From assembly GCA_020630715.1 (NCBI GenBank), contig JAHDIQ010000003.1, positions 1 through 64,000 of the forward strand: a DNA stretch of 64,000 nucleotides, given 5' to 3'. Source of the DNA: Nonlabens sp. (GTDB lineage Bacteria > Bacteroidota > Bacteroidia > Flavobacteriales > Flavobacteriaceae). This document shows positions 1 to 64,000 of this stretch, piece after piece. The notes beneath the pieces are model-generated. The model did not search any database. It saw only the letters and a program-made list of their open reading frames with translations, and was not told the origin of the DNA. A program made the translations under genes and the position numbers. The number at the start of each line of letters is the position of its first letter. The first letter of the stretch is position 1.

Positions 1-1571
1 ATCCAAATGATCCATGTGATTACAATATTTCTCAGATAACTGTAGCAATAACAAGTACGGTAGATTGTGATGGAGATGGTGTGACTGATGTAGATGAGAT
101 TGCTGATGGCACAGACCCTAATGATCCATGTGACTTTGTTGATACAAGTGTTACCGTAGCTCAATCGGGAGATTACCTGCTTGCAGATTGTGATGGTGAT
201 GGAGTAACAAATGGTGATGAAATTATTGGGGGAACAGATCCAAGTGATCCTTGTGATTATGACGCTTCTGGTCAGAATGCAGACGCTACTAGTATAGCAT
301 GGCAAACTGCAGACTGTGATGGAGATGGTGTCTCTAACGGTACTGAACTTAATGATGGAACCAATCCACAAGATCCGTGTGATTACCTTGTGGTCAGTCA
401 AGACCTCAATATTGTAACTCCAGAATGGTTAGCTTTAGACTGTGATGGTGATGGTGTTACTAATGGCGATGAAGTTGCTGATGGTACAGATCCAAGTGAT
501 CCTTGTGATCTTGAAGTAGCTAGCATAACAGTTCCTGTATCAGGAGACTTCTTGTTAGCAGATTGCGATGGCGATGGTGTTATTAACGGTGACGAGATCA
601 ATGATGGTACTGATCTGAATGATCCATGTGATTATCTTACAGCTAGTCAAACGGTTCCTGCTTCAGATTCATGGAATGAGTTGGATTGTGATGGAGATGG
701 TGTACCAAATGGACAGGAAGTTCTTGACGGAACGGATTCTCAGGATCCTTGTGATTATGATGCTATATCTCAAGATGTGGCGGCTGCAACGGCTGCATGG
801 GATGCATTAGATTGTGATGGTGACGGAGTAAGTAACATTGATGAATTATTCCCTCCAGGTGGTGGTGAGCCAACAGATCCACAGGATCCATGTAGCTTGA
901 ATATCGAAGATCAAAACTTAACGCCAGACCAGGCATGGTTAGATGGAGATTGTGATATGGATAATGTAAGCAATGGTACTGAAGGTCCTGCTGGAGATAC
1001 TGATGGAGATGGAATACCTGATTTCTTAGATACTGATGATGACGGTGATGGTGTTGCTACGATATTTGAGGACTATGACGGTGATGATGACCCGACAGAT
1101 CAAGATTCGGATGGAGATGGAATTCCAGATTACTTGGATACTGATGATGACGGTGATGGATTGTTAACTATTGATGAAGGTCCTAATCCAGATGGTGATT
1201 TAGATCCTAACACAGGAGATACTTCAGATATTGATAACGATGGAATTCCAGATTATCTAGATACTGATACAAGAAGAATTACAGTATGGAATGCGGTTAC
1301 ACCTGATGGAGACGGTTCTAATGATGTGTTCTTCCTGCAAGGGATTGAGAACTTTGAGAATACAGTAAGCATCTTCAACAGATGGGGTGTAGAGGTATTC
1401 AAAACAGATAATTATGACAACGGAGCTAATAGTTTCGATGGAACTTCAAACGGTAGATCAACGATATCTCAAGGTGAGAGATTACCTTCAGGTACTTACT
1501 TCTACGTAATTGAATACATTGATGATTTTGGTGAGACTCAACAATTAGCTGGATACTTATACATTAGATAA
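1..1571 (+). CDS. Ca-binding-repeat adhesin with T9SS type B sorting domain (5' partial)
   Basis: The reading frame is open from base 3, so this is the C-terminal part of a longer secreted protein. It holds at least seven tandem units of about 41 residues, each opening with DCDGDGV and containing a DP.DPCD motif. Shorter thrombospondin-type-3-like units follow ([16 protein letters not shown]), whose DxDxDG loops are typical calcium ligands. The last ~85 residues, from [18 protein letters not shown] through FNRWG to GYLYIR, match the gliding-motility-associated (type B) T9SS sorting domain. The protein should therefore be exported by T9SS and held at the cell surface. PorP/SprF and PorE-like genes follow directly, the usual arrangement for SprB-type surface proteins. 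The true start lies outside the window, and the ligand is unknown. Confidence 0.9.
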
Positions 1572-1633
1572 ATAAATTACTCTAGCTCGACACTAATAAG
1601 TGTTGAGCTAGATCATTTGTAATACAAGAAGAG

Positions 1634-2569
1634 ATGAAGAAAATAATAACGATCATTTTAGTATTTGCTTTCGCGAAAGCGGTAAGCGCACAACAGGATC
1701 CACAGTACACCCAGTACATGTACAATCCAGTTGTTATCAACCCAGCTTATGCGGGAAATAGAGGTGCATTAAGCATTGTAGGTTTACACCGTAGTCAATG
1801 GGTTGGTCTAGATGGTGCTCCAAGAACTCAGAGTTTATCAGCACATAGTCCGATAGGAGACAGTAGAGTCGGACTAGGATTGTCTGTTGTAAATGATGAA
1901 ATTGGGCCAGCTGATGAAACATTTGTTTCTGCTGACTTTAGCTATACCTTACCTGTAGGGGATGAAGCTAAATTTAGTTTTGGTATTAAAGCAGGTGCTC
2001 ATTTATTAAATGTTGATTTTAATCAACTTGATATATTCGATCCTGCAGACCCTAGATTACAAGGCGGTGGAGTTAATAACCTACTGTCTCCTATGGTAGG
2101 ACTAGGATTGCATTATCACACAGATAAGTTTTATCTTGGTTTAAGTGCGCCTAATTTATTGCAGACAGAGCATTTTGACGAGAATAGAAATAATGCTACC
2201 ACTTTTGTAGCGCAAGAGCGAATTCATTACTTCATGACAGCTGGTTATGTGTTTGATTTGAGCGAATCTGTTAAGTTTAAGCCTGCTACCATGGTTAAAA
2301 TGGTACCTGGTGCACCTTTACAATGGGATGCGACTGCTAATTTCTTATTTAATGATAAGCTTACTATAGGAGCTGCATACAGATGGAGTGCCGCCTTAAG
2401 TGGATTAGTAGGTTTCCAAGTAAGCGATCAATTAATGATTGGTTTTGCTTACGACAGAGAAACAACAGCTTTAGGAAATGCTATCTATAATGATGGTAGT
2501 TATGAGCTTTTTATGAGATTTGAGTTATTTAATAACTTAGATAAAATTATTACACCTAGATTCTTCTAA
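1634..2569 (+). CDS. PorP/SprF family T9SS outer-membrane protein
   Basis: This is a 311-residue protein with a signal peptide ending near VSAQ (residue ~19). The family signature DPQYTQYMYNPVVINPAYAG follows at residues 22-41, and the rest is an alternating beta-barrel pattern ending in an aromatic residue (FF). PorP/SprF proteins sit in the outer membrane and help T9SS attach partner proteins that carry type B sorting domains, such as SprB. It starts 62 bp after the Ca-repeat adhesin, which is its likely client. The signal peptide contains AFAKA at residues 12-16, encoded by a copy of the genome-wide palindrome at 1667-1680, so that repeat supplies part of the hydrophobic core and cleavage region. 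Confidence 0.9.
   Translation: MKKIITIILVFAFAKAVSAQQDPQYTQYMYNPVVINPAYAGNRGALSIVGLHRSQWVGLDGAPRTQSLSAHSPIGDSRVGLGLSVVNDEIGPADETFVSADFSYTLPVGDEAKFSFGIKAGAHLLNVDFNQLDIFDPADPRLQGGGVNNLLSPMVGLGLHYHTDKFYLGLSAPNLLQTEHFDENRNNATTFVAQERIHYFMTAGYVFDLSESVKFKPATMVKMVPGAPLQWDATANFLFNDKLTIGAAYRWSAALSGLVGFQVSDQLMIGFAYDRETTALGNAIYNDGSYELFMRFELFNNLDKIITPRFF
1667..1680. repeat. Iterated palindrome copy
   Basis: Exact GCTTTCGCGAAAGC inside the PorP/SprF signal-peptide region, read as AFAKA. Confidence 0.95.
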
Positions 2570-2587
2570 CATCAATATTATACAGTT

Positions 2588-4570
2588 ATGAACAATAAAC
2601 TACTACTATTATTAATAGTGCTTTTAACCTCGGGAAGTGTGTTTGCACAGAAGCGTGGTATGAAGTCTTCCAATGAAGATTACAGTAAGCTAGCCTATAT
2701 TGACGCACAGAAGATGTATCTTAATATAGCCGAGAAAGGATATGCGGACATGGAGTTATTCCAAAATCTTGCGGATACCTATTATTACAACAACGATTAT
2801 ACGAATGCAAACAAGTGGTATGCAAAAGTATTTGAGTATGATTTACACGATATCAGTAAGGAATATTTCTTTAAGTATATTCAAACTTTAAAGTCAGTAA
2901 AGGATTATGATAGAGCTGATGAGATTGTTGAGGAATACGTTAAAGTAAAAGGAGATGATCAGTTTATCCAAAATTACACGAAAAATCGTAATTACTTAGA
3001 TCAGATAGACGCACAGTCTGGAAGATTTGAAATAAAACGATTAAATATGAATAGTAAAGCCCAAGACTTCGGTGTTGGTATATACGACGGTGGTAAAAAG
3101 GCGGTTTTTGCTAGTTCTAATGATTCGTCATCGATGGTTAAATATGTGCACAAATGGAGTGATCGGTCTTTCTTAAATCTTTATAGTGCAGACGTAGACC
3201 CAAGTACAGGTGAGTTTTTGAATATGGAAAATTTTAGTGGTAATATTAACACTAAGTTTCATGAAAGCAATGCTGTATTTACAAAGGATAACAAGACCGT
3301 ATACTTTACAAGAAATAATTTCTTCAAAAAACGTTTCAAAAAGAGTTCAGATGATATCAATAAACTTAAGATATTTAGAGCAACAAGAGAAGGTGAAGGA
3401 GACGAATGGAGTAATGTTGAGGAACTATCTATAAACGGTGAAGAGTTTTCAACTGCGCATCCTGCCTTAAGTCCTAATGAGGACAGATTATATTTTGCGT
3501 CAGATCGTCCAGGTGGTAAGAAAGGACTGTTTGATACAAAAGCTTCTTCAGATATATGGTATGTTACCTTAGATGGAAGCGGCGGATTAGGAACACCAGT
3601 GAATGTTAAGGAAGTAAATACGCCAGGAAATGAATTATTTCCATTCATGAGTTCAAATGGGGATTTATACTTTTCATCAAACGGTCATCAAGGACTTGGT
3701 GGATTAGACGTATTTGTTTCTCAGGCTACAAATGGTGAATTAACGAAAGACGTAATCAACTTAGGGAAGCCGGTTAATGGTACACAAGATGATTTTGCTT
3801 TTGTACTGAATCAAGAGAAGTTAACAGGTTACTTTAGTTCTAACCGTTTATCTGGAAAAGGACTAGACGATATCTATTATTTCAAACAAACGAAGCCATT
3901 GAGCTGTGTTGTTGATATTAATGGAGTTGTTACAGACGAGAAAACAGGGGATTTAATGCCACAATCTACAGTGTCTTTATTAGATGCTGATAACAAAGTG
4001 GTAGATCAAATGGTAGTAGGAGATGATGCAGCTTATAGCTTTAAACTAGAATGTGGAAGCAATTATTCTATCAAGGCTGAAAAAGATGGGTTCTCTGTCG
4101 CGGAAGAATTCATACAGACGCCTAATGTAACTACTACGTTAGAGCAACCACTAGCAGTAGCTAAGACTATCGAGGAAAAGGTTAATGAAATTCAGATTGG
4201 GGATAATGTAGCGGAAGCTTTAGGTTTAACCAAAATATATTTTGACTTTGATAAGTCAAATATTCGCCCTGATGCTGAAGTTCAACTTCAAAAGATTCTT
4301 GCTTACATGAATGCGTACCCTACATCTGAGATTGATATTCGATCGCATACAGACAGTAGAGCATCTGATGGTTATAACATTAAGCTATCAGATCGTCGTG
4401 CTAAGAGTACTAGAGCCTACTTAATCATGAAAGGTATATCGCCTAATAGGTTAACCGCTGCAGGTTACGGTGAGTATCAATTAGTAAATGAATGTTCTAA
4501 CGGTGTTGAGTGTACAGAAGAGCAACATGATTTAAACAGACGTTCTGAATTTATCTTGACTAAGAAGTAG
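2588..4570 (+). CDS. PorE-like OmpA-family envelope protein (TPR, PD40 propeller, CRD, OmpA)
   Basis: This 660-residue protein begins with a signal peptide (residues 1-20). The rest reads as TPR-like helices (~25-140), WD40/PD40-type propeller repeats (~160-430, e.g. HPALSPNEDRLYFASDRPGG), a carboxypeptidase-regulatory-like sandwich (~440-525) and a C-terminal OmpA domain (~549-660) starting KIYFDFDKSNIRPDA. The OmpA domain keeps the peptidoglycan-binding HTDSR and LSDRRA elements (Asp ~589, Arg ~604). This four-domain order is that of PorE, which anchors T9SS components to peptidoglycan. The gene follows PorP/SprF after 18 bp and is probably cotranscribed with it. A role in anchoring the surface machinery is inferred from architecture and context. 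It could be a paralogue dedicated to this cassette rather than the core PorE. Confidence 0.85.
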   Translation: MNNKLLLLLIVLLTSGSVFAQKRGMKSSNEDYSKLAYIDAQKMYLNIAEKGYADMELFQNLADTYYYNNDYTNANKWYAKVFEYDLHDISKEYFFKYIQTLKSVKDYDRADEIVEEYVKVKGDDQFIQNYTKNRNYLDQIDAQSGRFEIKRLNMNSKAQDFGVGIYDGGKKAVFASSNDSSSMVKYVHKWSDRSFLNLYSADVDPSTGEFLNMENFSGNINTKFHESNAVFTKDNKTVYFTRNNFFKKRFKKSSDDINKLKIFRATREGEGDEWSNVEELSINGEEFSTAHPALSPNEDRLYFASDRPGGKKGLFDTKASSDIWYVTLDGSGGLGTPVNVKEVNTPGNELFPFMSSNGDLYFSSNGHQGLGGLDVFVSQATNGELTKDVINLGKPVNGTQDDFAFVLNQEKLTGYFSSNRLSGKGLDDIYYFKQTKPLSCVVDINGVVTDEKTGDLMPQSTVSLLDADNKVVDQMVVGDDAAYSFKLECGSNYSIKAEKDGFSVAEEFIQTPNVTTTLEQPLAVAKTIEEKVNEIQIGDNVAEALGLTKIYFDFDKSNIRPDAEVQLQKILAYMNAYPTSEIDIRSHTDSRASDGYNIKLSDRRAKSTRAYLIMKGISPNRLTAAGYGEYQLVNECSNGVECTEEQHDLNRRSEFILTKK

Positions 4571-4606
4571 ATTACTGCTTTAAAGATTTAGATATTTAAT
4601 CAAATC

Positions 4607-4640
4607 AAAAGATCCTTTCGTAATTGAAAGGATCTTTTTG
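4607..4640 (+). terminator. Intrinsic terminator after the PorP/PorE cassette
   Basis: A 13-bp perfect stem (AAAAGATCCTTTC / GAAAGGATCTTTT) with a 6-nt loop runs into a T-rich tract, 37 bp after the PorE-like stop codon. Confidence 0.8.
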
Positions 4641-4692
4641 TTTTCACATACTTTATTATGAATCTATTAATAGATCACTAGATATGCTTTTG

Positions 4693-4700
4693 TAATTTTG
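4693..4700 (+). promoter_or_regulatory. -7 box (TAATTTTG) upstream of idi
   Basis: It matches the Bacteroidota -7 consensus TAnnTTTG, 17 bp before the idi start codon. No clear -33 TTG was seen at the usual spacing. Confidence 0.5.
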
Positions 4701-4717
4701 GGTATTAACATGAGGTA

Positions 4718-5230
4718 ATGGAAGAACAGGTAATACTGGTTAACGAGCGTGATGAAAAAGTCGGGCTTATGGAAAAAATAGAAGCGCACAAAAAAGCCCT
4801 GTTGCACAGAGCGTTTTCCGTGTTTGTATTGAATGACAAGAATGAGATCATGCTACAGCAACGCGCGTATTCTAAATACCACTCACCTGGTTTATGGACA
4901 AACACCTGCTGTAGTCATCAACGTGATGGCGAAAGTAATATAGAGGCTGGCAAACGCCGTTTAATGGAAGAAATGGGATTCACAACAGATCTTAAAGAAT
5001 TATTCCATTTCATCTATATAGCTCCTTTTGACAACGGCCTTACAGAGCATGAACTGGATCACGTTATGATAGGTCATTACAATGATGATCCTCTTATCAA
5101 TCCAGAAGAAGTGGCTAGTTATAAATGGATGACAGCAACAGACATTAAAAAAGACATTGATTCAAAACCAGAAAACTATACAGAGTGGTTTAAGATCATT
5201 TTTGATAAATATTATACGCACATATCATGA
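4718..5230 (+). CDS. idi: Isopentenyl-diphosphate delta-isomerase, type I
   Basis: This 170-residue Nudix-fold enzyme interconverts isopentenyl and dimethylallyl diphosphate in isoprenoid synthesis (quinones, carotenoids, undecaprenol). By comparison with the E. coli enzyme, the catalytic Cys is C65 in NTCCSHQ. The metal ligands are H24, H30 and H67, plus E110 and E112 in EHELDHV. The Nudix-like helix includes RRLMEEMGF at residues 80-88. The length is normal for the family. It has its own -7 box, and its stop overlaps the next gene's ATG by 4 bp, so it heads a three-gene operon with the QueD-like gene and manA. Nothing in the operon explains why these functions are combined. Confidence 0.93.
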   Translation: MEEQVILVNERDEKVGLMEKIEAHKKALLHRAFSVFVLNDKNEIMLQQRAYSKYHSPGLWTNTCCSHQRDGESNIEAGKRRLMEEMGFTTDLKELFHFIYIAPFDNGLTEHELDHVMIGHYNDDPLINPEEVASYKWMTATDIKKDIDSKPENYTEWFKIIFDKYYTHIS

Positions 5231-5637
5231 GATTAACAGCCTACCGTAAAGCGCATTTTAATGCAGCCCATAGATTATATAGACCAGACTGGAGTGATGA
5301 AAAGAACGAAAAGATTTTTGGTAAATGCAATAATCCTCATTTTCACGGTCATAATTATGATATGGAAATAGGCGTTAGTGGAGAGGTAGATCCAGAAACA
5401 GGATATCTTATTGATCTCAAAATTTTAAAAGATATTATTAAAAGTGAGGTAGAAGACGCCTTAGATCATAAAAACTTAAATGAAGAAGTGCCTGAGTTTA
5501 AAGAATTAATCCCTACAGCAGAGCATATCGCATTTGTGATTTACAATAAGATAAAAGCTAAATTAGATCCTAAATATGATCTAGAAGTAAAACTTTACGA
5601 GACTCCTCGTAACTTTGTACTTTATAAAGGAGAATAA
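5227..5637 (+). CDS. queD: 6-carboxytetrahydropterin synthase / 6-pyruvoyl-tetrahydropterin synthase family (QueD-like)
   Basis: The protein has 136 residues. Zinc ligands are H15 (FNAAHRL) and H40/H42 (HFHGHNY), and the catalytic Cys is C34 in GKCNNPHFHGHNY. The late KLYETPRNF element supplies the conserved Glu. QueD converts dihydroneopterin triphosphate to 6-carboxy-tetrahydropterin in queuosine synthesis, while PTPS makes 6-pyruvoyl-tetrahydropterin. The spacing from C34 to H40 (CNNPxxHGH) is that of PTPS-type enzymes, longer than in E. coli QueD, so substrate use is uncertain. A queE gene at 36402 supports a queuosine role but is not linked. It overlaps idi by 4 bp (ATGA) and manA by 1 bp (TAATG). 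Confidence 0.85.
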   Translation: MRLTAYRKAHFNAAHRLYRPDWSDEKNEKIFGKCNNPHFHGHNYDMEIGVSGEVDPETGYLIDLKILKDIIKSEVEDALDHKNLNEEVPEFKELIPTAEHIAFVIYNKIKAKLDPKYDLEVKLYETPRNFVLYKGE

Positions 5638-6608
5638 TGACGCTCTACCCGTTACAGTTTAATTCTATTCTTAAAAATAAAATTTGGGGTGGTAATGATT
5701 TAAATATCATTAAGAATTTAGATAATCCCATTCATCAATTAGGTGAAAGTTGGGAAATTAGTGTTGTTCCTAATGATGTGAGTATCATTAACAATGGAAA
5801 GTACAAAGATCATTCGATTTTAGAACTTATTGAGAACTTTCCTATTCAGCTTTTAGGTAAAAAAGTCATTAGCCAGTTTGGAGAGCAGTTTCCGTTGCTC
5901 ATTAAGTATATCAACGCAGCTCAGGACTTATCTATCCAGGTTCATCCTGATGACGTTGTTGCACAACGCAAGCACAACAGCTTTGGAAAGACAGAAATGT
6001 GGTACATCATGAATGCCACTCCAGATTCACGATTGATCTTAGGATTTAATGAAGATTGTAATGATGCCGCTTTCGCGAAAGCGATATCACAAAACACTGT
6101 CATGGAATTGCTGAATTCTGAAAACGTAGTTGCTGGTGACGCCTTTTTTATTCATCCTGGTCTAGTACACTCCATAGGCGCTGGAATCACACTGGCCGAG
6201 ATTCAACAAAGTAGTGATATTACCTATAGAGTATATGATTTTGACCGCAGAGATGATGATGGAAACACCAGAAAATTACATATCAAAGAGTCCGTAGAAG
6301 TAACCGATTATAAAAAATCAACAGATTATAAAATTCATTATAACCCTACTTGTTTAGGAACGCAAAATCTGAAAACAACGCCTTATTTCACTACTGATTA
6401 CTTACATTTTACTGGTTGTGAAGATGTCGAAGTGGCACGTCATAATAGTTTCATGGTACTTATGAACATAGGTGAGGACTGCATGGTTTATTACGATGGT
6501 GAACATTACCGATTAAACTATGCCCAGACGATGCTATTGCCTGCCGCTATTCCTTACGTAAGAATTGAATCCACTGGAGATTCAAAATTACTAGCCATAC
6601 ATCTGTAG
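5637..6608 (+). CDS. manA: Mannose-6-phosphate isomerase, class I
   Basis: This 323-residue cupin enzyme interconverts fructose-6-phosphate and mannose-6-phosphate, feeding GDP-mannose synthesis or mannose use. The family motifs are LSIQVHPDD (Q101 and H103 as zinc ligands), GKTEMWYIM (E120) and AFFIHPGLVHSIGAG (H173, H178), followed by EIQQSSDITYRVYDFDR with the active-site Arg. The length suits the short bacterial type. It overlaps the upstream gene by one base and is probably translated by coupling. Residues 145-149 are AFAKA, encoded by the palindrome at 6069-6082, in a variable helix between the two cupin motifs where an insert would be tolerated. Confidence 0.93.
   Translation: MTLYPLQFNSILKNKIWGGNDLNIIKNLDNPIHQLGESWEISVVPNDVSIINNGKYKDHSILELIENFPIQLLGKKVISQFGEQFPLLIKYINAAQDLSIQVHPDDVVAQRKHNSFGKTEMWYIMNATPDSRLILGFNEDCNDAAFAKAISQNTVMELLNSENVVAGDAFFIHPGLVHSIGAGITLAEIQQSSDITYRVYDFDRRDDDGNTRKLHIKESVEVTDYKKSTDYKIHYNPTCLGTQNLKTTPYFTTDYLHFTGCEDVEVARHNSFMVLMNIGEDCMVYYDGEHYRLNYAQTMLLPAAIPYVRIESTGDSKLLAIHL
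6069..6082. repeat. Iterated palindrome copy
   Basis: Exact GCTTTCGCGAAAGC inside manA, read as AFAKA. Confidence 0.95.
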
Positions 6609-6624
6609 CATATAAATTAAGCTT

Positions 6625-6632
6625 ACTTTTGT
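6625..6632 (+). promoter_or_regulatory. -7 box (TACTTTTG)
   Basis: It matches TAnnTTTG, 15 bp before the ATG of the 88-residue gene, suggesting that gene has its own promoter after manA. Confidence 0.5.
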
Positions 6633-6647
6633 ATCAAAATAATTATC

Positions 6648-6914
6648 ATGGCAAGTATTAAAGACTTAAAACAAGATATCAACTTTGTATTAGGTGATAT
6701 TATAGAAGCAGCATTAATTACTCAAGCGACTAATCCTGATCAAGATCCTAAGGCAGCAGATGCTGTTGTGGATGACTGTATCAGCACTTTTGACCAGTTA
6801 ATCGCTCGCGTAAATGACCGTAAGGTAGAAAACCGTAGAGCACACCTTAAAAGTGTTAGACAGGATTTAGAATCTCAAGGTAAAGCCTTAATAGATCGCG
6901 TCAATAAACTATAA
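6648..6914 (+). CDS. Small conserved helical protein, function unknown
   Basis: This 88-residue acidic protein has no signal peptide, membrane segment or Cys residues. It looks all-helical, with a run such as IARVNDRKVENRRAHLKSVRQ in the second half. I do not recognise a named family, though small proteins of this type are common in flavobacteria. A consensus -7 box lies 15 bp upstream and its stop is 2 bp from the stop of the convergent DUF4369 gene, so its 3' end is tightly packed. A cytoplasmic location is the only inference offered. Confidence 0.75.
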   Translation: MASIKDLKQDINFVLGDIIEAALITQATNPDQDPKAADAVVDDCISTFDQLIARVNDRKVENRRAHLKSVRQDLESQGKALIDRVNKL

Positions 6915-6916
6915 AT

Positions 6917-7621
6917 TTACTTTAGTTTAGTTAATAATTCAGACAGTTGTTTTCCATAACGACTTGTCTGAATTTTTTTTGGCATCTGTTTATAGATGCT
7001 GTCTAGATAAACTGGATTAGCTTCAGTAGCCTCTGTAAGAAGAAGATATGGTGCCACTTCATGTTCTTTATGTAATTGTGCATAGTTAACAACGTATCCT
7101 ACCTTACGACGTATATGTTTATTAATCGCGCGTTGTAAGGAGTCTACAACGGTTACTTCTATTTCATCTAGTTGATTTAATTCAATATTGCGTTTAATCA
7201 ATTCTGTGTATTCTTGATTCAACCTTTTGTTAACTCTCTGGAATTCATTATACCGGCTTTGATTTTTTCCGCCAGTTACAATGGCGTCTTTCTCAAATTT
7301 TGCTAAACTCGTAGAGATGTTCATTACCGTATCTTCTGCAAAGAACGAAATGCGATCGTTGAACTCAATACCATCCTTTTTGTCTAAATAGAGATACATA
7401 ATTTGTGACTCATCAATATCAGCGGCCATTTGAAAAGGAGTTTCACCATCTACCATTACGGAATCTACATTTACCAGTACCGTATCTTTTAATTGTTGCA
7501 AGTATAGCGTGCCTATTTTTAAACCATCTACAGTTCCATTAACTATTAAATTACCTTGTTTCTCTTGCTCACAAGATGCAGCAAGAATAATTATTAATAA
7601 TAAGGTGAGTACTTTATTCAT
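6917..7621 (-). CDS. DUF4369 domain lipoprotein
   Basis: This is a 234-residue protein with a lipoprotein signal peptide (residues 1-16) and lipobox LAASC, lipidated Cys C17. Residues ~24-120 resemble DUF4369, the N-terminal domain often found ahead of thioredoxin-like domains in Bacteroidota (LIVNGTVDGLKIGTLYLQQ, then VDSVMVDG). No thioredoxin domain or CxxC follows. The C-terminal half is charged and helical. It is probably a periplasmic-face or outer-membrane lipoprotein of unknown role. It converges with the 88-residue gene 2 bp away without an obvious terminator. Confidence 0.8.
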   Translation of the reverse strand: MNKVLTLLLIIILAASCEQEKQGNLIVNGTVDGLKIGTLYLQQLKDTVLVNVDSVMVDGETPFQMAADIDESQIMYLYLDKKDGIEFNDRISFFAEDTVMNISTSLAKFEKDAIVTGGKNQSRYNEFQRVNKRLNQEYTELIKRNIELNQLDEIEVTVVDSLQRAINKHIRRKVGYVVNYAQLHKEHEVAPYLLLTEATEANPVYLDSIYKQMPKKIQTSRYGKQLSELLTKLK

Positions 7622-7685
7622 AATTACTTTTTAAGTGATGCAAATATCTGTTTTGGAATTGATTTAAGCTACTAAAAAGCTACAT

Positions 7686-9011
7686 TTAAGTAGCGACCAT
7701 TTGCATTAAAATTGTACAAGCAATAGCTCCTACCGTTCCTACTACATAACCAAAAACCGCTAGCAATACACCTACACTAGTTAACGATGGATGAAACTCT
7801 GATGCTACAATAGGCGCGCTAGCAGCACCACCTACATTTGCCTGTGATCCTACGGCTAGGAAAAAGTAAGGTGCTCGTATTAGTTTTGCCATGATGATTA
7901 ACAGTACCGCGTGAATGGTCATCCATACAATTCCTACTAGAATCAATAATGGGTTTTCTACAATTTGAGTAAGGTCCATTTTCATTCCTATCGTAGCAAC
8001 TAGTACATAAATAAAAATACTTCCTATACGACTAGCACCAGTTCCTTCATAAGATTTAGCTGGTGTAAATGAAAGAATAATTCCTATTAAGGTAGCAATA
8101 GAAATCATCCAGAAAAACTGACTGGTCAGAAAACTTAAATATATATTTTCCTTAATCGCTGGAAAATTTGTTGTCCATTCTGATAAAAAATTAGCGCCAA
8201 AATGAGCAATCGCCACCGCTCCAAAAGCCATTCCTAACATCACCATCATGTCTGTAAAAGTAGCTTCACGCTTCACACTAGCCGTATAATCAGATACGCG
8301 TTTTTTTAAATCTTCGATTGCGCTACTATCTGCTTTAAAGAATCGATCTATTTTTAATGACTTTCCTATTCCCAGTAGAATGATCGCCATCCATAGATTA
8401 GCCACAACGATATCTACCAGTACCATTCCACCATATTTCTCTTGGTTAAATTCATAAACTTCTAACATCGCTGTTTGATTTGCTCCACCACCTATCCAGC
8501 TTCCAGCTAACGTTGATAATCCACGCCATACGGCATCTAGTCCTTCACCACCTACTGTTTCTGGTGAAAACGATCCTACAATAAGTATTGCTAACGGTCC
8601 ACCTATGATGATTCCCACAGTTCCTGTTAAAAACATGATCAATGCCTTAGGACCTAAATTAAAAACTGCTTTTAAGTCTATGGATAAAGTCATTAATACT
8701 AGCGCTGCAGGTAACAGGTATCGCGACGCCATATAATATAAATTTGAACTAGTTTCTACAACGGTGCCATCTGTTGCTACCGTTTTCCATTCTGGAGCAA
8801 TGATACCTAGTGAACTCAATACAGATGGTAATAAGTAACACATCAATAATGATGGTACGATTTTATAAAACTTAGCCCAGAATCCGTCTTTCAATGAAGA
8901 ACTATAGAATACCAGCGCAAGACAGATCATCAATAGCCCAAAAACCACCGTGTCTTTTGTGATTAATGGCGTGGTATCTTTTACTACTTCTGTAAGTGCG
9001 TATAAAGTCAT
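7686..9011 (-). CDS. DUF819 family integral membrane protein
   Basis: This is a polytopic membrane protein with about a dozen hydrophobic segments and glycine-rich stretches typical of DUF819 (GSWIGGGANQTAM, SQANVGGAASAPIVA near the C-terminus). The frame opens at 9035, but the ATG at 9011 (MTLYALTEVV) places the start right before the first membrane segment and is preferred. DUF819 proteins resemble permeases, but their substrate is not established. The gene stands alone. A 26-bp perfect palindrome lies upstream at 9072-9097. Confidence 0.8.
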   Translation of the reverse strand: MTLYALTEVVKDTTPLITKDTVVFGLLMICLALVFYSSSLKDGFWAKFYKIVPSLLMCYLLPSVLSSLGIIAPEWKTVATDGTVVETSSNLYYMASRYLLPAALVLMTLSIDLKAVFNLGPKALIMFLTGTVGIIIGGPLAILIVGSFSPETVGGEGLDAVWRGLSTLAGSWIGGGANQTAMLEVYEFNQEKYGGMVLVDIVVANLWMAIILLGIGKSLKIDRFFKADSSAIEDLKKRVSDYTASVKREATFTDMMVMLGMAFGAVAIAHFGANFLSEWTTNFPAIKENIYLSFLTSQFFWMISIATLIGIILSFTPAKSYEGTGASRIGSIFIYVLVATIGMKMDLTQIVENPLLILVGIVWMTIHAVLLIIMAKLIRAPYFFLAVGSQANVGGAASAPIVASEFHPSLTSVGVLLAVFGYVVGTVGAIACTILMQMVAT

Positions 9012-9071
9012 AAAGTCGTATTTGCGAGTATGCAAAATACGACTTTAGGCTTTTATTTATGAATTGATTTT

Positions 9072-9097
9072 TATTTCGCTTTCGCGAAAGCGAAATA
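9072..9097. repeat. Extended copy of the iterated palindrome (26 bp)
   Basis: The core GCTTTCGCGAAAGC is at 9078-9091, and the perfect palindrome extends to 26 bp. It is intergenic, between two minus-strand genes, and is the longest copy in the window. Confidence 0.95.
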
Positions 9098-9139
9098 TCA
9101 ACAGGTTAATTTATACCTAGCAAACATTTAGAGAAAGCA

Positions 9140-9182
9140 TCTCACTGAGCTTGCCAAAGTATCGAGATGAATCGATACCGAA
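9140..9182. repeat. Degenerate CTTCGACAAGCTCAGTG-type intergenic repeat
   Basis: The stretch CACTGAGCTTGCCAAAGT, followed by TATCGA...TCGATA, resembles the dispersed repeat seen in many bacterial intergenic regions. A more degraded relative lies at 26588-26634. The likeness is by eye only. Confidence 0.35.
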
Positions 9183-9194
9183 AGAATCAACTCA

Positions 9195-10145
9195 TCACAA
9201 GCGATTTATAAAATTCACCATAGTTGTTATTAACTCTGTATGAATAGGGAAATTAGGATCACTATAACTTTTTGCAGCGACTAGATCGTCTTCTGGTACT
9301 TCTTTAAGGACATGATTTAAACCTTTTATAATGGTGAGTTGCGCATCTGGTGCTGCGTTTTTGAGCAGTTGTGCTTGCTCAACAGAAACCTGTTCATCAC
9401 GATCTCCATTAACAATTAAGGTTGGTATTTTTAATTTGCTGATTTCTACAGCAGGATCATAAGCCATCCATGATTCCATGAAAGGTTGCATTTCAGGTGC
9501 TTGTAAACTCATTAAATATGGACTTACATCTGTTATGATCTCTACAGAATCACGCATTTTTTGGAAGGTAGCCGCTGCAACTTTATCTAGTCCTGGTGCT
9601 TGTTTAGCTACTTGTGCGACAATGACCTTATCAATCATTTCACCAGAACCGGCTAGTGAGATAAATCCATCAACGTTGTCATCTATAGCTAGCATTGCAA
9701 CTAGTGATCCCTGACTATGACCAGCAAGAATGATTTTTGAAAAGCTTTTGTCATTTTTAAAATGATCTACTACCGCTTTAGCATCATCTACAAAATCATC
9801 AAAACTAGTATTAGGATCTACCTTTTTCTTTTTAATTTGGGTAACCACACGTTTATCATAGCGATAGGTAGCAATACCATTTTCTTTTAAAAGTAGAGCA
9901 AGCTGTTTATGACTATCGTTTTTAGTCATAGGGCTATTTCCATCGCGATCATTAGGACCACTTCCCGTAAGTAAAATCACTAAAGGTGGCTGTTTGATAT
10001 TTTCAGGTATCCACAAGGTTCCTTGAACGTTGTCATTAATGTTTAATTCATCACTAGCTTCCTTTTTAGGTTGTCCTTTTCCAAAAGCTGATTGAGCCAT
10101 CCCAATAACGGGAAGCAACATCAGAATAATAAATATCTTTTTCAT
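9195..10145 (-). CDS. Secreted alpha/beta hydrolase
   Basis: This is a 316-residue protein with a signal peptide ending near GMAQ (residue ~18), so probably periplasmic. The serine nucleophile is S144 in the elbow AGHSQGS. The acid is probably D248 or D250 in VNGDRDEQV, and the histidine is H278 in GLNHVLKE. An oxyanion-type loop LTGSGPNDRDGN lies at ~59-70. This fits the dienelactone-hydrolase-like or peptidase-S9-like esterase group. The substrate is not predictable. Its start overlaps the SdpI-like gene by 4 bp, forming an operon with the SdpR-like repressor. Confidence 0.85.
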   Translation of the reverse strand: MKKIFIILMLLPVIGMAQSAFGKGQPKKEASDELNINDNVQGTLWIPENIKQPPLVILLTGSGPNDRDGNSPMTKNDSHKQLALLLKENGIATYRYDKRVVTQIKKKKVDPNTSFDDFVDDAKAVVDHFKNDKSFSKIILAGHSQGSLVAMLAIDDNVDGFISLAGSGEMIDKVIVAQVAKQAPGLDKVAAATFQKMRDSVEIITDVSPYLMSLQAPEMQPFMESWMAYDPAVEISKLKIPTLIVNGDRDEQVSVEQAQLLKNAAPDAQLTIIKGLNHVLKEVPEDDLVAAKSYSDPNFPIHTELITTMVNFINRL

Positions 10146-10801
10146 GATTGTGGTATTTTTTTAAAGATCATATAACTGTAAACCATCGTTACTAAAGCCG
10201 TGCCAATTGCGCCTACCAAGGTGATAATCGTTGTGATTTGAGATGATAACGCTAATGCACTAATAATAATTGCGACACCACTTGCCATAAAGGTCCATCC
10301 ACCTAGTCGATGGGTTTTGCGCCATACGGTTTCATTTTCTAAAGTCCATGGCGTACGTATTCCTACAAAGTAATTAGGTTTCATTGCTGGCATGTAATTA
10401 CCTAAAACCACAAATAATAATCCTACTAAAATAAAAACCCATGATGGGTCACCAGCAAAGTCTTCATTGTGATGTTGCGTCATATAGATAATTCCAGTTG
10501 CTAGTAATGTCATAAACAATGTCATAATCATTCGTAGATGAATAAATTTCTTACCCATTTTTTGGATCTGTTTTTTGGGATCTAATTGAGGTAAAAACTT
10601 AAGCAAAACGTAGATTAAACCAGTCATCATTATAGGAATCATCCATAGGGTTTTCTTATTACCATAGCCATCTACTACTCCTTGAGCATTCCAGTGTGTA
10701 GGAATGGTGTCAGGTAAATCGCCATAAATAATAGCGAGATATATAAAGGGAATTAAAGTAAGTACTATAATGACCGTTTCTTCTAGTCGGGTAGTTTTCA
10801 T
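10142..10801 (-). CDS. SdpI family membrane protein (DUF1648)
   Basis: This 219-residue protein has about six membrane segments. The N-terminal part carries the DUF1648 signature (LPDTIPTHWNAQGVVDGYG). The C-terminal part carries the SdpI signature (NYFVGIRTPWTLENETVWRKTHRLGG). In Bacillus, SdpI is both the immunity protein against the SdpC toxin and a signal receptor that binds the repressor SdpR. Here an SdpR-like ArsR gene lies just upstream with a 4-bp overlap, so the receptor/repressor pair is conserved. No sdpC-like toxin gene is visible nearby, so the role may be general envelope sensing. Confidence 0.88.
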   Translation of the reverse strand: MKTTRLEETVIIVLTLIPFIYLAIIYGDLPDTIPTHWNAQGVVDGYGNKKTLWMIPIMMTGLIYVLLKFLPQLDPKKQIQKMGKKFIHLRMIMTLFMTLLATGIIYMTQHHNEDFAGDPSWVFILVGLLFVVLGNYMPAMKPNYFVGIRTPWTLENETVWRKTHRLGGWTFMASGVAIIISALALSSQITTIITLVGAIGTALVTMVYSYMIFKKIPQS

Positions 10802-11061
10802 GAGTCTGTTTTTTTAAGTTGAACAATCCACTGCATTAATTCATCCATCACCGTTGTATTAATAGAATAGGTTACAAATTGACCATCCTTTTGAGAAGTC
10901 ACCAGTCCAGCTTGTTTTAATAAATCTAGATGATGCGATATACTAGGCTTTGAGATAGAGAAGTGCTGTGCAATATCACCAGCATTTAAGTCTTTCTCTT
11001 TTAGCAGTTCTAGAATCTCGCGTCTAGTGGCGTCATTAAGTGCTTTAAATAATCTATTCAA
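10798..11061 (-). CDS. SdpR-like ArsR-family autorepressor
   Basis: This 87-residue winged-helix protein resembles Bacillus SdpR along its whole length (NRLFKALNDATRREILELL, DIAQHFSISKPSISHHLDLLKQAGLV). The recognition helix lies near residues 37-50. No metal-binding Cys pair is present, as expected for SdpR rather than metal-sensing ArsR. The only start fitting the family is TTG at 11061. That codon falls inside a TACTTTTG sequence which looks like a -7 box, so this box cannot serve this start. The gene heads the sdpR-sdpI-hydrolase operon and probably represses it. Confidence 0.85.
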   Translation of the reverse strand: MNRLFKALNDATRREILELLKEKDLNAGDIAQHFSISKPSISHHLDLLKQAGLVTSQKDGQFVTYSINTTVMDELMQWIVQLKKTDS

Positions 11062-11132
11062 AAGTAATTAGGTATTTAGACAAATTTCTAAATAAGTATT
11101 CATAAAAACAAATATGTTACACTTTATTAAAA

Positions 11133-11741
11133 TTAAATTTGATCGTAGTATCGTATGATACGTCCATTATCTTTTCCCATAACACTGCGTACGTATGCGC
11201 TAGCGACCTTAATCATGGGAATAGGATTGTGACCTGGGAAGTAATTTTTATATTTTTCATAACCATCTTCAACCATTCCTAATGAAACTACATTTAATCG
11301 TTTTTCATCCGTTAGTTCAAGAGCTGTAGCTCTAGCAAAACTATGAATACCACCGTTTACCATAGCAGCACTAGCAGTTTTAATAACTGGGTCATCTGCA
11401 AGAATTCCTGTAGACAGTGTTATGCTACCGCCTTTATTGAGGTAATTGAGACCTAAACGCACTAAATTAACTTGACCCATTAATTTGCTTTTTAGACCTA
11501 TGTAATAATCATCTTCACTTAATTCTGTAAAAGAAGCCCATTTTGCCTCACCTGCGATACAGACAATAGCGTCTAGTTTTCCAGTTTTTTCAAAAAGTAG
11601 CTTAATAGAATCACTATTAGCTATATCTACTTGATATTCATCTGATGTTCTTCCTGCGACTATGACCTCATGTTCATTTGAAAATGTTGCAACTATTGTT
11701 TTCCCTATGGTACCGTTTCCACCTATGATTAGTATTCTCAT
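11133..11741 (-). CDS. Short-chain dehydrogenase/reductase-like protein
   Basis: This 202-residue Rossmann protein has a GGNGTIG nucleotide-binding turn at residues 7-13 and a conserved D of the second strand (VDIANSDS). The usual SDR active site is altered: after the Ser strand (SITLSTGIL) the expected YxxxK is replaced by AAMVNGGIHSF. It therefore belongs to the short atypical SDR group lacking the catalytic Tyr, and its reaction is unclear. It is monocistronic, with about 70 bp on either side. Confidence 0.8.
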   Translation of the reverse strand: MRILIIGGNGTIGKTIVATFSNEHEVIVAGRTSDEYQVDIANSDSIKLLFEKTGKLDAIVCIAGEAKWASFTELSEDDYYIGLKSKLMGQVNLVRLGLNYLNKGGSITLSTGILADDPVIKTASAAMVNGGIHSFARATALELTDEKRLNVVSLGMVEDGYEKYKNYFPGHNPIPMIKVASAYVRSVMGKDNGRIIRYYDQI

Positions 11742-11808
11742 AACAAGATTTTAATGTATAAAGGTAACTTTATCTCTATTAAAAAACAGTTATAAAATGT
11801 GAAAGTAA

Positions 11809-12105
11809 TTATCGCTTTGAAACCTTGTTTCCAGAAATGTGACGTTGTCTAGAACAACGGAAACGATCCATCTCTGGATCACGGCTAGCACGATGTTTTG
11901 TAGAACGACCTTGCACGCGAGCGCGCCACATTCTAAAACTGCTTTCCTTCATCTGGTTGCGCATAATCTTAATGACTTCACCTTCTGATATACCGAATTG
12001 TGCTTCTATCGCATCAAATGGTGTGCGGTCTTCCCATCCCATTTCTACGATGCGGTCTATATCGCGTTCTGTAAGATCTTTAAGGATATCTTTTGCTCTT
12101 GCCAT
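11809..12105 (-). CDS. TIGR03643 (DUF2805) family protein
   Basis: The protein has 98 residues from the preferred ATG at 12105 (MARAKDILKDL); the frame itself opens at 12126. The N-terminal half is a helix-turn-helix-like module (ERDIDRIVEMGWEDRTPFDAIEAQFGI). The C-terminal half is very basic (FRMWRARVQGRSTKHRA). The match to the TIGR03643 family is clear, but the family has no proven function. DNA or RNA binding is inferred from the charge and the helix pattern. Confidence 0.8.
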   Translation of the reverse strand: MARAKDILKDLTERDIDRIVEMGWEDRTPFDAIEAQFGISEGEVIKIMRNQMKESSFRMWRARVQGRSTKHRASRDPEMDRFRCSRQRHISGNKVSKR

Positions 12106-12154
12106 AATAACAAAGTCGTGTAACAACCTTTTGAATTACAAAAATGCATCATAA

Positions 12155-12760
12155 CTACAGGACTTTTCTAAAAGTAAGGTTAATACGTTCTCCTATTTGT
12201 CGTTTTGTTTTGGCAATTTGATGCTGGTAGGTATGTTGCGTTTGATCTTTCATGATAAGTAAACTGCCATGATGTAATGGGAATTTAAAACGCCATTCTT
12301 TATTCTCGTTATGACGTAAATGAAAGTACCGCTCTTGTCCAAAACTCAATGAAGCAATCACTGGATTCTCGCCTAAAACCTTTTCATTATCTGCATGCCA
12401 GCCGTTAGAATCCTGACCATTACGATAGCGATTTACCAGACACACATTAAATTCATGACCAGTCGTTTTTTCTATGTCATTTTTGATTTCTAGCAATACT
12501 TCATTCCATGGTAATGCCTTAAAATTGATACCGCTGTAACCGTAGTTAATTCCTTTGTCACCGTACAATTGAGTTAATCGTGGCTCGTCATATTGTTTGC
12601 CATAGACGGTGATTTTGTTTTGACGCCATGGGATCGTGTTGACTAATCTGAATTGTAGTGATTCCGCTTTCGCGAAAGCGTAATACCTACCATCATACTG
12701 TACCGTAGCATCTGGAATTAGTGGAATATCTGAATTAAAAAGCGTGCTCATCGTACCCAA
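12155..12760 (-). CDS. AlkB-like 2-oxoglutarate-dependent dioxygenase
   Basis: This 201-residue Fe(II)/2-oxoglutarate enzyme resembles AlkB/ALKBH2-3 and would remove alkyl groups from nucleic-acid bases by oxidation. Iron ligands are H122 and D124 (WHADNE) and H180 (YQHQI). The 2-oxoglutarate-binding arginines lie in GERINLTFR (R192, R198). The substrate-lid motif LYGDKGINYGYSG resembles eukaryotic ALKBH2/3. Residues 28-32 are AFAKA, encoded by the palindrome at 12666-12679, in the variable N-terminal region before the core. It is monocistronic and no SOS-type site was recognised. Confidence 0.9.
   Translation of the reverse strand: MGTMSTLFNSDIPLIPDATVQYDGRYYAFAKAESLQFRLVNTIPWRQNKITVYGKQYDEPRLTQLYGDKGINYGYSGINFKALPWNEVLLEIKNDIEKTTGHEFNVCLVNRYRNGQDSNGWHADNEKVLGENPVIASLSFGQERYFHLRHNENKEWRFKFPLHHGSLLIMKDQTQHTYQHQIAKTKRQIGERINLTFRKVL
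12666..12679. repeat. Iterated palindrome copy
   Basis: Exact GCTTTCGCGAAAGC inside the AlkB gene, read there as AFAKA. Confidence 0.95.
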
Positions 12761-12828
12761 AAATACATCGTTTTAGGAATGTTTTAGGGAAGTAGGATGT
12801 ATATTGCATAGCTTACAAAATTGAATAT

Positions 12829-13836
12829 ATGTACACATCTCGCATTACCGGAATGGGAAAATACGTCCCAGAAAATGTAGTTACTAACGATGATCTTTCT
12901 AAAGTGATGGATACTAACGATGCCTGGATTCAGGAACGTACTGGTATTAAAGAACGTCGTCATATTAAAAAAGGTGATGGGAATTCTACGGCAGTTATGG
13001 GCGTAAAAGCGGCAAAGATCGCGATAGAACGCGCTGGTATTTCAAAGGATGATATTGAGATGATCGTATTTGCTACCTTATCTCCGGATTATTATTTCCC
13101 AGGTTGTGGAGTACAGGTTCAGGATTTGATGGGAATTCATACCTGTCCAGCGCTAGATGTACGTAATCAATGTAGTGGTTTTGTCTATGCACTTTCTGTG
13201 GCAGATCAGTTCATTAAAACAGGAATGTATAAAAATGTACTAGTCATAGGATCAGAGAATCATAGTGGTGGACTGGATTTTTCTACTCGTGGTCGTGGTG
13301 TGACGGTGATTTTTGGTGATGGTGCTGGTGCAGCAGTGATCTCACGTAGTGATAAAGAAGGTCATGGCGTATTGTCAACGCATTTACATAGTGAGGGAAA
13401 ACACGCGCTAGAATTATCATTAAAAGGTCCATCTACTAATCACTGGGTTCCAGCATTAATAGAGGAGAATCCGCAAGAGGATATTCCATATTATCCATAC
13501 ATGAATGGTCAGTTTGTGTTTAAAAATGCCGTGGTGCGTTTTAGCGAGGTGATTATGGAAGGCTTAAAAACAAATGGACTTGAAGTAACAGATATTGATA
13601 TGTTAGTACCACATCAGGCTAACTTACGTATCTCACAGTTCATTCAAAAGAAATTCAAATTGTCAGACGATCAGGTCTATAATAACATCCAGAAATACGG
13701 TAATACTACCGCGGCGTCTATTCCTATTGCTTTATGTGAGGCATGGGAAGAAGGAAAAGTAAAAGAAGGCGATACGGTGGTACTGGCAGCCTTTGGTAGT
13801 GGATTTACATGGGCTAGTGCGGTGATTAAATGGTAG
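12829..13836 (+). CDS. 3-oxoacyl-ACP synthase III family (FabH-like) ketosynthase
   Basis: This 335-residue thiolase-fold enzyme carries the KAS III triad: C115 in DVRNQCSGFVYAL, H262 in VPHQANLRI and N292 in YGNTTAASIP. The C-terminus ends FGSGFTWASAVIKW, normal for the family. FabH starts fatty-acid synthesis by condensing acyl-CoA with malonyl-ACP. This member lacks the usual fab neighbours and could instead be a paralogue with a different acyl donor. It is monocistronic and followed by a 42-bp palindrome that could act as a terminator. Confidence 0.88.
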   Translation: MYTSRITGMGKYVPENVVTNDDLSKVMDTNDAWIQERTGIKERRHIKKGDGNSTAVMGVKAAKIAIERAGISKDDIEMIVFATLSPDYYFPGCGVQVQDLMGIHTCPALDVRNQCSGFVYALSVADQFIKTGMYKNVLVIGSENHSGGLDFSTRGRGVTVIFGDGAGAAVISRSDKEGHGVLSTHLHSEGKHALELSLKGPSTNHWVPALIEENPQEDIPYYPYMNGQFVFKNAVVRFSEVIMEGLKTNGLEVTDIDMLVPHQANLRISQFIQKKFKLSDDQVYNNIQKYGNTTAASIPIALCEAWEEGKVKEGDTVVLAAFGSGFTWASAVIKW

Positions 13837-13842
13837 ATGATT

Positions 13843-13884
13843 TTATTTTAGAGGTGCGGACTTAAGTCCGCACCTCTAAAATAA
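13843..13884. repeat. 42-bp perfect palindrome, left flank of the transposase remnant
   Basis: A loopless perfect inverted repeat centred on CGGACTTAAGTCCG starts 7 bp after the FabH-like stop. The same 14-bp core recurs at 14418-14437. As RNA it would form a very stable hairpin and could also end transcription. Confidence 0.95.
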
Positions 13885-13977
13885 TCCACTTGTTTCTAAA
13901 ATACAGACTGATCTTTACAGCTAGATTTAAAATTCATTTCATCGTAATTAGACATAACACCGCTTCTTTTTTTAGTT

Positions 13978-14381
13978 TTAAATCTCAAAATCTTCTTCGA
14001 TAGAGTGATTTTTATGATGTTCCTTTTGGTTTTTAATGTATTTAATGATTCTAGGAACATCTTTCTCTTGTATTGAAAATGCGCCATAGCCTCTTTGCCA
14101 AATGAAATGGTCAATTAACAGGTAACTATCGTTAATGATCTTAGCGCTTTTCCCTTTTAATGATTGCATTAATTTAGAAATACTGATTTTTGAATCTAGT
14201 TTTACTAATATATGTACATGATCTTCAACGCCATTTACGGCTAGTGGAATACAATCGTTCTTTATGATGATTTCCCACAATTTGGGGTATAAAACCTTCT
14301 CCACAGCAGTTGAATTTGTGATTTTCTGTTTTTAGTGGTAAAAACAATGTGTATGTAAACCTTTAGTTGATTCTTTGACAT
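13978..14381 (-). pseudogene. IS200/REP-associated (Y1) transposase, frameshifted
   Basis: The C-terminal 108 codons (13978-14304) encode the HUH motif DHVHILVKL and the Y1-transposase tail KYIKNQKEHH, whose Tyr should be the nucleophile. The missing N-terminus lies just upstream in another frame. From an ATG at 14379-14381 that frame reads MSKNQLKVYIHIVFTTKNRK, the typical family opening. The two parts are joined by a single frame change in an A-rich stretch around 14320-14335. The complete protein would be about 134 residues, so the gene is inactivated or is read through by frameshifting. No TnpB gene is present, which favours a RAYT or solitary IS200-like origin. Confidence 0.85.
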
Positions 14382-14417
14382 CAATTAAAGGTAATCCTTT
14401 TCATAGTAATTTTTCAG

Positions 14418-14437
14418 GTTCGGACTTAAGTCCGAAC
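14418..14437. repeat. 20-bp palindrome, right flank of the transposase remnant
   Basis: A perfect inverted repeat with the same CGGACTTAAGTCCG core as 13843-13884 but a different outer stem. Confidence 0.9.
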
Positions 14438-14471
14438 TTGATTGGATTTATGATATTACTATGGTAAAACA

Positions 14472-14499
14472 AAAACCCGAGCCTGCAAGCTCGGGTTTT
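14472..14499. terminator. Bidirectional intrinsic terminator-like hairpin
   Basis: An 11-bp stem (AAAACCCGAGC / GCTCGGGTTTT) with loop CTGCAA has T-runs on both strands. It lies between the transposase remnant and the CoA-binding gene. Confidence 0.75.
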
Positions 14500-14599
14500 C
14501 TAATAACCAAATAATAACACTAACCATTCATTATGAATTATTCGGTTCTTATCTTTATCAAATAAATCAAAAGTAAATCTACCTTCACATAAAAGACGT

Positions 14600-14607
14600 T
14601 ACTTTTG
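14600..14607 (+). promoter_or_regulatory. -7 box (TACTTTTG) of the CoA-binding gene
   Basis: It matches TAnnTTTG and ends 28 bp before the ATG. Confidence 0.5.
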
Positions 14608-14635
14608 ATGAATTGTTACAGCCATTCTATTAAAT

Positions 14636-14998
14636 ATGTCTAAAAAAACCTTAGTACTAGGCGCATCGCTAAAAGAAGAACGTTATTCTAACGTTGCCAT
14701 TTATAGATTGCGTAAGTTCAATATTGAGACTGTTGCCATAGGTATGCGAGAAGGATTAGTAGATGATGTGAAAATTCATAAGGAGTTAATCCCTTTTCAA
14801 GGACTGGATACAGTAACACTTTATTTAAATCCAAAACGTCAGGTAGATTATTACGATTATATTGTTAGTTTAAAACCTAGACGTGTGATCTTCAATCCGG
14901 GAACTGAAAACCCAGAGTTCTACCAGTTGCTTAAAGAAAATAATATTGAGTCTGAAGTTGCTTGTACGCTAGTGCTATTAGGTACAAATCAGTATTAA
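14636..14998 (+). CDS. CoA-binding domain protein (YccU-like)
   Basis: This 120-residue single-domain Rossmann protein opens KTLVLGASLKEERYSN, the nucleotide-binding turn of the CoA_binding_2 family. It continues with FNPGTENPEFYQLLKENNIE and ends with VACTLVLLGTNQY, including a conserved Cys. These stand-alone domains resemble the CoA-binding part of succinyl-CoA synthetase and are thought to bind CoA, but their physiological role is unsettled. It has a consensus -7 box and converges with the SSS symporter gene. Confidence 0.85.
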   Translation: MSKKTLVLGASLKEERYSNVAIYRLRKFNIETVAIGMREGLVDDVKIHKELIPFQGLDTVTLYLNPKRQVDYYDYIVSLKPRRVIFNPGTENPEFYQLLKENNIESEVACTLVLLGTNQY

Positions 14999-15013
14999 TT
15001 TTTTATGGATTAC

Positions 15014-15027
15014 GCTTTCGCAAAAGC
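15014..15027. repeat. Degenerate iterated palindrome (13 of 14)
   Basis: GCTTTCGCAAAAGC lies between convergent genes, 16 bp after the CoA-binding stop. Confidence 0.8.
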
Positions 15028-15041
15028 GTAACAAAACAACA

Positions 15042-16511
15042 TTACATGGTATCTTCTTGTTCTTGCTGACTCAAAAATGACGCAATCCACAAACCTAAAA
15101 ACGTGATTGCGCCATTAAGCAATAGGATAAAAAACCCAAATTCAAACTCGTATAAAGCTTCTGCATAAAAGCTAATTATAAAAGCTAAAAAAGGAGATAA
15201 AATTGCGATAATAGGTGTTGCATAGTGATGTACTTTTAGCCGAGTCACTATCCCAAATGAAAACAATCCTAATAAAGGTCCATAGGTATATCCAGAATAC
15301 ACAAAAAGCTTATTAATCACGCTATCGTCTTTAACTAGGTATTCAAACCCTACGATCACTAGAATTAAAACCACAGAAAATCCTACGTGAATCCATTTAC
15401 GCATTTGGTTTTGTTTTTTTGCCTCATAGTTTTCTTCGATTTTTAAGATGTCTACAGAAAAAGATGTGGTTAATGATGTTAACGCGCTATCTGCACTAGA
15501 ATAGGCTGCTGCTACTAATCCTAGAATAAAGACTAAACCTATTCCTATACCTAATCCAGCATCCAGAGCAATGGACGGAAACAAGGCGTCTTTTTGAGCA
15601 TCAATTCCATTTGTAGAAGCATAAGCAGTTAATAAAACACCTAGACCTAAGAAGATTAGATTCACAAAGGTGAGTACCATCGTAAACCAGAACATGTTTT
15701 TCTGCGCGTCCTTAAGGCTGCGGCAGGTCAAGTTTTTTTGCATCATATCTTGATCTAATCCGGTCATTACAATAGCTATAAAAGCACCTGATATAAATTG
15801 TTTTACAAAATGTTGACCGCTTTTCCAGTCATCAAAAAAGAAAATTTGAGACAAATCACTTTCTGTTATAAAACCAGTTACGGATCCTATGCCGTTTAGT
15901 CCTAAACTATCGCTTACATAATAAATGGCGACACCTACCGCAATAAGCATGAATAAAGTTTGCAAGGTATCTGTCCAAACGATGGTTTTAATACCAGATT
16001 TAAAGGTGTACAACCAGATCAAAATTACAGTGAGAGTTACCGTTTGCCAGAATGAAACGCCCATGGCTTCAAATACAAAAGTCTGTAAGACACCAGCAAC
16101 TAAATAAAGCCTAAAGCTAGCACCTACAATTCTAGAAAGAATGAAAAAACTAGACCCAGTATACTGCGCTGCATTCCCATACCTCTTATCTAAATAAGTA
16201 TAAATAGACGTAAGGTTTAATTTATAATACAATGGCAATAACACCATGCCTATAACAGCATAACCTACAACATAGCCCAGTACCACTTGAAAATAATTCA
16301 TGGCACCAGCTTCTACCGCACCAGGAACAGATATAAAAGTAACACCACTTAACGATGCGCCTATCATCCCAAAAGCCACTACGTACCATGGAGAACTGCG
16401 ATTACCTCTAAAAAAAGTCGCGCTGTCACCTTTTCTTCCTACTAAATAAGATATTGTTATGAGTACTGCAAAGTACAGTACTATGGTAATTAGAATTTGT
16501 GTAGAAGTCAC
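15042..16511 (-). CDS. Sodium:solute symporter (SSS family)
   Basis: This 489-residue integral membrane protein has about 13 hydrophobic segments. SSS hallmarks include SLSGVTFISVPGAVEAGAMN near residues 53-72, DLDQDMMQKNL-type sequence in mid-protein (GLDQDMMQKNLTCRSL) and the Na+-site Ser/Thr-rich helix AAAYSSADSALTSLTTSF. It should import a small organic solute with Na+, but the substrate cannot be told from sequence. It is divergently arranged with recR, an order I recall from other flavobacteria. Confidence 0.88.
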   Translation of the reverse strand: MTSTQILITIVLYFAVLITISYLVGRKGDSATFFRGNRSSPWYVVAFGMIGASLSGVTFISVPGAVEAGAMNYFQVVLGYVVGYAVIGMVLLPLYYKLNLTSIYTYLDKRYGNAAQYTGSSFFILSRIVGASFRLYLVAGVLQTFVFEAMGVSFWQTVTLTVILIWLYTFKSGIKTIVWTDTLQTLFMLIAVGVAIYYVSDSLGLNGIGSVTGFITESDLSQIFFFDDWKSGQHFVKQFISGAFIAIVMTGLDQDMMQKNLTCRSLKDAQKNMFWFTMVLTFVNLIFLGLGVLLTAYASTNGIDAQKDALFPSIALDAGLGIGIGLVFILGLVAAAYSSADSALTSLTTSFSVDILKIEENYEAKKQNQMRKWIHVGFSVVLILVIVGFEYLVKDDSVINKLFVYSGYTYGPLLGLFSFGIVTRLKVHHYATPIIAILSPFLAFIISFYAEALYEFEFGFFILLLNGAITFLGLWIASFLSQQEQEDTM

Positions 16512-16611
16512 GTAGTATTTATTTAAACGCTAAAGTACCATTTATATCAATTTGCAAAAACCTTCTTGTGTTATTCCATTCACACACTTATGAATAACTG
16601 TGAAGTTATTT

Positions 16612-16619
16612 TATCTTCG
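16612..16619 (+). promoter_or_regulatory. -7-like box (TATCTTCG) next to recR
   Basis: A one-mismatch relative of TAnnTTTG ends only 6 bp before the recR ATG, predicting a leader of a few bases at most. Confidence 0.4.
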
Positions 16620-16625
16620 CAAGGC

Positions 16626-17243
16626 ATGAATTTTTCCTCAAAATTACTAGAAGAAGCCGTAAATCACGTGTCACAATTACCAGGAATAGGTAAGCGTACC
16701 GCATTGCGGTTAGTACTTCATTTAATGCGACAACCACAAGATCAGACAGATGGATTAACCCAAGCTTTATCCAGTATGCGTCATGATCTTAAATTCTGCA
16801 ATCAATGTCATAATGTAAGCGATGTAGAACTTTGTGAGATTTGTGCTAGTCACAGTCGAGATAATACCATTGTATGTGTGGTAGAAGATGTGCGTGACGT
16901 TATGGCAATTGAAAATACCAGTCAGTATCGCGGTATGTATCATGTGTTAGGCGGAAAAATTAGTCCTATGGATGGAATAGGTCCTCAGGATTTGAACATT
17001 AAAACATTAGTAGACCGCATTAAGAATGATGAGGTTAAAGAAATTATTTTTGCCCTAAGCCCCACTATGGAAGGCGACACGACTAACTTTTATATCTTTA
17101 AACAGTTAGAAGGATTAGCCGTTAATACATCAACAATAGCTCGTGGAATCGCCGTAGGCGATGAGCTAGAATTTGCAGATGAGGTCACACTAGGCCGCAG
17201 TATTTTACATCGTGTTCCTTATGAAAATTCTATGAATAGCTAG
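16626..17243 (+). CDS. recR: Recombination protein RecR
   Basis: This 205-residue protein works with RecFO to load RecA at gaps. The start at 16626 ([15 protein letters not shown]) matches the family; an in-frame codon at 16566 would add 20 unrelated residues. Features in order are a helix-hairpin-helix ([16 protein letters not shown], ~18-33), a four-Cys zinc finger (C58, C61, C70, C73) and a Toprim domain (~80-175) beginning [11 protein letters not shown]. The length is normal. The next gene begins 3 bp after its stop, so the two are cotranscribed. Confidence 0.95.
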
Positions 17244-17246
17244 GCT

Positions 17247-18371
17247 GTGGAACTATCTATTATCATATTAAATTATAACGCAGCTGCATTTTTAGAGCTG
17301 TGCATCGATAGCGTTTTTAGAGCTACAAAAAATATCAATGCAGAGATTATTGTAGCAGATAATAATTCTACTGATTCCAGCCTACAAATGCTTCATTTTG
17401 TTTTTAAGGATAAGGTAAAGGTTCTAGCATTTGAAGACAATCATGGATTTTCTAAAGGAAACAATCTAGCAGTTAAGGAAGCAAGTGGTGAGTATCTATG
17501 TATTTTAAATCCAGATACGATTGTAGGAGAACATGTGTTTGAGGAATGTCTCAGTTTCGCCCGTAGTTCTGATTCCGCTTTCGCGAAAGCAAAAAAACAA
17601 CTAGCCTTTCTAGGTACTCAACTTATCGACGGTTCTGGAATATTCTTGCCAGAGTCTAAGCGTCACGTGCCAACTCCAAAAGTCGCAAGGCAAAAATTAT
17701 TAGGCAATGATGAAAGCTATTATCATCATGAATTAGCTAAAGATGAAAATGGCGCTGTTGAAGTACTAGTAGGCGCATTTATGTTTTGTAAAAAGTCTGT
17801 TTATGAAACTATAGGTGGATTTGATGAACGTTACTTTATGTATGGCGAAGACATAGATTTGAGTTATTCTGCATTACTTTATGGTTATGAAAACTACTAT
17901 CTAGGTAGTCAGAAAGTGATCCATTTTAAAGGTGAGAGCACCATAAAGGATAAAAAATATTTAGATCGATTTTATGGTGCGATGCAACTGTTCTATGATA
18001 AACATTTTAAGCAGTCTGCGATGCAACGGGCATTAGTGAAAATAGGAGTTGCCTTTTTAAAAACACGACCAATTAAAAAGGAACAAACGGTCACTAAAGT
18101 TAATCATCAGGTGTTAATTTCAAACGATGAGCCATATCAATGGAATGGTGTAGAAAAGTACTCGTTTACAGAATTACAAAGCTTAAAACTACAAGATCAC
18201 ACACAAATCATCTGGGATATCAAATCCCTTAATATGACTAGCATTATTGATTTTATGTCTACAAATACTGGTTCTAATATTACTTATCGATTTATGAGCG
18301 AGCGCAGAGATTTCATGCTAGGAAGTAATTATAGCAACAATCGTGGTGAGGTTGTTTACCTTAATAAATAA
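17247..18371 (+). CDS. Family 2 glycosyltransferase
   Basis: This 374-residue protein starts at GTG 3 bp after recR. Its GT-A domain begins ELSIIILNYNAAAFLELC and carries the nucleotide-sugar elements VADNNSTDSS and ILNPDT (the DxD-like metal site). The acceptor-side motif is GGFDERYFMYGEDIDLSYSA. It resembles rhamnosyltransferase-like GT2 enzymes of surface polysaccharides. The C-terminal ~100 residues are less typical and have no membrane segment. The AFAKA insert (palindrome at 17577-17590) lies in SDSAFAKAKKQ, a loop after the DxD strand. Confidence 0.88.
   Translation: MELSIIILNYNAAAFLELCIDSVFRATKNINAEIIVADNNSTDSSLQMLHFVFKDKVKVLAFEDNHGFSKGNNLAVKEASGEYLCILNPDTIVGEHVFEECLSFARSSDSAFAKAKKQLAFLGTQLIDGSGIFLPESKRHVPTPKVARQKLLGNDESYYHHELAKDENGAVEVLVGAFMFCKKSVYETIGGFDERYFMYGEDIDLSYSALLYGYENYYLGSQKVIHFKGESTIKDKKYLDRFYGAMQLFYDKHFKQSAMQRALVKIGVAFLKTRPIKKEQTVTKVNHQVLISNDEPYQWNGVEKYSFTELQSLKLQDHTQIIWDIKSLNMTSIIDFMSTNTGSNITYRFMSERRDFMLGSNYSNNRGEVVYLNK
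17577..17590. repeat. Iterated palindrome copy
   Basis: Exact GCTTTCGCGAAAGC inside the glycosyltransferase gene, read as AFAKA. Confidence 0.95.
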
Positions 18372-18553
18372 TCAGAATATTAGCCTTTTCTAAAGGTTTT
18401 TGCTTCGCTTTTTTTTCATTTAAATTCTAATTAGTGTTTGTAACTAACAGGTTTGTTATCTCATATCGCCTTTTAAGAACCATCATTAATTTTACAAGCC
18501 TTAAAATAAACCTAAGGAATAATATTCTCTACCATTCCTATGAACAGAATTCT

Positions 18554-18561
18554 TACTTTTG
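18554..18561 (+). promoter_or_regulatory. -7 box (TACTTTTG) of the E2 gene
   Basis: It matches TAnnTTTG, 36 bp before the E2 ATG. Confidence 0.5.
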
Positions 18562-18597
18562 CAAACGCTTAAGAAAACGATATAGTTATACAGTATT

Positions 18598-19911
18598 ATG
18601 GCAAAGTTTGAATTGAAATTACCTAAAATGGGAGAATCTGTAGCAGAGGCTACCATCACTTCATGGCTTAAAAATGTAGGCGATACCATAGAGGCAGATG
18701 AAGCTGTCCTTGAAATCGCGACTGATAAGGTAGATAGTGAAGTGCCTAGTGAGGTAGATGGAACCGTTACAGAAATTCTTTTTCAAGTGGATGATGTAGT
18801 TCAGGTAGGACAGACTATTGCTATTATAGAAACTGATGCCGCTGAGGCTAGCGCCACAGCGACTACTGAATCAGCAACTGATTCTGCAGCAACGGCAGTT
18901 CAAGAAGCGACAGCACAAGTAGAAAAAGGAATGGAAACTGCTGGTAAAGTAGATTTTTCAGGAAGTGATAATTTCTATTCACCATTAGTAAAAAACATTG
19001 CCAAAGCAGAAAACATTTCCCTATTAGAACTAGAAAGTATTAAAGGTACTGGTTTAGAAGGTCGCGTGACAAAACATGATATTTTACAATTTGTACAAGA
19101 TAAAAAAGCAGGAAAGACTACAGCTCCTGTTGCAAATTCTCCAGTAAAAGCCGCGGTGCAATCTGCGCCAGCGTCTAAAGCGGCGCCAGTAAGTGTTAAT
19201 GGTGAAGACGAGATTATAGAGATGACCAGAATGGGTAAATTAATTGCTCATCATATGGTGGCATCTACTCAAACTAGCGCGCACGTTCAAAGTTTTATAG
19301 AAGCAGATGTTACTACCATCTGGAACTGGCGTAAAAAACATAAAGACGCGTTCAAAAAGCGTGAAGGTGAAAACCTAACTTTTACACCTATATTCATGGA
19401 AGCGGTTGCAAAAGCCTTAAAAGAATTCCCGATGATGAATATCGCTGTAGATGGTGATCATATCATAAAACGCAAGAATATCAACTTAGGAATGGCAGCT
19501 GCCTTACCAGATGGTAATTTAATTGTACCTGTAATTAAAAATGCAGATCAATTAAACCTAGTAGGTATGGCAAAATCTGTTAACGACCTGGCGAGTAGAG
19601 CTAGAAATAGCAAATTAAAACCAGACGATACACAAGGTGGAACGTATACGGTTACTAATGTAGGAACTTTTGGATCTGTTTTAGGAACGCCTATAATCAA
19701 CCAGCCGCAAGTTGGTATTTTAGCACTAGGAGCAATTAGAAAAGTGCCAGCAGTTGTAGAAACACCACAAGGTGATTTTATAGGAATACGCATGAAAATG
19801 TTCTTATCACATAGCTATGATCATAGAGTTGTAAATGGAGCCTTAGGTGGTCAATTTGTACAGCGTGTAGCACAATTATTAGAAGCATTTGATCCGGATA
19901 GAGAAATCTAG
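18598..19911 (+). CDS. 2-oxoacid dehydrogenase complex E2 (dihydrolipoamide acyltransferase)
   Basis: The protein has 437 residues. The N-terminal lipoyl domain carries the modified Lys K44 in EIATDKVDSEVPSEV. An Ala/Thr-rich linker follows, then a peripheral subunit-binding domain (~128-165, YSPLVKNIAKAENI, GTGLEGRVTKHDI) and the catalytic acyltransferase core (~205-437). The core resembles branched-chain or pyruvate E2. The active-site motif reads HRVVNG (H409, N413), with Asn where HxxxDG normally has Asp. E1 genes are not in the window, and an E3 gene (lpdA) is far away at 58580. Branched-chain keto acid or pyruvate dehydrogenase is most likely. It has its own promoter box and a terminator. 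Confidence 0.9.
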   Translation: MAKFELKLPKMGESVAEATITSWLKNVGDTIEADEAVLEIATDKVDSEVPSEVDGTVTEILFQVDDVVQVGQTIAIIETDAAEASATATTESATDSAATAVQEATAQVEKGMETAGKVDFSGSDNFYSPLVKNIAKAENISLLELESIKGTGLEGRVTKHDILQFVQDKKAGKTTAPVANSPVKAAVQSAPASKAAPVSVNGEDEIIEMTRMGKLIAHHMVASTQTSAHVQSFIEADVTTIWNWRKKHKDAFKKREGENLTFTPIFMEAVAKALKEFPMMNIAVDGDHIIKRKNINLGMAAALPDGNLIVPVIKNADQLNLVGMAKSVNDLASRARNSKLKPDDTQGGTYTVTNVGTFGSVLGTPIINQPQVGILALGAIRKVPAVVETPQGDFIGIRMKMFLSHSYDHRVVNGALGGQFVQRVAQLLEAFDPDREI

Positions 19912-19925
19912 AGCAAAATAATGAG

Positions 19926-19970
19926 TAAAAAAAACGTTTTAGCACATCGTGTTAAAACGTTTTTTATTTT
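19926..19970 (+). terminator. Intrinsic terminator after the E2 gene
   Basis: AAAAAACGTTTTA... pairs with ...TAAAACGTTTTTT around a short loop, followed by ATTTT. Confidence 0.75.
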
Positions 19971-19985
19971 ACTAAACACCTACCT

Positions 19986-20270
19986 ATGGAAAAAGATATT
20001 TACCTACATCAAATCGATTATTTTAAAGGCGCTAGAGTATTGCATTACTTTGAGTTGCAAGAAATGCAAGAGTTAAAGGATGAACACTTTACCGTACATG
20101 AAATCCACGCAATGGTTATATGTGATTATGAAGGTGAGGAAACCATGCTTTTTTACCTAGATGATGATCTAGAAGTCGCTATCGAATTTGAATTTATGAT
20201 TCCTAAACAAGCAAAAGAACAAGCTTCTAAAGATTTTCAAGGAATGGATATTCAGTGGAAGAATAGGTAG
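19986..20270 (+). CDS. Small acidic protein of unknown function
   Basis: This 94-residue acidic protein has no signal peptide or membrane segment. It alternates beta strands and helices (HEIHAMVICDYEGEETMLFYLDDDLEVAIEFEF), suggesting a small mixed alpha/beta domain. I do not recognise the family. It sits alone after the E2 terminator and before the convergent Fic gene. The start is the first ATG of the frame, and no distinct promoter box was identified. Confidence 0.7.
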   Translation: MEKDIYLHQIDYFKGARVLHYFELQEMQELKDEHFTVHEIHAMVICDYEGEETMLFYLDDDLEVAIEFEFMIPKQAKEQASKDFQGMDIQWKNR

Positions 20271-20382
20271 TCAAGATTCTTCAGTATCGCATATTGCTAA
20301 CCTAGTGTTGCAATCTGTTTTCTAGAACTGCCTTGATATTTTTCCTTTAAAAGTGAAAAGAAGATCATTTTTTTTGGATTTT

Positions 20383-20406
20383 CACCTAATCACCTAATCA
20401 CCTAAT
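20383..20406. repeat. 8-bp tandem repeat, three units (CACCTAAT)
   Basis: Three perfect units run across the Fic stop codon at 20394-20396, so the last residues of that protein are encoded by the repeat. Confidence 0.9.
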
Positions 20407-21362
20407 TTTCTTTTTCTCTTGCGACCAGCGATGTAATCATCCACAGCTTTTTTTGTGGTATACCATACGCGACCTTCTTTATAGGCATCTATTTTCCCTT
20501 TACGCGCCAGTAGACTCACATATTCCTGACCGTATGTAATATCAGGTTCTTTTACAATATTAGAAATAGGAGCATAATCACCAGCTGTATCTTCTAGATT
20601 ACTTAAATAAATATCTAATGAACGTGAGGCAGCCTGCGCGACTAACAACAATAGTTTGTCATAAGAACCATTATTTGCAGCGTTTAATGCCGTGTAATAT
20701 TTCTTACGATCTACCTTTAAAATAATTGCTGGTGGATAACCTTCCTTCATTAAAAGTAGATTAAACACTAAACGCACCGTGCGACCATTACCATCAAAGA
20801 ATGGGTGAATCCACACAAATCGATGATGAAAAATAGTAGCTCTCACGACAGGATGTAAACTAGCACCATCACCATTTACCCAATTGATAAGATCCTCTAA
20901 AAAATCAGAAACCTTTAATGCATTAGGTGGGATAAAATTAGCGCCAGCGATACGCACACCAGAATTTCTAATGCGACCAGCATAGTCTTTTTCTATCTTA
21001 TCTAGTACTAGTGCATGAACGTCTAGAATATCTCTTTCTCTTAAAATATAGTCTGGTTGTACTAAAGATTCTACATGTTCAATAGCTTCTTGATGATTTA
21101 CCGCTTCAAAATGCTCACGTAATGATTTACCTTTTATGGTAAATCCTTCTTCTAGGACCATACGGGTTTCCTGTAAGGTAAGTGTGTTTCCCTCTATACT
21201 ATTAGAGTTAAAAGTCCATTCTACGGTAAGGCTTTCCTGTATGCTATGTACAGCATGACTAGGAAACGGTCTATAAGCATCTAGACGTTTTTTCTTACCA
21301 TCTAGTTGCTCTAGTAGTTCCTTAAAATCATATGGTAACGATATGTTTTTCCATTTCTCCAC
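20394..21362 (-). CDS. Fic domain protein with N-terminal inhibitory motif (probable AMP transferase)
   Basis: This is about 322 residues from the GTG at 21362; an in-frame TTG at 21368 is possible. The Fic catalytic motif HPFFDGNGRTVR is intact (His ~186-188), so nucleotide transfer to a protein hydroxyl is expected. An upstream helix contains SNSIEGN, fitting the (S/T)xxxE(G/N) inhibitory motif of self-inhibited class II Fic proteins. The C-terminal ~70 residues look like a winged-helix DNA-binding or partner domain (DITYGQEYVSLLARKGKIDAYKEGRVWYTT). No separate antitoxin gene adjoins it, as expected for internal inhibition. The target is unknown. Confidence 0.9.
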   Translation of the reverse strand: MEKWKNISLPYDFKELLEQLDGKKKRLDAYRPFPSHAVHSIQESLTVEWTFNSNSIEGNTLTLQETRMVLEEGFTIKGKSLREHFEAVNHQEAIEHVESLVQPDYILRERDILDVHALVLDKIEKDYAGRIRNSGVRIAGANFIPPNALKVSDFLEDLINWVNGDGASLHPVVRATIFHHRFVWIHPFFDGNGRTVRLVFNLLLMKEGYPPAIILKVDRKKYYTALNAANNGSYDKLLLLVAQAASRSLDIYLSNLEDTAGDYAPISNIVKEPDITYGQEYVSLLARKGKIDAYKEGRVWYTTKKAVDDYIAGRKRKRKLGD

Positions 21363-21413
21363 ACACAAATGTACGTCTTATTTCTTTAAAATCGGTAAGT
21401 GGTATAAAATGAT

Positions 21414-22559
21414 TTAACCGATATTAAAATGTTTTTCTTCAAACTGTTTTGCAATTGCCACGGCATCATGGTGCTCAAGGATGAATTTTCTAGCTTCTTT
21501 TCCTAATTCTAAAATAGCTTTAGGATGTTCAATGAATTGGGATAATTGATTAACTAGGTATTCTACATCTGGTTGCGCATCAATTAATGGAGATTTTTCT
21601 AAGTCATAGGTTTCTAAAAATTCTTTACCAGCACCTGCAAAAACTACCTTGCCTTGAGCCATTGCTTCTAGTGCATTGTATCCTTGATCATAGCTTAGGA
21701 CCTGATCTAGAAAGATGTGTGCCTTATTATACGACTTCATATATTGCTCGTACGGTAGATCTTCTGCGATTGTGATGTTGACTCTACTGTTATATTTATC
21801 CCTGATGATTTCTAGAGCTTTTTCAAAATAAGGAATCCCTTTTTTAAGGTAATTATGCCTGTTGATGCCCATAAAGATCTCTATGGTTTTAAAATCTTGA
21901 TTTTGATTAAGTTCGAATTTATCAATTTGTACTGCGCTAGGAATAATATCAGTTGCTTTTGGTTCATTGTGCAATGCCATTTTAAAATCCGTATGTGATG
22001 GGATAATGGCTTCACACTGATTTAGTAACCAGAGATAATTTTGCTTATAATCATCCTGCAGATACTTCATCGTATAAGGGAATTCCTGACGCAATTCTGG
22101 TTTGTCAGGTTCTGGATTGATGATACTATAACCTTTATGAGAGGTAGTTATATAATGAGCATAATGATAGTCATCACCACAGGCAACTAGAAACGCCTTA
22201 TCAGCTTTTTCTAATAATGAGCTCATCATTTCTTTTTCAATATCTGGACCGCAGTTAAAGCTATTAGAATTTATAAATTGAACGATATCGTAGTGGTTGT
22301 TGAGAATTCCGCTTTCGCGAAAGCGTGCTAACTTCAACCTATCCTGTAAATCGTTACCGGTTAATTTGTACCAGCCTACACGTATTTTTTGCCGTAACCA
22401 GCTACTCGTAAAGTAATCTGTGCTAATGTCAATGTCTACTGGAAATTTCTTGAAACCATCGCCATCACCTATAATCGTGACCTCATGACCTAATTGAACT
22501 AGGCCGTGTTTTAAAGAGTTGTGAAAACCGCTGTATTCACCTACCAATAAAATGCGCAT
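21414..22559 (-). CDS. Glycosyltransferase, GT-B/group 1-like
   Basis: This 381-residue protein opens MRILLVGEYSGFHNSLKHGL, the N-terminal fold of GT-B enzymes. It has a C-terminal nucleotide-sugar region with DQVLSYDQGYNALEAMAQGKVVFAG, like the E-x7-E region of family 4. It probably adds a sugar to a surface glycan. RFRES in LARFRESGILNN comes from the palindrome at 22311-22324. It is transcribed away from the next glycosyltransferase across a 119-bp gap that holds a strong hairpin. The sugar and acceptor are unknown. Confidence 0.82.
   Translation of the reverse strand: MRILLVGEYSGFHNSLKHGLVQLGHEVTIIGDGDGFKKFPVDIDISTDYFTSSWLRQKIRVGWYKLTGNDLQDRLKLARFRESGILNNHYDIVQFINSNSFNCGPDIEKEMMSSLLEKADKAFLVACGDDYHYAHYITTSHKGYSIINPEPDKPELRQEFPYTMKYLQDDYKQNYLWLLNQCEAIIPSHTDFKMALHNEPKATDIIPSAVQIDKFELNQNQDFKTIEIFMGINRHNYLKKGIPYFEKALEIIRDKYNSRVNITIAEDLPYEQYMKSYNKAHIFLDQVLSYDQGYNALEAMAQGKVVFAGAGKEFLETYDLEKSPLIDAQPDVEYLVNQLSQFIEHPKAILELGKEARKFILEHHDAVAIAKQFEEKHFNIG
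22311..22324. repeat. Iterated palindrome copy
   Basis: Exact GCTTTCGCGAAAGC inside the GT-B gene, read as RFRES. Confidence 0.95.
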
Positions 22560-22627
22560 ATCATACCATTTTTGTGTTTGTAATATCGTTAAAATAAATT
22601 GAATTATTTTTTGATTAATTGAAGTTT

Positions 22628-22665
22628 AAAATTTTTTCCATAGCTAAGGCTATGCAAAAAATTTT
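22628..22665. promoter_or_regulatory. Long hairpin between divergent glycosyltransferase genes
   Basis: The 17-nt arms differ at one position and flank a TAAG loop (AAAATTTTTTCCATAGC / GCTATGCAAAAAATTTT). It ends 13 bp before the GTG of the plus-strand gene, so it could be a terminator, an attenuator or an operator. Confidence 0.7.
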
Positions 22666-22678
22666 ACGCGAAAAGTAA

Positions 22679-23602
22679 GTGAAAAAGAAACGATTTATTA
22701 AGAGTTTACAAATTCAAAATGGTATAAAGTATCTTTACCGTAAAGATAAGCAGTTGGCTCTATACACCACATCAGATCTAGAAATATGTATCGCGACCAT
22801 GAATCGTGAGAATCTTCATTTTCTACAAACGATGTTTTGCATGCCACCACAGGAGATTCCATATCAAATTCTAGTAGTGAATCAGTCTAAAACACATCAA
22901 TTAACCTCTCATTTTCAAAATATTAGAGTGATTAATGATGTGAATTTTGGGTTGTCCAGAAGTCGGAATCTTGCTATAGAAAATAGTAAATGCAGATTGC
23001 TTTGGTTTCTAGATGATGATTGCGAAGTGTTACCAGATGCGGTAAATCATATCATCCTATCGCACAACCAGTATGATGCTGGAATCATCTCCTTTATGAC
23101 CATAGGTTATACCAGTGGATTGCCATTTAGCGATTATCCAGATGGTGATATGTTGCTTTCTCGAAAGCAAATTAAAAAAGTCCTATCACCAGAAATTACA
23201 CTTAAAAGAGATGTAATTGAACAATGTGATTTACGATTCAATACCCGATTTGGGCTAGGAGCGCAGTTTGCAGATTCAGAGAATTATGTGTTTCTAACAG
23301 ATGCTTTACAATGTGATATAGCGATTCAATTTAAAAAGGAATATATCGTTAAACATGACGATTATACCAGTAGTGATGAGGTAGCCAGCAATAGGTTAAT
23401 TTATGCGCGTGGTGCTTTAGCAGTTAGAGAGAATTTCTGGACCGCACAATTCAAACAATTCAAATATGTGTTTTTTCTATGGCGTAAAGGTTATGTAAAA
23501 GGCTGGAATGCTCTAATAGAAAAGTACCGAGTTTTTAATCATGGAATGAATGATTACCTTAGCGGTTTTGAAGGTCACCGTAACGGTCATCCAGATCTTT
23601 AA
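22679..23602 (+). CDS. Family 2-like glycosyltransferase
   Basis: This 307-residue protein has a GTG start. The GT-A elements are ICIATMNRENLHFL near the start, NFGLSRSRNLAIENS and WFLDDDCEVLPDA (DxD metal site). Late in the protein a hydrophobic/basic stretch (WTAQFKQFKYVFFLWRKGYV) may bind the membrane surface. The first ~30 residues are basic and unusual for GT2, so the true start might be further in. The cupin gene follows directly and they are probably cotranscribed. Confidence 0.8.
   Translation: MKKKRFIKSLQIQNGIKYLYRKDKQLALYTTSDLEICIATMNRENLHFLQTMFCMPPQEIPYQILVVNQSKTHQLTSHFQNIRVINDVNFGLSRSRNLAIENSKCRLLWFLDDDCEVLPDAVNHIILSHNQYDAGIISFMTIGYTSGLPFSDYPDGDMLLSRKQIKKVLSPEITLKRDVIEQCDLRFNTRFGLGAQFADSENYVFLTDALQCDIAIQFKKEYIVKHDDYTSSDEVASNRLIYARGALAVRENFWTAQFKQFKYVFFLWRKGYVKGWNALIEKYRVFNHGMNDYLSGFEGHRNGHPDL
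23155..23168. repeat. Degenerate iterated palindrome (13 of 14)
   Basis: GCTTTCTCGAAAGC inside the glycosyltransferase gene, read as LSRK. Confidence 0.75.
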
Positions 23603-23612
23603 AAGCTTTTTT

Positions 23613-24008
23613 ATGGACGTACAAATTATTGATATTCCTAAAATTACAGATCCTCGAGGTAACCTAGCCGTTATTGAAAAGGATACGATTCCTTTTAAAA
23701 TGGAACGTGTTTATTATCTATTTGACGTTCCTAGTTCTTCCCATCGTGGTGGTCATGCTCATAAAGAATTACAGCAATTAATTGTTGCCTTAAGTGGCAG
23801 TTTTGATGTGGTAATAGATGATGGGATTAACAAGCAAATTATCACGCTAAACAAACCTGATAAAGGATTGTTGATTCCTACAATGATCTGGCGAGAATTA
23901 GAGAATTTTTCTAGTGGTGCATTATGTATGGTAGTAGCATCTCATGAATATAAGGAAGACGATTACATCAGAAATTACGATGATTTTGTGGCTCTAACTA
24001 GATCGTAA
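23613..24008 (+). CDS. WxcM/FdtA-type cupin, sugar 3,4-ketoisomerase family
   Basis: The protein has 131 residues from the ATG at 23613; the frame extends upstream to 23550 inside the previous gene, but the family opens VQIIDIPKITDPRGNLAVIE. The catalytic cupin signature is SSSHRGGHAHKELQQLIVALSG, and LIPTMIWRELENFS follows. FdtA/QdtA enzymes isomerise dTDP-4-keto-6-deoxyglucose to the 3-keto form for amino-sugars. No rml or aminotransferase genes are in the window, so the substrate is inferred only. Its 3' end overlaps the convergent glycosyltransferase by 15 bp. Confidence 0.85.
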   Translation: MDVQIIDIPKITDPRGNLAVIEKDTIPFKMERVYYLFDVPSSSHRGGHAHKELQQLIVALSGSFDVVIDDGINKQIITLNKPDKGLLIPTMIWRELENFSSGALCMVVASHEYKEDDYIRNYDDFVALTRS

Positions 24009-24929
24009 ATCCCATCCTAATGCTTGTGATGTTTTTTTGATCGCATCTAGAATTTTGATACCTAGTCGTGATGTTTTGAGTAGTTTTTGTTGCTGATTAG
24101 ATAAGTTGTTCAAATCGATTTTTCTACAAGTTTTTTGAAACTTCTGTTCTAATCCATAACGTTTATAATCCATTGCAATTGCAAATCGCTGTAAGTCTAA
24201 AAATTTCTTGAACGATCTAGATGGTGTATTATCGTATACAGATAAATCGGGAAGTTTTCTAGCTCGCATAGAAATTTTGCTAGACCTGTTTCCAGCAGAT
24301 TTATCGATCATAACTGCGCTATGATGGTGAAAAACTGTTTTTAAATGAAGACCTATTTTAATTAGTAGTTCTGTGTCTTCACCATGTGTTACTTGTTCAT
24401 TGTAAATGCCTATCGTATCAAAAGATGTTGTTTTAATCAAGTAATTAGAACTATTGATCGTTGTGTTTAAGAGTTGATGATTGAAAAAATCTTCTAATAA
24501 TGAAACACTTTGTTTAGGGAGATTTGAAAAACGCGTGACAACTTCTTTTTTGTACGTGTTGATCAATCTATAATTAGAGCTTAAAACCTGAGCCACTGGA
24601 TATGTAGTTTGCAGTTCTACAAGTTGATGTAGATGATGAGGTTGCCAGTAATCATCTGCATCTAGAAATGCGATCCATGAATAATTGTGTTTTTGAGCAT
24701 AGGAAATGCCACGATTACGAGTGGCGCTAACACCTTGATTTTTATGTGAGTTGATGACAATGCGATCATCCTGAATTTGTTCAATTAATGCTAGACTTTG
24801 ATCTGAACTACCATCGTTAATTATGAGAAGCTTGAGATCTTTATACTGTTGTTCTAATACAGAATTTATAGCACGCAATACCGTAGACTCTTTATTATAA
24901 ACAGGTATGATGACTAGAATCGTATTCAC
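23994..24929 (-). CDS. Family 2 glycosyltransferase
   Basis: This 311-residue GT-A protein opens NTILVIIPVYNKESTVLRAINSVLEQ and has LIINDGSSDQSL, NQGVSATRNRGI and the metal site FLDADDYW. The C-terminal ~90 residues are basic and helical. It is the downstream partner of the next glycosyltransferase, whose stop overlaps its start by 4 bp. It is probably a surface-polysaccharide transferase. The 15-bp convergent overlap with the cupin gene leaves no room for a terminator. Confidence 0.87.
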   Translation of the reverse strand: MNTILVIIPVYNKESTVLRAINSVLEQQYKDLKLLIINDGSSDQSLALIEQIQDDRIVINSHKNQGVSATRNRGISYAQKHNYSWIAFLDADDYWQPHHLHQLVELQTTYPVAQVLSSNYRLINTYKKEVVTRFSNLPKQSVSLLEDFFNHQLLNTTINSSNYLIKTTSFDTIGIYNEQVTHGEDTELLIKIGLHLKTVFHHHSAVMIDKSAGNRSSKISMRARKLPDLSVYDNTPSRSFKKFLDLQRFAIAMDYKRYGLEQKFQKTCRKIDLNNLSNQQQKLLKTSRLGIKILDAIKKTSQALGWDLRSS

Positions 24930-25798
24930 TTCTTAGCTTTTAAACTGATGTACTCCTTTAGTTTTAATAAATCTAAAAATAGGATTTTAGGATTTAGCCC
25001 ATTAAGATTTTTGATACATCTATTTTTAAATACATTTAATAGGACTCTTGCAATACCAGTTATATAAAATCGGTCCAATTTTAAATACGCACGTTGCACA
25101 GGTCTAAAATTTTTAGGTAATAATCCTTCCTTTTCTGCGAGGTATGTGGTTTTAATCGCGTTAAGACTTTTTGTGATAAAACTAGAAGCACTTTCCAGTC
25201 CTAAATGGATTACAGGATTGTTAATGTGTGTAATGTTAAAGCCTTGTTTGTTTATTTGATAAGACAACAGCACATCGCCACCATAACCAGATGTTGCCAC
25301 AGCATTGTAAATTTTAAAAAACACTTCTCTTTGAATTAAAAATCCAGCACTTGTGATATTCTGGACTGGATCATTCATACGATCTTTAACAGATTTTGCC
25401 TCGCGCTCCTTACCATAATGCCAGCGTAATAGTTCTTGTGGTTCAGGCGTGTTTTTTTGATAGGTAATTCCGCCGTAGCATATCTCATAATCAGTATGGC
25501 AATGATCTAGATATTGTTTTAAAAAACCATCATTTGACAAAGCTACATCTGCATCTAGAAATAATAGATGATTATAAGTTGCGTGAGTTGCTAATTGTTT
25601 TCTAGCCTCAATACTACCTAGATTATTGTCAGGTCTGATAAGTTGAACTTCTTGCGTATCAATAGTGATGGGTTGTGGTGAGCAATCATCTAATACCAGA
25701 ATTTCATAAGAAACAGAAAGTTCATTTGCTTGCGTTACCAGCTGTTTGATCAATTCATTAGGATCTGTTTGATACGCTGGAATGCAAATGCTAATCAT
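24926..25798 (-). CDS. Family 2 glycosyltransferase
   Basis: This 290-residue GT-A protein opens MISICIPAYQTDPNELIKQL, with VLDDCSPQ, NNLGSIEARKQLA and the metal site FLDADVAL. A mid-protein GYGGDVLLSYQINKQGF corresponds to the acceptor-binding ED.DL region. It is translationally coupled to the following GT2 gene and lies 9 bp after the FtsE-like gene, so the three form one minus-strand operon. The substrate is unknown. Confidence 0.87.
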   Translation of the reverse strand: MISICIPAYQTDPNELIKQLVTQANELSVSYEILVLDDCSPQPITIDTQEVQLIRPDNNLGSIEARKQLATHATYNHLLFLDADVALSNDGFLKQYLDHCHTDYEICYGGITYQKNTPEPQELLRWHYGKEREAKSVKDRMNDPVQNITSAGFLIQREVFFKIYNAVATSGYGGDVLLSYQINKQGFNITHINNPVIHLGLESASSFITKSLNAIKTTYLAEKEGLLPKNFRPVQRAYLKLDRFYITGIARVLLNVFKNRCIKNLNGLNPKILFLDLLKLKEYISLKAKK

Positions 25799-25807
25799 AT
25801 AAAGAAT

Positions 25808-26491
25808 TTACAATGTTTTTTGCACCACTTCAAAAACTTCACCTTGATCACATTTTAAGGTTTTAGATGGATATTTTAATAATAATGCATAATCATGCGT
25901 TGCCATTAAAATGGTGTTTCCATTTGTATTGATTTGTCGCAGTACTTCCATGACTTCAACGCTGGTTTGTGGATCTAGATTTCCTGTAGGTTCATCTGCA
26001 ATGATGAGTTCTGGATCATTTAATAATGCACGTGCAATAGCGATGCGTTGCTGTTCACCACCAGAAAGCTCATGTGGATATTTAAAACCAGTCGTTTTCA
26101 TTCCTACTTTATCCAGCACTTCATTGATTTTATCTTCCATTTTAGATTTGTCTTTCCAGCCAGTAGCTTTTAAAACAAATTTTAAATTGGCCTCAATCGT
26201 GCGATCTGTGAGCAATTTAAAATCTTGAAAAACAACACCTAGTTTACGTCGTAAGTAAGGAATATCTTTTTCTTTAAGTGAAGCAAGGTCGTGATCTACG
26301 ATGGTTCCAGTTCCTTGTTTTAGCGGGATATCTCCATAAAGCGTCTTCATTAAAGAGCTTTTACCACTACCAGTTTTACCTATTAAATATACAAACTCAC
26401 CTTTTTCAATAGTGATATTCACGTCTTTAAGAATCAGATTCTCTCGCTGATAAATATGAGCTTCTTGTAAGCTTAAAACGTGATTTGACAT
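25808..26491 (-). CDS. FtsE-like ABC transporter ATPase
   Basis: This 227-residue ABC ATPase has Walker A GKTGSGKSS (38-46), signature LSGGEQQR (142-149) and Walker B ELIIADE (161-167), followed by PTGNLDP. The sequence and size fit FtsE, which with FtsX controls septal peptidoglycan hydrolases. No ftsX gene is adjacent, and the downstream genes are glycosyltransferases, so a LolD-like or polysaccharide role cannot be excluded. A consensus -7 box (TACTTTTG) lies 37 bp upstream on the minus strand. Confidence 0.85.
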   Translation of the reverse strand: MSNHVLSLQEAHIYQRENLILKDVNITIEKGEFVYLIGKTGSGKSSLMKTLYGDIPLKQGTGTIVDHDLASLKEKDIPYLRRKLGVVFQDFKLLTDRTIEANLKFVLKATGWKDKSKMEDKINEVLDKVGMKTTGFKYPHELSGGEQQRIAIARALLNDPELIIADEPTGNLDPQTSVEVMEVLRQINTNGNTILMATHDYALLLKYPSKTLKCDQGEVFEVVQKTL

Positions 26492-26528
26492 AAAAATAAT
26501 CTTTGTGTAAAATTATAGGAATAAAAAA

Positions 26529-26536
26529 CAAAAGTA
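26529..26536 (-). promoter_or_regulatory. -7 box (TACTTTTG) of the FtsE-like gene
   Basis: It matches TAnnTTTG on the minus strand, 37 bp before the ATG. Confidence 0.5.
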
Positions 26537-26682
26537 ATGTTTCTACTCATTTGTTTGTGATGGTTTGATTTTGAATTGAACAACAGTGACTTCGATACAT
26601 CTTCGGCTATTGCCTGATCCGTTCAGTCACCTAGATATTTGGTCTAAATAGTTTGTTATGGATTTAATATTGTTATTCGCTA

Positions 26683-26717
26683 TTCATTTTTGAGTTCAAG
26701 TTCATTTTTGAGTTCAA
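26683..26717. repeat. 17-bp direct repeat, two copies
   Basis: TTCATTTTTGAGTTCAA occurs twice, separated by one base, about 100 bp upstream of the TPR gene. Confidence 0.9.
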
Positions 26718-26812
26718 TTTCATGTGAATAAGATTATGAATAATTAAACAAGAAATATCTCGTTCTAGTATAGTAAGATGATAATTTTACTAAACTATTA
26801 AAATAGTTAGAT

Positions 26813-29800
26813 ATGAATAAAATACTGCTAACCTTATTGTGTTTCATTTTGGGCTCTACCGCACTTATGGCACAACAATCTAAAATATTTACAGACGATC
26901 TGGCGACTTATAATCAGGCGGTAGATTTGTATCAGGAAGAGCAGTACATCGCTGCGCAACGCCTTTTTGAAAATGTAAAGCAAGAAGTGAGCGATAACAC
27001 CATTCAGGGAAATGCTGCTTACTACATCGCAAATTGTGCGGTACGATTGAACCAGCGCAATGCAGACGCACTCATGGGATCTTTCGTAGAGGAATATCCT
27101 ACTTCTACTAAGCGTAACACCGCATTTATAGACGTCGCAGATTACTATTTTAACAATGGTAAATACAAACTATCTGCAAAATGGTACAGTAAGGTTGATG
27201 AAAGTACGCTTTCGCGAAAGCAAAAAAACCGTTACTATTTTAATACTGGTTATACACTGGTGGCTAGTAAGAAATATGATGAAGCAAAGCCATTTTTAAA
27301 CCGAGTAAGTGATGATCCAGAATATGGTTCACAAGCAAAATACTACTTAGGTTACATCGCTTATGAAGGTGACGATTATCAAGAGGCGAGCGAGTTATTT
27401 GATGAATCTGGCGGTAGTCCAGAGCAAGATGAAAAGCTGTCGTACTATCAGGCAGATTTGAATTATAAACTGGGGAATTTTGACAAAGCAATTGCCCTTG
27501 CCAAAGAACAATTACCTAAATCTACTAAAAAAGAGCAATCAGAATTAAATAGAATTATAGGTCAGAGTCTTTTTAATAAAGAAGACTACACACAAGCCTT
27601 ACCTTATTTAAAGGAATATAAAGGCGTGCGTGGTAAATGGAATAATAACGATTATTACCAGTTAGGATATGCATATTATAAAACAGGCGATTATGATAAT
27701 GCGATTGCGACCTTTAATAAAATCGTAGATGGGCAGAATAAAACGGCCCAAAATGCTTACTACCATTTAGGACTTTCCTATATCAAAAAGAATCAGCAAG
27801 AAGATGCTTTAAATGCTTTTAAAAAAGCAAGTGAGATGGATTTTGATCCTACCATAAATGAAGATGCTACTTATAATTATGCAAAGTTGAGTTATGAGTA
27901 TGGAAATCCATACAACAGCGTTCCATCTGTGATTTTAGGATATTTAGAAACTTTTCCTGATAGTAAACATCAGGCAGAAATGAATGAATACCTCATAGAT
28001 TCCTACTTTTCTTCAAAAAATTATAAAGAGGCGATGAAGTTACTAGAAGCTGGTAGAATTAGCGGTAATGAAGACGTATATGCAAAAGTTGCCTTGTTTC
28101 AAGGTTTACAAGATTTTAAAGCTGGTGATTATAGAGAATCCATTGATCAACTCAATAAAACACTGCGCTATGCAACAGATCAAGCAATGAAAAAACGCGC
28201 TCAATTCTGGACGGCAAATAGTAATTATGAGCTCAATAACTTTGACCAGGCTTTAATCATGTTTAATACGGTTAGATCTAATAACGCATCTATTGAAGAA
28301 GATAATTTGATCAATTATGATCTGGCTTACACACATTTTAAGTTAAAGAATTACGACCAGTCCATTACTGCTTTTACAGCATTTACAAATCAGTCTAATG
28401 CTACTAATGATCGTGCTAGGTTGAATGATGCTTACTTGCGTATAGGTGATGCAAACTTTGTAAGTAAGCAATACTGGCCAGCCATGGAATCTTATAATAA
28501 AGCTATTGAGATGAATGGTTTTAACGGTGATTATGCTGCCTTTCAAAAAGCAATTTCTTACGGTTTTGTCCAGAAAAACGATCGTAAGATTCAAGATTTA
28601 AATCAATTTTTGACAAAATTTCCTAACTCAAAATATCGTGATGATGTGTTATACGAGTTAGGAAATACTTACATCAATACAGGTAATGTAAATCAAGGAA
28701 TACAAACCTATGACCGTTTACTAGCAGATTATCCTCAAAGTATTTACACTTCACAGGCGATGATGCGTAAAGGATTACAATACTATAATGATTCAAAATT
28801 AGAAGAAGCACTCGTGGTATTTAAGGATGTTGTAAAACGCTATCCAGGCACACCACAAGCAAATGAGGCTGTGAGTAGTGCAAGACTGGTTTATGTAGAT
28901 TTAGGTCGTACTAACGATTATGCAGCATGGGTACGTGGTCTTGAGTTTGTTGATATCACAGATTCAGAATTAGATGATACGGCCTACGAAGCTGCAGAAC
29001 GTCCGTATTTACAAAGTAATATGGCTGTTGCGAGTAGGGAATTAAAGAAATACTTAACGACTTATCCTAACGGTAAACATGCTTTAAAAGCACATTTCTA
29101 CCTCGCACAATCTTTATATGCACAGGATAAAAAGACTGAAAGTATCACGTATTATGAGTATGTGACCGGTAAACAGCGTAGTGAATTTAGTGAACAGGCA
29201 CTAGCTCGTTTAAGCGGTATATACTTGAATGATGACGCTTTCGCGAAAGCGATACCTACATTAATCAAACTAGAACAATTAGCAGATTTCCCACAGAATG
29301 TCATTTATGCTCAGTCTAATTTGATGAAAGCTTATTACGAACAGGAAGATTATGCTAAAGCAATCCAGTATGCTAATAAAGTATTAGGCGATACTTCTAT
29401 AGATGCAAATTTAGAATCTGATGCTCAAATCATAATCGCCCGTAGTGCCATGAAAACTAATGATGAAGCTAGAGCAGAAAAAGCCTATGCAACTGTTCTC
29501 AATACCGCAAGTGGTGCGCTAGCGGCAGAAGCAACATACTTCCAGTCTTATTTTGAACATAAGGATAGCAGGTATAGTAATGCCATTACCACGGTTCAAG
29601 GATTAACTAAGAACTATGCTGGTCACAAATTATGGAGTGCAAAAGGATTAGTAATCATGGCAAAAAGTTATGATGCACTAGATCAAACGCTTAACGCTAC
29701 TACGATTCTAGAAGCGGTCATAAAGAATTTTACACAGTATCCTGATGTAGTACAAGAAGCACAAATAGAACTGGATCGTATTAAAAACAATGCGGCCAAA

Positions 29801-29836
29801 ACCAATTCATCTATAGTTCCTACAGATAAAAATTAA
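26813..29836 (+). CDS. Secreted tetratricopeptide-repeat protein, 1007 residues
   Basis: The protein has a signal peptide (residues 1-20, ending LMAQ). The rest is almost entirely TPR-like helical pairs (AYYKTGDYDNAIATFNKIV, YYHLGLSYIKKNQQEDAL, DVLYELGNTYINTGNVNQGI). It is predicted to be a periplasmic scaffold. A beta-barrel gene starts 4 bp later, and the TPR/barrel pairing suggests one envelope machine; the pair looks familiar from other flavobacteria but has no function known to me. Two palindrome copies lie inside: LSRK near residue 132 (27208) and AFAKA near residue 809 (29237). Confidence 0.88.
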   Translation: MNKILLTLLCFILGSTALMAQQSKIFTDDLATYNQAVDLYQEEQYIAAQRLFENVKQEVSDNTIQGNAAYYIANCAVRLNQRNADALMGSFVEEYPTSTKRNTAFIDVADYYFNNGKYKLSAKWYSKVDESTLSRKQKNRYYFNTGYTLVASKKYDEAKPFLNRVSDDPEYGSQAKYYLGYIAYEGDDYQEASELFDESGGSPEQDEKLSYYQADLNYKLGNFDKAIALAKEQLPKSTKKEQSELNRIIGQSLFNKEDYTQALPYLKEYKGVRGKWNNNDYYQLGYAYYKTGDYDNAIATFNKIVDGQNKTAQNAYYHLGLSYIKKNQQEDALNAFKKASEMDFDPTINEDATYNYAKLSYEYGNPYNSVPSVILGYLETFPDSKHQAEMNEYLIDSYFSSKNYKEAMKLLEAGRISGNEDVYAKVALFQGLQDFKAGDYRESIDQLNKTLRYATDQAMKKRAQFWTANSNYELNNFDQALIMFNTVRSNNASIEEDNLINYDLAYTHFKLKNYDQSITAFTAFTNQSNATNDRARLNDAYLRIGDANFVSKQYWPAMESYNKAIEMNGFNGDYAAFQKAISYGFVQKNDRKIQDLNQFLTKFPNSKYRDDVLYELGNTYINTGNVNQGIQTYDRLLADYPQSIYTSQAMMRKGLQYYNDSKLEEALVVFKDVVKRYPGTPQANEAVSSARLVYVDLGRTNDYAAWVRGLEFVDITDSELDDTAYEAAERPYLQSNMAVASRELKKYLTTYPNGKHALKAHFYLAQSLYAQDKKTESITYYEYVTGKQRSEFSEQALARLSGIYLNDDAFAKAIPTLIKLEQLADFPQNVIYAQSNLMKAYYEQEDYAKAIQYANKVLGDTSIDANLESDAQIIIARSAMKTNDEARAEKAYATVLNTASGALAAEATYFQSYFEHKDSRYSNAITTVQGLTKNYAGHKLWSAKGLVIMAKSYDALDQTLNATTILEAVIKNFTQYPDVVQEAQIELDRIKNNAAKTNSSIVPTDKN
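27208..27221. repeat. Iterated palindrome copy
   Basis: Exact GCTTTCGCGAAAGC inside the TPR gene, read as LSRK. Confidence 0.95.
29237..29250. repeat. Iterated palindrome copy
   Basis: Exact GCTTTCGCGAAAGC, the second copy in the TPR gene, read as AFAKA. Confidence 0.95.
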
Positions 29837-29840
29837 GCAC

Positions 29841-31577
29841 ATGAAAAAATCAAGAATATATACAATTTTTGCAATGGCGTGTGCGGTTTGTAGCGTTGCA
29901 GTTGCTCAAGAAAATGAAGAAGAGAACGAATTAAATGGTGGTACGATTACGGTAGTAAAACCCTATGATCCTACTATATCAGATGCTTTTAAGGTAAAAA
30001 GCGTTCCTGCGATTAACGATACCACACAGGTGAAGAAAAAACCGGTGACTTATAGTATATTCTCTGTTCCAGTAGCTAGTACGTTTACACCTGCTAAAGG
30101 GAAGTTATCGACTCGTAAAAAAACAGCACCAGCTAAGTATTTTGATAATTACGCACGATTAGGCGTTGGTAATTACGTAAATGTTTTGGCAGAGTTTACT
30201 GGGAATTTTGAAATAGATAAGGATACAGATGTAGGTGTGTTTTTAAATCATTTTTCTTCTCAAGGTGGTATTAATGAAGTAGAGGATTTAGGTTTAAATG
30301 ATGCATTTTCTGATACCTCATTAGATATTTCCTATGGAAAACGTAATCGTGGTTATAGTTGGGGAATTACCGCTGGTGGCCGTTTTCAAAGCGCAAACTG
30401 GTATGGTGTACCACAAGGTGCAGGTTTTTCACCTGGTGAAGATGCAGATATAGGTACAAATTACCTTACCGCAGGTATTGGCGGTAAAGCACGATTCTTT
30501 GATTCGGCAATAGAGACAATAGAATTGCAATTATTTAATACAGGATCTAATTATGACGCTGGTGAAACTCAAATAACACTGCGTCCAGAGTTTGGTTTTG
30601 ACATCATGGATGAAGAAATAGGATTAGGTGCCACAGTTGATTATTTAACAGGTGCATTTGATAATGAAGACTTTCTTTCAGCAGATTACTCCTATTTAAA
30701 CCTAGGAGTAAATCCTAGTATCAATTTATATGGTGATCGTTTTAAAGCAGAATTAGGTGCTGGAATCAATTACCTGAGTGATTTAGAAAATAGTGAAGGG
30801 CAAGTTTATATATATCCAGATATTAATGCTAGCTATATTTTAGTAGATGAAAAAGTGATGGCTTATACAACCATAGGTGGTGGACTAGATATGAACTCGC
30901 TACGTGGATTTGCAGATGAAAATATGTTCATTGCACCAGCAGTTGTCGTAGCGCCTACAAATAGGCAATTAGATTCACAATTAGGAATTAAAGGAAAACT
31001 TTCAGAGCGTTTTGGGTACAAGGTATTTGGTGGTTATCGATTAGAAGAAAATAGGTTTTTCTATACTAAAAATGGGCCGTCGTTTCCTTTAGACTTGAGT
31101 CTTGCACAACCTTATCAGTTTGCTAATACTTTTGGTATTTCTTATGGTGATTTAAACACGTTTACTTTTGGTGGTGCGTTGAGTGTTGATCTGAATTCAC
31201 AATTTAATTTAACCCTAAATGCAGCGAGCCTTTCTTATGATGTGACTAATGGAGATTCCTTTAATAATGTAGCATCACAATTACCATCGTTCACGGCAGA
31301 TTTAATAGGGAACTATGATATTACTGAAAAGTGGAATGTAGGTGCTACGTTATATTATGTAGGTGAGCGAGACGTTTTCACAAATGACATCGCATCTACT
31401 ACCACGCTGGACTCTTTTCTAGATTTAAATCTAGACGTCAATTATAAGATCAATCCTAAGATCACTGCTTTCTTAAGAGGTCATAATCTTACTGGCGGTA
31501 ATTATCAGTACTATCTAGATGTTCCAGTACAAAATTTACAGATTCTAGGTGGTGCGGTTTATAAGTTTGATTTTTAG
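29841..31577 (+). CDS. Outer-membrane beta-barrel protein, TonB-receptor-like
   Basis: The protein has 578 residues with a signal peptide (ending VAVAQ, residue ~22). A short segment NGGTITVVKPYDPTISDAFKVKSVP follows, then a long alternating hydrophobic pattern typical of a large beta-barrel, ending with the terminal aromatic KFDF. It resembles the barrel part of TonB-dependent receptors but has no recognisable plug domain, so active transport is doubtful. It starts 4 bp after the TPR gene and almost certainly works with it. The start is MKKSRIYTIFAMAC. Confidence 0.8.
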   Translation: MKKSRIYTIFAMACAVCSVAVAQENEEENELNGGTITVVKPYDPTISDAFKVKSVPAINDTTQVKKKPVTYSIFSVPVASTFTPAKGKLSTRKKTAPAKYFDNYARLGVGNYVNVLAEFTGNFEIDKDTDVGVFLNHFSSQGGINEVEDLGLNDAFSDTSLDISYGKRNRGYSWGITAGGRFQSANWYGVPQGAGFSPGEDADIGTNYLTAGIGGKARFFDSAIETIELQLFNTGSNYDAGETQITLRPEFGFDIMDEEIGLGATVDYLTGAFDNEDFLSADYSYLNLGVNPSINLYGDRFKAELGAGINYLSDLENSEGQVYIYPDINASYILVDEKVMAYTTIGGGLDMNSLRGFADENMFIAPAVVVAPTNRQLDSQLGIKGKLSERFGYKVFGGYRLEENRFFYTKNGPSFPLDLSLAQPYQFANTFGISYGDLNTFTFGGALSVDLNSQFNLTLNAASLSYDVTNGDSFNNVASQLPSFTADLIGNYDITEKWNVGATLYYVGERDVFTNDIASTTTLDSFLDLNLDVNYKINPKITAFLRGHNLTGGNYQYYLDVPVQNLQILGGAVYKFDF

Positions 31578-31680
31578 AATTCTGCCTTTGTTGATTACAT
31601 TTAGTTTGTCATAGTAGAGGTGTAAGCTACCTCAATCCTAAAGCCATATTAAAACTAGTTTACTTTTTTAGCAATGCCAT

Positions 31681-31688
31681 TATCTTTG
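31681..31688 (+). promoter_or_regulatory. -7 box (TATCTTTG) abutting the next start codon
   Basis: It matches TAnnTTTG and ends 4 bp before the ATG at 31693, predicting an essentially leaderless mRNA. Confidence 0.55.
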
Positions 31689-31692
31689 TGAT

Positions 31693-32052
31693 ATGACACC
31701 GATTACAGACCAAGAATTACATCAAATGGCGATGAATATCGTAGGAAAGGAAATGGAGGAATTAGGATATGAATTCCTATCTGTTAATTCTAAACCTAAG
31801 AAACATCCACAGTTTGTAGCCTTGAAGGATAAATACCTCCATTTTGTAGTAGTGCGTGTGGTGAAATATCCGTTAAATCCAGTGCAATACGATGTAGAAT
31901 TCATGAATAAAATGAAAGACCATGCCGTAAAATTTAAAGCACGTACCTATTATGCTGGTGTAGGGATTGCAAACTCTCGAGATTATGAAATGCCTGTGCA
32001 TCACGAGGATGATTATGTGGTGAACTTTGCAGGATTAATAGAAATCAAATGA
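31693..32052 (+). CDS. Small conserved protein often annotated as NqrF-like
   Basis: This 119-residue soluble protein has no Cys, ferredoxin or FAD motif, so it is not a real NqrF. In flavobacterial annotations this family carries the name Na+-translocating NADH-quinone reductase subunit F, apparently by association. The sequence (HFVVVRVVKYPLNPVQYDVEFMNK) suggests a small alpha/beta fold. Its stop overlaps the apbE start by 4 bp (ATGA), so it is coupled to FMN transferase and may assist flavinylation. A -7 box lies just 4 bp before the start codon. Confidence 0.75.
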   Translation: MTPITDQELHQMAMNIVGKEMEELGYEFLSVNSKPKKHPQFVALKDKYLHFVVVRVVKYPLNPVQYDVEFMNKMKDHAVKFKARTYYAGVGIANSRDYEMPVHHEDDYVVNFAGLIEIK

Positions 32053-33077
32053 AAAAATTACTAGTAGTAGCCTTTGTCTTTTTATTCATCTCTTGCGGTG
32101 AAAAACAAGACCCTAATGTGGCTCAAACTTTTGTAGGTAATGCCATAGGAACTACTTACGGAATCCAATTATTTCACAGCGAACCATTAGAAATCACAAA
32201 TGATGTTCAAGACATTATTGATCTATTTAATGAAAGCATGTCCACATGGGTAGCAGATTCTAAAATCAATCAAATCAATGCAGGGGACAGCACTGTTGTG
32301 GTAGGTGAAGCATTTAAAGAAGTCTTTAATTATGCAAAGCAAGTCCATGCAGATACAGATGGGTATTTTGATCCTACGGTAGGAAATTTGGTGAACGCTT
32401 ATGGTTTTGGCGCTGATGGTTCACAAGAAAATGTACCGACAAAGAAGCAAGTGGATAGCCTGATGAAGTATGTAGGTTTTGATAAAATGAACCTAATATC
32501 TGTAGATAACGGATACCAAATTACCTCACAACAAACTGGAATGTATCTGGAGTTTAACGCCATAGGTAAAGGAACACTTGTAGACTACATCGCTAGAATG
32601 CTGGATGAAAAAGGAGTAGAGAATTATCTGGTAGAAGTAGGTGGTGAAGTGGTTGCAAAAGGTAGAAACCTAGAAAAAGATTCAGACTGGCTAGTAGGTG
32701 TTAACGCGCCTAAAAAAAGTAAAACCGGTGAAACTATGGCATTGATGGCTTTGAATTTAAAAGACAAAGCAATGGCTGGTAGCGGTAACTACCGCAAGTT
32801 TAAGTTAGATGAAGATAGTGGTCAGGAATATGTGCATACCGTTAATCCGCTAACGGGTGAGGCAGTTCCTAGTAATGTAGTGGCTGTAAACGTTATTGCG
32901 TCTAATTGTACCCTTGCAGATGGTTACGCGACGGCTTTTATGGCAATGTCTTTAGAGAAATCAAAACAACTATTACCAAAACTAGATCATATTGAGGTAC
33001 TAATCATGTACCTAGATGAATATGGGATGTTGCGTTTTGAGAAAACTGCTGGATTTGACAGTTATGTTAAGAAGTAG
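32049..33077 (+). CDS. apbE: FAD:protein FMN transferase, lipoprotein
   Basis: The protein has 342 residues, with a lipoprotein signal peptide and lipidated Cys C16 (FLFISCGEK). ApbE transfers FMN from FAD to Thr/Ser of Nqr and Rnf subunits on the outer face of the inner membrane. Family motifs are NESMSTWVADSKINQIN near the start, GKGTLVDYIA, VEVGGEVVAKG, MAGSGNYRKF and YVHTVNPLTGEAVPS (flavin and Mg2+ sites). The length is normal. It is coupled to the small NqrF-annotated gene. Its last 11 bp overlap the convergent methyltransferase gene. Confidence 0.92.
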   Translation: MKKLLVVAFVFLFISCGEKQDPNVAQTFVGNAIGTTYGIQLFHSEPLEITNDVQDIIDLFNESMSTWVADSKINQINAGDSTVVVGEAFKEVFNYAKQVHADTDGYFDPTVGNLVNAYGFGADGSQENVPTKKQVDSLMKYVGFDKMNLISVDNGYQITSQQTGMYLEFNAIGKGTLVDYIARMLDEKGVENYLVEVGGEVVAKGRNLEKDSDWLVGVNAPKKSKTGETMALMALNLKDKAMAGSGNYRKFKLDEDSGQEYVHTVNPLTGEAVPSNVVAVNVIASNCTLADGYATAFMAMSLEKSKQLLPKLDHIEVLIMYLDEYGMLRFEKTAGFDSYVKK

Positions 33078-33840
33078 GTTTCCTCACCACAGGAATTAAT
33101 TCACCTAAAGCAAGTCTATAGCGATCTACCTCTTCACTACTTAATTGCGTGGTGTAATCTACTCTCTGAACTTCAAAACCTATAGATTTCAAACGGTCAA
33201 AATAGTCCATTCCATAAACTCGCACGTGATCATACTGGCCAAAAATCCTAGCACGTTCTGCCTTATCCGTAATGCTATCATCCTCAAAGGTCACTTTACG
33301 ATCATTCTCTAATGGTATTTGAAGAATCGCCGTCGCGCCAGGTTTTAGAACTCGATACAATTCCTTCATAGCAGTTTCATCGTCTGGAATATGTTCTAGT
33401 ACATGATTGCATAAAACAAAATCATAAGTGTCATTCTTAAAAGGTAGATCACAAATATCTGCCTTAACATCTGCTAGTGGAGATAGTAAGTCAGTAGTGG
33501 TGTAGTGGATGGTTTCGCTTTCGCGAAAGCGAGATAAAAAACACTGTTCTGGTGCAAAATGTAAAAGTGATTGTGGCCGTGTGAACAAATCTGTTTCCCG
33601 ATTTAAATACAACCAAAGCAAGCGATGTCTTTCTAACGATAGCGTTGATGGCGAAAGCACATTTTCACGCACATTCCCATATCCATAAGGAAGAAAACTT
33701 TTAAATGATTTCCCATCGATAGGATCTGTGTAACGATCACCACGATACCACCACGTCATCAATGGACGCACCCAGTAACTCGCTTTAATCAGCAATGGTC
33801 TAGGGATGAGGTTGAGAAAGAATTTAAAGAGGTTTTTCAA
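33067..33840 (-). CDS. SAM-dependent methyltransferase (Methyltransf_11 type)
   Basis: This 257-residue class I methyltransferase has an N-terminal extension with a basic/aromatic stretch. Its core has DLLSPLADVKADICDLPF (SAM acidic loop region), LCNHVLEHIPDDETAMKELYRVLKPGATAIL and a late YDHVRVYGMDYF. The DxxxHxLEH pattern is typical of cyclopropane-synthase-like and UbiE-like enzymes. The substrate is unknown. RFRESE near residue ~106 comes from the palindrome at 33517-33530, just before the SAM-binding strand. Confidence 0.85.
   Translation of the reverse strand: MKNLFKFFLNLIPRPLLIKASYWVRPLMTWWYRGDRYTDPIDGKSFKSFLPYGYGNVRENVLSPSTLSLERHRLLWLYLNRETDLFTRPQSLLHFAPEQCFLSRFRESETIHYTTTDLLSPLADVKADICDLPFKNDTYDFVLCNHVLEHIPDDETAMKELYRVLKPGATAILQIPLENDRKVTFEDDSITDKAERARIFGQYDHVRVYGMDYFDRLKSIGFEVQRVDYTTQLSSEEVDRYRLALGELIPVVRKPTS
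33517..33530. repeat. Iterated palindrome copy (18 bp with flanks)
   Basis: Exact GCTTTCGCGAAAGC inside the methyltransferase gene, read as RFRES. The perfect palindrome extends over 33515-33532. Confidence 0.95.
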
Positions 33841-33849
33841 GGTGTTTTC

Positions 33850-33883
33850 AATTCAGAATTCAGAATTCAGGATTCTGAATTAA
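33850..33883. repeat. AATTCAG tandem repeat with inverted partner
   Basis: Three 7-bp AATTCAG units (33850-33870) are followed by GATTCTGAATT, giving a possible hairpin that includes the map stop codon. It may end map transcription. Confidence 0.75.
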
Positions 33884-34692
33884 TTTTCTGGCCAGCGATA
33901 TTTATCCTCTTCATCACTAGTAATTCCCAAGACTTCATAAATATAATCAAAGGTGCTTAATAATCTAGGCTCGCCATCTATGATAGCAACGTCGTGTTCA
34001 AAATGTGCACTAGGTTTTTTATCTCTAGTTTTTATGGTCCAGCCATCAGGATAATGCTTGATATTTTTAGTACCTAAGTTGATCATAGGTTCTATAGCAA
34101 CGGTCATTCCTTCAACAAATTTCTTACCACGACCACGTTTTCCATAATTAGGCATTTGTGGATCTTCATGCATCACACGACCTATTCCATGACCTACTAA
34201 TTCACGTACCACGCCATAACCGAAACTCTCACAGTAATTCTGTATCGCATATCCTACATCGCCTACACGATTCCCTACGCGGAATTGTTCTATTCCTAGG
34301 TATAAGGAATTCTTAGTGTGATCCAGTAAATCCTGCGTCTCTTGTGGAATCTCACCTACGGCAAATGTATAGGCATGATCACCATAAAAACCATCCACAA
34401 TAGCACCACAATCTACAGATAGGATATCACCATTTTCTATCGCTACATCTTTAGGAATACCATGGACCACTTCTTCATTAGGAGAAATCAGTAAAGTACT
34501 AGGACAATCGTACAAACCTTTAAAACCAGGAATTGCTCCGTGATCACGTATGAATTCCTCTGCCATTGTATCTAGCTTTAAGGTTGTAACGCCAGGTTTA
34601 ATCTCGCCTGCAACCATAGCAAGTGTTTTACTTACCATGTGCGCTGCACGACGCATGATTTCTAATTCTTCTCTTGTTTTAGTAACAATCAT
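33880..34692 (-). CDS. map: Methionine aminopeptidase, type I
   Basis: The protein has 270 residues from the ATG at 34692 (MIVTKTREELEIM); the frame extends to 34761, but that part is unrelated to the family. It removes the initiator Met from new proteins. Metal ligands are D94 and D105 (LSVDCGAIVDGFYGD), H168 (GHGIGRVMHEDP), E201 (AIEPMIN) and E232 (FEHDVAI). No Nudix or SH3-like extension is present. A -7 box (TATTTTTG) lies 18 bp upstream. Confidence 0.95.
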   Translation of the reverse strand: MIVTKTREELEIMRRAAHMVSKTLAMVAGEIKPGVTTLKLDTMAEEFIRDHGAIPGFKGLYDCPSTLLISPNEEVVHGIPKDVAIENGDILSVDCGAIVDGFYGDHAYTFAVGEIPQETQDLLDHTKNSLYLGIEQFRVGNRVGDVGYAIQNYCESFGYGVVRELVGHGIGRVMHEDPQMPNYGKRGRGKKFVEGMTVAIEPMINLGTKNIKHYPDGWTIKTRDKKPSAHFEHDVAIIDGEPRLLSTFDYIYEVLGITSDEEDKYRWPEN

Positions 34693-34710
34693 AAACTTGA
34701 AATAAAGGTG

Positions 34711-34718
34711 CAAAAATA
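34711..34718 (-). promoter_or_regulatory. -7 box (TATTTTTG) of map
   Basis: It matches TAnnTTTG on the minus strand, 18 bp before the start. Confidence 0.5.
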
Positions 34719-34780
34719 GGGATTCAATAAGCGATCTTGGCTTAAAATCCCTTAAACACAAACTAATTTAAATAAGTATC

Positions 34781-36301
34781 TTATTTCAACGCTCTTCCTA
34801 AAATTCCCATGACACCTCTAATAAAAGAAGCACTGGTTAATACCTTAACAATGGGATTTTGTCTAGTACTTTTTCTAGTGGTAGTGCTGCTTTTACGTGT
34901 TTTTTCTTTCTCTGCCTTTGCTTTTTCTTTTACTTCTTCCTCATTTGCTTTTTCAATCTTTTCTTGAAGTAGTTCTTCAGCGCTTTCACGATTGATTTCT
35001 TCGTTGTACTTATCTGTAAGTTCAGAGTCTGCGATGAGGTCGCTTAATTCACCAGCTGTTAAAACATCCATACGACTGGCTGGTGCACGCAATAAAGTCG
35101 CCGCTAGTGGACTAGGTCTTCCTTTTTCATCCAGTGCGCTTATAAATGCTTCACCTATTCCTAGTGATGTTAATACATCTGCCGTATCATAATAATCTGA
35201 TATAGGATAGTTTTGTGCGGTGAGTTTAATGGCTTTACGATCTTTCGCTGTAAAAGCTCTTAAGGCGTGTTGTATTTTTAAACCTAGCTGACTCAGTACT
35301 CCTTCTGGAACGTCTGTTGGGTTTTGAGTTACAAAATAAAGTCCTATTCCTTTAGAACGGATCAACTTCACAATATTCTCTATCTGATCTTGTAACGCAT
35401 CGCTAGCCTGATCAAAAATCAAATGCGCTTCATCAATAAACATCACTAGCTCTGGTTTATCAGCATCACCTTGTTCTGGGAATGTGCTGTAAATTTCGGC
35501 TAGTAAGGATAACATAAAGGTAGAGAACAACTTAGGTCTATCCTGAATATCTGTTAAACGGATTACGTTTACATAGCCGTAACCATTTTTATCCTTGCGC
35601 ACTAAATCTTTAACCTCAAAACTACGCTCGCCAAAAAACTGATCTGCTCCTTGTTGCTCTAGCTCGATAATTTTTCTCAAAATCGCACCAGTAGATGAGG
35701 TAGATATACGACCGTATTCTGACTGGAATTCTTCCTTTCCAGTTCCTGTAGCATATTGCAATACCTTTTTTAAATCTTCTAGATCTAATAATGGTAACTT
35801 GTTATCATCACAATACTTAAAAACTACAGATATAATACCAGCCTGCGTTTCTGTAACATCTAGAATACGAGAAAGTAGTACTGGACCAAATTCACTAACC
35901 GTGGCGCGCATGCGTATTCCATCTTGTTTTGAAATGGTCATGATCTCTACAGGTGAGCTATGTGCCTCATATTCCAGTCCTATTTTTTCATGTCGTTCAT
36001 CAATTTTAGGATGTCCATCACTAGCAGCGGCGATACCAGAAAGGTCACCTTTAATGTCCATTAATAAACTAGGAACACCTTGTCTAGAAAGTTGTTCTGC
36101 AATGATCTGTAAAGTCTTTGTTTTACCAGTACCTGTCGCACCAGCGATTAAACCATGACGATTCATGGTTTTTAAAGGGATTTTTACATGAGCACCAGTA
36201 AGTGTTTCATTATCTAACATGGCAGCGCCCATAATAATCGAGTCACCTTTAGGACTATAACCTTCTGTAATGTATTTGAAAAAGTCTTCTTTTTGAGACA
36301 T
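34781..36301 (-). CDS. HerA-like ATPase, DUF853 (YjgR) family
   Basis: This 506-residue P-loop ATPase of the FtsK/HerA group has Walker A GATGTGKT (54-61), a Walker B-like LVMFIDEAHLIF and a conserved RSKGIGLYFVTQNPTDVP. The last ~90 residues form a charged coiled segment (AEELLQEKIEKANEEEVKEKAKAEKEK) and a basic tail. YjgR-type proteins are widespread and may move DNA or protein, but their role is unknown. No NurA nuclease partner is adjacent. It is monocistronic. Confidence 0.88.
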   Translation of the reverse strand: MSQKEDFFKYITEGYSPKGDSIIMGAAMLDNETLTGAHVKIPLKTMNRHGLIAGATGTGKTKTLQIIAEQLSRQGVPSLLMDIKGDLSGIAAASDGHPKIDERHEKIGLEYEAHSSPVEIMTISKQDGIRMRATVSEFGPVLLSRILDVTETQAGIISVVFKYCDDNKLPLLDLEDLKKVLQYATGTGKEEFQSEYGRISTSSTGAILRKIIELEQQGADQFFGERSFEVKDLVRKDKNGYGYVNVIRLTDIQDRPKLFSTFMLSLLAEIYSTFPEQGDADKPELVMFIDEAHLIFDQASDALQDQIENIVKLIRSKGIGLYFVTQNPTDVPEGVLSQLGLKIQHALRAFTAKDRKAIKLTAQNYPISDYYDTADVLTSLGIGEAFISALDEKGRPSPLAATLLRAPASRMDVLTAGELSDLIADSELTDKYNEEINRESAEELLQEKIEKANEEEVKEKAKAEKEKTRKSSTTTRKSTRQNPIVKVLTSASFIRGVMGILGRALK

Positions 36302-36389
36302 AATAATTGATGTTTACAGCAAATTTAAATAAAACCGCCGTTTAAAGCATCTTTAACGCCTGTGCTATTTGTGATTCTGTTTTAAGAAG

Positions 36390-36397
36390 TACCTTTG
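36390..36397 (+). promoter_or_regulatory. -7 box (TACCTTTG) abutting the queE start codon
   Basis: It matches TAnnTTTG and ends 4 bp before the ATG at 36402, so the mRNA should be leaderless or nearly so. Confidence 0.55.
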
Positions 36398-36401
36398 CGT
36401 C

Positions 36402-37034
36402 ATGCTTACAGAAATTACAACACAAGCCGTTGAAAAAGGAACGATGTTGCCTTTAATGGAAGAATTTTACACCATTCAAGGTGAAGGAAATCATACCGGT
36501 AAAGCAGCGTATTTTATACGTGTAGGTGGCTGTGATGTAGGCTGTCACTGGTGTGACGTGAAAGAAAGTTGGGATCCAGATGTGCATCCACCTACTGCAA
36601 TTGAGCAAATTATTACTAACGCTTCCAGTTACAGTGATACCGTTGTCGTTACCGGTGGCGAGCCTTTAACGTGGAACATGGAACCGCTTACTAGTGGTTT
36701 GAAGGCAAAAGGCATGCAGGTTCACATAGAAACCAGCGGTGCTTATGCATTAACGGGAACTTGGGACTGGATTTGTCTATCACCTAAAAAAGTGAAAATG
36801 CCACTAGCAGGAATTTATGAGCAGGCTCATGAGTTGAAGGTTATTGTGTATAATAAACATGATCTCGCTTTCGCGAAAGCGGAATCAGAAAAAGTCTCTT
36901 CTACCTGTAAGTTATATCTACAACCAGAGTGGAGTGTGCGTGAAAAAATGATCCCATTAATCACAGAATTTGTGATGCAAAATCCTAAATGGCATGTCTC
37001 TTTACAGACTCATAAATACCTCAATATCCCATAA
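36402..37034 (+). CDS. queE: 7-carboxy-7-deazaguanine synthase
   Basis: This 210-residue radical-SAM enzyme makes 7-carboxy-7-deazaguanine for queuosine synthesis. The cluster motif is C44-x3-C48-x2-C51 in GGCDVGCHWC. FYTIQGEGNHTGKAAYFIRVGG precedes it, and VVTGGEPLTWNM and IETSGAYAL follow. The QueD-like gene at 5227 supplies the preceding step but is unlinked. AFAKA at residues 156-160 comes from the palindrome at 36867-36880, in the variable C-terminal part. Its -7 box is 4 bp from the start codon. Confidence 0.93.
   Translation: MLTEITTQAVEKGTMLPLMEEFYTIQGEGNHTGKAAYFIRVGGCDVGCHWCDVKESWDPDVHPPTAIEQIITNASSYSDTVVVTGGEPLTWNMEPLTSGLKAKGMQVHIETSGAYALTGTWDWICLSPKKVKMPLAGIYEQAHELKVIVYNKHDLAFAKAESEKVSSTCKLYLQPEWSVREKMIPLITEFVMQNPKWHVSLQTHKYLNIP
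36867..36880. repeat. Iterated palindrome copy
   Basis: Exact GCTTTCGCGAAAGC inside queE, read as AFAKA. Confidence 0.95.
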
Positions 37035-37201
37035 TACTGGCAGTGATTTCATGGTGTTGTATTAAAATTAACCATGTTTGTCAATAGTTCTTTTTGGGTA
37101 CACTTTTTGGATATCTATTTCTAGTCAATTTTATTGATAATTTGTTAATAACTTGAATCTCGTGAAACTAACCGAATCACCTATAAAATATAGGGTTTGG
37201 T

Positions 37202-37209
37202 TATATTTG
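37202..37209 (+). promoter_or_regulatory. -7 box (TATATTTG) of gyrB
   Basis: It matches TAnnTTTG, 37 bp before the gyrB ATG. Confidence 0.5.
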
Positions 37210-37225
37210 TTTGTTACGGATTTAA

Positions 37226-39181
<1,956 letters not shown>

Positions 39182-39206
39182 ATAGGTAATTCACTTACAT
39201 TTTATC

Positions 39207-39234
39207 AAAAGCCATCGAGAGATGGCTTTTTTGT
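39207..39234 (+). terminator. Intrinsic terminator of gyrB
   Basis: AAAAGCCATC-GAGA-GATGGCTTTTTT lies 26 bp after the stop codon. Confidence 0.85.
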
Positions 39235-39311
39235 TTCTCTAAAAGTTCTAAATCTTTATTAAAGCCTTTCATTTATTGATGCCTAGATTAAAGGAATAGC
39301 ACTCTGTGTTG

Positions 39312-39319
39312 TATTTTTG
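39312..39319 (+). promoter_or_regulatory. -7 box (TATTTTTG) of mdh
   Basis: It matches TAnnTTTG, 53 bp before the mdh ATG. Confidence 0.45.
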
Positions 39320-39372
39320 TGTACCGTTGATAATCAACGTTAAACAGTTGTAATTAATAAAAAATTCATAAA

Positions 39373-40293
39373 ATGAAAGTAACCGTAGTAGGAGCAGGAG
39401 CCGTAGGTGCTAGTTGTGCAGAGTATATTGCAATTAAAGATTTTGCAAGTGAGGTCGTATTATTAGATATTAAAGAAGGATTTGCCGAAGGTAAAGCCAT
39501 GGATTTAATGCAAACCGCTTCTCTTAACGGTTTTGATACTAAAATCACCGGTTCTACTAGCGATTATAAAAAAACTGCTGGTAGTGATATCGCGGTAATT
39601 ACTTCCGGGATTCCGCGTAAGCCAGGAATGACTCGTGAAGAGTTAATAGGAATTAATGCAGGAATTGTAAAATCTGTTGCAACTAGTCTTGTTGAGCAAT
39701 CACCTAATGTGATTCTTATCGTAGTGTCAAATCCTATGGATACCATGACTTACCTAGCGCATCAAGTAACAGGATTACCTAAGCACCGCATTATAGGAAT
39801 GGGTGGAGCATTAGACAGCGCACGTTTTAAATATAGATTAGCCGAAGCTCTTGAAGCTCCTATATCAGATGTAGACGGTATGGTAATCGGTGGACATAGT
39901 GATAAAGGAATGGTACCATTAACGCGTCTTGCAACTCGTAATTCTGTGCCAGTAAGTGAATTCATAAGTGAAGATCGTTTAAACCAAGTGCTGGAAGATA
40001 CTAAAGTAGGTGGTGCAACACTTACTAAATTATTAGGAACCAGTGCATGGTATGCACCAGGTGCAGCAGTATCTGGATTAGTACAAGCGATTGCCTGTGA
40101 CCAGAAGAAGATCTTCCCATGTAGTGCATTACTTGATGGTGAATATGGACTCAGCGATCTTTGTATAGGTGTTCCTGTAGTTTTAGGACGTAATGGTATT
40201 GAGAAAATCGTAGAGATTAATTTAAGTGATGCAGAGAAAGTTAAATTACAAGAAAGTGCTGCTGGTGTTAAAAAGACCAATGAATCGATTTAG
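39373..40293 (+). CDS. mdh: Malate dehydrogenase (NAD, LDH-like type)
   Basis: This 306-residue protein oxidises malate to oxaloacetate in the TCA cycle. It has the Rossmann GAGAVG turn (7-12), the substrate arginines R82 and R88 (IPRKPGMTREE), N120 in VVSNPMD, D148/R151 in LDSARF and the catalytic H175 in IGGHSDKGM. R82 rather than Gln fits malate instead of lactate. It belongs to the tetrameric LDH-like MDH group. Monocistronic with its own promoter and a strong terminator. Confidence 0.95.
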   Translation: MKVTVVGAGAVGASCAEYIAIKDFASEVVLLDIKEGFAEGKAMDLMQTASLNGFDTKITGSTSDYKKTAGSDIAVITSGIPRKPGMTREELIGINAGIVKSVATSLVEQSPNVILIVVSNPMDTMTYLAHQVTGLPKHRIIGMGGALDSARFKYRLAEALEAPISDVDGMVIGGHSDKGMVPLTRLATRNSVPVSEFISEDRLNQVLEDTKVGGATLTKLLGTSAWYAPGAAVSGLVQAIACDQKKIFPCSALLDGEYGLSDLCIGVPVVLGRNGIEKIVEINLSDAEKVKLQESAAGVKKTNESI

Positions 40294-40314
40294 TCATCAA
40301 TCTTAATTATACTG

Positions 40315-40347
40315 AAACAGCCCGCAAATTGCGGGCTGTTTTTTTAT
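40315..40347 (+). terminator. Intrinsic terminator of mdh
   Basis: A 13-bp stem (AAACAGCCCGCAA / TTGCGGGCTGTTT) with a one-base loop is followed by a T-run, 22 bp after the stop. Confidence 0.9.
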
Positions 40348-40382
40348 ACTTTCTGTATACTATTATACTTCCAGTTAGAGTT

Positions 40383-40412
40383 AAAAAAGGCTCGCAATCG
40401 CGAGCCTTTTTT
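40383..40412. terminator. Bidirectional terminator-like hairpin
   Basis: AAAAAAGGCTCGC-AATC-GCGAGCCTTTTTT. On the minus strand it lies 19 bp after the CCC-motif gene stop and probably serves that gene. Confidence 0.85.
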
Positions 40413-40430
40413 ATTCAAATCGACTTTATA

Positions 40431-40793
40431 TTATTTACATCCAGCTTCTTCCATAGCCTCATAGACTGGTGCTAATTGCTCTTCGGTAACACCTGGATTG
40501 TCAAGAGCAAAGTCTAAATACCAATTCCAGAATTCACATTGATTCATGTAGAACCAAACGATAAAAGCTAAACCTATCAAGGAGATGATTAATGAAATTA
40601 TAGAAATAGTCCTGGCGGTTTTCATTGCTGGTCCATTAGAATACATTTCAGGATTCTCCTGATATTTTTTTAATTCTTTCCCAGAAATAACAATAGCTAT
40701 AATTGCCGCTACAGTACCTAATCCATAAGCGCAACAGCATAAAAATCCTACAACGGATAAAATGTAGACAAGAGTAGTATTAAGTTTTTGCAT
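40431..40793 (-). CDS. CCC-motif membrane protein
   Basis: This 120-residue protein has two membrane segments (YILSVVGFLCCCAYGLGTVAAIIAIVI and ISIISLIISLIGLAFIVWFYM). The first contains three consecutive cysteines (C19-C21), the mark of the flavobacterial CCC-motif membrane family. Its function is unknown, and the DUF4190-like layout suggests a small assembly or insertion factor at most. It follows a DUF2752 gene after 11 bp in the same operon, paralleling the TM2/DUF2752 pair at 55500-56193. Confidence 0.8.
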   Translation of the reverse strand: MQKLNTTLVYILSVVGFLCCCAYGLGTVAAIIAIVISGKELKKYQENPEMYSNGPAMKTARTISIISLIISLIGLAFIVWFYMNQCEFWNWYLDFALDNPGVTEEQLAPVYEAMEEAGCK

Positions 40794-40804
40794 AAAATTT
40801 GTAT

Positions 40805-41104
40805 TTATATGGTTAGTATGTTTATGACGTAATTTGTTACAATAGTTGCAATGGTAGCAATAACTAAAGCTATTTTAATCTTCTCACCATGTTTTACATC
40901 TTTGAACCAGTCAAAAATAAGAAAAAGAAAAAGAAGAATCATCGGGTATATTCCAGGATACATATAAAATGCATCTATAAATTCACCGTGTAATAAAAAG
41001 GAAATGGACCGCTGGATACCACATCCAGGACAGTCCATTCCTGTTAATTGTTTACTCATACACGGTAGCATCCAGCTATCATCCATGTAAAGCAATGATC
41101 TCAT
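40805..41104 (-). CDS. DUF2752 membrane protein
   Basis: This 99-residue protein has the DUF2752 core PCMSKQLTGMDCPGCGIQRS (CPxCGxxR) and two hydrophobic helices (MYPGIYPMILLFLFLIF, IALVIATIATIVTNYVI). Function unknown. It lies between the T9SS type A gene (9 bp upstream) and the CCC-motif gene, so all three may be cotranscribed. A second DUF2752 protein is encoded at 55846. Confidence 0.83.
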   Translation of the reverse strand: MRSLLYMDDSWMLPCMSKQLTGMDCPGCGIQRSISFLLHGEFIDAFYMYPGIYPMILLFLFLIFDWFKDVKHGEKIKIALVIATIATIVTNYVINILTI

Positions 41105-41113
41105 ACACTAAAA

Positions 41114-43129
41114 TTAATTACTTACGCTAACCTTAACCGCTACTTGTTCTGAATCCAGAGTAGTGATACGCACAATATAAATTCCGGTACTTAATTGATC
41201 TGTTTGATAAATAAAGTTTGAATTATTATTATTTTCTGTTTTGTCAAAAATTAATTTTCCTCCTAGGTCGTATAAAGCAATATTAGACACATCCTTTTGG
41301 CTTGCGTTAAATATGGTTAGCTGTCCTAGGTTATTATTTTGTATTACACTAAATTGATCTTGTAGCGCAGCGGTATCGCTATGAGACAGTGTAACTGGTT
41401 CTTGAAATACGATTTGAAACCTATCATCTATTAAACCTACTGGCAATTGTAAGGTTGCAGTTCCAGATTTTAAATTATAGACCATACCTGTTCTAGTATC
41501 TTCTAAAAAGATAAAAGGGGTATCAAAATTTTCGAGTTCTTTAATGCTAAATTCAAAAATGCTATTGCTAGTGACCTCAAAAGTTAAAGGAACAACTTTA
41601 TCAACACTAAACGGAATAGAATTGATGATGAGGTCATTTCCAGATACAGGCATGTAAACATCATTAACTTGTTTATTATTATCTACTCTTCCTTCCCAAC
41701 TATAATCGTAATTCATGGTTACTGTAGGGTGAAATTGTAATACTAATTCTCTAACGTAAAGATCATTTACAGTAGCGTTAAAACGTATTTTAGGAAGTTC
41801 TCCATTTCCAGCAGTGTTGTTTGTAGAGCTTCCTGGCGCATTTGCAAAGAAAGATAAATTTCCATCAGATTCTTTATAAAATATGCGCTGGCCATTGTTA
41901 AACTCTACATTTCCTGTATCTCCTAAAACAAATCCGGCACTTTCTGGTCTGGTGATCATAAAGCCTTGACCTATAGGTGTAAATCTTCTATTTACTCCAG
42001 ATATTGAGCTTGTCGCTCCAAAAACAGATCCTCCGGAAGGCGTTCCATCAGAATTATATCTTGAGTATGCAGCTTGCACATACGTACCATTGTTGTCGTA
42101 ACCATTTGCTGTACCGGCAGTAAAACCATTAGGAACATAAGTTCCATAACCACCTATGTAATCAGTCAATTGGTGACTGGTACTTACAGATTCCCAGTAC
42201 AAGATTTCAGCGTTCATTTCTGAAGTGCCAGGAACAACTTCCCATGCGCCAGTCATTAAAGGTCCTCCTGTAGGATTAAACACTAAATCGCTATTATCAT
42301 CTAAAAATCGTTTCAAATCTAGTGCTGACGGATAAGGATTTCCCACTAAAGCGACGTCATCTGTACTTACTGTCACGGTGATATTACCATTATTAGGTCT
42401 TCCTCTAAAGTCGTAGCGTTGTCCTTCAAATCCAGTGAAAGCATTTGCAACAAGGTTTCTTGCATTAGTTGATCCACTTTGAGCAACACCTTTCATGGAA
42501 AACCCATAACCAGGAGAAACGGTAGGATTAGAAGCAGTGTTTATAGCTTGCCAGTTACCGTAAGATCCACCACCTGCACCGTTATTATTGTATTCATATA
42601 ACCATCTTCCAGAAATGGTTAGTGGTTGTGTTATATTAAAAGGAGCTGTATCATCTTGTAAATCTGTAAGACCCGTTGGATTTCCTACACCAGTGACTGT
42701 GGCTAATTGTGCATCTATAACTAGATTAGTAGAAAGGTTTGCAGCTGTAGTAGAAATATCAAATGTAGATGCACCAAAACCAGCCATCAATCTAGGGAAA
42801 TAGGTTTGAGCATCCATGTCAAATCCTAAATTACCAGCTGTTGAAGTAGCCTGTCCTACTGGTGCACTCCAGTAGTTGTAAGTAAATTCATTCTGAGTTC
42901 CTTCTTGAAAAACCGATAGAAAACCTTCGCCTTCATTATCGACATTATCCTCTTGTATAAGTTGCGCTTCATCTCTCAAATAAAAAGCACCATTTGCAGA
43001 TATATCGATGTCTTGTTCCACAAAAATGTGCGTACCTTTTGAATAAATAAAGCCATCTCCTATAAATACTTGAGCGTTAAGCAAAAATGCTCCAGTAAAC
43101 GTGACTAAAAATAATACTTTCGTCTTCAT
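41114..43129 (-). CDS. Secreted protein with T9SS type A sorting domain
   Basis: This 671-residue protein has a signal peptide (ending FLLNAQ) and a long beta-rich middle with many Asn/Gly/Thr residues. The last ~80 residues (LTIFNASQKDVSNIALYDLGGKLIFD... LSTGIYIVRIT... VAVKVSVSN) match the type A T9SS sorting domain, so it should be exported and attached at the surface. No enzymatic motif is visible, and it looks like a structural or adhesive surface protein. The start is MKTKVLFLVTFTGAF. Confidence 0.85.
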   Translation of the reverse strand: MKTKVLFLVTFTGAFLLNAQVFIGDGFIYSKGTHIFVEQDIDISANGAFYLRDEAQLIQEDNVDNEGEGFLSVFQEGTQNEFTYNYWSAPVGQATSTAGNLGFDMDAQTYFPRLMAGFGASTFDISTTAANLSTNLVIDAQLATVTGVGNPTGLTDLQDDTAPFNITQPLTISGRWLYEYNNNGAGGGSYGNWQAINTASNPTVSPGYGFSMKGVAQSGSTNARNLVANAFTGFEGQRYDFRGRPNNGNITVTVSTDDVALVGNPYPSALDLKRFLDDNSDLVFNPTGGPLMTGAWEVVPGTSEMNAEILYWESVSTSHQLTDYIGGYGTYVPNGFTAGTANGYDNNGTYVQAAYSRYNSDGTPSGGSVFGATSSISGVNRRFTPIGQGFMITRPESAGFVLGDTGNVEFNNGQRIFYKESDGNLSFFANAPGSSTNNTAGNGELPKIRFNATVNDLYVRELVLQFHPTVTMNYDYSWEGRVDNNKQVNDVYMPVSGNDLIINSIPFSVDKVVPLTFEVTSNSIFEFSIKELENFDTPFIFLEDTRTGMVYNLKSGTATLQLPVGLIDDRFQIVFQEPVTLSHSDTAALQDQFSVIQNNNLGQLTIFNASQKDVSNIALYDLGGKLIFDKTENNNNSNFIYQTDQLSTGIYIVRITTLDSEQVAVKVSVSN

Positions 43130-43309
43130 ATTGCCTATGATTATAATCGTTCACAAAGTAACTATTTTTTTTCAAGTTGCCATTTTTTACGAGTTAAATG
43201 ATCGAAAAACTACCTAAAACATCGATAAAATGCATTATAAAGCGTTCACTGCAAATTTATTAATGCATGATTTAGTTAAGTTTTCACTTTTCATTTTGCT
43301 TACCCAAGT

Positions 43310-43317
43310 TATCTTTG
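43310..43317 (+). promoter_or_regulatory. -7 box (TATCTTTG) close to the Smr gene start
   Basis: It matches TAnnTTTG and ends 6 bp before the ATG at 43324. Confidence 0.5.
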
Positions 43318-43323
43318 GAAATA

Positions 43324-43863
43324 ATGACTTCTTCAAAATTTAAAATAGGAGATCGAGTGCTAGTCCTGGACGATGATGTTGCTGGTGTTATCTCTTTCGC
43401 GAAAGCGGAATTCATCACCATCACTACAGATGACGGCATCGATCTAGTATTTCACAAATCAGAGCTGATTTCAGAAGCATCCATGAAAATTGATAAGGTA
43501 ATCGTAAAAGATGAACCATCATTACGAAAGAATAAAAAACGCAACACGTCTAGAAAAAAAGCAAAAGAAATCCCAGCAGTAGAAATAGACCTGCACATTC
43601 ATCAACTAGTAAAAAATGAACGCGGTATGGATGCGTATGATAAGCTTAATAAGCAACTAGATACAGCAAAATATCAATTAGAACGAGCAATTAAAAACAG
43701 AGTGCCTAAATTGATATTTATACACGGTATAGGAGCTGGCGTATTACGTGCAGAGTTAGAATATCTTCTCAATAGATACGATGGGATCTCATACTATGAT
43801 GCAGATTATCAAAAATATGGTCGTGGCGCTACTGAGGTCTATATCTATCAAAACCCTAGTTAA
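43324..43863 (+). CDS. Smr-domain protein (DUF2027-like N-terminus)
   Basis: The protein has 179 residues from the ATG at 43324; a TTG at 43315 is in frame but lies on the -7 box. The N-terminal small beta domain (KFKIGDRVLVLDDDVAGVI) is followed by a basic linker. The C-terminal Smr domain has EIDLHIHQL and FIHGIGAGVLRAELEYLL, as in MutS2. Smr domains nick DNA or RNA, or act on stalled ribosomes. SFAKA at residues 24-28 is encoded by a degenerate palindrome copy, between two strands of the N-terminal domain. It overlaps the convergent lipoprotein gene by 8 bp. Confidence 0.88.
   Translation: MTSSKFKIGDRVLVLDDDVAGVISFAKAEFITITTDDGIDLVFHKSELISEASMKIDKVIVKDEPSLRKNKKRNTSRKKAKEIPAVEIDLHIHQLVKNERGMDAYDKLNKQLDTAKYQLERAIKNRVPKLIFIHGIGAGVLRAELEYLLNRYDGISYYDADYQKYGRGATEVYIYQNPS
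43393..43406. repeat. Degenerate iterated palindrome (13 of 14)
   Basis: TCTTTCGCGAAAGC inside the Smr gene, read as SFAKA. It keeps the 12-bp inner palindrome. Confidence 0.85.
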
Positions 43864-44755
43864 AAGGCGGATTTTCTGTAATCGTTATCCCATTACCTAC
43901 ATAAGTGCCAAAATCAAACTCCTCATAAATGATTTCTGAATTGCCATTAGATAAGGTCACATCAAATAAGGTGATTTCTACATTAGATTGTCTAGTGTAG
44001 GTATGTTCTATGAACGTATCGATTGGTGGGTTTGCAGGACCACTTACTAAAGGATTTAAGTAATTTCTTAGATTAGCTGGTCCATCATTTGCAGGATTAG
44101 CATCTCCATCTGTGGTTTCCTGATCAGTATTTATTCCATCATCATCATCATCTCTATCTAGGTAATCAGGATCACCATCACCATCGGTATCTCGACTTTG
44201 ACTTAAATCACTTGTATTGACACCTTCCTGTGACGTAGGTACATTGTCACCATCATCATCTTCATCGCGATAATTAGGAATACCATCACCATCTGTATCA
44301 TCATCTTCTAGATCTCCATTATTATTTAGATCTTCATCTATCGCAGGGATTCCATCACCGTCATCAAAACTGTATTCGGTTGTAATAATAAAAGTTCCTG
44401 CATTAGCAATAAAGGTTTCTGTCACATTAGGAGATGATGGTGGTACATCATTACAGAAGTAATCATTTGACACTGTACCGTTAAATTTTCTGTATTCAAA
44501 TGGGTTACTAGTAACACTGAAGTTGTCATAAATCCCTTCTTCTAATAAGTCTTCAGAACTCGATACTTGAATGGATAAGGTTTCATTATTTACGGTCTCT
44601 ATTTTATAAAAGGTGTAATTGCGAGTTCCCGCATCATTTTCTGGTAAGCAGGCTTGAACCGTGATGTTATCAAAGTCAAAATCTTCAAACAACGCATCGC
44701 CGTCATCACAATTTATGATAAATAGAAAACTTGCAAAAATTAAAAACCTTTTCAT
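43856..44755 (-). CDS. Lipoprotein with Ca-binding TSP3-like repeats
   Basis: This 299-residue protein has a lipoprotein-like signal peptide and Cys C16 (FLFIINCDDGD). The Asn before the Cys is unusual for a lipobox, and the acidic run after it resembles surface-export signals of Bacteroidota lipoproteins. The middle (~130-220) has DxDxDG calcium loops ([39 protein letters not shown]) like the adhesin at position 1. No T9SS sorting domain is present, so it may be lipid-anchored at the surface. Ligand unknown. Confidence 0.78.
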   Translation of the reverse strand: MKRFLIFASFLFIINCDDGDALFEDFDFDNITVQACLPENDAGTRNYTFYKIETVNNETLSIQVSSSEDLLEEGIYDNFSVTSNPFEYRKFNGTVSNDYFCNDVPPSSPNVTETFIANAGTFIITTEYSFDDGDGIPAIDEDLNNNGDLEDDDTDGDGIPNYRDEDDDGDNVPTSQEGVNTSDLSQSRDTDGDGDPDYLDRDDDDDGINTDQETTDGDANPANDGPANLRNYLNPLVSGPANPPIDTFIEHTYTRQSNVEITLFDVTLSNGNSEIIYEEFDFGTYVGNGITITENPPFN

Positions 44756-44815
44756 ACTTCAAAATTAAGCAATCGCTTCTAGGGAATAAAGAACGGTTAT
44801 TAATTCTTTATATTT

Positions 44816-44823
44816 TATTTTTG
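44816..44823 (+). promoter_or_regulatory. -7 box (TATTTTTG) abutting the cysteine desulfurase start
   Basis: It matches TAnnTTTG and ends 5 bp before the ATG at 44829. Confidence 0.55.
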
Positions 44824-44828
44824 CTCAC

Positions 44829-45983
44829 ATGAGAAAAGTATACCTAGATAGTGCAGCCACCACAAAAATGCGACCAGAAGTTGTTACCGCAATGACTGAG
44901 GTGATGAATGATGTATATGGTAATCCTAGTAGTACGCATAGTTATGGTCGCGATGCCAAGTCCTTAATTGAAACTGCGCGTAAAAATATTGCGGTACATT
45001 TAAAGGTAACTGCTGCAGAAATCATTTTTACTAGTGGTGGTACTGAGGCCGATAATCTAGCTATTCATAGTTGCGTGCGTGATCTAGGTGTAGAACGCAT
45101 CATAACGACACGTATAGAGCATCATGCGGTAATTTACATCGTAGAGCATTGTCAGGAAAAGTATGGTACTGAAGTGGTTTATTTAGATTTACAAGATTGC
45201 GGTACGCCAGATTATGGTCATCTAGAAAAAGTTTTGAGTGATACTAGTAAGAAAACACTAGTAAGCCTAATGCATATCAACAATGAGATAGGTAATAGAT
45301 TGGATATTCATAGAGTAGGCAATTTATGTAAACAATACAATGCGCTATTTCATAGTGATTGTGTCCAGTCTATAGGTCATTATGAAATGGATTTTGCTGA
45401 ATTACCGGTAGACTTTACCGCCGTAAGTGCTCATAAATTTCATGGTCCTAAAGGTGTAGGTTTTGCTTATATTAAAAAAGGAACTGGTTTAAAACCTTTA
45501 ATTCTAGGTGGTTCTCAAGAACGTGGTTATCGTGCTGGTACAGAAAGCGTTCATAATATTGTAGGAATGGATAAGGCCTTACAGATGTCTTATGAAAACC
45601 TAGATAAAGAACGCGATTATGTTAAAGGTCTTAAGGATTATTTTAAAACACAACTTACTACTCATATTCCTGGCGTAAAATTTAATGGTAATTGTGGTGA
45701 TCATGAAAATAGCACCTATACCTTACTTAATGTTTGCTTGCCATGTCCAGCAGATAAAGCTGCGATGCTTTTATTTACTATGGATTTAAAAGGAATCGCC
45801 TGTTCTAAAGGTAGCGCCTGTCAAAGCGGTAGCCAGAAAGGTTCACACGTACTTACAAATGTGCTGCCAGATGAGGATTTAAATAAACCTAGTCTACGAT
45901 TTAGTTTCTCTGTTTTTAATACAAAGGAAGAATTAGACTATGTCGTTGAGGTGCTTAAGGAATATATAGATTCTATAAAGTAG
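44829..45983 (+). CDS. Cysteine desulfurase (IscS/NifS group)
   Basis: This 384-residue PLP enzyme releases sulfur from cysteine for Fe-S clusters or thio-modified tRNA. PLP-Lys is K203 in SAHKFHGPKG, the ring-stacking His is H99 in RIEHHAV, and FTSGGTEADNLAI binds the phosphate. The persulfide Cys is C331 in SKGSACQSGS. The sequence fits the IscS-like (group I) class rather than SufS. No iscU or suf genes adjoin it, so its sulfur acceptor is not shown by context. Its promoter box nearly touches the start codon. Confidence 0.92.
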   Translation: MRKVYLDSAATTKMRPEVVTAMTEVMNDVYGNPSSTHSYGRDAKSLIETARKNIAVHLKVTAAEIIFTSGGTEADNLAIHSCVRDLGVERIITTRIEHHAVIYIVEHCQEKYGTEVVYLDLQDCGTPDYGHLEKVLSDTSKKTLVSLMHINNEIGNRLDIHRVGNLCKQYNALFHSDCVQSIGHYEMDFAELPVDFTAVSAHKFHGPKGVGFAYIKKGTGLKPLILGGSQERGYRAGTESVHNIVGMDKALQMSYENLDKERDYVKGLKDYFKTQLTTHIPGVKFNGNCGDHENSTYTLLNVCLPCPADKAAMLLFTMDLKGIACSKGSACQSGSQKGSHVLTNVLPDEDLNKPSLRFSFSVFNTKEELDYVVEVLKEYIDSIK

Positions 45984-45992
45984 AGAGATTCT

Positions 45993-46006
45993 GCTTTCGC
46001 GAAAGC
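45993..46006. repeat. Iterated palindrome copy (intergenic)
   Basis: Exact GCTTTCGCGAAAGC between convergent genes, 9 bp after the cysteine desulfurase stop. Confidence 0.95.
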
Positions 46007-46015
46007 GTAATCATA

Positions 46016-48490
46016 CTACCATCTAGCTACTAAACGTACATTGAACACACGTGGCGTCAACAGGTTAGGAATCGCAATTTGCTGATTTGCAGCAATATCT
46101 CGTACCCAAATATTAGTAATCGTATTTGCGTTGTCAAATAGGTTATAAATCTCGCCACCTATAGTAACCTCACTAAACTTTTCAAACAATTTACTTTTCT
46201 TGTTTTCATCTTTTAAAACCAGATTCACACCTATGTCCACACGACGGTAATCTGGTAGTCTGAATTGGAATTCATAAGGATCTGCATAGTTAGGTGATCC
46301 ACCAGGCAAACCAGTATTATAAACTAGATTAAGGTATAATTTAAGATTAGGAATATTAGGTACATAATCCTGAAACAACATCGCAAACTTAAATCGCTGA
46401 TCTGTAGGACGTGCTATGAAACCGCGACCGTTTTGGTTTTCTTGAGTTTGCATAATTCCCATAGAAATCCAGCTTTCAGTACCTTTTACAAATTCACCAT
46501 TCATCCTGAAGTCAAATCCATAGGCATAGGCAACGGCATCATTTGTTGCATTATAACGTATGCGCACATTTTCAAGAGTATACGTATTGACGTCATTCAT
46601 GTCCTTATAATATGCCTCACTAGTTAGTTTGAAAGGCTTATCCAGCCATTTAAAACTCCATTCATTTGCTACTATAAAGTGAATGGATTGTTGTGCTTTT
46701 ACATCAGGTACTACTTCACCTTGTTGATTACGTAATTCTCTGTAAAATGGTGGCTGATAGTACAATCCACTAGCTACTCTAAAGAGCATATCTGTTTCTT
46801 TCCAGTCTGGTTTAATAGCAAATTGTGCTCTAGGAGAAAAAACTGTTTGTGTTGTGCTATTGATAGCTGCACCATTGACATTCCATAAATGCATACGTGC
46901 ACCAGCATTCCAGAATATTTCATGGTCACCTATGTAGCCACGACTGCTGTACTGCCCAAAAGCTTGTAATCGTGTCACTTGTACATCATTATCTGCTCTC
47001 ACAGATTCAAATGGTACTAAGGGTCCTGTAAATGGAGTATAAGGTTGATCATTTGCAAAGTCAGAAAAAGGTGGTCGCACGTTAAAGCCTGCACTGTCTA
47101 CCACATTGAATTCACGCACACGATCACGTATGTCTTCTTTTGCATACTTAATTCCCCAGTCGATCTGGTCATCTTCTTTTTTATCACTGTCTAGTGTATA
47201 TGTACCGCGATGTTCCGCAGTGAAGATTAAAGCATCTAGATCATTACGACCGTTTTCTAATTCTGATCCTATGGCGGTTACAAAATCGACGCTTCCTAGA
47301 TCATTACTACCTATATCTGTATTAGGTGTTCCTAATCCATATCTAGCTAGAATAGAATAGTGTTCTTGTTCTTGTGTATGATAAATGCTAGTAATAAAAC
47401 GTAAATTCAATTGATCATTTACGTCATAACTTGCTTTTAAAGCGCCAAAATAGGTCTCGTACTGATCTTCTTCACGACCGTCATAATCTATAACTACGAC
47501 TTGTGGATCTTGTATAGTTCCAAAGTTAGTCTGTCTATTTAACGGCTGGAAATCATAGCTATTAATTGCGATGTTTCCTAGAAACCCTAATTCAAATTTC
47601 TTATTTACCTTATAAGTAAGATAGGTCTGTGCATCAAAAAATCGTGGTTGTACAAAACTTTCTGTTTGTCTAGAATTAACCAGTAAACTATTGTCTCTAT
47701 AGCGCACACCTAGGATTCCGGTAAACTTTTCTTTAAAACCATTTCCTTCTACATAAGCGTTTACACCTAATAAACTAGCATCGATTCCTGCGGCTACGCT
47801 AGTAGGTCTGCGGTAATCTATATCTAAAACAGAACTTAGTTTATCACCATATTGCGCCTGAAATCCACCAGCGCTAAAATCTACATTTCGTATCAGGTCT
47901 GAATTGATGATGCTTAAACCTTCTTGCTGTCCACTACGTACTAAAAACGGTCTGTAGACTTCTATTTCATTAATGTAGACTAGATTTTCGTCAAAGTTTC
48001 CGCCACGTACGTTGTATTGTGTACTTAATTCATTGTTGTTGCTTACTCCAGGAAGTGATTTTAAAATGTTTTCTACACCAGGTTGTGCACCAGCTACCTT
48101 ACGTATCATGGTAGGACTTATGGTGGTGATGCCTTCTAGATCCTTACGAGTGGTGCTATTTAAAACAACCTCACCTATATTATTGACGGTAGTGCTCATC
48201 ACAGGATTGAGCTCATAAATCTCATCTATTTTTAAAACGAGTTTGTTAAGTCTAGTCTCCTTATATAATATAGAGGTAAAAACAACAGATAGTTCTTGAT
48301 TTGCAGGAACGGTAAGTTTATAATAACCGTTACTATTACTGGATGTTCCCGTAGTTGTACCAGCGATACTTACATTAACATCTGCAATAGGTTCATTGTT
48401 TTCGTCTAGAATGACACCTTGAATTACCGCTTGTTGTGCGTTAGCATAACAGCATAATAGTAGTAGAAGTAGAGTAAGTGTAGTTCTCAA
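46016..48490 (-). CDS. TonB-dependent receptor with carboxypeptidase-regulatory-like domain
   Basis: This 824-residue outer-membrane protein has a signal peptide (ending YANAQ), an N-terminal carboxypeptidase-regulatory-like domain (~20-105, QAVIQGVILDENNEPIADVNVSIAGT) and a plug (~115-230, KSLPGVSNNNELSTQYNVRGGNFDENLVYIN). A 22-strand-type barrel ends in VRLVARW. It should import a scarce ligand using TonB energy. No SusD partner is adjacent, so it is not a classical SusCD pair. Substrate unknown. Confidence 0.92.
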   Translation of the reverse strand: MRTTLTLLLLLLCCYANAQQAVIQGVILDENNEPIADVNVSIAGTTTGTSSNSNGYYKLTVPANQELSVVFTSILYKETRLNKLVLKIDEIYELNPVMSTTVNNIGEVVLNSTTRKDLEGITTISPTMIRKVAGAQPGVENILKSLPGVSNNNELSTQYNVRGGNFDENLVYINEIEVYRPFLVRSGQQEGLSIINSDLIRNVDFSAGGFQAQYGDKLSSVLDIDYRRPTSVAAGIDASLLGVNAYVEGNGFKEKFTGILGVRYRDNSLLVNSRQTESFVQPRFFDAQTYLTYKVNKKFELGFLGNIAINSYDFQPLNRQTNFGTIQDPQVVVIDYDGREEDQYETYFGALKASYDVNDQLNLRFITSIYHTQEQEHYSILARYGLGTPNTDIGSNDLGSVDFVTAIGSELENGRNDLDALIFTAEHRGTYTLDSDKKEDDQIDWGIKYAKEDIRDRVREFNVVDSAGFNVRPPFSDFANDQPYTPFTGPLVPFESVRADNDVQVTRLQAFGQYSSRGYIGDHEIFWNAGARMHLWNVNGAAINSTTQTVFSPRAQFAIKPDWKETDMLFRVASGLYYQPPFYRELRNQQGEVVPDVKAQQSIHFIVANEWSFKWLDKPFKLTSEAYYKDMNDVNTYTLENVRIRYNATNDAVAYAYGFDFRMNGEFVKGTESWISMGIMQTQENQNGRGFIARPTDQRFKFAMLFQDYVPNIPNLKLYLNLVYNTGLPGGSPNYADPYEFQFRLPDYRRVDIGVNLVLKDENKKSKLFEKFSEVTIGGEIYNLFDNANTITNIWVRDIAANQQIAIPNLLTPRVFNVRLVARW

Positions 48491-48499
48491 AGAGTTGTA

Positions 48500-50209
48500 T
48501 TATTTCTTACGGTAAAAGGTGGCTTCAAATGTAGTGCTATTTCCTACATTATCTGTCACAATCACTTTTAACAGGTTTTCTGAATCTGTAACGACATTAT
48601 CGCTAAAATCGTGTTTAAGGATACCCGTTTTATAATCATACTCCATTAAAATGAATTTTCCATTTACGGTAGCACGATATCCATCGATACCACTTTCTTT
48701 ATCTTCAACGGCTAATTTTAGCGTCTTATTGTTGCTAATCCATTTACCGTTTTTAAAATTAACGGCCTTAATGGTAGGCTTCTTTACATCTTTAGTAATT
48801 GCATACCTGCCAAAGGTTCTAGTACGTGCCGTTAATCGGCTTCCGGTAAGTTTTGTATTGACGTGATATGCAGCGCCCCAATCTGTAATACGAGCGATAT
48901 AATACTGATCTAGATTGTCATTCTTTTTTGCGCTAATATCATATTCTATGATCATGTTCTTATGTAACGGTACGTGATCCTTATGAATAGTTAAGGTGTC
49001 CAGGTTTTCTTTAATCTCTAATAAGGCATCCTCATAGAGCGCACCTTTAGGAATTATGATGTTATAGTTTCCTAACTCATTAGTATAGGTAGAGTTGTGC
49101 GATACATATTCCATTCCGTCATTATCAGGAGCTAGTAGTTCTGATGGTGGTTCTTCATTAATGATATCAATAACAATAGAGCTGGTATTTCCTTTAAAGT
49201 CTTTGATTATGATGCTGTATAAACTTTTTGTTCCTGGTTCATAGAGATTTAAAACGCCTTCATTAATATGATCTTCATAAAGACTTAATGGACTTCCTTC
49301 TGGAATAAACAATTTTGTGATTCTGCTTTTATGTTTTTTGAAAAAACCATAGTCTATCATTCTATTTAAATATCGGGTCTCACTAAAGGCATATCGATCA
49401 AAGGTGACACTGAAGTTTTCGCTTCCGTTAAAAGTGGTTTTAATTTGAAAAACACCATTTTGATTATTTGCACCGTCTTGTTTATCGCTCGTGTTCACGC
49501 CTAAACCTACACGTCCATAAGCGCTTACTTTTTCTGTTTTATAAGTGCCATTTTTCTGTGGGATCACTCGTAGTAAAACAGGTTTGTTTTTACCATTAAT
49601 CGTGCTACTTTCATCTAGCGGATAAGCCATGACTTGTTTTACCAGTGGTTTTCTAGAATCTGGTATATCAAATCCCATCATCTTAGGGTTGATAGGTCTT
49701 GCCGCGCTGTCGCGTATTTCAAAATGTAAATGTGGACCACCGCTTCCACCACTATTTCCACTGTAAGCTATTTGTTCACCTTGATCCACACGTAATGCCA
49801 GATCATCAGGATATAACTGTATTTCATAGCTTTCTTTAGCATATTGTTGCTTCCTAACATAAGCTTCTATCCTAGGAGAGAACTTTTTGAGATGCGCATA
49901 AACGGTTGTATAACCATTAGGATGCGTCACATAAACCGCTTTTCCATATCCGTAACGTTCAATTTTGATACGACTTACATAACCTCTTGCACTTGCATAA
50001 ACTGGTAATCCAGTGCGCTGATTTGTTTTAATATCCAGACCACTATGAAAATGATTAGATCTTAATTCACCAAATGTTCCACTAAGCTTCAATTCAATAT
50101 CCAGCGGACTCTTAAAATAATCTTGTGGTAAATTTTTTAGGGTTTGGCTGTTGCCAAAAGTTGCTACACACAACACTGCAAATACGACTAAAACGATAGT
50201 TCTTAACAT
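48500..50209 (-). CDS. M23 family metallopeptidase (LytM-like)
   Basis: This 569-residue secreted protein has an N-terminal signal peptide (residues ~1-21). The LytM domain (~50-170) keeps zinc ligands H55 and D59 (HSGLD) and H162 (HLHFE), with the catalytic histidines H106 (YAHL) and H160, so it should cut peptidoglycan cross-links. The remaining ~390 residues are beta-rich and probably bind partners or envelope. It is 9 bp from the TonB receptor gene, and the two may be cotranscribed. Confidence 0.9.
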   Translation of the reverse strand: MLRTIVLVVFAVLCVATFGNSQTLKNLPQDYFKSPLDIELKLSGTFGELRSNHFHSGLDIKTNQRTGLPVYASARGYVSRIKIERYGYGKAVYVTHPNGYTTVYAHLKKFSPRIEAYVRKQQYAKESYEIQLYPDDLALRVDQGEQIAYSGNSGGSGGPHLHFEIRDSAARPINPKMMGFDIPDSRKPLVKQVMAYPLDESSTINGKNKPVLLRVIPQKNGTYKTEKVSAYGRVGLGVNTSDKQDGANNQNGVFQIKTTFNGSENFSVTFDRYAFSETRYLNRMIDYGFFKKHKSRITKLFIPEGSPLSLYEDHINEGVLNLYEPGTKSLYSIIIKDFKGNTSSIVIDIINEEPPSELLAPDNDGMEYVSHNSTYTNELGNYNIIIPKGALYEDALLEIKENLDTLTIHKDHVPLHKNMIIEYDISAKKNDNLDQYYIARITDWGAAYHVNTKLTGSRLTARTRTFGRYAITKDVKKPTIKAVNFKNGKWISNNKTLKLAVEDKESGIDGYRATVNGKFILMEYDYKTGILKHDFSDNVVTDSENLLKVIVTDNVGNSTTFEATFYRKK

Positions 50210-50344
50210 AGGCTAAATATAAGTGCCTTCTTTAAAAAGCACAATTTTATAACCACACCTTTCAAAGTTTGTTCCATTATTGTTTGAAAAGTCTTCAGGT
50301 AATCCTAGCTTTGTGGGAATAGTATCAAATTTGACGTAATAGGT

Positions 50345-50629
50345 ATGTTTTCTTCTCAAATAAAAGATATTGAATTTAAGATCAAGGCTTTAATAGATCA
50401 GAACAATCAATTAAAGCAACAAAATAGGAGCTTAAATGAGCGTATCAATGAGCTGAAGAAGGAAAATAAAGAGCTTAAAGAGTCATTTATCCATCAGGAA
50501 GAACAAATGAAAGCTCTTAAAACGGCAAATGCGATGTTAGGTAGTGATGATTATAAAACAAAAACCAAGCTTAAAATAAATGCGCTGGTCCGTGAAATAG
50601 ATCAATGCATCAATCAATTAGCTTCATAG
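50345..50629 (+). CDS. Small coiled-coil protein upstream of zapA
   Basis: This 94-residue protein is mostly one predicted coiled coil (~8-72), with heptads such as IKALIDQNNQLKQQNRSLNERINELKKENKELKE. It has no membrane segment. Its stop codon directly abuts the zapA ATG with no gap. This recalls the ZapB layout, a small coiled coil that works with ZapA at the Z-ring, but there is no clear sequence match to ZapB. A division role is inference from position and shape. Confidence 0.78.
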   Translation: MFSSQIKDIEFKIKALIDQNNQLKQQNRSLNERINELKKENKELKESFIHQEEQMKALKTANAMLGSDDYKTKTKLKINALVREIDQCINQLAS

Positions 50630-50920
50630 ATGTCAGATAAATTAAAAATAAAAATATCTGTTGCAGATAGGGTTTATCCCTTAACCATAGATCCTTCTAG
50701 AGAAGAAGGACTACGTAAAGCTGCAAAAAATATTGAAGCCATGATTAAGCAACTGGAAAACAGTTATGCAGTAAGAGATAAGCAAGACGTGCTAGCCATG
50801 TGTGCTTTACAATTTGCTGCAAAATCTGAGCAAATACATATTGATAGTAAAGTGGATATAGAACAAGCTCAAGAGAAATTAAAAACTCTTAACTTGTTAC
50901 TTTCACAACAATTATCATAG
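50630..50920 (+). CDS. zapA: Cell division protein ZapA
   Basis: This 96-residue protein has the ZapA N-terminus (KLKIKISVADRVYPLTIDPSREEGLRKAAKNIEAMI) and a C-terminal helix (QDVLAMCALQFAAKSEQIHI) forming the dimer/tetramer coiled coil. ZapA crosslinks FtsZ filaments at midcell. It is immediately preceded by the coiled-coil gene and followed by the 6S RNA candidate, matching the zapA-ssrS order known from proteobacteria. Confidence 0.92.
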   Translation: MSDKLKIKISVADRVYPLTIDPSREEGLRKAAKNIEAMIKQLENSYAVRDKQDVLAMCALQFAAKSEQIHIDSKVDIEQAQEKLKTLNLLLSQQLS

Positions 50921-50946
50921 ACGTTCTTTAAATAAAAACAGTTACT

Positions 50947-51115
50947 ACCTGCACTTGTTTCATTTTTTGGTGAACTCAACACTAAATTCTTTAAAAAAGG
51001 TGAGTCGTGGTTGTAAAAGCAAGCCGTGCCCTGGAGCCGGATCCTTGATCAGCCAGTTAGCCTTAAACTTATTTTAAGGAGTTCATACAAAACCCGAACG
51101 TGTGCAGGTTTTTTT
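50947..51115 (+). ncRNA. ssrS: 6S-Flavo RNA (ssrS-type) candidate
   Basis: A ~163-nt non-coding segment lies between zapA and rny. Its ends pair perfectly over 8 bp (ACCTGCAC 50947-50954 with GTGCAGGT 51102-51109), followed by a T-run to 51115. A second 7-bp stem pairs TGAACTC (50971-50977) with GAGTTCA (51079-51085). The 3' side holds a hairpin (51061-51079) that shares a base with that stem, as in the switchable 3' side of 6S RNA. The closed stem, central loop and zapA locus all fit 6S RNA, which binds RNA polymerase in stationary phase. Sequence-level identity was not checked. Confidence 0.72.
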
Positions 51116-51127
51116 ATATATACAATT

Positions 51128-52702
51128 ATGGAAACAACAACAATTATCTATGCCGTAGTGGCATTAATTATAGGCCTTATCATAGGCTACTTTATAGCAA
51201 AATCAATGGTAGAGAAGGCAAAAGCTTCTCAACTAGTTGCAGATGCTCAAAAAGAGGCAAAAAGTCTTATTAAAGAAGCCGAAGTAGAAGGAGAAAAAAT
51301 CAAAAACGAGAAAACCTATAAGGCAAAAGAGCGCTTTATAGAATTAAAATCAAAGCACGAAAAAGAAATCATGGCTCGCGAGAAAAAAATGAGCGAGGCA
51401 GAAAAACGTACCAGAGATAAGGAATCTAAAATCTCTGATGAATTAGCACAAAATAAAAAATTACAACAAAGCCTTACCAGTAAATTGGCAGATGTAGAAA
51501 GTAAAAGAGAATCCATCTTAAAAAAACAAGCTGAGGTTGATAAAATGCACGATGCCCAAGTAAAGCAACTAGAAGTGATTAGTGGCTTAAGTGGTGAAGA
51601 AGCAAAAGCACAACTGGTAGAAACCTTAAAGGACAAAGCAAAAACAGAAGCGATGTCTATTGTTCAAACTACTATTGAAGAGGCAAAACTTACCGCACAA
51701 CAAGAAGCCCGTAAAGTAATTATCAATACCATACAACGTATAGGTACTGAGGAAGCTGTAGAAAATTGCGTGTCTGTATTTAACCTAGAAAGCGATGATG
51801 TAAAAGGTCGTATCATAGGTAGAGAAGGACGCAACATTAGAGCAATTGAAGCGGCGACTGGTGTAGAAATTATTGTAGACGATACACCAGATGCGATTAT
51901 ACTTTCTTGTTTTGATAGCGTACGCCGTGAAGTGGCTCGCTTATCATTACACAAGTTAGTAACAGATGGAAGAATTCACCCAGCACGTATTGAAGAAGTA
52001 GTACGTAAAACACGCAAGCAAATCGATCAAGAAATTGCCGAAGTAGGAAAACGTACCGTAATCGATCTAGGGATTCATGGATTACATCCAGAATTAATTA
52101 AGATGGTAGGTAGAATGAAATATCGTTCTTCTTATGGACAAAATTTATTACAACACAGTAGAGAAGTAGCTAAATTATGTGGAACCATGGCGTCAGAATT
52201 AGGGCTGAATCCTAAACTGGCGAAGCGTGCAGGATTACTTCATGATATAGGAAAAGTGCCAGAGACAGAAGATGAAACACCTCACGCAATTCTAGGAATG
52301 AATCTAGCCGAAAAGCATGGTGAAAAACCAGAAGTATGTAATGCCATAGGAGCTCACCATGACGAGATTGAAATGACCTCTTTACTTTCACCTATCATAC
52401 AAGTATGTGATGCCATTAGTGGTGCACGTCCAGGAGCACGTAGACAGGTATTAGATTCTTATATCCAGCGTTTAAAAGATCTTGAGGATATCGCCTTTGG
52501 GTTTAGTGGTGTAGAAAAAGCTTATGCCATTCAAGCAGGACGAGAATTACGTGTAATTGTAGAAAGTGAAAAAGTGACAGATGATAAAGCAGCACAGCTT
52601 TCTTTTGAAATTTCTCAAAAAATACAAACAGATATGACTTATCCAGGTCAGGTAAAAGTTACGGTGATTAGAGAGACAAGAGCCGTGAATATTGCTAAAT
52701 AA
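51128..52702 (+). CDS. rny: Ribonuclease Y
   Basis: The protein has 524 residues from the ATG at 51128; the frame extends back into the 6S RNA region but is not coding there. An N-terminal membrane anchor ([22 protein letters not shown]) leads into a long charged coiled coil (to ~185). A KH domain follows ([26 protein letters not shown]), then an HD domain with [10 protein letters not shown] and [10 protein letters not shown]. RNase Y is an endoribonuclease that starts mRNA decay. Full length and normal. Confidence 0.96.
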
Positions 52703-52720
52703 ACTTAAACATAATAACAG

Positions 52721-52750
52721 AAAAAAGACCGCTACCTGCGGTCTTTTTTT
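52721..52750 (+). terminator. Intrinsic terminator of rny
   Basis: AAAAAAGACCGC-TACCT-GCGGTCTTTTTTT lies 18 bp after the stop. Confidence 0.9.
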
Positions 52751-52757
52751 ATGGCAT

Positions 52758-52794
52758 AAAAAAACTCTCAAGGTCCCTACACCTTGAGAGTTTT
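52758..52794 (-). terminator. Intrinsic terminator of the aldo/keto reductase gene
   Basis: A 14-bp stem (AAAACTCTCAAGGT / ACCTTGAGAGTTTT) with a 6-nt loop. On the minus strand it is followed by T7. Confidence 0.85.
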
Positions 52795-52972
52795 ACTTAA
52801 TACTATTGAGTGGTATTAGTGAGTTATAAAAATCACATTTAACAAAGCTAAATGTCCCTTAGAAATTTAAAAACTCAAACCTATTCATGCGTTAACAGGT
52901 GATATTCTTCTAATACATTACAAAGATGAGTTAATATCATTCTTAATACTATACCCTATAAAGGGTATTTTT

Positions 52973-53920
52973 CTATTCATCGTAAATATTAGTATAGCCT
53001 TTTGATGGTGCTTCAAAGAATTTGCCAGTTACATATCTATAATTACGATCCATCTTTGCCAGCTCGTTTAGATCTTCTTGATCTAGGTTTATTCTTGCGC
53101 TTTGGATATTACTGATAATATGTGAATCAGTCGTAGATTTAGGAATCACAGCGGTACCTCTATGTTCTGACCATTTGATAAGAACTTGTGCAGGATGGGC
53201 ATTATGTTTTTGAGCAATATTTTTAATTGTAGGATTATCCATCATGTTAGGTTCGTTTTCTTGCTTCATTTGTTCACTGCGATCACCGCTACCTAAAGGT
53301 GAATATCCAGTAAGATGAATTCCTTTTGAACTACAATAATTAAACAAGTCATCTTGCTGTAATAGTGGATGTAACTCTACCTGATTCATTTCTGGAATAA
53401 CATCAGTTTGTTGTAATAGTTCTTCTAGTTTTTCTTTAGAAAAATTAGAAACTCCTATATGCTTCACCTTTCCTTTTTGTTGTAATTCTACCATAGCATT
53501 CCATGTTGCAATCAGTGGTGCTTCATCTAGGGACAAATAATCGTCTTCTTTTTCAGGAAATCCTACTTCTGGTTTAAAAGCTACAGGCCAGTGCATTAAA
53601 TACAGATCTAGATAATCTACTTGTAGATCTTTAAGTGTTTGATCCAGTGCTGGTTCTACATCCTTAGGTAAATGTGCATTGTTCCATAACTTAGAGGTAA
53701 TCCAGACATCTTCTCTCTTTACAATGCCTTCAGAAAACACTTCGTTAAAGGCTGTTCCTATGGCATCTTCATTTCCATAAACTGCAGCGCAATCGATGTG
53801 TTTATAGCCATTTTTTAAGGCCGTTTTTACAGCGTTTTGAACTTCATCGGTACCAGATTTCCAGGTACCTAATCCTATAGCGTCCATTTGATCGCCGTTC
53901 TTAAATTGTAGCTTCTTCAT
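52973..53920 (-). CDS. Aldo/keto reductase
   Basis: This 315-residue NADPH-dependent reductase has the catalytic tetrad D43, Y48, K77 and H110 (HIDCAAVYGN, ITSKLWNN, YLMHWP). The nucleotide-binding end has AVIPKSTTDSHIISNIQ. It resembles AKR enzymes that reduce aldehydes and sugars. Monocistronic, with a terminator. The cofactor residues fit NADPH, and the substrate is unknown. The upstream gap to xerD carries an iterated palindrome. Confidence 0.92.
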   Translation of the reverse strand: MKKLQFKNGDQMDAIGLGTWKSGTDEVQNAVKTALKNGYKHIDCAAVYGNEDAIGTAFNEVFSEGIVKREDVWITSKLWNNAHLPKDVEPALDQTLKDLQVDYLDLYLMHWPVAFKPEVGFPEKEDDYLSLDEAPLIATWNAMVELQQKGKVKHIGVSNFSKEKLEELLQQTDVIPEMNQVELHPLLQQDDLFNYCSSKGIHLTGYSPLGSGDRSEQMKQENEPNMMDNPTIKNIAQKHNAHPAQVLIKWSEHRGTAVIPKSTTDSHIISNIQSARINLDQEDLNELAKMDRNYRYVTGKFFEAPSKGYTNIYDE

Positions 53921-53962
53921 AATAATACTTTTGGTAAAATATAATAAGGATGATGGATTTAC

Positions 53963-53976
53963 GCTTTCGCGAAAGC
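53963..53976. repeat. Iterated palindrome copy (22 bp with flanks)
   Basis: Exact GCTTTCGCGAAAGC. The perfect palindrome extends over 53959-53980, in the gap between the aldo/keto reductase and xerD. Confidence 0.95.
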
Positions 53977-54003
53977 GTAATTAACACAACTTTATCGCCC
54001 TAT

Positions 54004-54900
54004 TTAAGCTCTAGGATGATGATCTTCCAGAACCTTTGCTAGATGTGCCCGATCTACATGCATATAAATTTCTGTAGTGGTGATACTTTCATGGCCTAGC
54101 ATCATCTGGATGGAGCGCAAATCTGCACCATTTTCAATAAGATGAGTGGCAAATGAATGCCTAAACGTATGCGGACTGATCGTTTTTTGAATTCCCGCTT
54201 TAATAGCTAGCTGTTTGACAATATGAAAGATCATCGCTCTAGTAAGACCGTTGCCGCGTCTATTTAAAAATAAAGTGTCAGAGAATTTAGGGTTTACGGG
54301 TTGATGAACGCGTATTTCTTTACGATACAATTCGATGGCTTTTATGGTATAATCACCTATAGGGATAAAACGCTGTTTATCACCTTTACCAGTGACTTTT
54401 ATAAAACCTTCTTCAAAAAACAAATCACTAATTTGTAAAGTGATCAATTCACTCACGCGTAATCCACAGCCGTAAAGAGTTTCTATAATAGCTCTATTGC
54501 GTTCACCTTCTGGTGTACTACGATCTATGGCGTTGATGATTAAATCAATCTCTGTCGTGCTTAACGTATCTGGTAATTTACGACCTGTTTTAGGTGCCTC
54601 TATAAGATCTAGCGGTTGATCTTTGCGGTAGTTCTCTAATATTAAATAAGAGAAAAAGGCTTTTAAACTACTTATGGATCTGGCTTGTGATCGTGGTTGA
54701 ACGGTTTTGGCAAGATGATATACGTAATCTCTTAGCTGATCAGTATTGATTTGAGAAGCGCTAATTGTGATATCATGATTTTCTAGGTAGGTTACCAGTT
54801 TTTTAAGATCACGCTGGTAGGCTTTTATGGTGTTGTCAGACAGTCCACGTTCTAGCCTAGCATATATAGTAAAGTCTTTTATGTGCGATTGCCATTTCAT
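54004..54900 (-). CDS. xerD: Tyrosine recombinase XerD-like
   Basis: The protein has 298 residues from the ATG at 54900 (MKWQSHIKDFTIYARLERG); the frame continues to 54966 but adds an unrelated stretch. The catalytic residues are complete: R148 (YGCGLRVSEL), K172, H244 and R247 (SPHTFRHSFATHL), H270 (LGHESITTTEIY) and Y279. XerC/XerD resolve chromosome dimers at dif near the terminus. XerD is the better fit by length and by its single locus without neighbours. No dif site was identified in the window. Confidence 0.9.
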   Translation of the reverse strand: MKWQSHIKDFTIYARLERGLSDNTIKAYQRDLKKLVTYLENHDITISASQINTDQLRDYVYHLAKTVQPRSQARSISSLKAFFSYLILENYRKDQPLDLIEAPKTGRKLPDTLSTTEIDLIINAIDRSTPEGERNRAIIETLYGCGLRVSELITLQISDLFFEEGFIKVTGKGDKQRFIPIGDYTIKAIELYRKEIRVHQPVNPKFSDTLFLNRRGNGLTRAMIFHIVKQLAIKAGIQKTISPHTFRHSFATHLIENGADLRSIQMMLGHESITTTEIYMHVDRAHLAKVLEDHHPRA

Positions 54901-54967
54901 TAAGGTAAAAATATCATAATAAATTGGCTTCTTATAGGATCTATATCGTTCTCTAAGAAATAACAAA

Positions 54968-54975
54968 TATCTTTA
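54968..54975 (+). promoter_or_regulatory. -7-like box (TATCTTTA) abutting the aroQ start
   Basis: A one-mismatch relative of TAnnTTTG ends 4 bp before the ATG at 54980. Confidence 0.4.
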
Positions 54976-54979
54976 CGGT

Positions 54980-55399
54980 ATGAAAGTAATGATCATAAAT
55001 GGACCTAATCTTAATTTACTAGGTAAACGTGAACCAGATGTTTACGGTTCACAATCGTTTGAAGACTATCTAGAACATTTAAAAGACCGTTTTAAGGATG
55101 TTGAAATTCATTATGTACAGTCAAATGTAGAAGGTGAATTAGTAAATGCACTTCATAACGCAGACGATGATTCTTATGATAACATCATTTTAAATGCTGG
55201 TGCTTACACACATACATCCATCGCTATAGGTGATGCTGTAGCTGGAATAAGCGCACCTGTCATTGAGGTTCATATATCTAATGTGATGGATCGTGAAGAA
55301 TTCAGGCATGTTTCTTACATCTCAAAACACGCCGCTGGAGTAATTAGTGGTTTTGGGTTAAAAGGTTATGAGTTGGCTATGATCACTTTGAATATTTAA
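54980..55399 (+). CDS. aroQ: 3-dehydroquinate dehydratase, type II
   Basis: This 139-residue protein is the third enzyme of the shikimate pathway. The flexible-loop residues R17 and Y22 (GKREPDVYG) are present, as are NAGAYTHTS (substrate Asn) and EVHISN (catalytic His). A type II dodecamer subunit of normal length. It is divergent from xerD, and the -7-like box leaves almost no leader. Confidence 0.95.
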   Translation: MKVMIINGPNLNLLGKREPDVYGSQSFEDYLEHLKDRFKDVEIHYVQSNVEGELVNALHNADDDSYDNIILNAGAYTHTSIAIGDAVAGISAPVIEVHISNVMDREEFRHVSYISKHAAGVISGFGLKGYELAMITLNI

Positions 55400-55499
55400 A
55401 TATATAGCTGGTGCATAATTTCTTACATTTTTACCTTTTAAATTTTAAATAAACTAAGTTTTTAATTATTTTTGATCTTAATCAAAACCAAATTAACTT

Positions 55500-55871
55500 A
55501 TGAAATTTACTTTACTTACACTTATGTTATTTGTTCTAGGAGCGGTAACTATCTCTGCGGCGTCATTTCCAGTTGAAAGAACAGCTGTTGAAACATCATC
55601 TATTGAAGTTCAAGAAACAGTTGAAACTAGAACGGAAGTTGTAGCTCTTCCTTTTAATCCTGCTGCTGGTAAAAGTCAGCTTATTGCCTTACTTCTAGCT
55701 GGATTTGTTGGAGCTTTAGGGATTCACAGATTTTACTTAGGTTATACTTGGCAAGGTGTTGTTCAATTATTAACGTTAGGAGCTTGTGGGATTTGGTCTT
55801 TAATTGACTTAATACGCATTATTACTGGTGATTTACAGCCTAAGAATGGATCATACTCCAAAACATTATAA
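55500..55871 (+). CDS. TM2 domain protein with signal peptide
   Basis: This 123-residue protein has an N-terminal signal peptide and a TM2 domain (~60-112) with two membrane segments: KSQLIALLLAGFVGALGIHRFYLGYTWQGVVQLLTLGACGIWSLIDLIRII. The short GxHRFYLG loop is the family signature. TM2 proteins have no firm function in bacteria. It overlaps the DUF2752 gene by 26 bp, suggesting coupled translation, and the paired small membrane proteins echo 40431-41104. Confidence 0.87.
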   Translation: MKFTLLTLMLFVLGAVTISAASFPVERTAVETSSIEVQETVETRTEVVALPFNPAAGKSQLIALLLAGFVGALGIHRFYLGYTWQGVVQLLTLGACGIWSLIDLIRIITGDLQPKNGSYSKTL

Positions 55872-56193
55872 TAGAAAGAAAAGAAATAAAGGTTTTAATA
55901 AAATCTTTCAATGGGGCATTGTTATTGCCCCATTTTTTCTTTTATTACTTCCTGTAGATCACTTTGATACAGGAGAAAGCATCTGTGTTTCAAAATTTTT
56001 AGCAGGAATAGAATGTTATGCTTGTGGCTTAACCAGAGGAGTCATGCATTTTATCCATTTAGATTTTGCTGGTGCATGGGAATTCAACAAATTAACTTTT
56101 ATAGTAGTACCTCTATTATCTTTATACTGGTTAAAGGCCTTACTAACCGTTTTAAAACTTAAAATTCCTAGATTTTTAGATAGAATTATGTAG
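55846..56193 (+). CDS. DUF2752 membrane protein
   Basis: The protein has 115 residues from the ATG at 55846; an upstream GTG at 55828 is in frame. A very basic N-terminus (KHYNRKKRNKGFNK) precedes the first helix, then the DUF2752 core IECYACGLTRGVMHF (CxxCGxxR) and a second helix (FIVVPLLSLYWLKALL). It is the second DUF2752 protein in the window, and its start lies inside the TM2 gene. Confidence 0.82.
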   Translation: MDHTPKHYNRKKRNKGFNKIFQWGIVIAPFFLLLLPVDHFDTGESICVSKFLAGIECYACGLTRGVMHFIHLDFAGAWEFNKLTFIVVPLLSLYWLKALLTVLKLKIPRFLDRIM

Positions 56194-56233
56194 TTTTCAT
56201 ATTAAACCATCTCATGGATTATCCTCATTTCCT

Positions 56234-57103
56234 ATGATTAGATTCACTTTTATTTTTTTACTTTTTACGTCTTTTTCTTTCTCTCAAAAAACATATGAGT
56301 ATTTAGGGTTAGCAAAATTAAATGACACTACAGCTTTAACATATAGAATAGTTTTTGAAGAAAATGATGGTCAAATATCAGGCTATTCCTTAACTGACTT
56401 TGGTGGAGATCATGAAACTAAATCTAACCTTTCAGGAACTTATGATAATGACAAAAAAAGGATTTCCTTTAAAGAATCAGGTATCATCTATACAAAATCA
56501 TCATTTGTCAAAAACGATTTTTGTTTCATTAACGTTGAATCTGTTAAGTTTAGACTAGGTAGGTCTAAGTCATTAATAGGTCCTTTTTTAGGAAGGTTTA
56601 AGGATGGAACAAAATGTATTGATGGTGAAGTTTATTTACAAGCTGTAGAGCGAGTTGAGAAATTTGTGAACAAACTATCTAAAAAGGTAGATAAGTCAAA
56701 AGTGGTAGACGCAGAATTAAAAAGTCAGTTTCAGAGTATGAATATAATGGATTCTTTGAGGCTTAACATTCTTAAACCATCACAAGTAACTTCTTTCTTT
56801 ACTAAAGACAAGACAGTAAAATTAAAATTATTTGATGGTGCTAAAATAGATAATGATATTACAACGGTGTACGTTAATGAAAAAGTAATTTTAGAAGCAC
56901 ACAAAAGTACTCATGATATTAAAGAATTAATTATACCTGTAACAGCTGAAGTTACAGAAATTAGATTAGTTTCAAATTCAGTAGGTACTCTAGGTTTAAA
57001 TACGACCATTGTAGAAATCGTTGATTCTAAAAACGAAATTACCGCCATGACAAATCTTGATAAAGGCGATACGACCACCATTAACATTATAAGATCAAAA
57101 TAG
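56234..57103 (+). CDS. Secreted protein of unknown function
   Basis: This 289-residue protein has a signal peptide (ending FSFSQ, residue ~18). The mature protein mixes beta strands with a helical middle (~130-190) and an extended C-terminal beta region (VTAEVTEIRLVSNSVGTLGLNTTIVEIV). I recognise no family. It is followed 11 bp later by a barrel gene in the same direction, suggesting an envelope pair. The A/T-rich sequence and loose codon use differ somewhat from neighbours, a possible sign of recent acquisition. Confidence 0.72.
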   Translation: MIRFTFIFLLFTSFSFSQKTYEYLGLAKLNDTTALTYRIVFEENDGQISGYSLTDFGGDHETKSNLSGTYDNDKKRISFKESGIIYTKSSFVKNDFCFINVESVKFRLGRSKSLIGPFLGRFKDGTKCIDGEVYLQAVERVEKFVNKLSKKVDKSKVVDAELKSQFQSMNIMDSLRLNILKPSQVTSFFTKDKTVKLKLFDGAKIDNDITTVYVNEKVILEAHKSTHDIKELIIPVTAEVTEIRLVSNSVGTLGLNTTIVEIVDSKNEITAMTNLDKGDTTTINIIRSK

Positions 57104-57114
57104 CTGTTGTAACG

Positions 57115-57750
57115 ATGAAAAGACTCTTACTATATTCATTTGTTTTTTTATTTACTGCTTCTTCTTTTGCTCAAATAGGTAAAGGAGACATCACCATAGC
57201 ACCACAGGTAGGATTAAACCTTTCTAATTACTATAATATTTTACAACCATTAAGTAATCGTGCGCGTATATCATTTAATGCAGGAGCAGCGCTGGATTAC
57301 CATTTTGCAGATGATTGGAGCTTTAAAACAGGTTTAATTTACGATTCTAAAGGAACTAGAATTCCTGATACCGATTTTGGTGATATTACAGAAAGATTAA
57401 CCTATTTAGCGGTTCCTGTCCATGTAACTTTTAACTGGCATATTGATCAAGGCAATACACTTTCTATAGATTTTGGTCCTACCTTAAATTTTTTAATAGA
57501 TGAAAATTTTGAGGCAGATGACCCTAGTTTTCAATCTCCAGATGGTCGTGTAAGATCATTAGATTATGGTTTAGGGTTTGGAATTGGATATTCTTTTGAA
57601 ATTGCAGATAATCTTAGGTTTTTAATTCAGACGCAAACTTATTATGGACTAAGATCACTAACAAATGAGAAACTTAACGACGGATTTGATGAGTTCAATA
57701 TTTTCAATCTCACCTATTCTCTTAATGCTGGATTGTTATTTCAATTATAA
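57115..57750 (+). CDS. Outer-membrane beta-barrel protein (PorT/Opacity-like)
   Basis: This 211-residue protein has a signal peptide (ending SSFAQ). The mature part shows eight or so alternating strands (APQVGLNLSNYYNI, SFNAGAALDYHF, FKTGLIYDSKG, FGPTLNF, ...), ending with GLLFQL. It fits the small outer-membrane barrel fold seen in PorT-like and OmpW-like families. It is 11 bp after the unknown secreted gene. No PorT-specific motif was confirmed. Confidence 0.78.
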   Translation: MKRLLLYSFVFLFTASSFAQIGKGDITIAPQVGLNLSNYYNILQPLSNRARISFNAGAALDYHFADDWSFKTGLIYDSKGTRIPDTDFGDITERLTYLAVPVHVTFNWHIDQGNTLSIDFGPTLNFLIDENFEADDPSFQSPDGRVRSLDYGLGFGIGYSFEIADNLRFLIQTQTYYGLRSLTNEKLNDGFDEFNIFNLTYSLNAGLLFQL

Positions 57751-57892
57751 TTAGATCGTATTAATTACAGATTACTCGTCTTGTTTCAACTTTTATCGAG
57801 CGTTAAACTTTCCCAATTAGCGTTATATAAAACTTAATATCATACTTCACTTACAATAGTTGCGTTTTTCTGCGAACTAATAATAAAACTTT

Positions 57893-58477
57893 ATGTCAAA
57901 GAAACTCACCGTAGCGTTACTACTTACAATTTGTTGTAGCATCCATTCAAACGCGCAAGAAACCACTACTAACAATCTACCTTCATTATTTCCACAGCCA
58001 CAAACATGGTCTTTTGGTGCGCAGTTGAATCAAGGTCAGCAACTATTTTCTAATCCTAACATCGATGGTTTTAGTACTTCAGATTATAGACTGGAAGCAA
58101 TGTTTTATGCAGATTACCGTATTAATGAAAAGTCATCTCTTAGGACAGAGTTGTTTTATACACCTACTAATAGTCAGGCAATAGGCTTAAATGCCACCTA
58201 CAATTATAAGATAGGTGAACGCTGGGAGCTATTCGGTGGTGCTGGTGTTTATGTGACTGATTATGCCTATGATGATTCATTATTTAATGATCCCGATCTC
58301 AACTACCGCCATTTTAATGCGACGGGAATTCTAGGAGTACGATATCATGCTAATAAGGATGTGTTTATCGACCTAAGATATACTCGAGATTTATTAAGTC
58401 CAGTTACAAATACTAACGCCGAATTCAATCCAGGAGCATCCAATAGTTTTACCTTAGGATTAGGACTTAAGTTTTAA
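57893..58477 (+). CDS. Outer-membrane beta-barrel protein, unknown family
   Basis: This 194-residue protein has a signal peptide (ending SNAQE). The mature part alternates strands with aromatic ends (YRLEAMFYADYRINEKSSLRTELFY, YNYKIGERWELFGGAGVY) and closes SFTLGLGLKF, the C-terminal aromatic signature of barrels. It is separated from the previous gene by ~140 bp with no clear promoter box. The following hairpin/7-mer repeat may end it. Confidence 0.75.
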   Translation: MSKKLTVALLLTICCSIHSNAQETTTNNLPSLFPQPQTWSFGAQLNQGQQLFSNPNIDGFSTSDYRLEAMFYADYRINEKSSLRTELFYTPTNSQAIGLNATYNYKIGERWELFGGAGVYVTDYAYDDSLFNDPDLNYRHFNATGILGVRYHANKDVFIDLRYTRDLLSPVTNTNAEFNPGASNSFTLGLGLKF

Positions 58478-58503
58478 TTATTCCTAGATATATGTGAAAA
58501 AAA

Positions 58504-58534
58504 ACTCGCAATTCTAATTAAAGAATCGCGAGTA
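58504..58534 (+). terminator. Terminator-like hairpin with interrupted stem
   Basis: ACTCGC/GCGAGT and ATTCT/AGAAT pair around a mismatch. It lies 27 bp after the barrel stop. The T-run is weak. Confidence 0.5.
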
Positions 58535-58544
58535 TTTAAAATTC

Positions 58545-58579
58545 TAATATCTAATATCTAATATCTAATATCTAGTATC
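58545..58579. repeat. 7-bp tandem repeat (TAATATC), four units plus one variant
   Basis: Four exact units and a TAGTATC unit end precisely at the lpdA stop codon (58580-58582 on the minus strand). Confidence 0.9.
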
Positions 58580-59971
58580 TTACAAGTGAATCACCTCACC
58601 ATAAGCATCTGCTACGGCTTCCATTACTGCTTCACTCATGGTAGGATGTGGATGTACTGCTTTTAAAACTTCATGACCAGTAGTTTCTAGTTTACGTCCT
58701 AGAACAGCCTCGGCAATCATATCAGTAACGCCAGCACCTATCATGTGACATCCTAACCACTCGCCATACTTAGCGTCAAAGATTACTTTTACAAAACCAT
58801 CCTTTGCACCAGATGCACTCGCTTTTCCAGATGCGCTAAAAGGAAATTTCCCTACTTTTAATTCGTAACCAGCTTCTTTAGCTTGTGCTTCAGTCATTCC
58901 TACACTTGCAATTTCTGGAGTAGAATAGGTACAACCTGGGATATTACCATAATCTAACGGTTCTACATGCATACCAGCCATTTTTTCGACACATAAAATA
59001 CCTTCGGCACTTGCTACGTGCGCTAGCGCTGGACCTGCCGTAATATCACCTATAGCATAGTATCCTGGAATGTTTGTTTGATACCAGTCATTTACTAATA
59101 CTTTACCACGATCTGTAGAAATTCCTATTTCTTCCAGACCTATATTCTTAAGATTAGTTTCTATTCCTACCGCACTTAAAACGATATCTGCTTCTAGAAC
59201 TTCTTCACCTTTTTTAGTCTTTACGGTAGCTTTTACACCTTTCCCGCTAGTATCTACACCAGTAACCTCACTAGAGGTCATGATCTTAATTCCGGTTTTC
59301 TTAAAACTGCGTTCCATTTGCTTAGAAACGTCTATATCTTCTACAGGCACGATGCGGTCTAGGTATTCTACTATGGTTACCTCAGTCCCCATAGTGTTGT
59401 AGAAATAAGCAAACTCAACACCTATGGCACCAGATCCTACGACGATCATTTTCTTAGGTTGTTCTTTAAGCGTCATTGCCTCACGATAACCTATCACTTT
59501 TTTACCATCTTGTGGTAAGCTAGGAAGTACGCGAGATTTTGCACCAGTAGCGATGATGATGTTTTTTCCTTCCACGATAGAAGTAGAACCATCATCTGCC
59601 TTAACCTCTATTTTTTTACCTTTCTTAAGTGTACCATAACCCATGATGACGTCGATCTTATTCTTCTTCATCAGGAATTGTACACCTTTACTCATGCCAT
59701 CTGCCACGTCACGAGAACGCTTTACCACAGCGCCAAAATCTTTATCTACATTATCTACCTTAAGACCATAATCTGATGCATGGTTCAGGTAATTAAAAAC
59801 ATCTGCACTTTTTATTAATGCCTTTGTAGGGATACAACCCCAGTTTAAACATACACCACCTAGTGATTCTTTTTCTACAATTGCCGTTTTCATTCCTAGT
59901 TGTGACGCGCGTATTGCCGTTACATATCCACCAGGACCACTACCTAAAACGATTACATCATATTTACTCAT
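58580..59971 (-). CDS. lpdA: Dihydrolipoyl dehydrogenase (E3)
   Basis: This 463-residue FAD enzyme reoxidises lipoamide in 2-oxoacid dehydrogenase complexes. The redox disulfide is C41/C46 in [16 protein letters not shown] binding is shown by GSGPGGY and NAD binding by [10 protein letters not shown]. The active-site pair H442/E447 is in HPHPTMSE near the C-terminus. Full length. A -7 box (TATTTTTG) lies 22 bp upstream. It is unlinked to the E2 gene at 18598, so its complex is not shown by context. Confidence 0.95.
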
Positions 59972-59993
59972 ATCAGTCTGTTTTTAAGAGCCA

Positions 59994-60001
59994 CAAAAAT
60001 A
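59994..60001 (-). promoter_or_regulatory. -7 box (TATTTTTG) of lpdA
   Basis: It matches TAnnTTTG on the minus strand, 22 bp before the start. Confidence 0.5.
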
Positions 60002-60023
60002 TACAATAAAGCAATACAGATTG

Positions 60024-60031
60024 TAAATTTG
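60024..60031 (+). promoter_or_regulatory. -7 box (TAAATTTG) of pyrD
   Basis: It matches TAnnTTTG, 15 bp before the ATG at 60047. Confidence 0.5.
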
Positions 60032-60046
60032 CATAACCTTATTATT

Positions 60047-61093
60047 ATGTATAAAACCGTTGTAAGACCGCTACTTTTCAGCTTTGATCCAGAGGCTGTG
60101 CACCATTTCTCTTTTAAGAGTATTAAATTGTTAAGTAAGTTGCCTGGTTTTAATACGCTTTCGCGAAAGCGTTACCACCACAACCATCCTGCTCTTCAAC
60201 GGGAATTATTTGGTCTCACATTCCCTAATCCAGTAGGAATGGCCGCAGGATTTGACAAAGATGCCAAAGCCTTTAAAGAATTTGCAGACTTAGGATTTGG
60301 CTTCATAGAAATAGGAACGTTAACGCCAAAACCACAGGCCGGAAACCCAAAACAACGCCTCTTTAGATTAAAACAAGATCAAGCGATTGTAAACCGTATG
60401 GGATTCAATAACGGTGGCGTGGATGAAGCCGTAGAACGATTAAAAAAGAACCCAAAATTAGGACAAAAAGGACACGTTCTCATAGGCGGAAACATAGGAA
60501 AAAATAAGGTCACGCCTAATGATGAAGCGGTAAATGATTACATCATTTGTTTTGAAAAGCTATTTGATCATGTAGATTATTTCACCGTAAATGTAAGTTC
60601 ACCTAATACGCCTGGATTGCGTGAATTACAGGATCGCAAACCGTTAACGCATATCCTACAAACCCTACAAGACCTTAATAACGACAAGCCACAACGCAAG
60701 CCTATACTCTTAAAAATAGCACCAGACCTTACAGATGACCAGTTGCTAGACATCATAGGAATCGTAGCAGACACAAAAATTGACGGCGTCATTGCGACTA
60801 ATACTACCATAGAAAGAACCAATTTAAAATCAGAAGCCTCATTACAAAAAGAAGCCGGCGGATTAAGCGGTGCGCCACTTACCAGTCGCGCTACAGATGT
60901 CATTGCTTTTATACACGATAGAAGCAACGGCGCTTTCCCGATTATAGGCGTAGGCGGTATTATGACTGCACAAGACGCGATTGATAAATTGAATGCTGGT
61001 GCTAGTCTGGTGCAATTATATACTGGTTTTGTGTATGAAGGACCAGCGTTGATTAAAAATATTAATAGCGCAATTATTGCTCAAGGACTATGA
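60047..61093 (+). CDS. pyrD: Dihydroorotate dehydrogenase (quinone), class 2
   Basis: The protein has 348 residues from the ATG at 60047; a TTG at 60029 is in frame but overlaps the -7 box. The class 2 N-terminal membrane-binding helix pair (residues ~1-35) is followed by [34 protein letters not shown] and [13 protein letters not shown] with the catalytic Ser. It passes electrons to quinone in pyrimidine synthesis. LSRK at residues 38-41 comes from the palindrome at 60157-60170, between the N-terminal helices and the barrel. Its stop overlaps the LysE gene by 4 bp. Confidence 0.95.
60157..60170. repeat. Iterated palindrome copy
   Basis: Exact GCTTTCGCGAAAGC inside pyrD, read as LSRK. Confidence 0.95.
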
Positions 61094-61707
61094 TAGAATC
61101 TCTGGTGTCTTTTGCTTTTGCAACATTAATTCTTGCATTAAGCCCAGGACCAGATAATATATTTGTCCTTACGCAATCAGTTGCTCGAGGTTCAAAATAT
61201 GGAATCGCTATTGCCACCGGATTGATTACCGGATGTATTGTCCATACTTCAATCGTTGCATTAGGTTTTGCCGTGATTATTAGGGATAATGATTGGTTGT
61301 TGTATTCCATAAAAATAGCTGGTGCTGTTTACTTGGTTTATCTCGCTTATAAAATATTTAAGTCAGACGCTAGCATTGAATTTGGTGATTCTAATGCGTC
61401 TTTTCAAAGTTTGTGGAAACTCTACAAAGTTGGTATCACCATGAATTTGCTGAATCCTAAAGTAACCTTATTCTTTCTAGCTTTATTACCACAGTTTGTG
61501 ATCCCAAAGTCCTATCCCGATTGGATTCAAATCTACATGCTTGGCGGTGTTTTTATGCTTGTTTCTTTATTAACCTTTTATACCATAGCCTTACTTGCAG
61601 GAAAAGCAGCAAGTTTCATAAAGTCTTCTCGATGGTTTGCCCCAGCAATGAAATGGTTACAGATTGTGGTTTTTATAGGAATAGCGATTGCGATTTTGAT
61701 TCCTTAG
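61090..61707 (+). CDS. LysE/RhtB family amino-acid exporter
   Basis: This 205-residue membrane protein has six hydrophobic segments. The family signature [25 protein letters not shown] is at ~15-40. Later motifs are [16 protein letters not shown] and [19 protein letters not shown]. LysE exporters expel amino acids or related solutes with proton exchange, and the substrate cannot be read here. It is coupled to pyrD by a 4-bp overlap. Confidence 0.88.
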
Positions 61708-61764
61708 TAAGTCTTTGAAATCGATTTCGTAAATGACAATCACAGCCTTATCTTTACACCATAA

Positions 61765-62628
61765 ATGGATCAAGTTAAAATCATAGAATGTCCACGAGAC
61801 GCGATGCAAGGAATTAAGGAATTCATTCCTACAGACTTGAAGGTGCAGTACATTCAGTCACTATTGCGTTGTGGTTTTGATACCATTGATTTTGGGAGTT
61901 TTGTCTCACCGAGAGCAATACCGCAAATGGTAGATACTGCAGAGGTGCTTTCAAAATTAGACCTCTCAAAAACGGATTCTAAATTACTAGCCATTGTTGC
62001 AAACCTACGTGGTGCGCAAGCAGCTTGTGAACATCCAGAGATTCAGCACCTTGGATATCCATTTTCTATTTCAGAGAATTTTCAAATGCGTAATACGCAT
62101 AAGACCATTGCACAGTCAGTAGAATTACTTCAAGAAATTTTAGATCTCGCTTCTGCGAAATCGAAACAACTCGTCGTCTATATTTCTATGGGTTTTGGGA
62201 ATCCTTACGGTGATCCATGGAACGTGGATATTGTAGGAGAATGGACTGAGAAGCTCGCATCTATGGGCGTTAAGATCCTTTCCTTATCAGATACAGTAGG
62301 AACCAGTGATCCAGAAACAATTGACTATTTATTTTCAAACTTGATTCCTAAATATCCAGAAGTGGAATTTGGTGCTCATTTACATACGACGCCTACTACC
62401 TGGCACGAGAAAGTAGATGTAGCTTATAAAGCTGGTTGTCGCCGTTTTGATGGAGCTATTCAAGGATTTGGCGGTTGTCCTATGGCAAAGGACGAACTCA
62501 CAGGCAATATGCCTACTGAGAAAATGGTGAGTTACTTCGGGTCTAGAAAAATCCATTCTAATGTAAACGCCATGCCGTTTGAAAGCAGTTATAACGAGGC
62601 GACTAAGATTTTTACAAAATATCATTAA
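61765..62628 (+). CDS. mvaB: Hydroxymethylglutaryl-CoA lyase
   Basis: This 287-residue TIM-barrel enzyme splits HMG-CoA to acetyl-CoA and acetoacetate in leucine breakdown. The catalytic Arg-Asp is R11-D12 in ECPRDAMQG, and the metal ligands are in FGAHLHTTPTT. The flexible active-site Cys is in FGGCPMAKDELTGNMPTE, as in the human enzyme. ASAKSKQL mid-protein is encoded by a two-mismatch copy of the iterated palindrome (62149-62162). It is monocistronic. A -7-like TATCTTTA lies 8 bp before the ATG. Confidence 0.92.
   Translation: MDQVKIIECPRDAMQGIKEFIPTDLKVQYIQSLLRCGFDTIDFGSFVSPRAIPQMVDTAEVLSKLDLSKTDSKLLAIVANLRGAQAACEHPEIQHLGYPFSISENFQMRNTHKTIAQSVELLQEILDLASAKSKQLVVYISMGFGNPYGDPWNVDIVGEWTEKLASMGVKILSLSDTVGTSDPETIDYLFSNLIPKYPEVEFGAHLHTTPTTWHEKVDVAYKAGCRRFDGAIQGFGGCPMAKDELTGNMPTEKMVSYFGSRKIHSNVNAMPFESSYNEATKIFTKYH
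62149..62162. repeat. Degenerate iterated palindrome (12 of 14)
   Basis: GCTTCTGCGAAATC inside mvaB, read as ASAKS. It may be a decayed copy. Confidence 0.5.
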
Positions 62629-62766
62629 TTATCTAGCTAATTTTTGTTGTTGAAACTCTAATTTATCGTTTTTACTTACGATTTGCTATACAGTAATAAA
62701 AATTCATTGTATTCTGATTAATGGCATCTTGTAAAAACCTTAACCAGGTTTAAGGATAACTCATCG

Positions 62767-62774
62767 TACTTTTG
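62767..62774 (+). promoter_or_regulatory. -7 box (TACTTTTG) of the GH3 gene
   Basis: It matches TAnnTTTG, 17 bp before the ATG. An imperfect inverted repeat, CCTTAACCAGGTTTAAGG (62738-62755), lies just upstream and could be an operator. Confidence 0.5.
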
Positions 62775-62791
62775 ATTAAAATAATTTAACC

Positions 62792-64000
62792 ATGGCGCTT
62801 TTAGGACCTATTATAAAAACTGCTTTACAATTGCATGAATCTATCACTAATACAGAGGATCATGTGCAAGCACAACGTAAGGTCTTAAAATACTTACTAG
62901 ATACAGCTAGTAAAACGTCTTTCGGGTTGTATCACGACTTCAGAGTTATTTTAGAAAATGATGATATAGAACACGCTTTCGCGAAAGCGGTACCTTTCTA
63001 CGACTATCATACTATGAATGAACACTGGTGGAAACAAATGAAACAAGGAAAACCAGACATTACCTGGCCTGGACTACCGAAATTTTTAGCGAGATCAAGT
63101 GGTACCACCGGAAAAAAGTCTAAAACTATTCCAGTAAGCGATGAAATGATCACGGCTATAAAGGCCGCAGGAACTTCACAGGTAAGTACGCTTACTAACT
63201 TTAATTTAAAGGCTGATGTATTTGAAAAAGAAGTTCTGGCCTTAGGTAGCTCAACAGATTTAATTACAGAGAATGGTTTTATGATAGGGGAAATAAGCGG
63301 TATATCTGCCAGTCAGATTCCCGAATTTTTAGATTCTTATTATCGACCAGGGAAAGAAATTTCATCTATTGATAATTGGGATGAACGTGTACAACGAATC
63401 GCCGAAGAAGCCAAAAACTGGGACATAGGAATGTTGAGTGGTATTCCATCATGGCTAGAATTGATGTTGAAAAAAGTAATGAATTATCATAAGGTAGAGT
63501 CGATTCACGATATCTGGCCTAACTTGTCTGTTTATACCTCTGGTGGTGTGGCCTTTGCACCTTATCGTTCTAGTTTTGAAATGCTTTTTACTAAGCCGGT
63601 TCAAATAGTAGATACGTATCTAGCCAGTGAAGGTTTCATTGCTTGCCAGCAACGACCAGATACTAACGCCATGCAGTTAATTACTGATGGTGGAATCTAT
63701 TTTGAATTCGTACCCTTCAAGCCAGAATACGTTGAGCAGGATGGAAGGATTAGTAAAGACGCTCCTGTTCTTTCCATTGCAGATGTTGCCGTGAACGTAG
63801 ATTACGCCTTAATAATATCCACTGTATCGGGAGCATGGCGATATTTAATAGGAGATACGATACAATTCACAGATGTAGATCGCGCCGAAATCAAAATCAC
63901 AGGTCGTACTAAATTCTTTTTAAATGTAGTAGGTAGCCAGTTATCTGTTTTAAAAATGGAAACTGCTATAACAGAATTACAAGAGCAGTTTAATACGACG
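62792..64000 (+). CDS. GH3 auxin-responsive promoter family protein (3' partial)
   Basis: The first 403 codons are present and the frame is open at the window end. GH3 family signs are LPKFLARSSGTTGKKSKTIPVS (the acyl-adenylate P-loop) and YFEFVP, plus ITGRTKFFLNVVGSQLSV near the end of the visible part. Plant GH3 enzymes join amino acids to hormones; bacterial members are acyl-AMP-forming ligases of unknown substrate. AFAKA near residues 62-66 comes from the palindrome at 62975-62988. A -7 box lies upstream. Confidence 0.9.
   Translation, partial: MALLGPIIKTALQLHESITNTEDHVQAQRKVLKYLLDTASKTSFGLYHDFRVILENDDIEHAFAKAVPFYDYHTMNEHWWKQMKQGKPDITWPGLPKFLARSSGTTGKKSKTIPVSDEMITAIKAAGTSQVSTLTNFNLKADVFEKEVLALGSSTDLITENGFMIGEISGISASQIPEFLDSYYRPGKEISSIDNWDERVQRIAEEAKNWDIGMLSGIPSWLELMLKKVMNYHKVESIHDIWPNLSVYTSGGVAFAPYRSSFEMLFTKPVQIVDTYLASEGFIACQQRPDTNAMQLITDGGIYFEFVPFKPEYVEQDGRISKDAPVLSIADVAVNVDYALIISTVSGAWRYLIGDTIQFTDVDRAEIKITGRTKFFLNVVGSQLSVLKMETAITELQEQFNTT
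62975..62988. repeat. Iterated palindrome copy
   Basis: Exact GCTTTCGCGAAAGC inside the GH3 gene, read as AFAKA. Confidence 0.95.

Follow-up and report, generated by a model that had tools for sequence, protein, structure and literature searches.

Palindrome Copies in the Window

The window, that is, the whole 64-kb stretch of Nonlabens DNA analyzed here, had been described as carrying 14 exact copies of the palindromic 14-mer GCTTTCGCGAAAGC, and all 14 are present. The first (1667..1680) lies inside ORF 1634-2569 (+), which by eye we take to be a gene of PorP/SprF type, and is read as AFAKA within its apparent, putative signal peptide. AFAKA is also the reading of the copy at 6069..6082, inside ORF 5637-6608 (+), while the next copy (9078..9091) is intergenic and belongs to a perfect palindrome of 26 bp. 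The copy at 12666..12679, inside ORF 12155-12760 (-), occupies the same alignment column in five of eight genomes including the present one, and the remaining three differ there by one base. ORF 17247-18371 (+) contains the copy at 17577..17590, and its ortholog carries a copy in seven of 13 other genomes; in this column only the copy of the present genome was scored, six others being split by alignment gaps and excluded from the counts. A copy read as RFRES (22311..22324) lies inside ORF 21414-22559 (-), and 12 of 14 genomes have it in this column.

Two copies share ORF 26813-29836 (+), one at 27208..27221 that is read as LSRK and found in the same column in eight of 14 genomes, and a second at 29237..29250 that is read as AFAKA and found there in seven of 14. 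The copy at 33517..33530, inside ORF 33067-33840 (-), extends to a perfect palindrome of 18 bp. Inside ORF 36402-37034 (+), the copy at 36867..36880 is again read as AFAKA; its column is occupied in 12 of 14 genomes, and the two without it are one synonymous base away. Two further copies are intergenic, one at 45993..46006 between ORFs 44829-45983 (+) and 46016-48490 (-), and one at 53963..53976 between ORFs 52973-53920 (-) and 54004-54966 (-), the latter within a perfect palindrome of 22 bp. The copy at 60157..60170, inside ORF 60029-61093 (+), is read as LSRK and forms a perfect palindrome of 18 bp. The last one (62975..62988) is close to the window end; it is intergenic by the window alone and is missing from the intergenic list when the contig is extended beyond the window. 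Perfect palindromes longer than the 14-mer had been noted, and perfect lengths in the window do span 14-26 bp.

Four degenerate copies had been listed in addition. Three of these differ from the 14-mer by one mismatch each, namely GCTTTCGCAAAAGC at 15014..15027 between ORFs, GCTTTCTCGAAAGC at 23155..23168 inside ORF 22679-23602 (+) and TCTTTCGCGAAAGC at 43393..43406 inside ORF 43315-43863 (+). The fourth, at 62149, has three mismatches and is weak.

Abundance and Distribution Across Genomes

The excess was called extreme in the preliminary description, and the comparisons agree. The window holds 17 matches at two or fewer mismatches against a mean of 0.11 in 100 dinucleotide shuffles, and Markov models of order 1-4 built from the window expect 0.00004-0.0004 exact copies where 14 are observed. 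The whole genome contains 609 copies in 2,978,537 bases, with none of the reversed control, so that the genome-wide count is well above expectation and the copies are not restricted to the window.

All 22 genus-mates searched, which are part of a genus with further members, carry 288-857 copies each, and the lowest counts (288 and 457) come from genomes of 78% and 77% completeness. In a protein search with a gene of the window, the nearest relatives with names were Nonlabens loci. Counts of 478-701 were obtained for the genomes to which seven of these loci and one locus under the name Flavobacteria bacterium BBFL7 belong, and these genomes overlap the 22 genus-mates; genomes under other names in the same comparison hold none in four cases and one in the fifth. 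Elsewhere the palindrome is rare. Other genera of the family have 1-17 copies in 11 of 66 genomes, the 59 genomes searched from other families of the order have none, and a draw across the phylum gave 1-6 copies in 21 of 394 other genomes. In four of five carriers outside Nonlabens that were re-inspected, the exact copies are confined to one contig or a few, or lie near each other, as would be expected of acquired stretches or contamination. Of 13 Nonlabens stretches put through a blind scan for dispersed 12-mers, 12 yielded the palindrome. The same scan found a dispersed palindromic 12-mer in none of 54 stretches from other genera, which were just ~16-23 kb long each and in many cases came from Winogradskyella. 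Being present throughout the Nonlabens genomes searched and absent or rare elsewhere, the signal probably originated in the stem lineage of Nonlabens. In the literature searched, neither the 14-mer nor three related strings were found, and searches on flavobacterial uptake sequences, iterated palindromes and Nonlabens palindromes returned no apparent account of the signal.

Several smaller observations belong to this survey. Palindrome clusters in other Flavobacteriaceae genera (G033:C18 ~74-175 kb, G301:C1 311-327 kb and G042:C1 728-758 kb) are possibly mobile elements exchanged with Nonlabens, and the G033 cluster contig also encodes a 616-aa ParB-like frame. G063, of genus g42 and the fifth of the re-inspected carriers, is weakly enriched, with six exact and 19 one-mismatch copies spread across several contigs and none of the reversed control. 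A 23-kb stretch of Paenimyroides viscosum (L050) contains TACGGTTTACGA and CGTAAACCGTAA three times each, and 20 kb of another genome (L220, G002:C1:200001-220000) contains 2513 repeated 12-mers and zero palindrome copies.

Anatomy of the Site

The profile of the site was built from 140 sites in 703 kb of the present genome and from a second species, in which 400 kb gave 83 sites, with the two halves mirrored and pooled. Position -1 is C in 86% of the sites in the present genome and 90% in the second species, position -4 is T in 80% and 79%, and position -3 is T in 75% and 59%; C is depleted out to about -25 in both. At nearly 24 bp, the full palindrome has the 14-mer as its core and arms that are poor in C and rich in G and T; its extended consensus is symmetric in the two species. 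Intergenic copies have T at -3 in 95%, T at -4 in 93% and A at -5 in 78% of cases, giving the consensus ATT(A/T)C-GCTTTCGCGAAAGC-G(T/A)AAT, whose arms are rich in T and G. For copies in the most frequent coding phase, T at positions beyond -5 peaks at -7, -10 and -13. These are third codon positions, and such a pattern would follow from an arm sequence that is favored within the limits set by coding. The core itself is near all-or-none: exact copies number 140 and one-mismatch copies 33 in the present genome, and the second species has 83 and 6, respectively.

The left and right arms do not covary: across 223 sites, no excess complementarity was found at 24 positions (z at most 1.8). Arm preferences alone can therefore account for the longer perfect palindromes, and a hairpin of RNA or single-stranded DNA was rejected on the same grounds. 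Nor does the coding strand show a wobble preference (T..G 6, C..A 13). Given arms without covariation and no wobble preference, the simplest view is that two equivalent halves recognize the site as a DNA duplex, which points to a dimeric, two-fold symmetric reader protein. A protein binding site had been among the first suggestions for this palindrome, and the symmetry, taken together with the conservation of the copies described below, favors it.

Placement and Spacing

Placement was determined with longest-ORF approximations, so that gene starts and the intergenic fraction are approximate. By these calls, 103 of the 140 copies are inside genes and 37 are intergenic, though only ~8% of the sampled DNA is intergenic. 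The intragenic copies are read as AFAKA (54), LSRK (25) or RFRES (24). AFAKA is written in the motif codons in 54 of 64 occurrences and RFRES in 24 of 24, and it thus seems to be the DNA rather than the peptide that is kept; LSRK uses the motif codons in only 25 of 43, which counts against the intracellular anchor proposed below.

Divergent gaps contain 0.84 copies per kb (11 copies), tandem gaps 0.77 (24) and convergent gaps 0.23 (2). The first 150 nt of genes, by the approximate starts, are enriched (28 of 103 copies, ~14.5 expected), and the last 150 nt have fewer copies. Both the denser divergent and tandem gaps and the enrichment near gene starts would suit ordinary transcription-factor sites with a very large regulon. 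With 103 of 140 copies intragenic, the spacing regular and ~600 near-invariant copies in the genome, such a regulon is highly improbable.

The copies form a regular lattice with members ~5 kb apart. Their spread had been called even, and the coefficient of variation (CV) of their spacing is 0.45 in a 232-kb stretch and 0.50 in a 224-kb stretch, as opposed to ~0.98 for uniform placement; in either stretch, none of 5000 uniform simulations was as regular as the observed copies. Only five of 274 spacings are below 1 kb where 49.8 are expected, the pooled CV is 0.46, and across 14 genomes the CV ranges over 0.30-0.53. Twenty stretches of 20 kb along one chromosome hold 0-7 copies each, with a mean of 4.15 and a variance of 2.13, and no gradient is seen by eye over these 20 stretches. 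The longest copy-free gap sampled (G000:C4 54760-70174; 15.4 kb, with a low G+C of 0.314) is possibly an acquired gene cluster.

The Chi sites of E. coli are of similar density, short and asymmetric, and they modulate RecBCD/AddAB. A density of ~1 site per 5 kb, with arms rich in G and T lying 5' of the core on both strands, is what a two-directional relative of Chi might have, that is, a landmark for recombination or repair at which an exonuclease or loader would recognize the site and the G/T-rich strand would favor strand exchange. However, the Nonlabens palindrome is long and has no orientation, unlike Chi, and we regard a role of this kind as unlikely.

Conservation in Place

Orthologous positions were compared over regions of 60-64 kb from 14 genomes. 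The alignments of 64 ortholog groups contain 14 occupied columns, four of which have just one copy. At nucleotide identities of ~65, 70, and 75%, a copy recurs in the same column in 150 of 258, 268 of 390, and 110 of 136 comparisons (58-81%), whereas control 14-mers matched for gene and phase show identity in 104 of 7460, 219 of 11279, and 171 of 3933 (1-4%). The corresponding figures are 8 of 11 against 28 of 321 at ~80% identity and 18 of 19 against 168 of 548 at ~90%; all of these comparisons were counted in both directions and are hence not independent, and the six gap-split copies of the gene with the 17577 site are left out of them.

Where a copy is absent, 33 of the 76 states are gapped and uninformative, and of the 43 gap-free states nine are one base away from the 14-mer and the others two to fourteen bases away. 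In well-aligned genes the copy substitutes for aligned codons and is not inserted, and, judging from these alignments, such copies look to have been made by base substitution. Local compensation between neighboring copies, hinted at by one gene, was unsupported over 14 genomes. Places that lack a copy are no nearer to another copy than random places are (median 1870 vs. 1332 bp), which also counts against an anchor.

The self-copying element once suggested for this palindrome does not agree with these alignments, in which copies replace aligned codons and have unrelated flanks. Neither a homologous repeat body in the flanks of 140 copies nor insertion at empty sites in well-aligned genes was found, and because those flanks are unrelated, bar one similar pair 223 bp apart, the copies are not a dispersed repeat family. 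A palindromic sequence in high copy number might otherwise have been attributed to a dispersed mobile repeat, an RNA hairpin or a family of intrinsic terminators. For the repeat, the single similar pair among 140 flank sets and the replaced codons speak against it; for the hairpin, the arms and wobble positions already described; and for the terminator, the convergent gaps, which hold only two of the 37 intergenic copies. These readings are largely contradicted, and we give them almost no credence.

Methyltransferases and the HIP Sequences of Cyanobacteria

The palindrome had been likened in concept to HIP1, a likeness that is apt insofar as both are iterated palindromes. In the consulted part of the literature on HIP sequences, these are iterated palindromes of cyanobacteria tied to matching methyltransferases, and HIP1 and the alternate HIPs are, like the Nonlabens signal, repeated over whole genomes, restricted to lineages and unsettled in function (PMC4390886). 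By analogy, an orphan DNA methyltransferase acting with methyl-directed repair could create and keep the Nonlabens palindrome.

Profile searches at E 0.001 in 23 Nonlabens genomes lend no weight to this. The C5 methyltransferases (PF00145) have no match in nine of the 23 genomes, PF01555 has none in 11 and PF02086 has none in 19. Three genomes (G006, G007, and G009) are without all three families yet contain 664, 752, and 563 copies, respectively. With none of these families conserved in the genus, a link to any of the three was rejected, and as far as these families go the methylation basis raised in the preliminary description is not supported. Methyltransferase targets are also far shorter than the stretch recognized here. 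Taken together, these points make an origin of the HIP1 kind very unlikely.

The two signals differ in form as well. HIPs occur at 1000-2000 per Mb according to the same portion of the cyanobacterial study, compared with ~200 per Mb for the Nonlabens signal (PMC4390886). The latter has 14 bp fixed within ~24 bp plus arms, is regularly spaced and is accompanied by no conserved methyltransferase of the three families.

Phage Copies and the Likeness to Uptake Sequences

A scan of viral contigs found at least 120 stretches with the 14-mer. Thirteen viral records were counted whole, and eight of them hold 3-7 exact copies in 15.5-39.8 kb, or one per 5-13 kb; the 13 were picked among the matches listed, partly for having several copies, and this density is therefore biased upward. 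The bias follows from finding records by the motif, which does not by itself explain several well-spaced copies per contig. One group of copy-bearing contigs encodes a tyrosine integrase and a tape-measure protein, and another is Mu-like, with a transposase and a transposition protein; from this gene content, both groups are probably temperate. Among the sites shown, which are those above a flank score of -3, several viral copies score like host copies in their flanks. Two Mu-like contigs that are 66-82% alike in aligned blocks have one pair of copies whose places probably correspond, although they lie outside an aligned block, and another pair whose places do not.

Two related phages of a Persicivirga host, recorded as Nonlabens phages, have no copies in 71 kb. 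The best 80 loci listed as relatives of the phage P12024S terminase, from hosts not named, have none in 831 kb, and a BLAST search of phage records with the consensus gave one weak match (E 3).

To our knowledge, uptake sequences are asymmetric. A self signal of the DUS/USS type would nevertheless explain much of what is seen: a surface receptor of competent Nonlabens would prefer DNA fragments with the palindrome, and transformation would restore lost copies by biased conversion. In the parts of the two studies that bear on this, the DUS of Neisseria and the USS of Pasteurellaceae are, like the Nonlabens signal, abundant, lineage-specific and strongly conserved, with permissive core-genome locations and AT- or T-rich flanks (PMC2397512, PMC7811141). 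More specifically, those parts describe Neisseria DUS as highly conserved and spaced in a way that matches conversion fragments (PMC2397512), and H. influenzae USS as having flanking AT-tracts (PMC7811141). The Nonlabens copies are likewise conserved, regularly spaced, enriched between genes and flanked by T-rich sequence. In addition, Riemerella columbina, assigned to the Flavobacteriaceae in the paper concerned, prefers its own DNA in transformation, according to the section consulted (PMC7965970). The absence of the palindrome from the two related phages of a Nonlabens host would also fit.

Against this, a two-fold symmetric site with independent halves would be unusual for an uptake signal, and phage contigs belonging to two or more unrelated kinds carry several copies, while DUS are reported, in the portion of the Neisseria study drawn on, to be absent from recently acquired genes (PMC2397512). 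The Nonlabens signal thus departs from DUS and USS in being two-fold symmetric, several times sparser and present in integrase-bearing and Mu-like phage contigs. We consider an uptake signal a real possibility, if a somewhat doubtful one.

A Putative Intracellular Lattice

The reading that we tentatively put first, without claiming even chances for it, is that the palindrome is a chromosome-wide recognition site, an intracellular anchor, for a putative two-fold symmetric, sequence-specific DNA-binding protein general in Nonlabens. A protein dimer would bind each site inside the cell and use the regular lattice, with an anchor every few kb, to organize, hold or repair the resident DNA. Selection would act against the loss of a site, and prophages and other long-term residents would gain sites. 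The evidence for an intracellular lattice as opposed to an uptake signal is close, and the intracellular role is favored because of the symmetry of the site and the copies in phage contigs. Counting against an anchor, the nucleoid proteins that we know of have degenerate sites, conservation and permissive placement are described for uptake sequences too, and the two related phages of a Nonlabens host have no copy.

With similar reserve, we suggest that the palindrome may be a chromosome-wide code of the genus's own: long palindromic sites for a dimer, ~480-860 of them in each near-complete genome, set in a regular lattice, served by a putative genus-specific reader of a kind not described before, kept at many fixed intragenic places for the lifetime of the genus and adopted by temperate phages. 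By comparison with the known systems, we would place it under neither the HIP nor the uptake sequences, as the methyltransferase feature of HIPs fails in the families searched and the likeness to uptake sequences rests on distribution. The function of HIP1 and similar iterated motifs is not settled. The Nonlabens signal is longer than these, hardly varies, is evenly spaced and is essentially limited to a single genus with named isolates, which allows a direct search for its reader.

Candidate Readers

The parS and Noc-binding sites are, in the part of the work on them consulted, palindromes of TTTC...GAAA half-sites as well, whereas the Nonlabens palindrome has a 2-bp rather than a 4-bp center, ~600 sites and no gradient by eye (PMC7383237). 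Of 23 Nonlabens genomes, 20 have just one ParB_N, and G014, G018, and G019 add forms of 602-616 aa. By eye, the residues GKSR and N178, described as contacting parS in the same part of that work (PMC7383237), are kept in all five Nonlabens ParB proteins read. With one main ParB that has the canonical residues by eye, and extra ParB proteins that are not conserved, a ParB/Noc protein seems unlikely to be the reader. No parS was seen in the parts of Nonlabens genomes sampled, yet it was seen in only one of four outgroup records, which makes its absence uninformative.

The CGCGAAA within the palindrome resembles the Swi4 sites of yeast, which was the motive for considering a KilA-N protein; this candidate was rejected, with no match in 23 Nonlabens genomes. 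The searches for methyltransferases of the three families, ParB and KilA-N thus leave no candidate reader, which counts against the intracellular anchor. The parB gene itself carries a copy of the palindrome in all five Nonlabens genomes read, at a similar place. In the recognition-helix region, the main ParB of these bacteria (L408-L412) has GKSRSAI, compared with GKKRST followed by I or V in five genomes of other genera.
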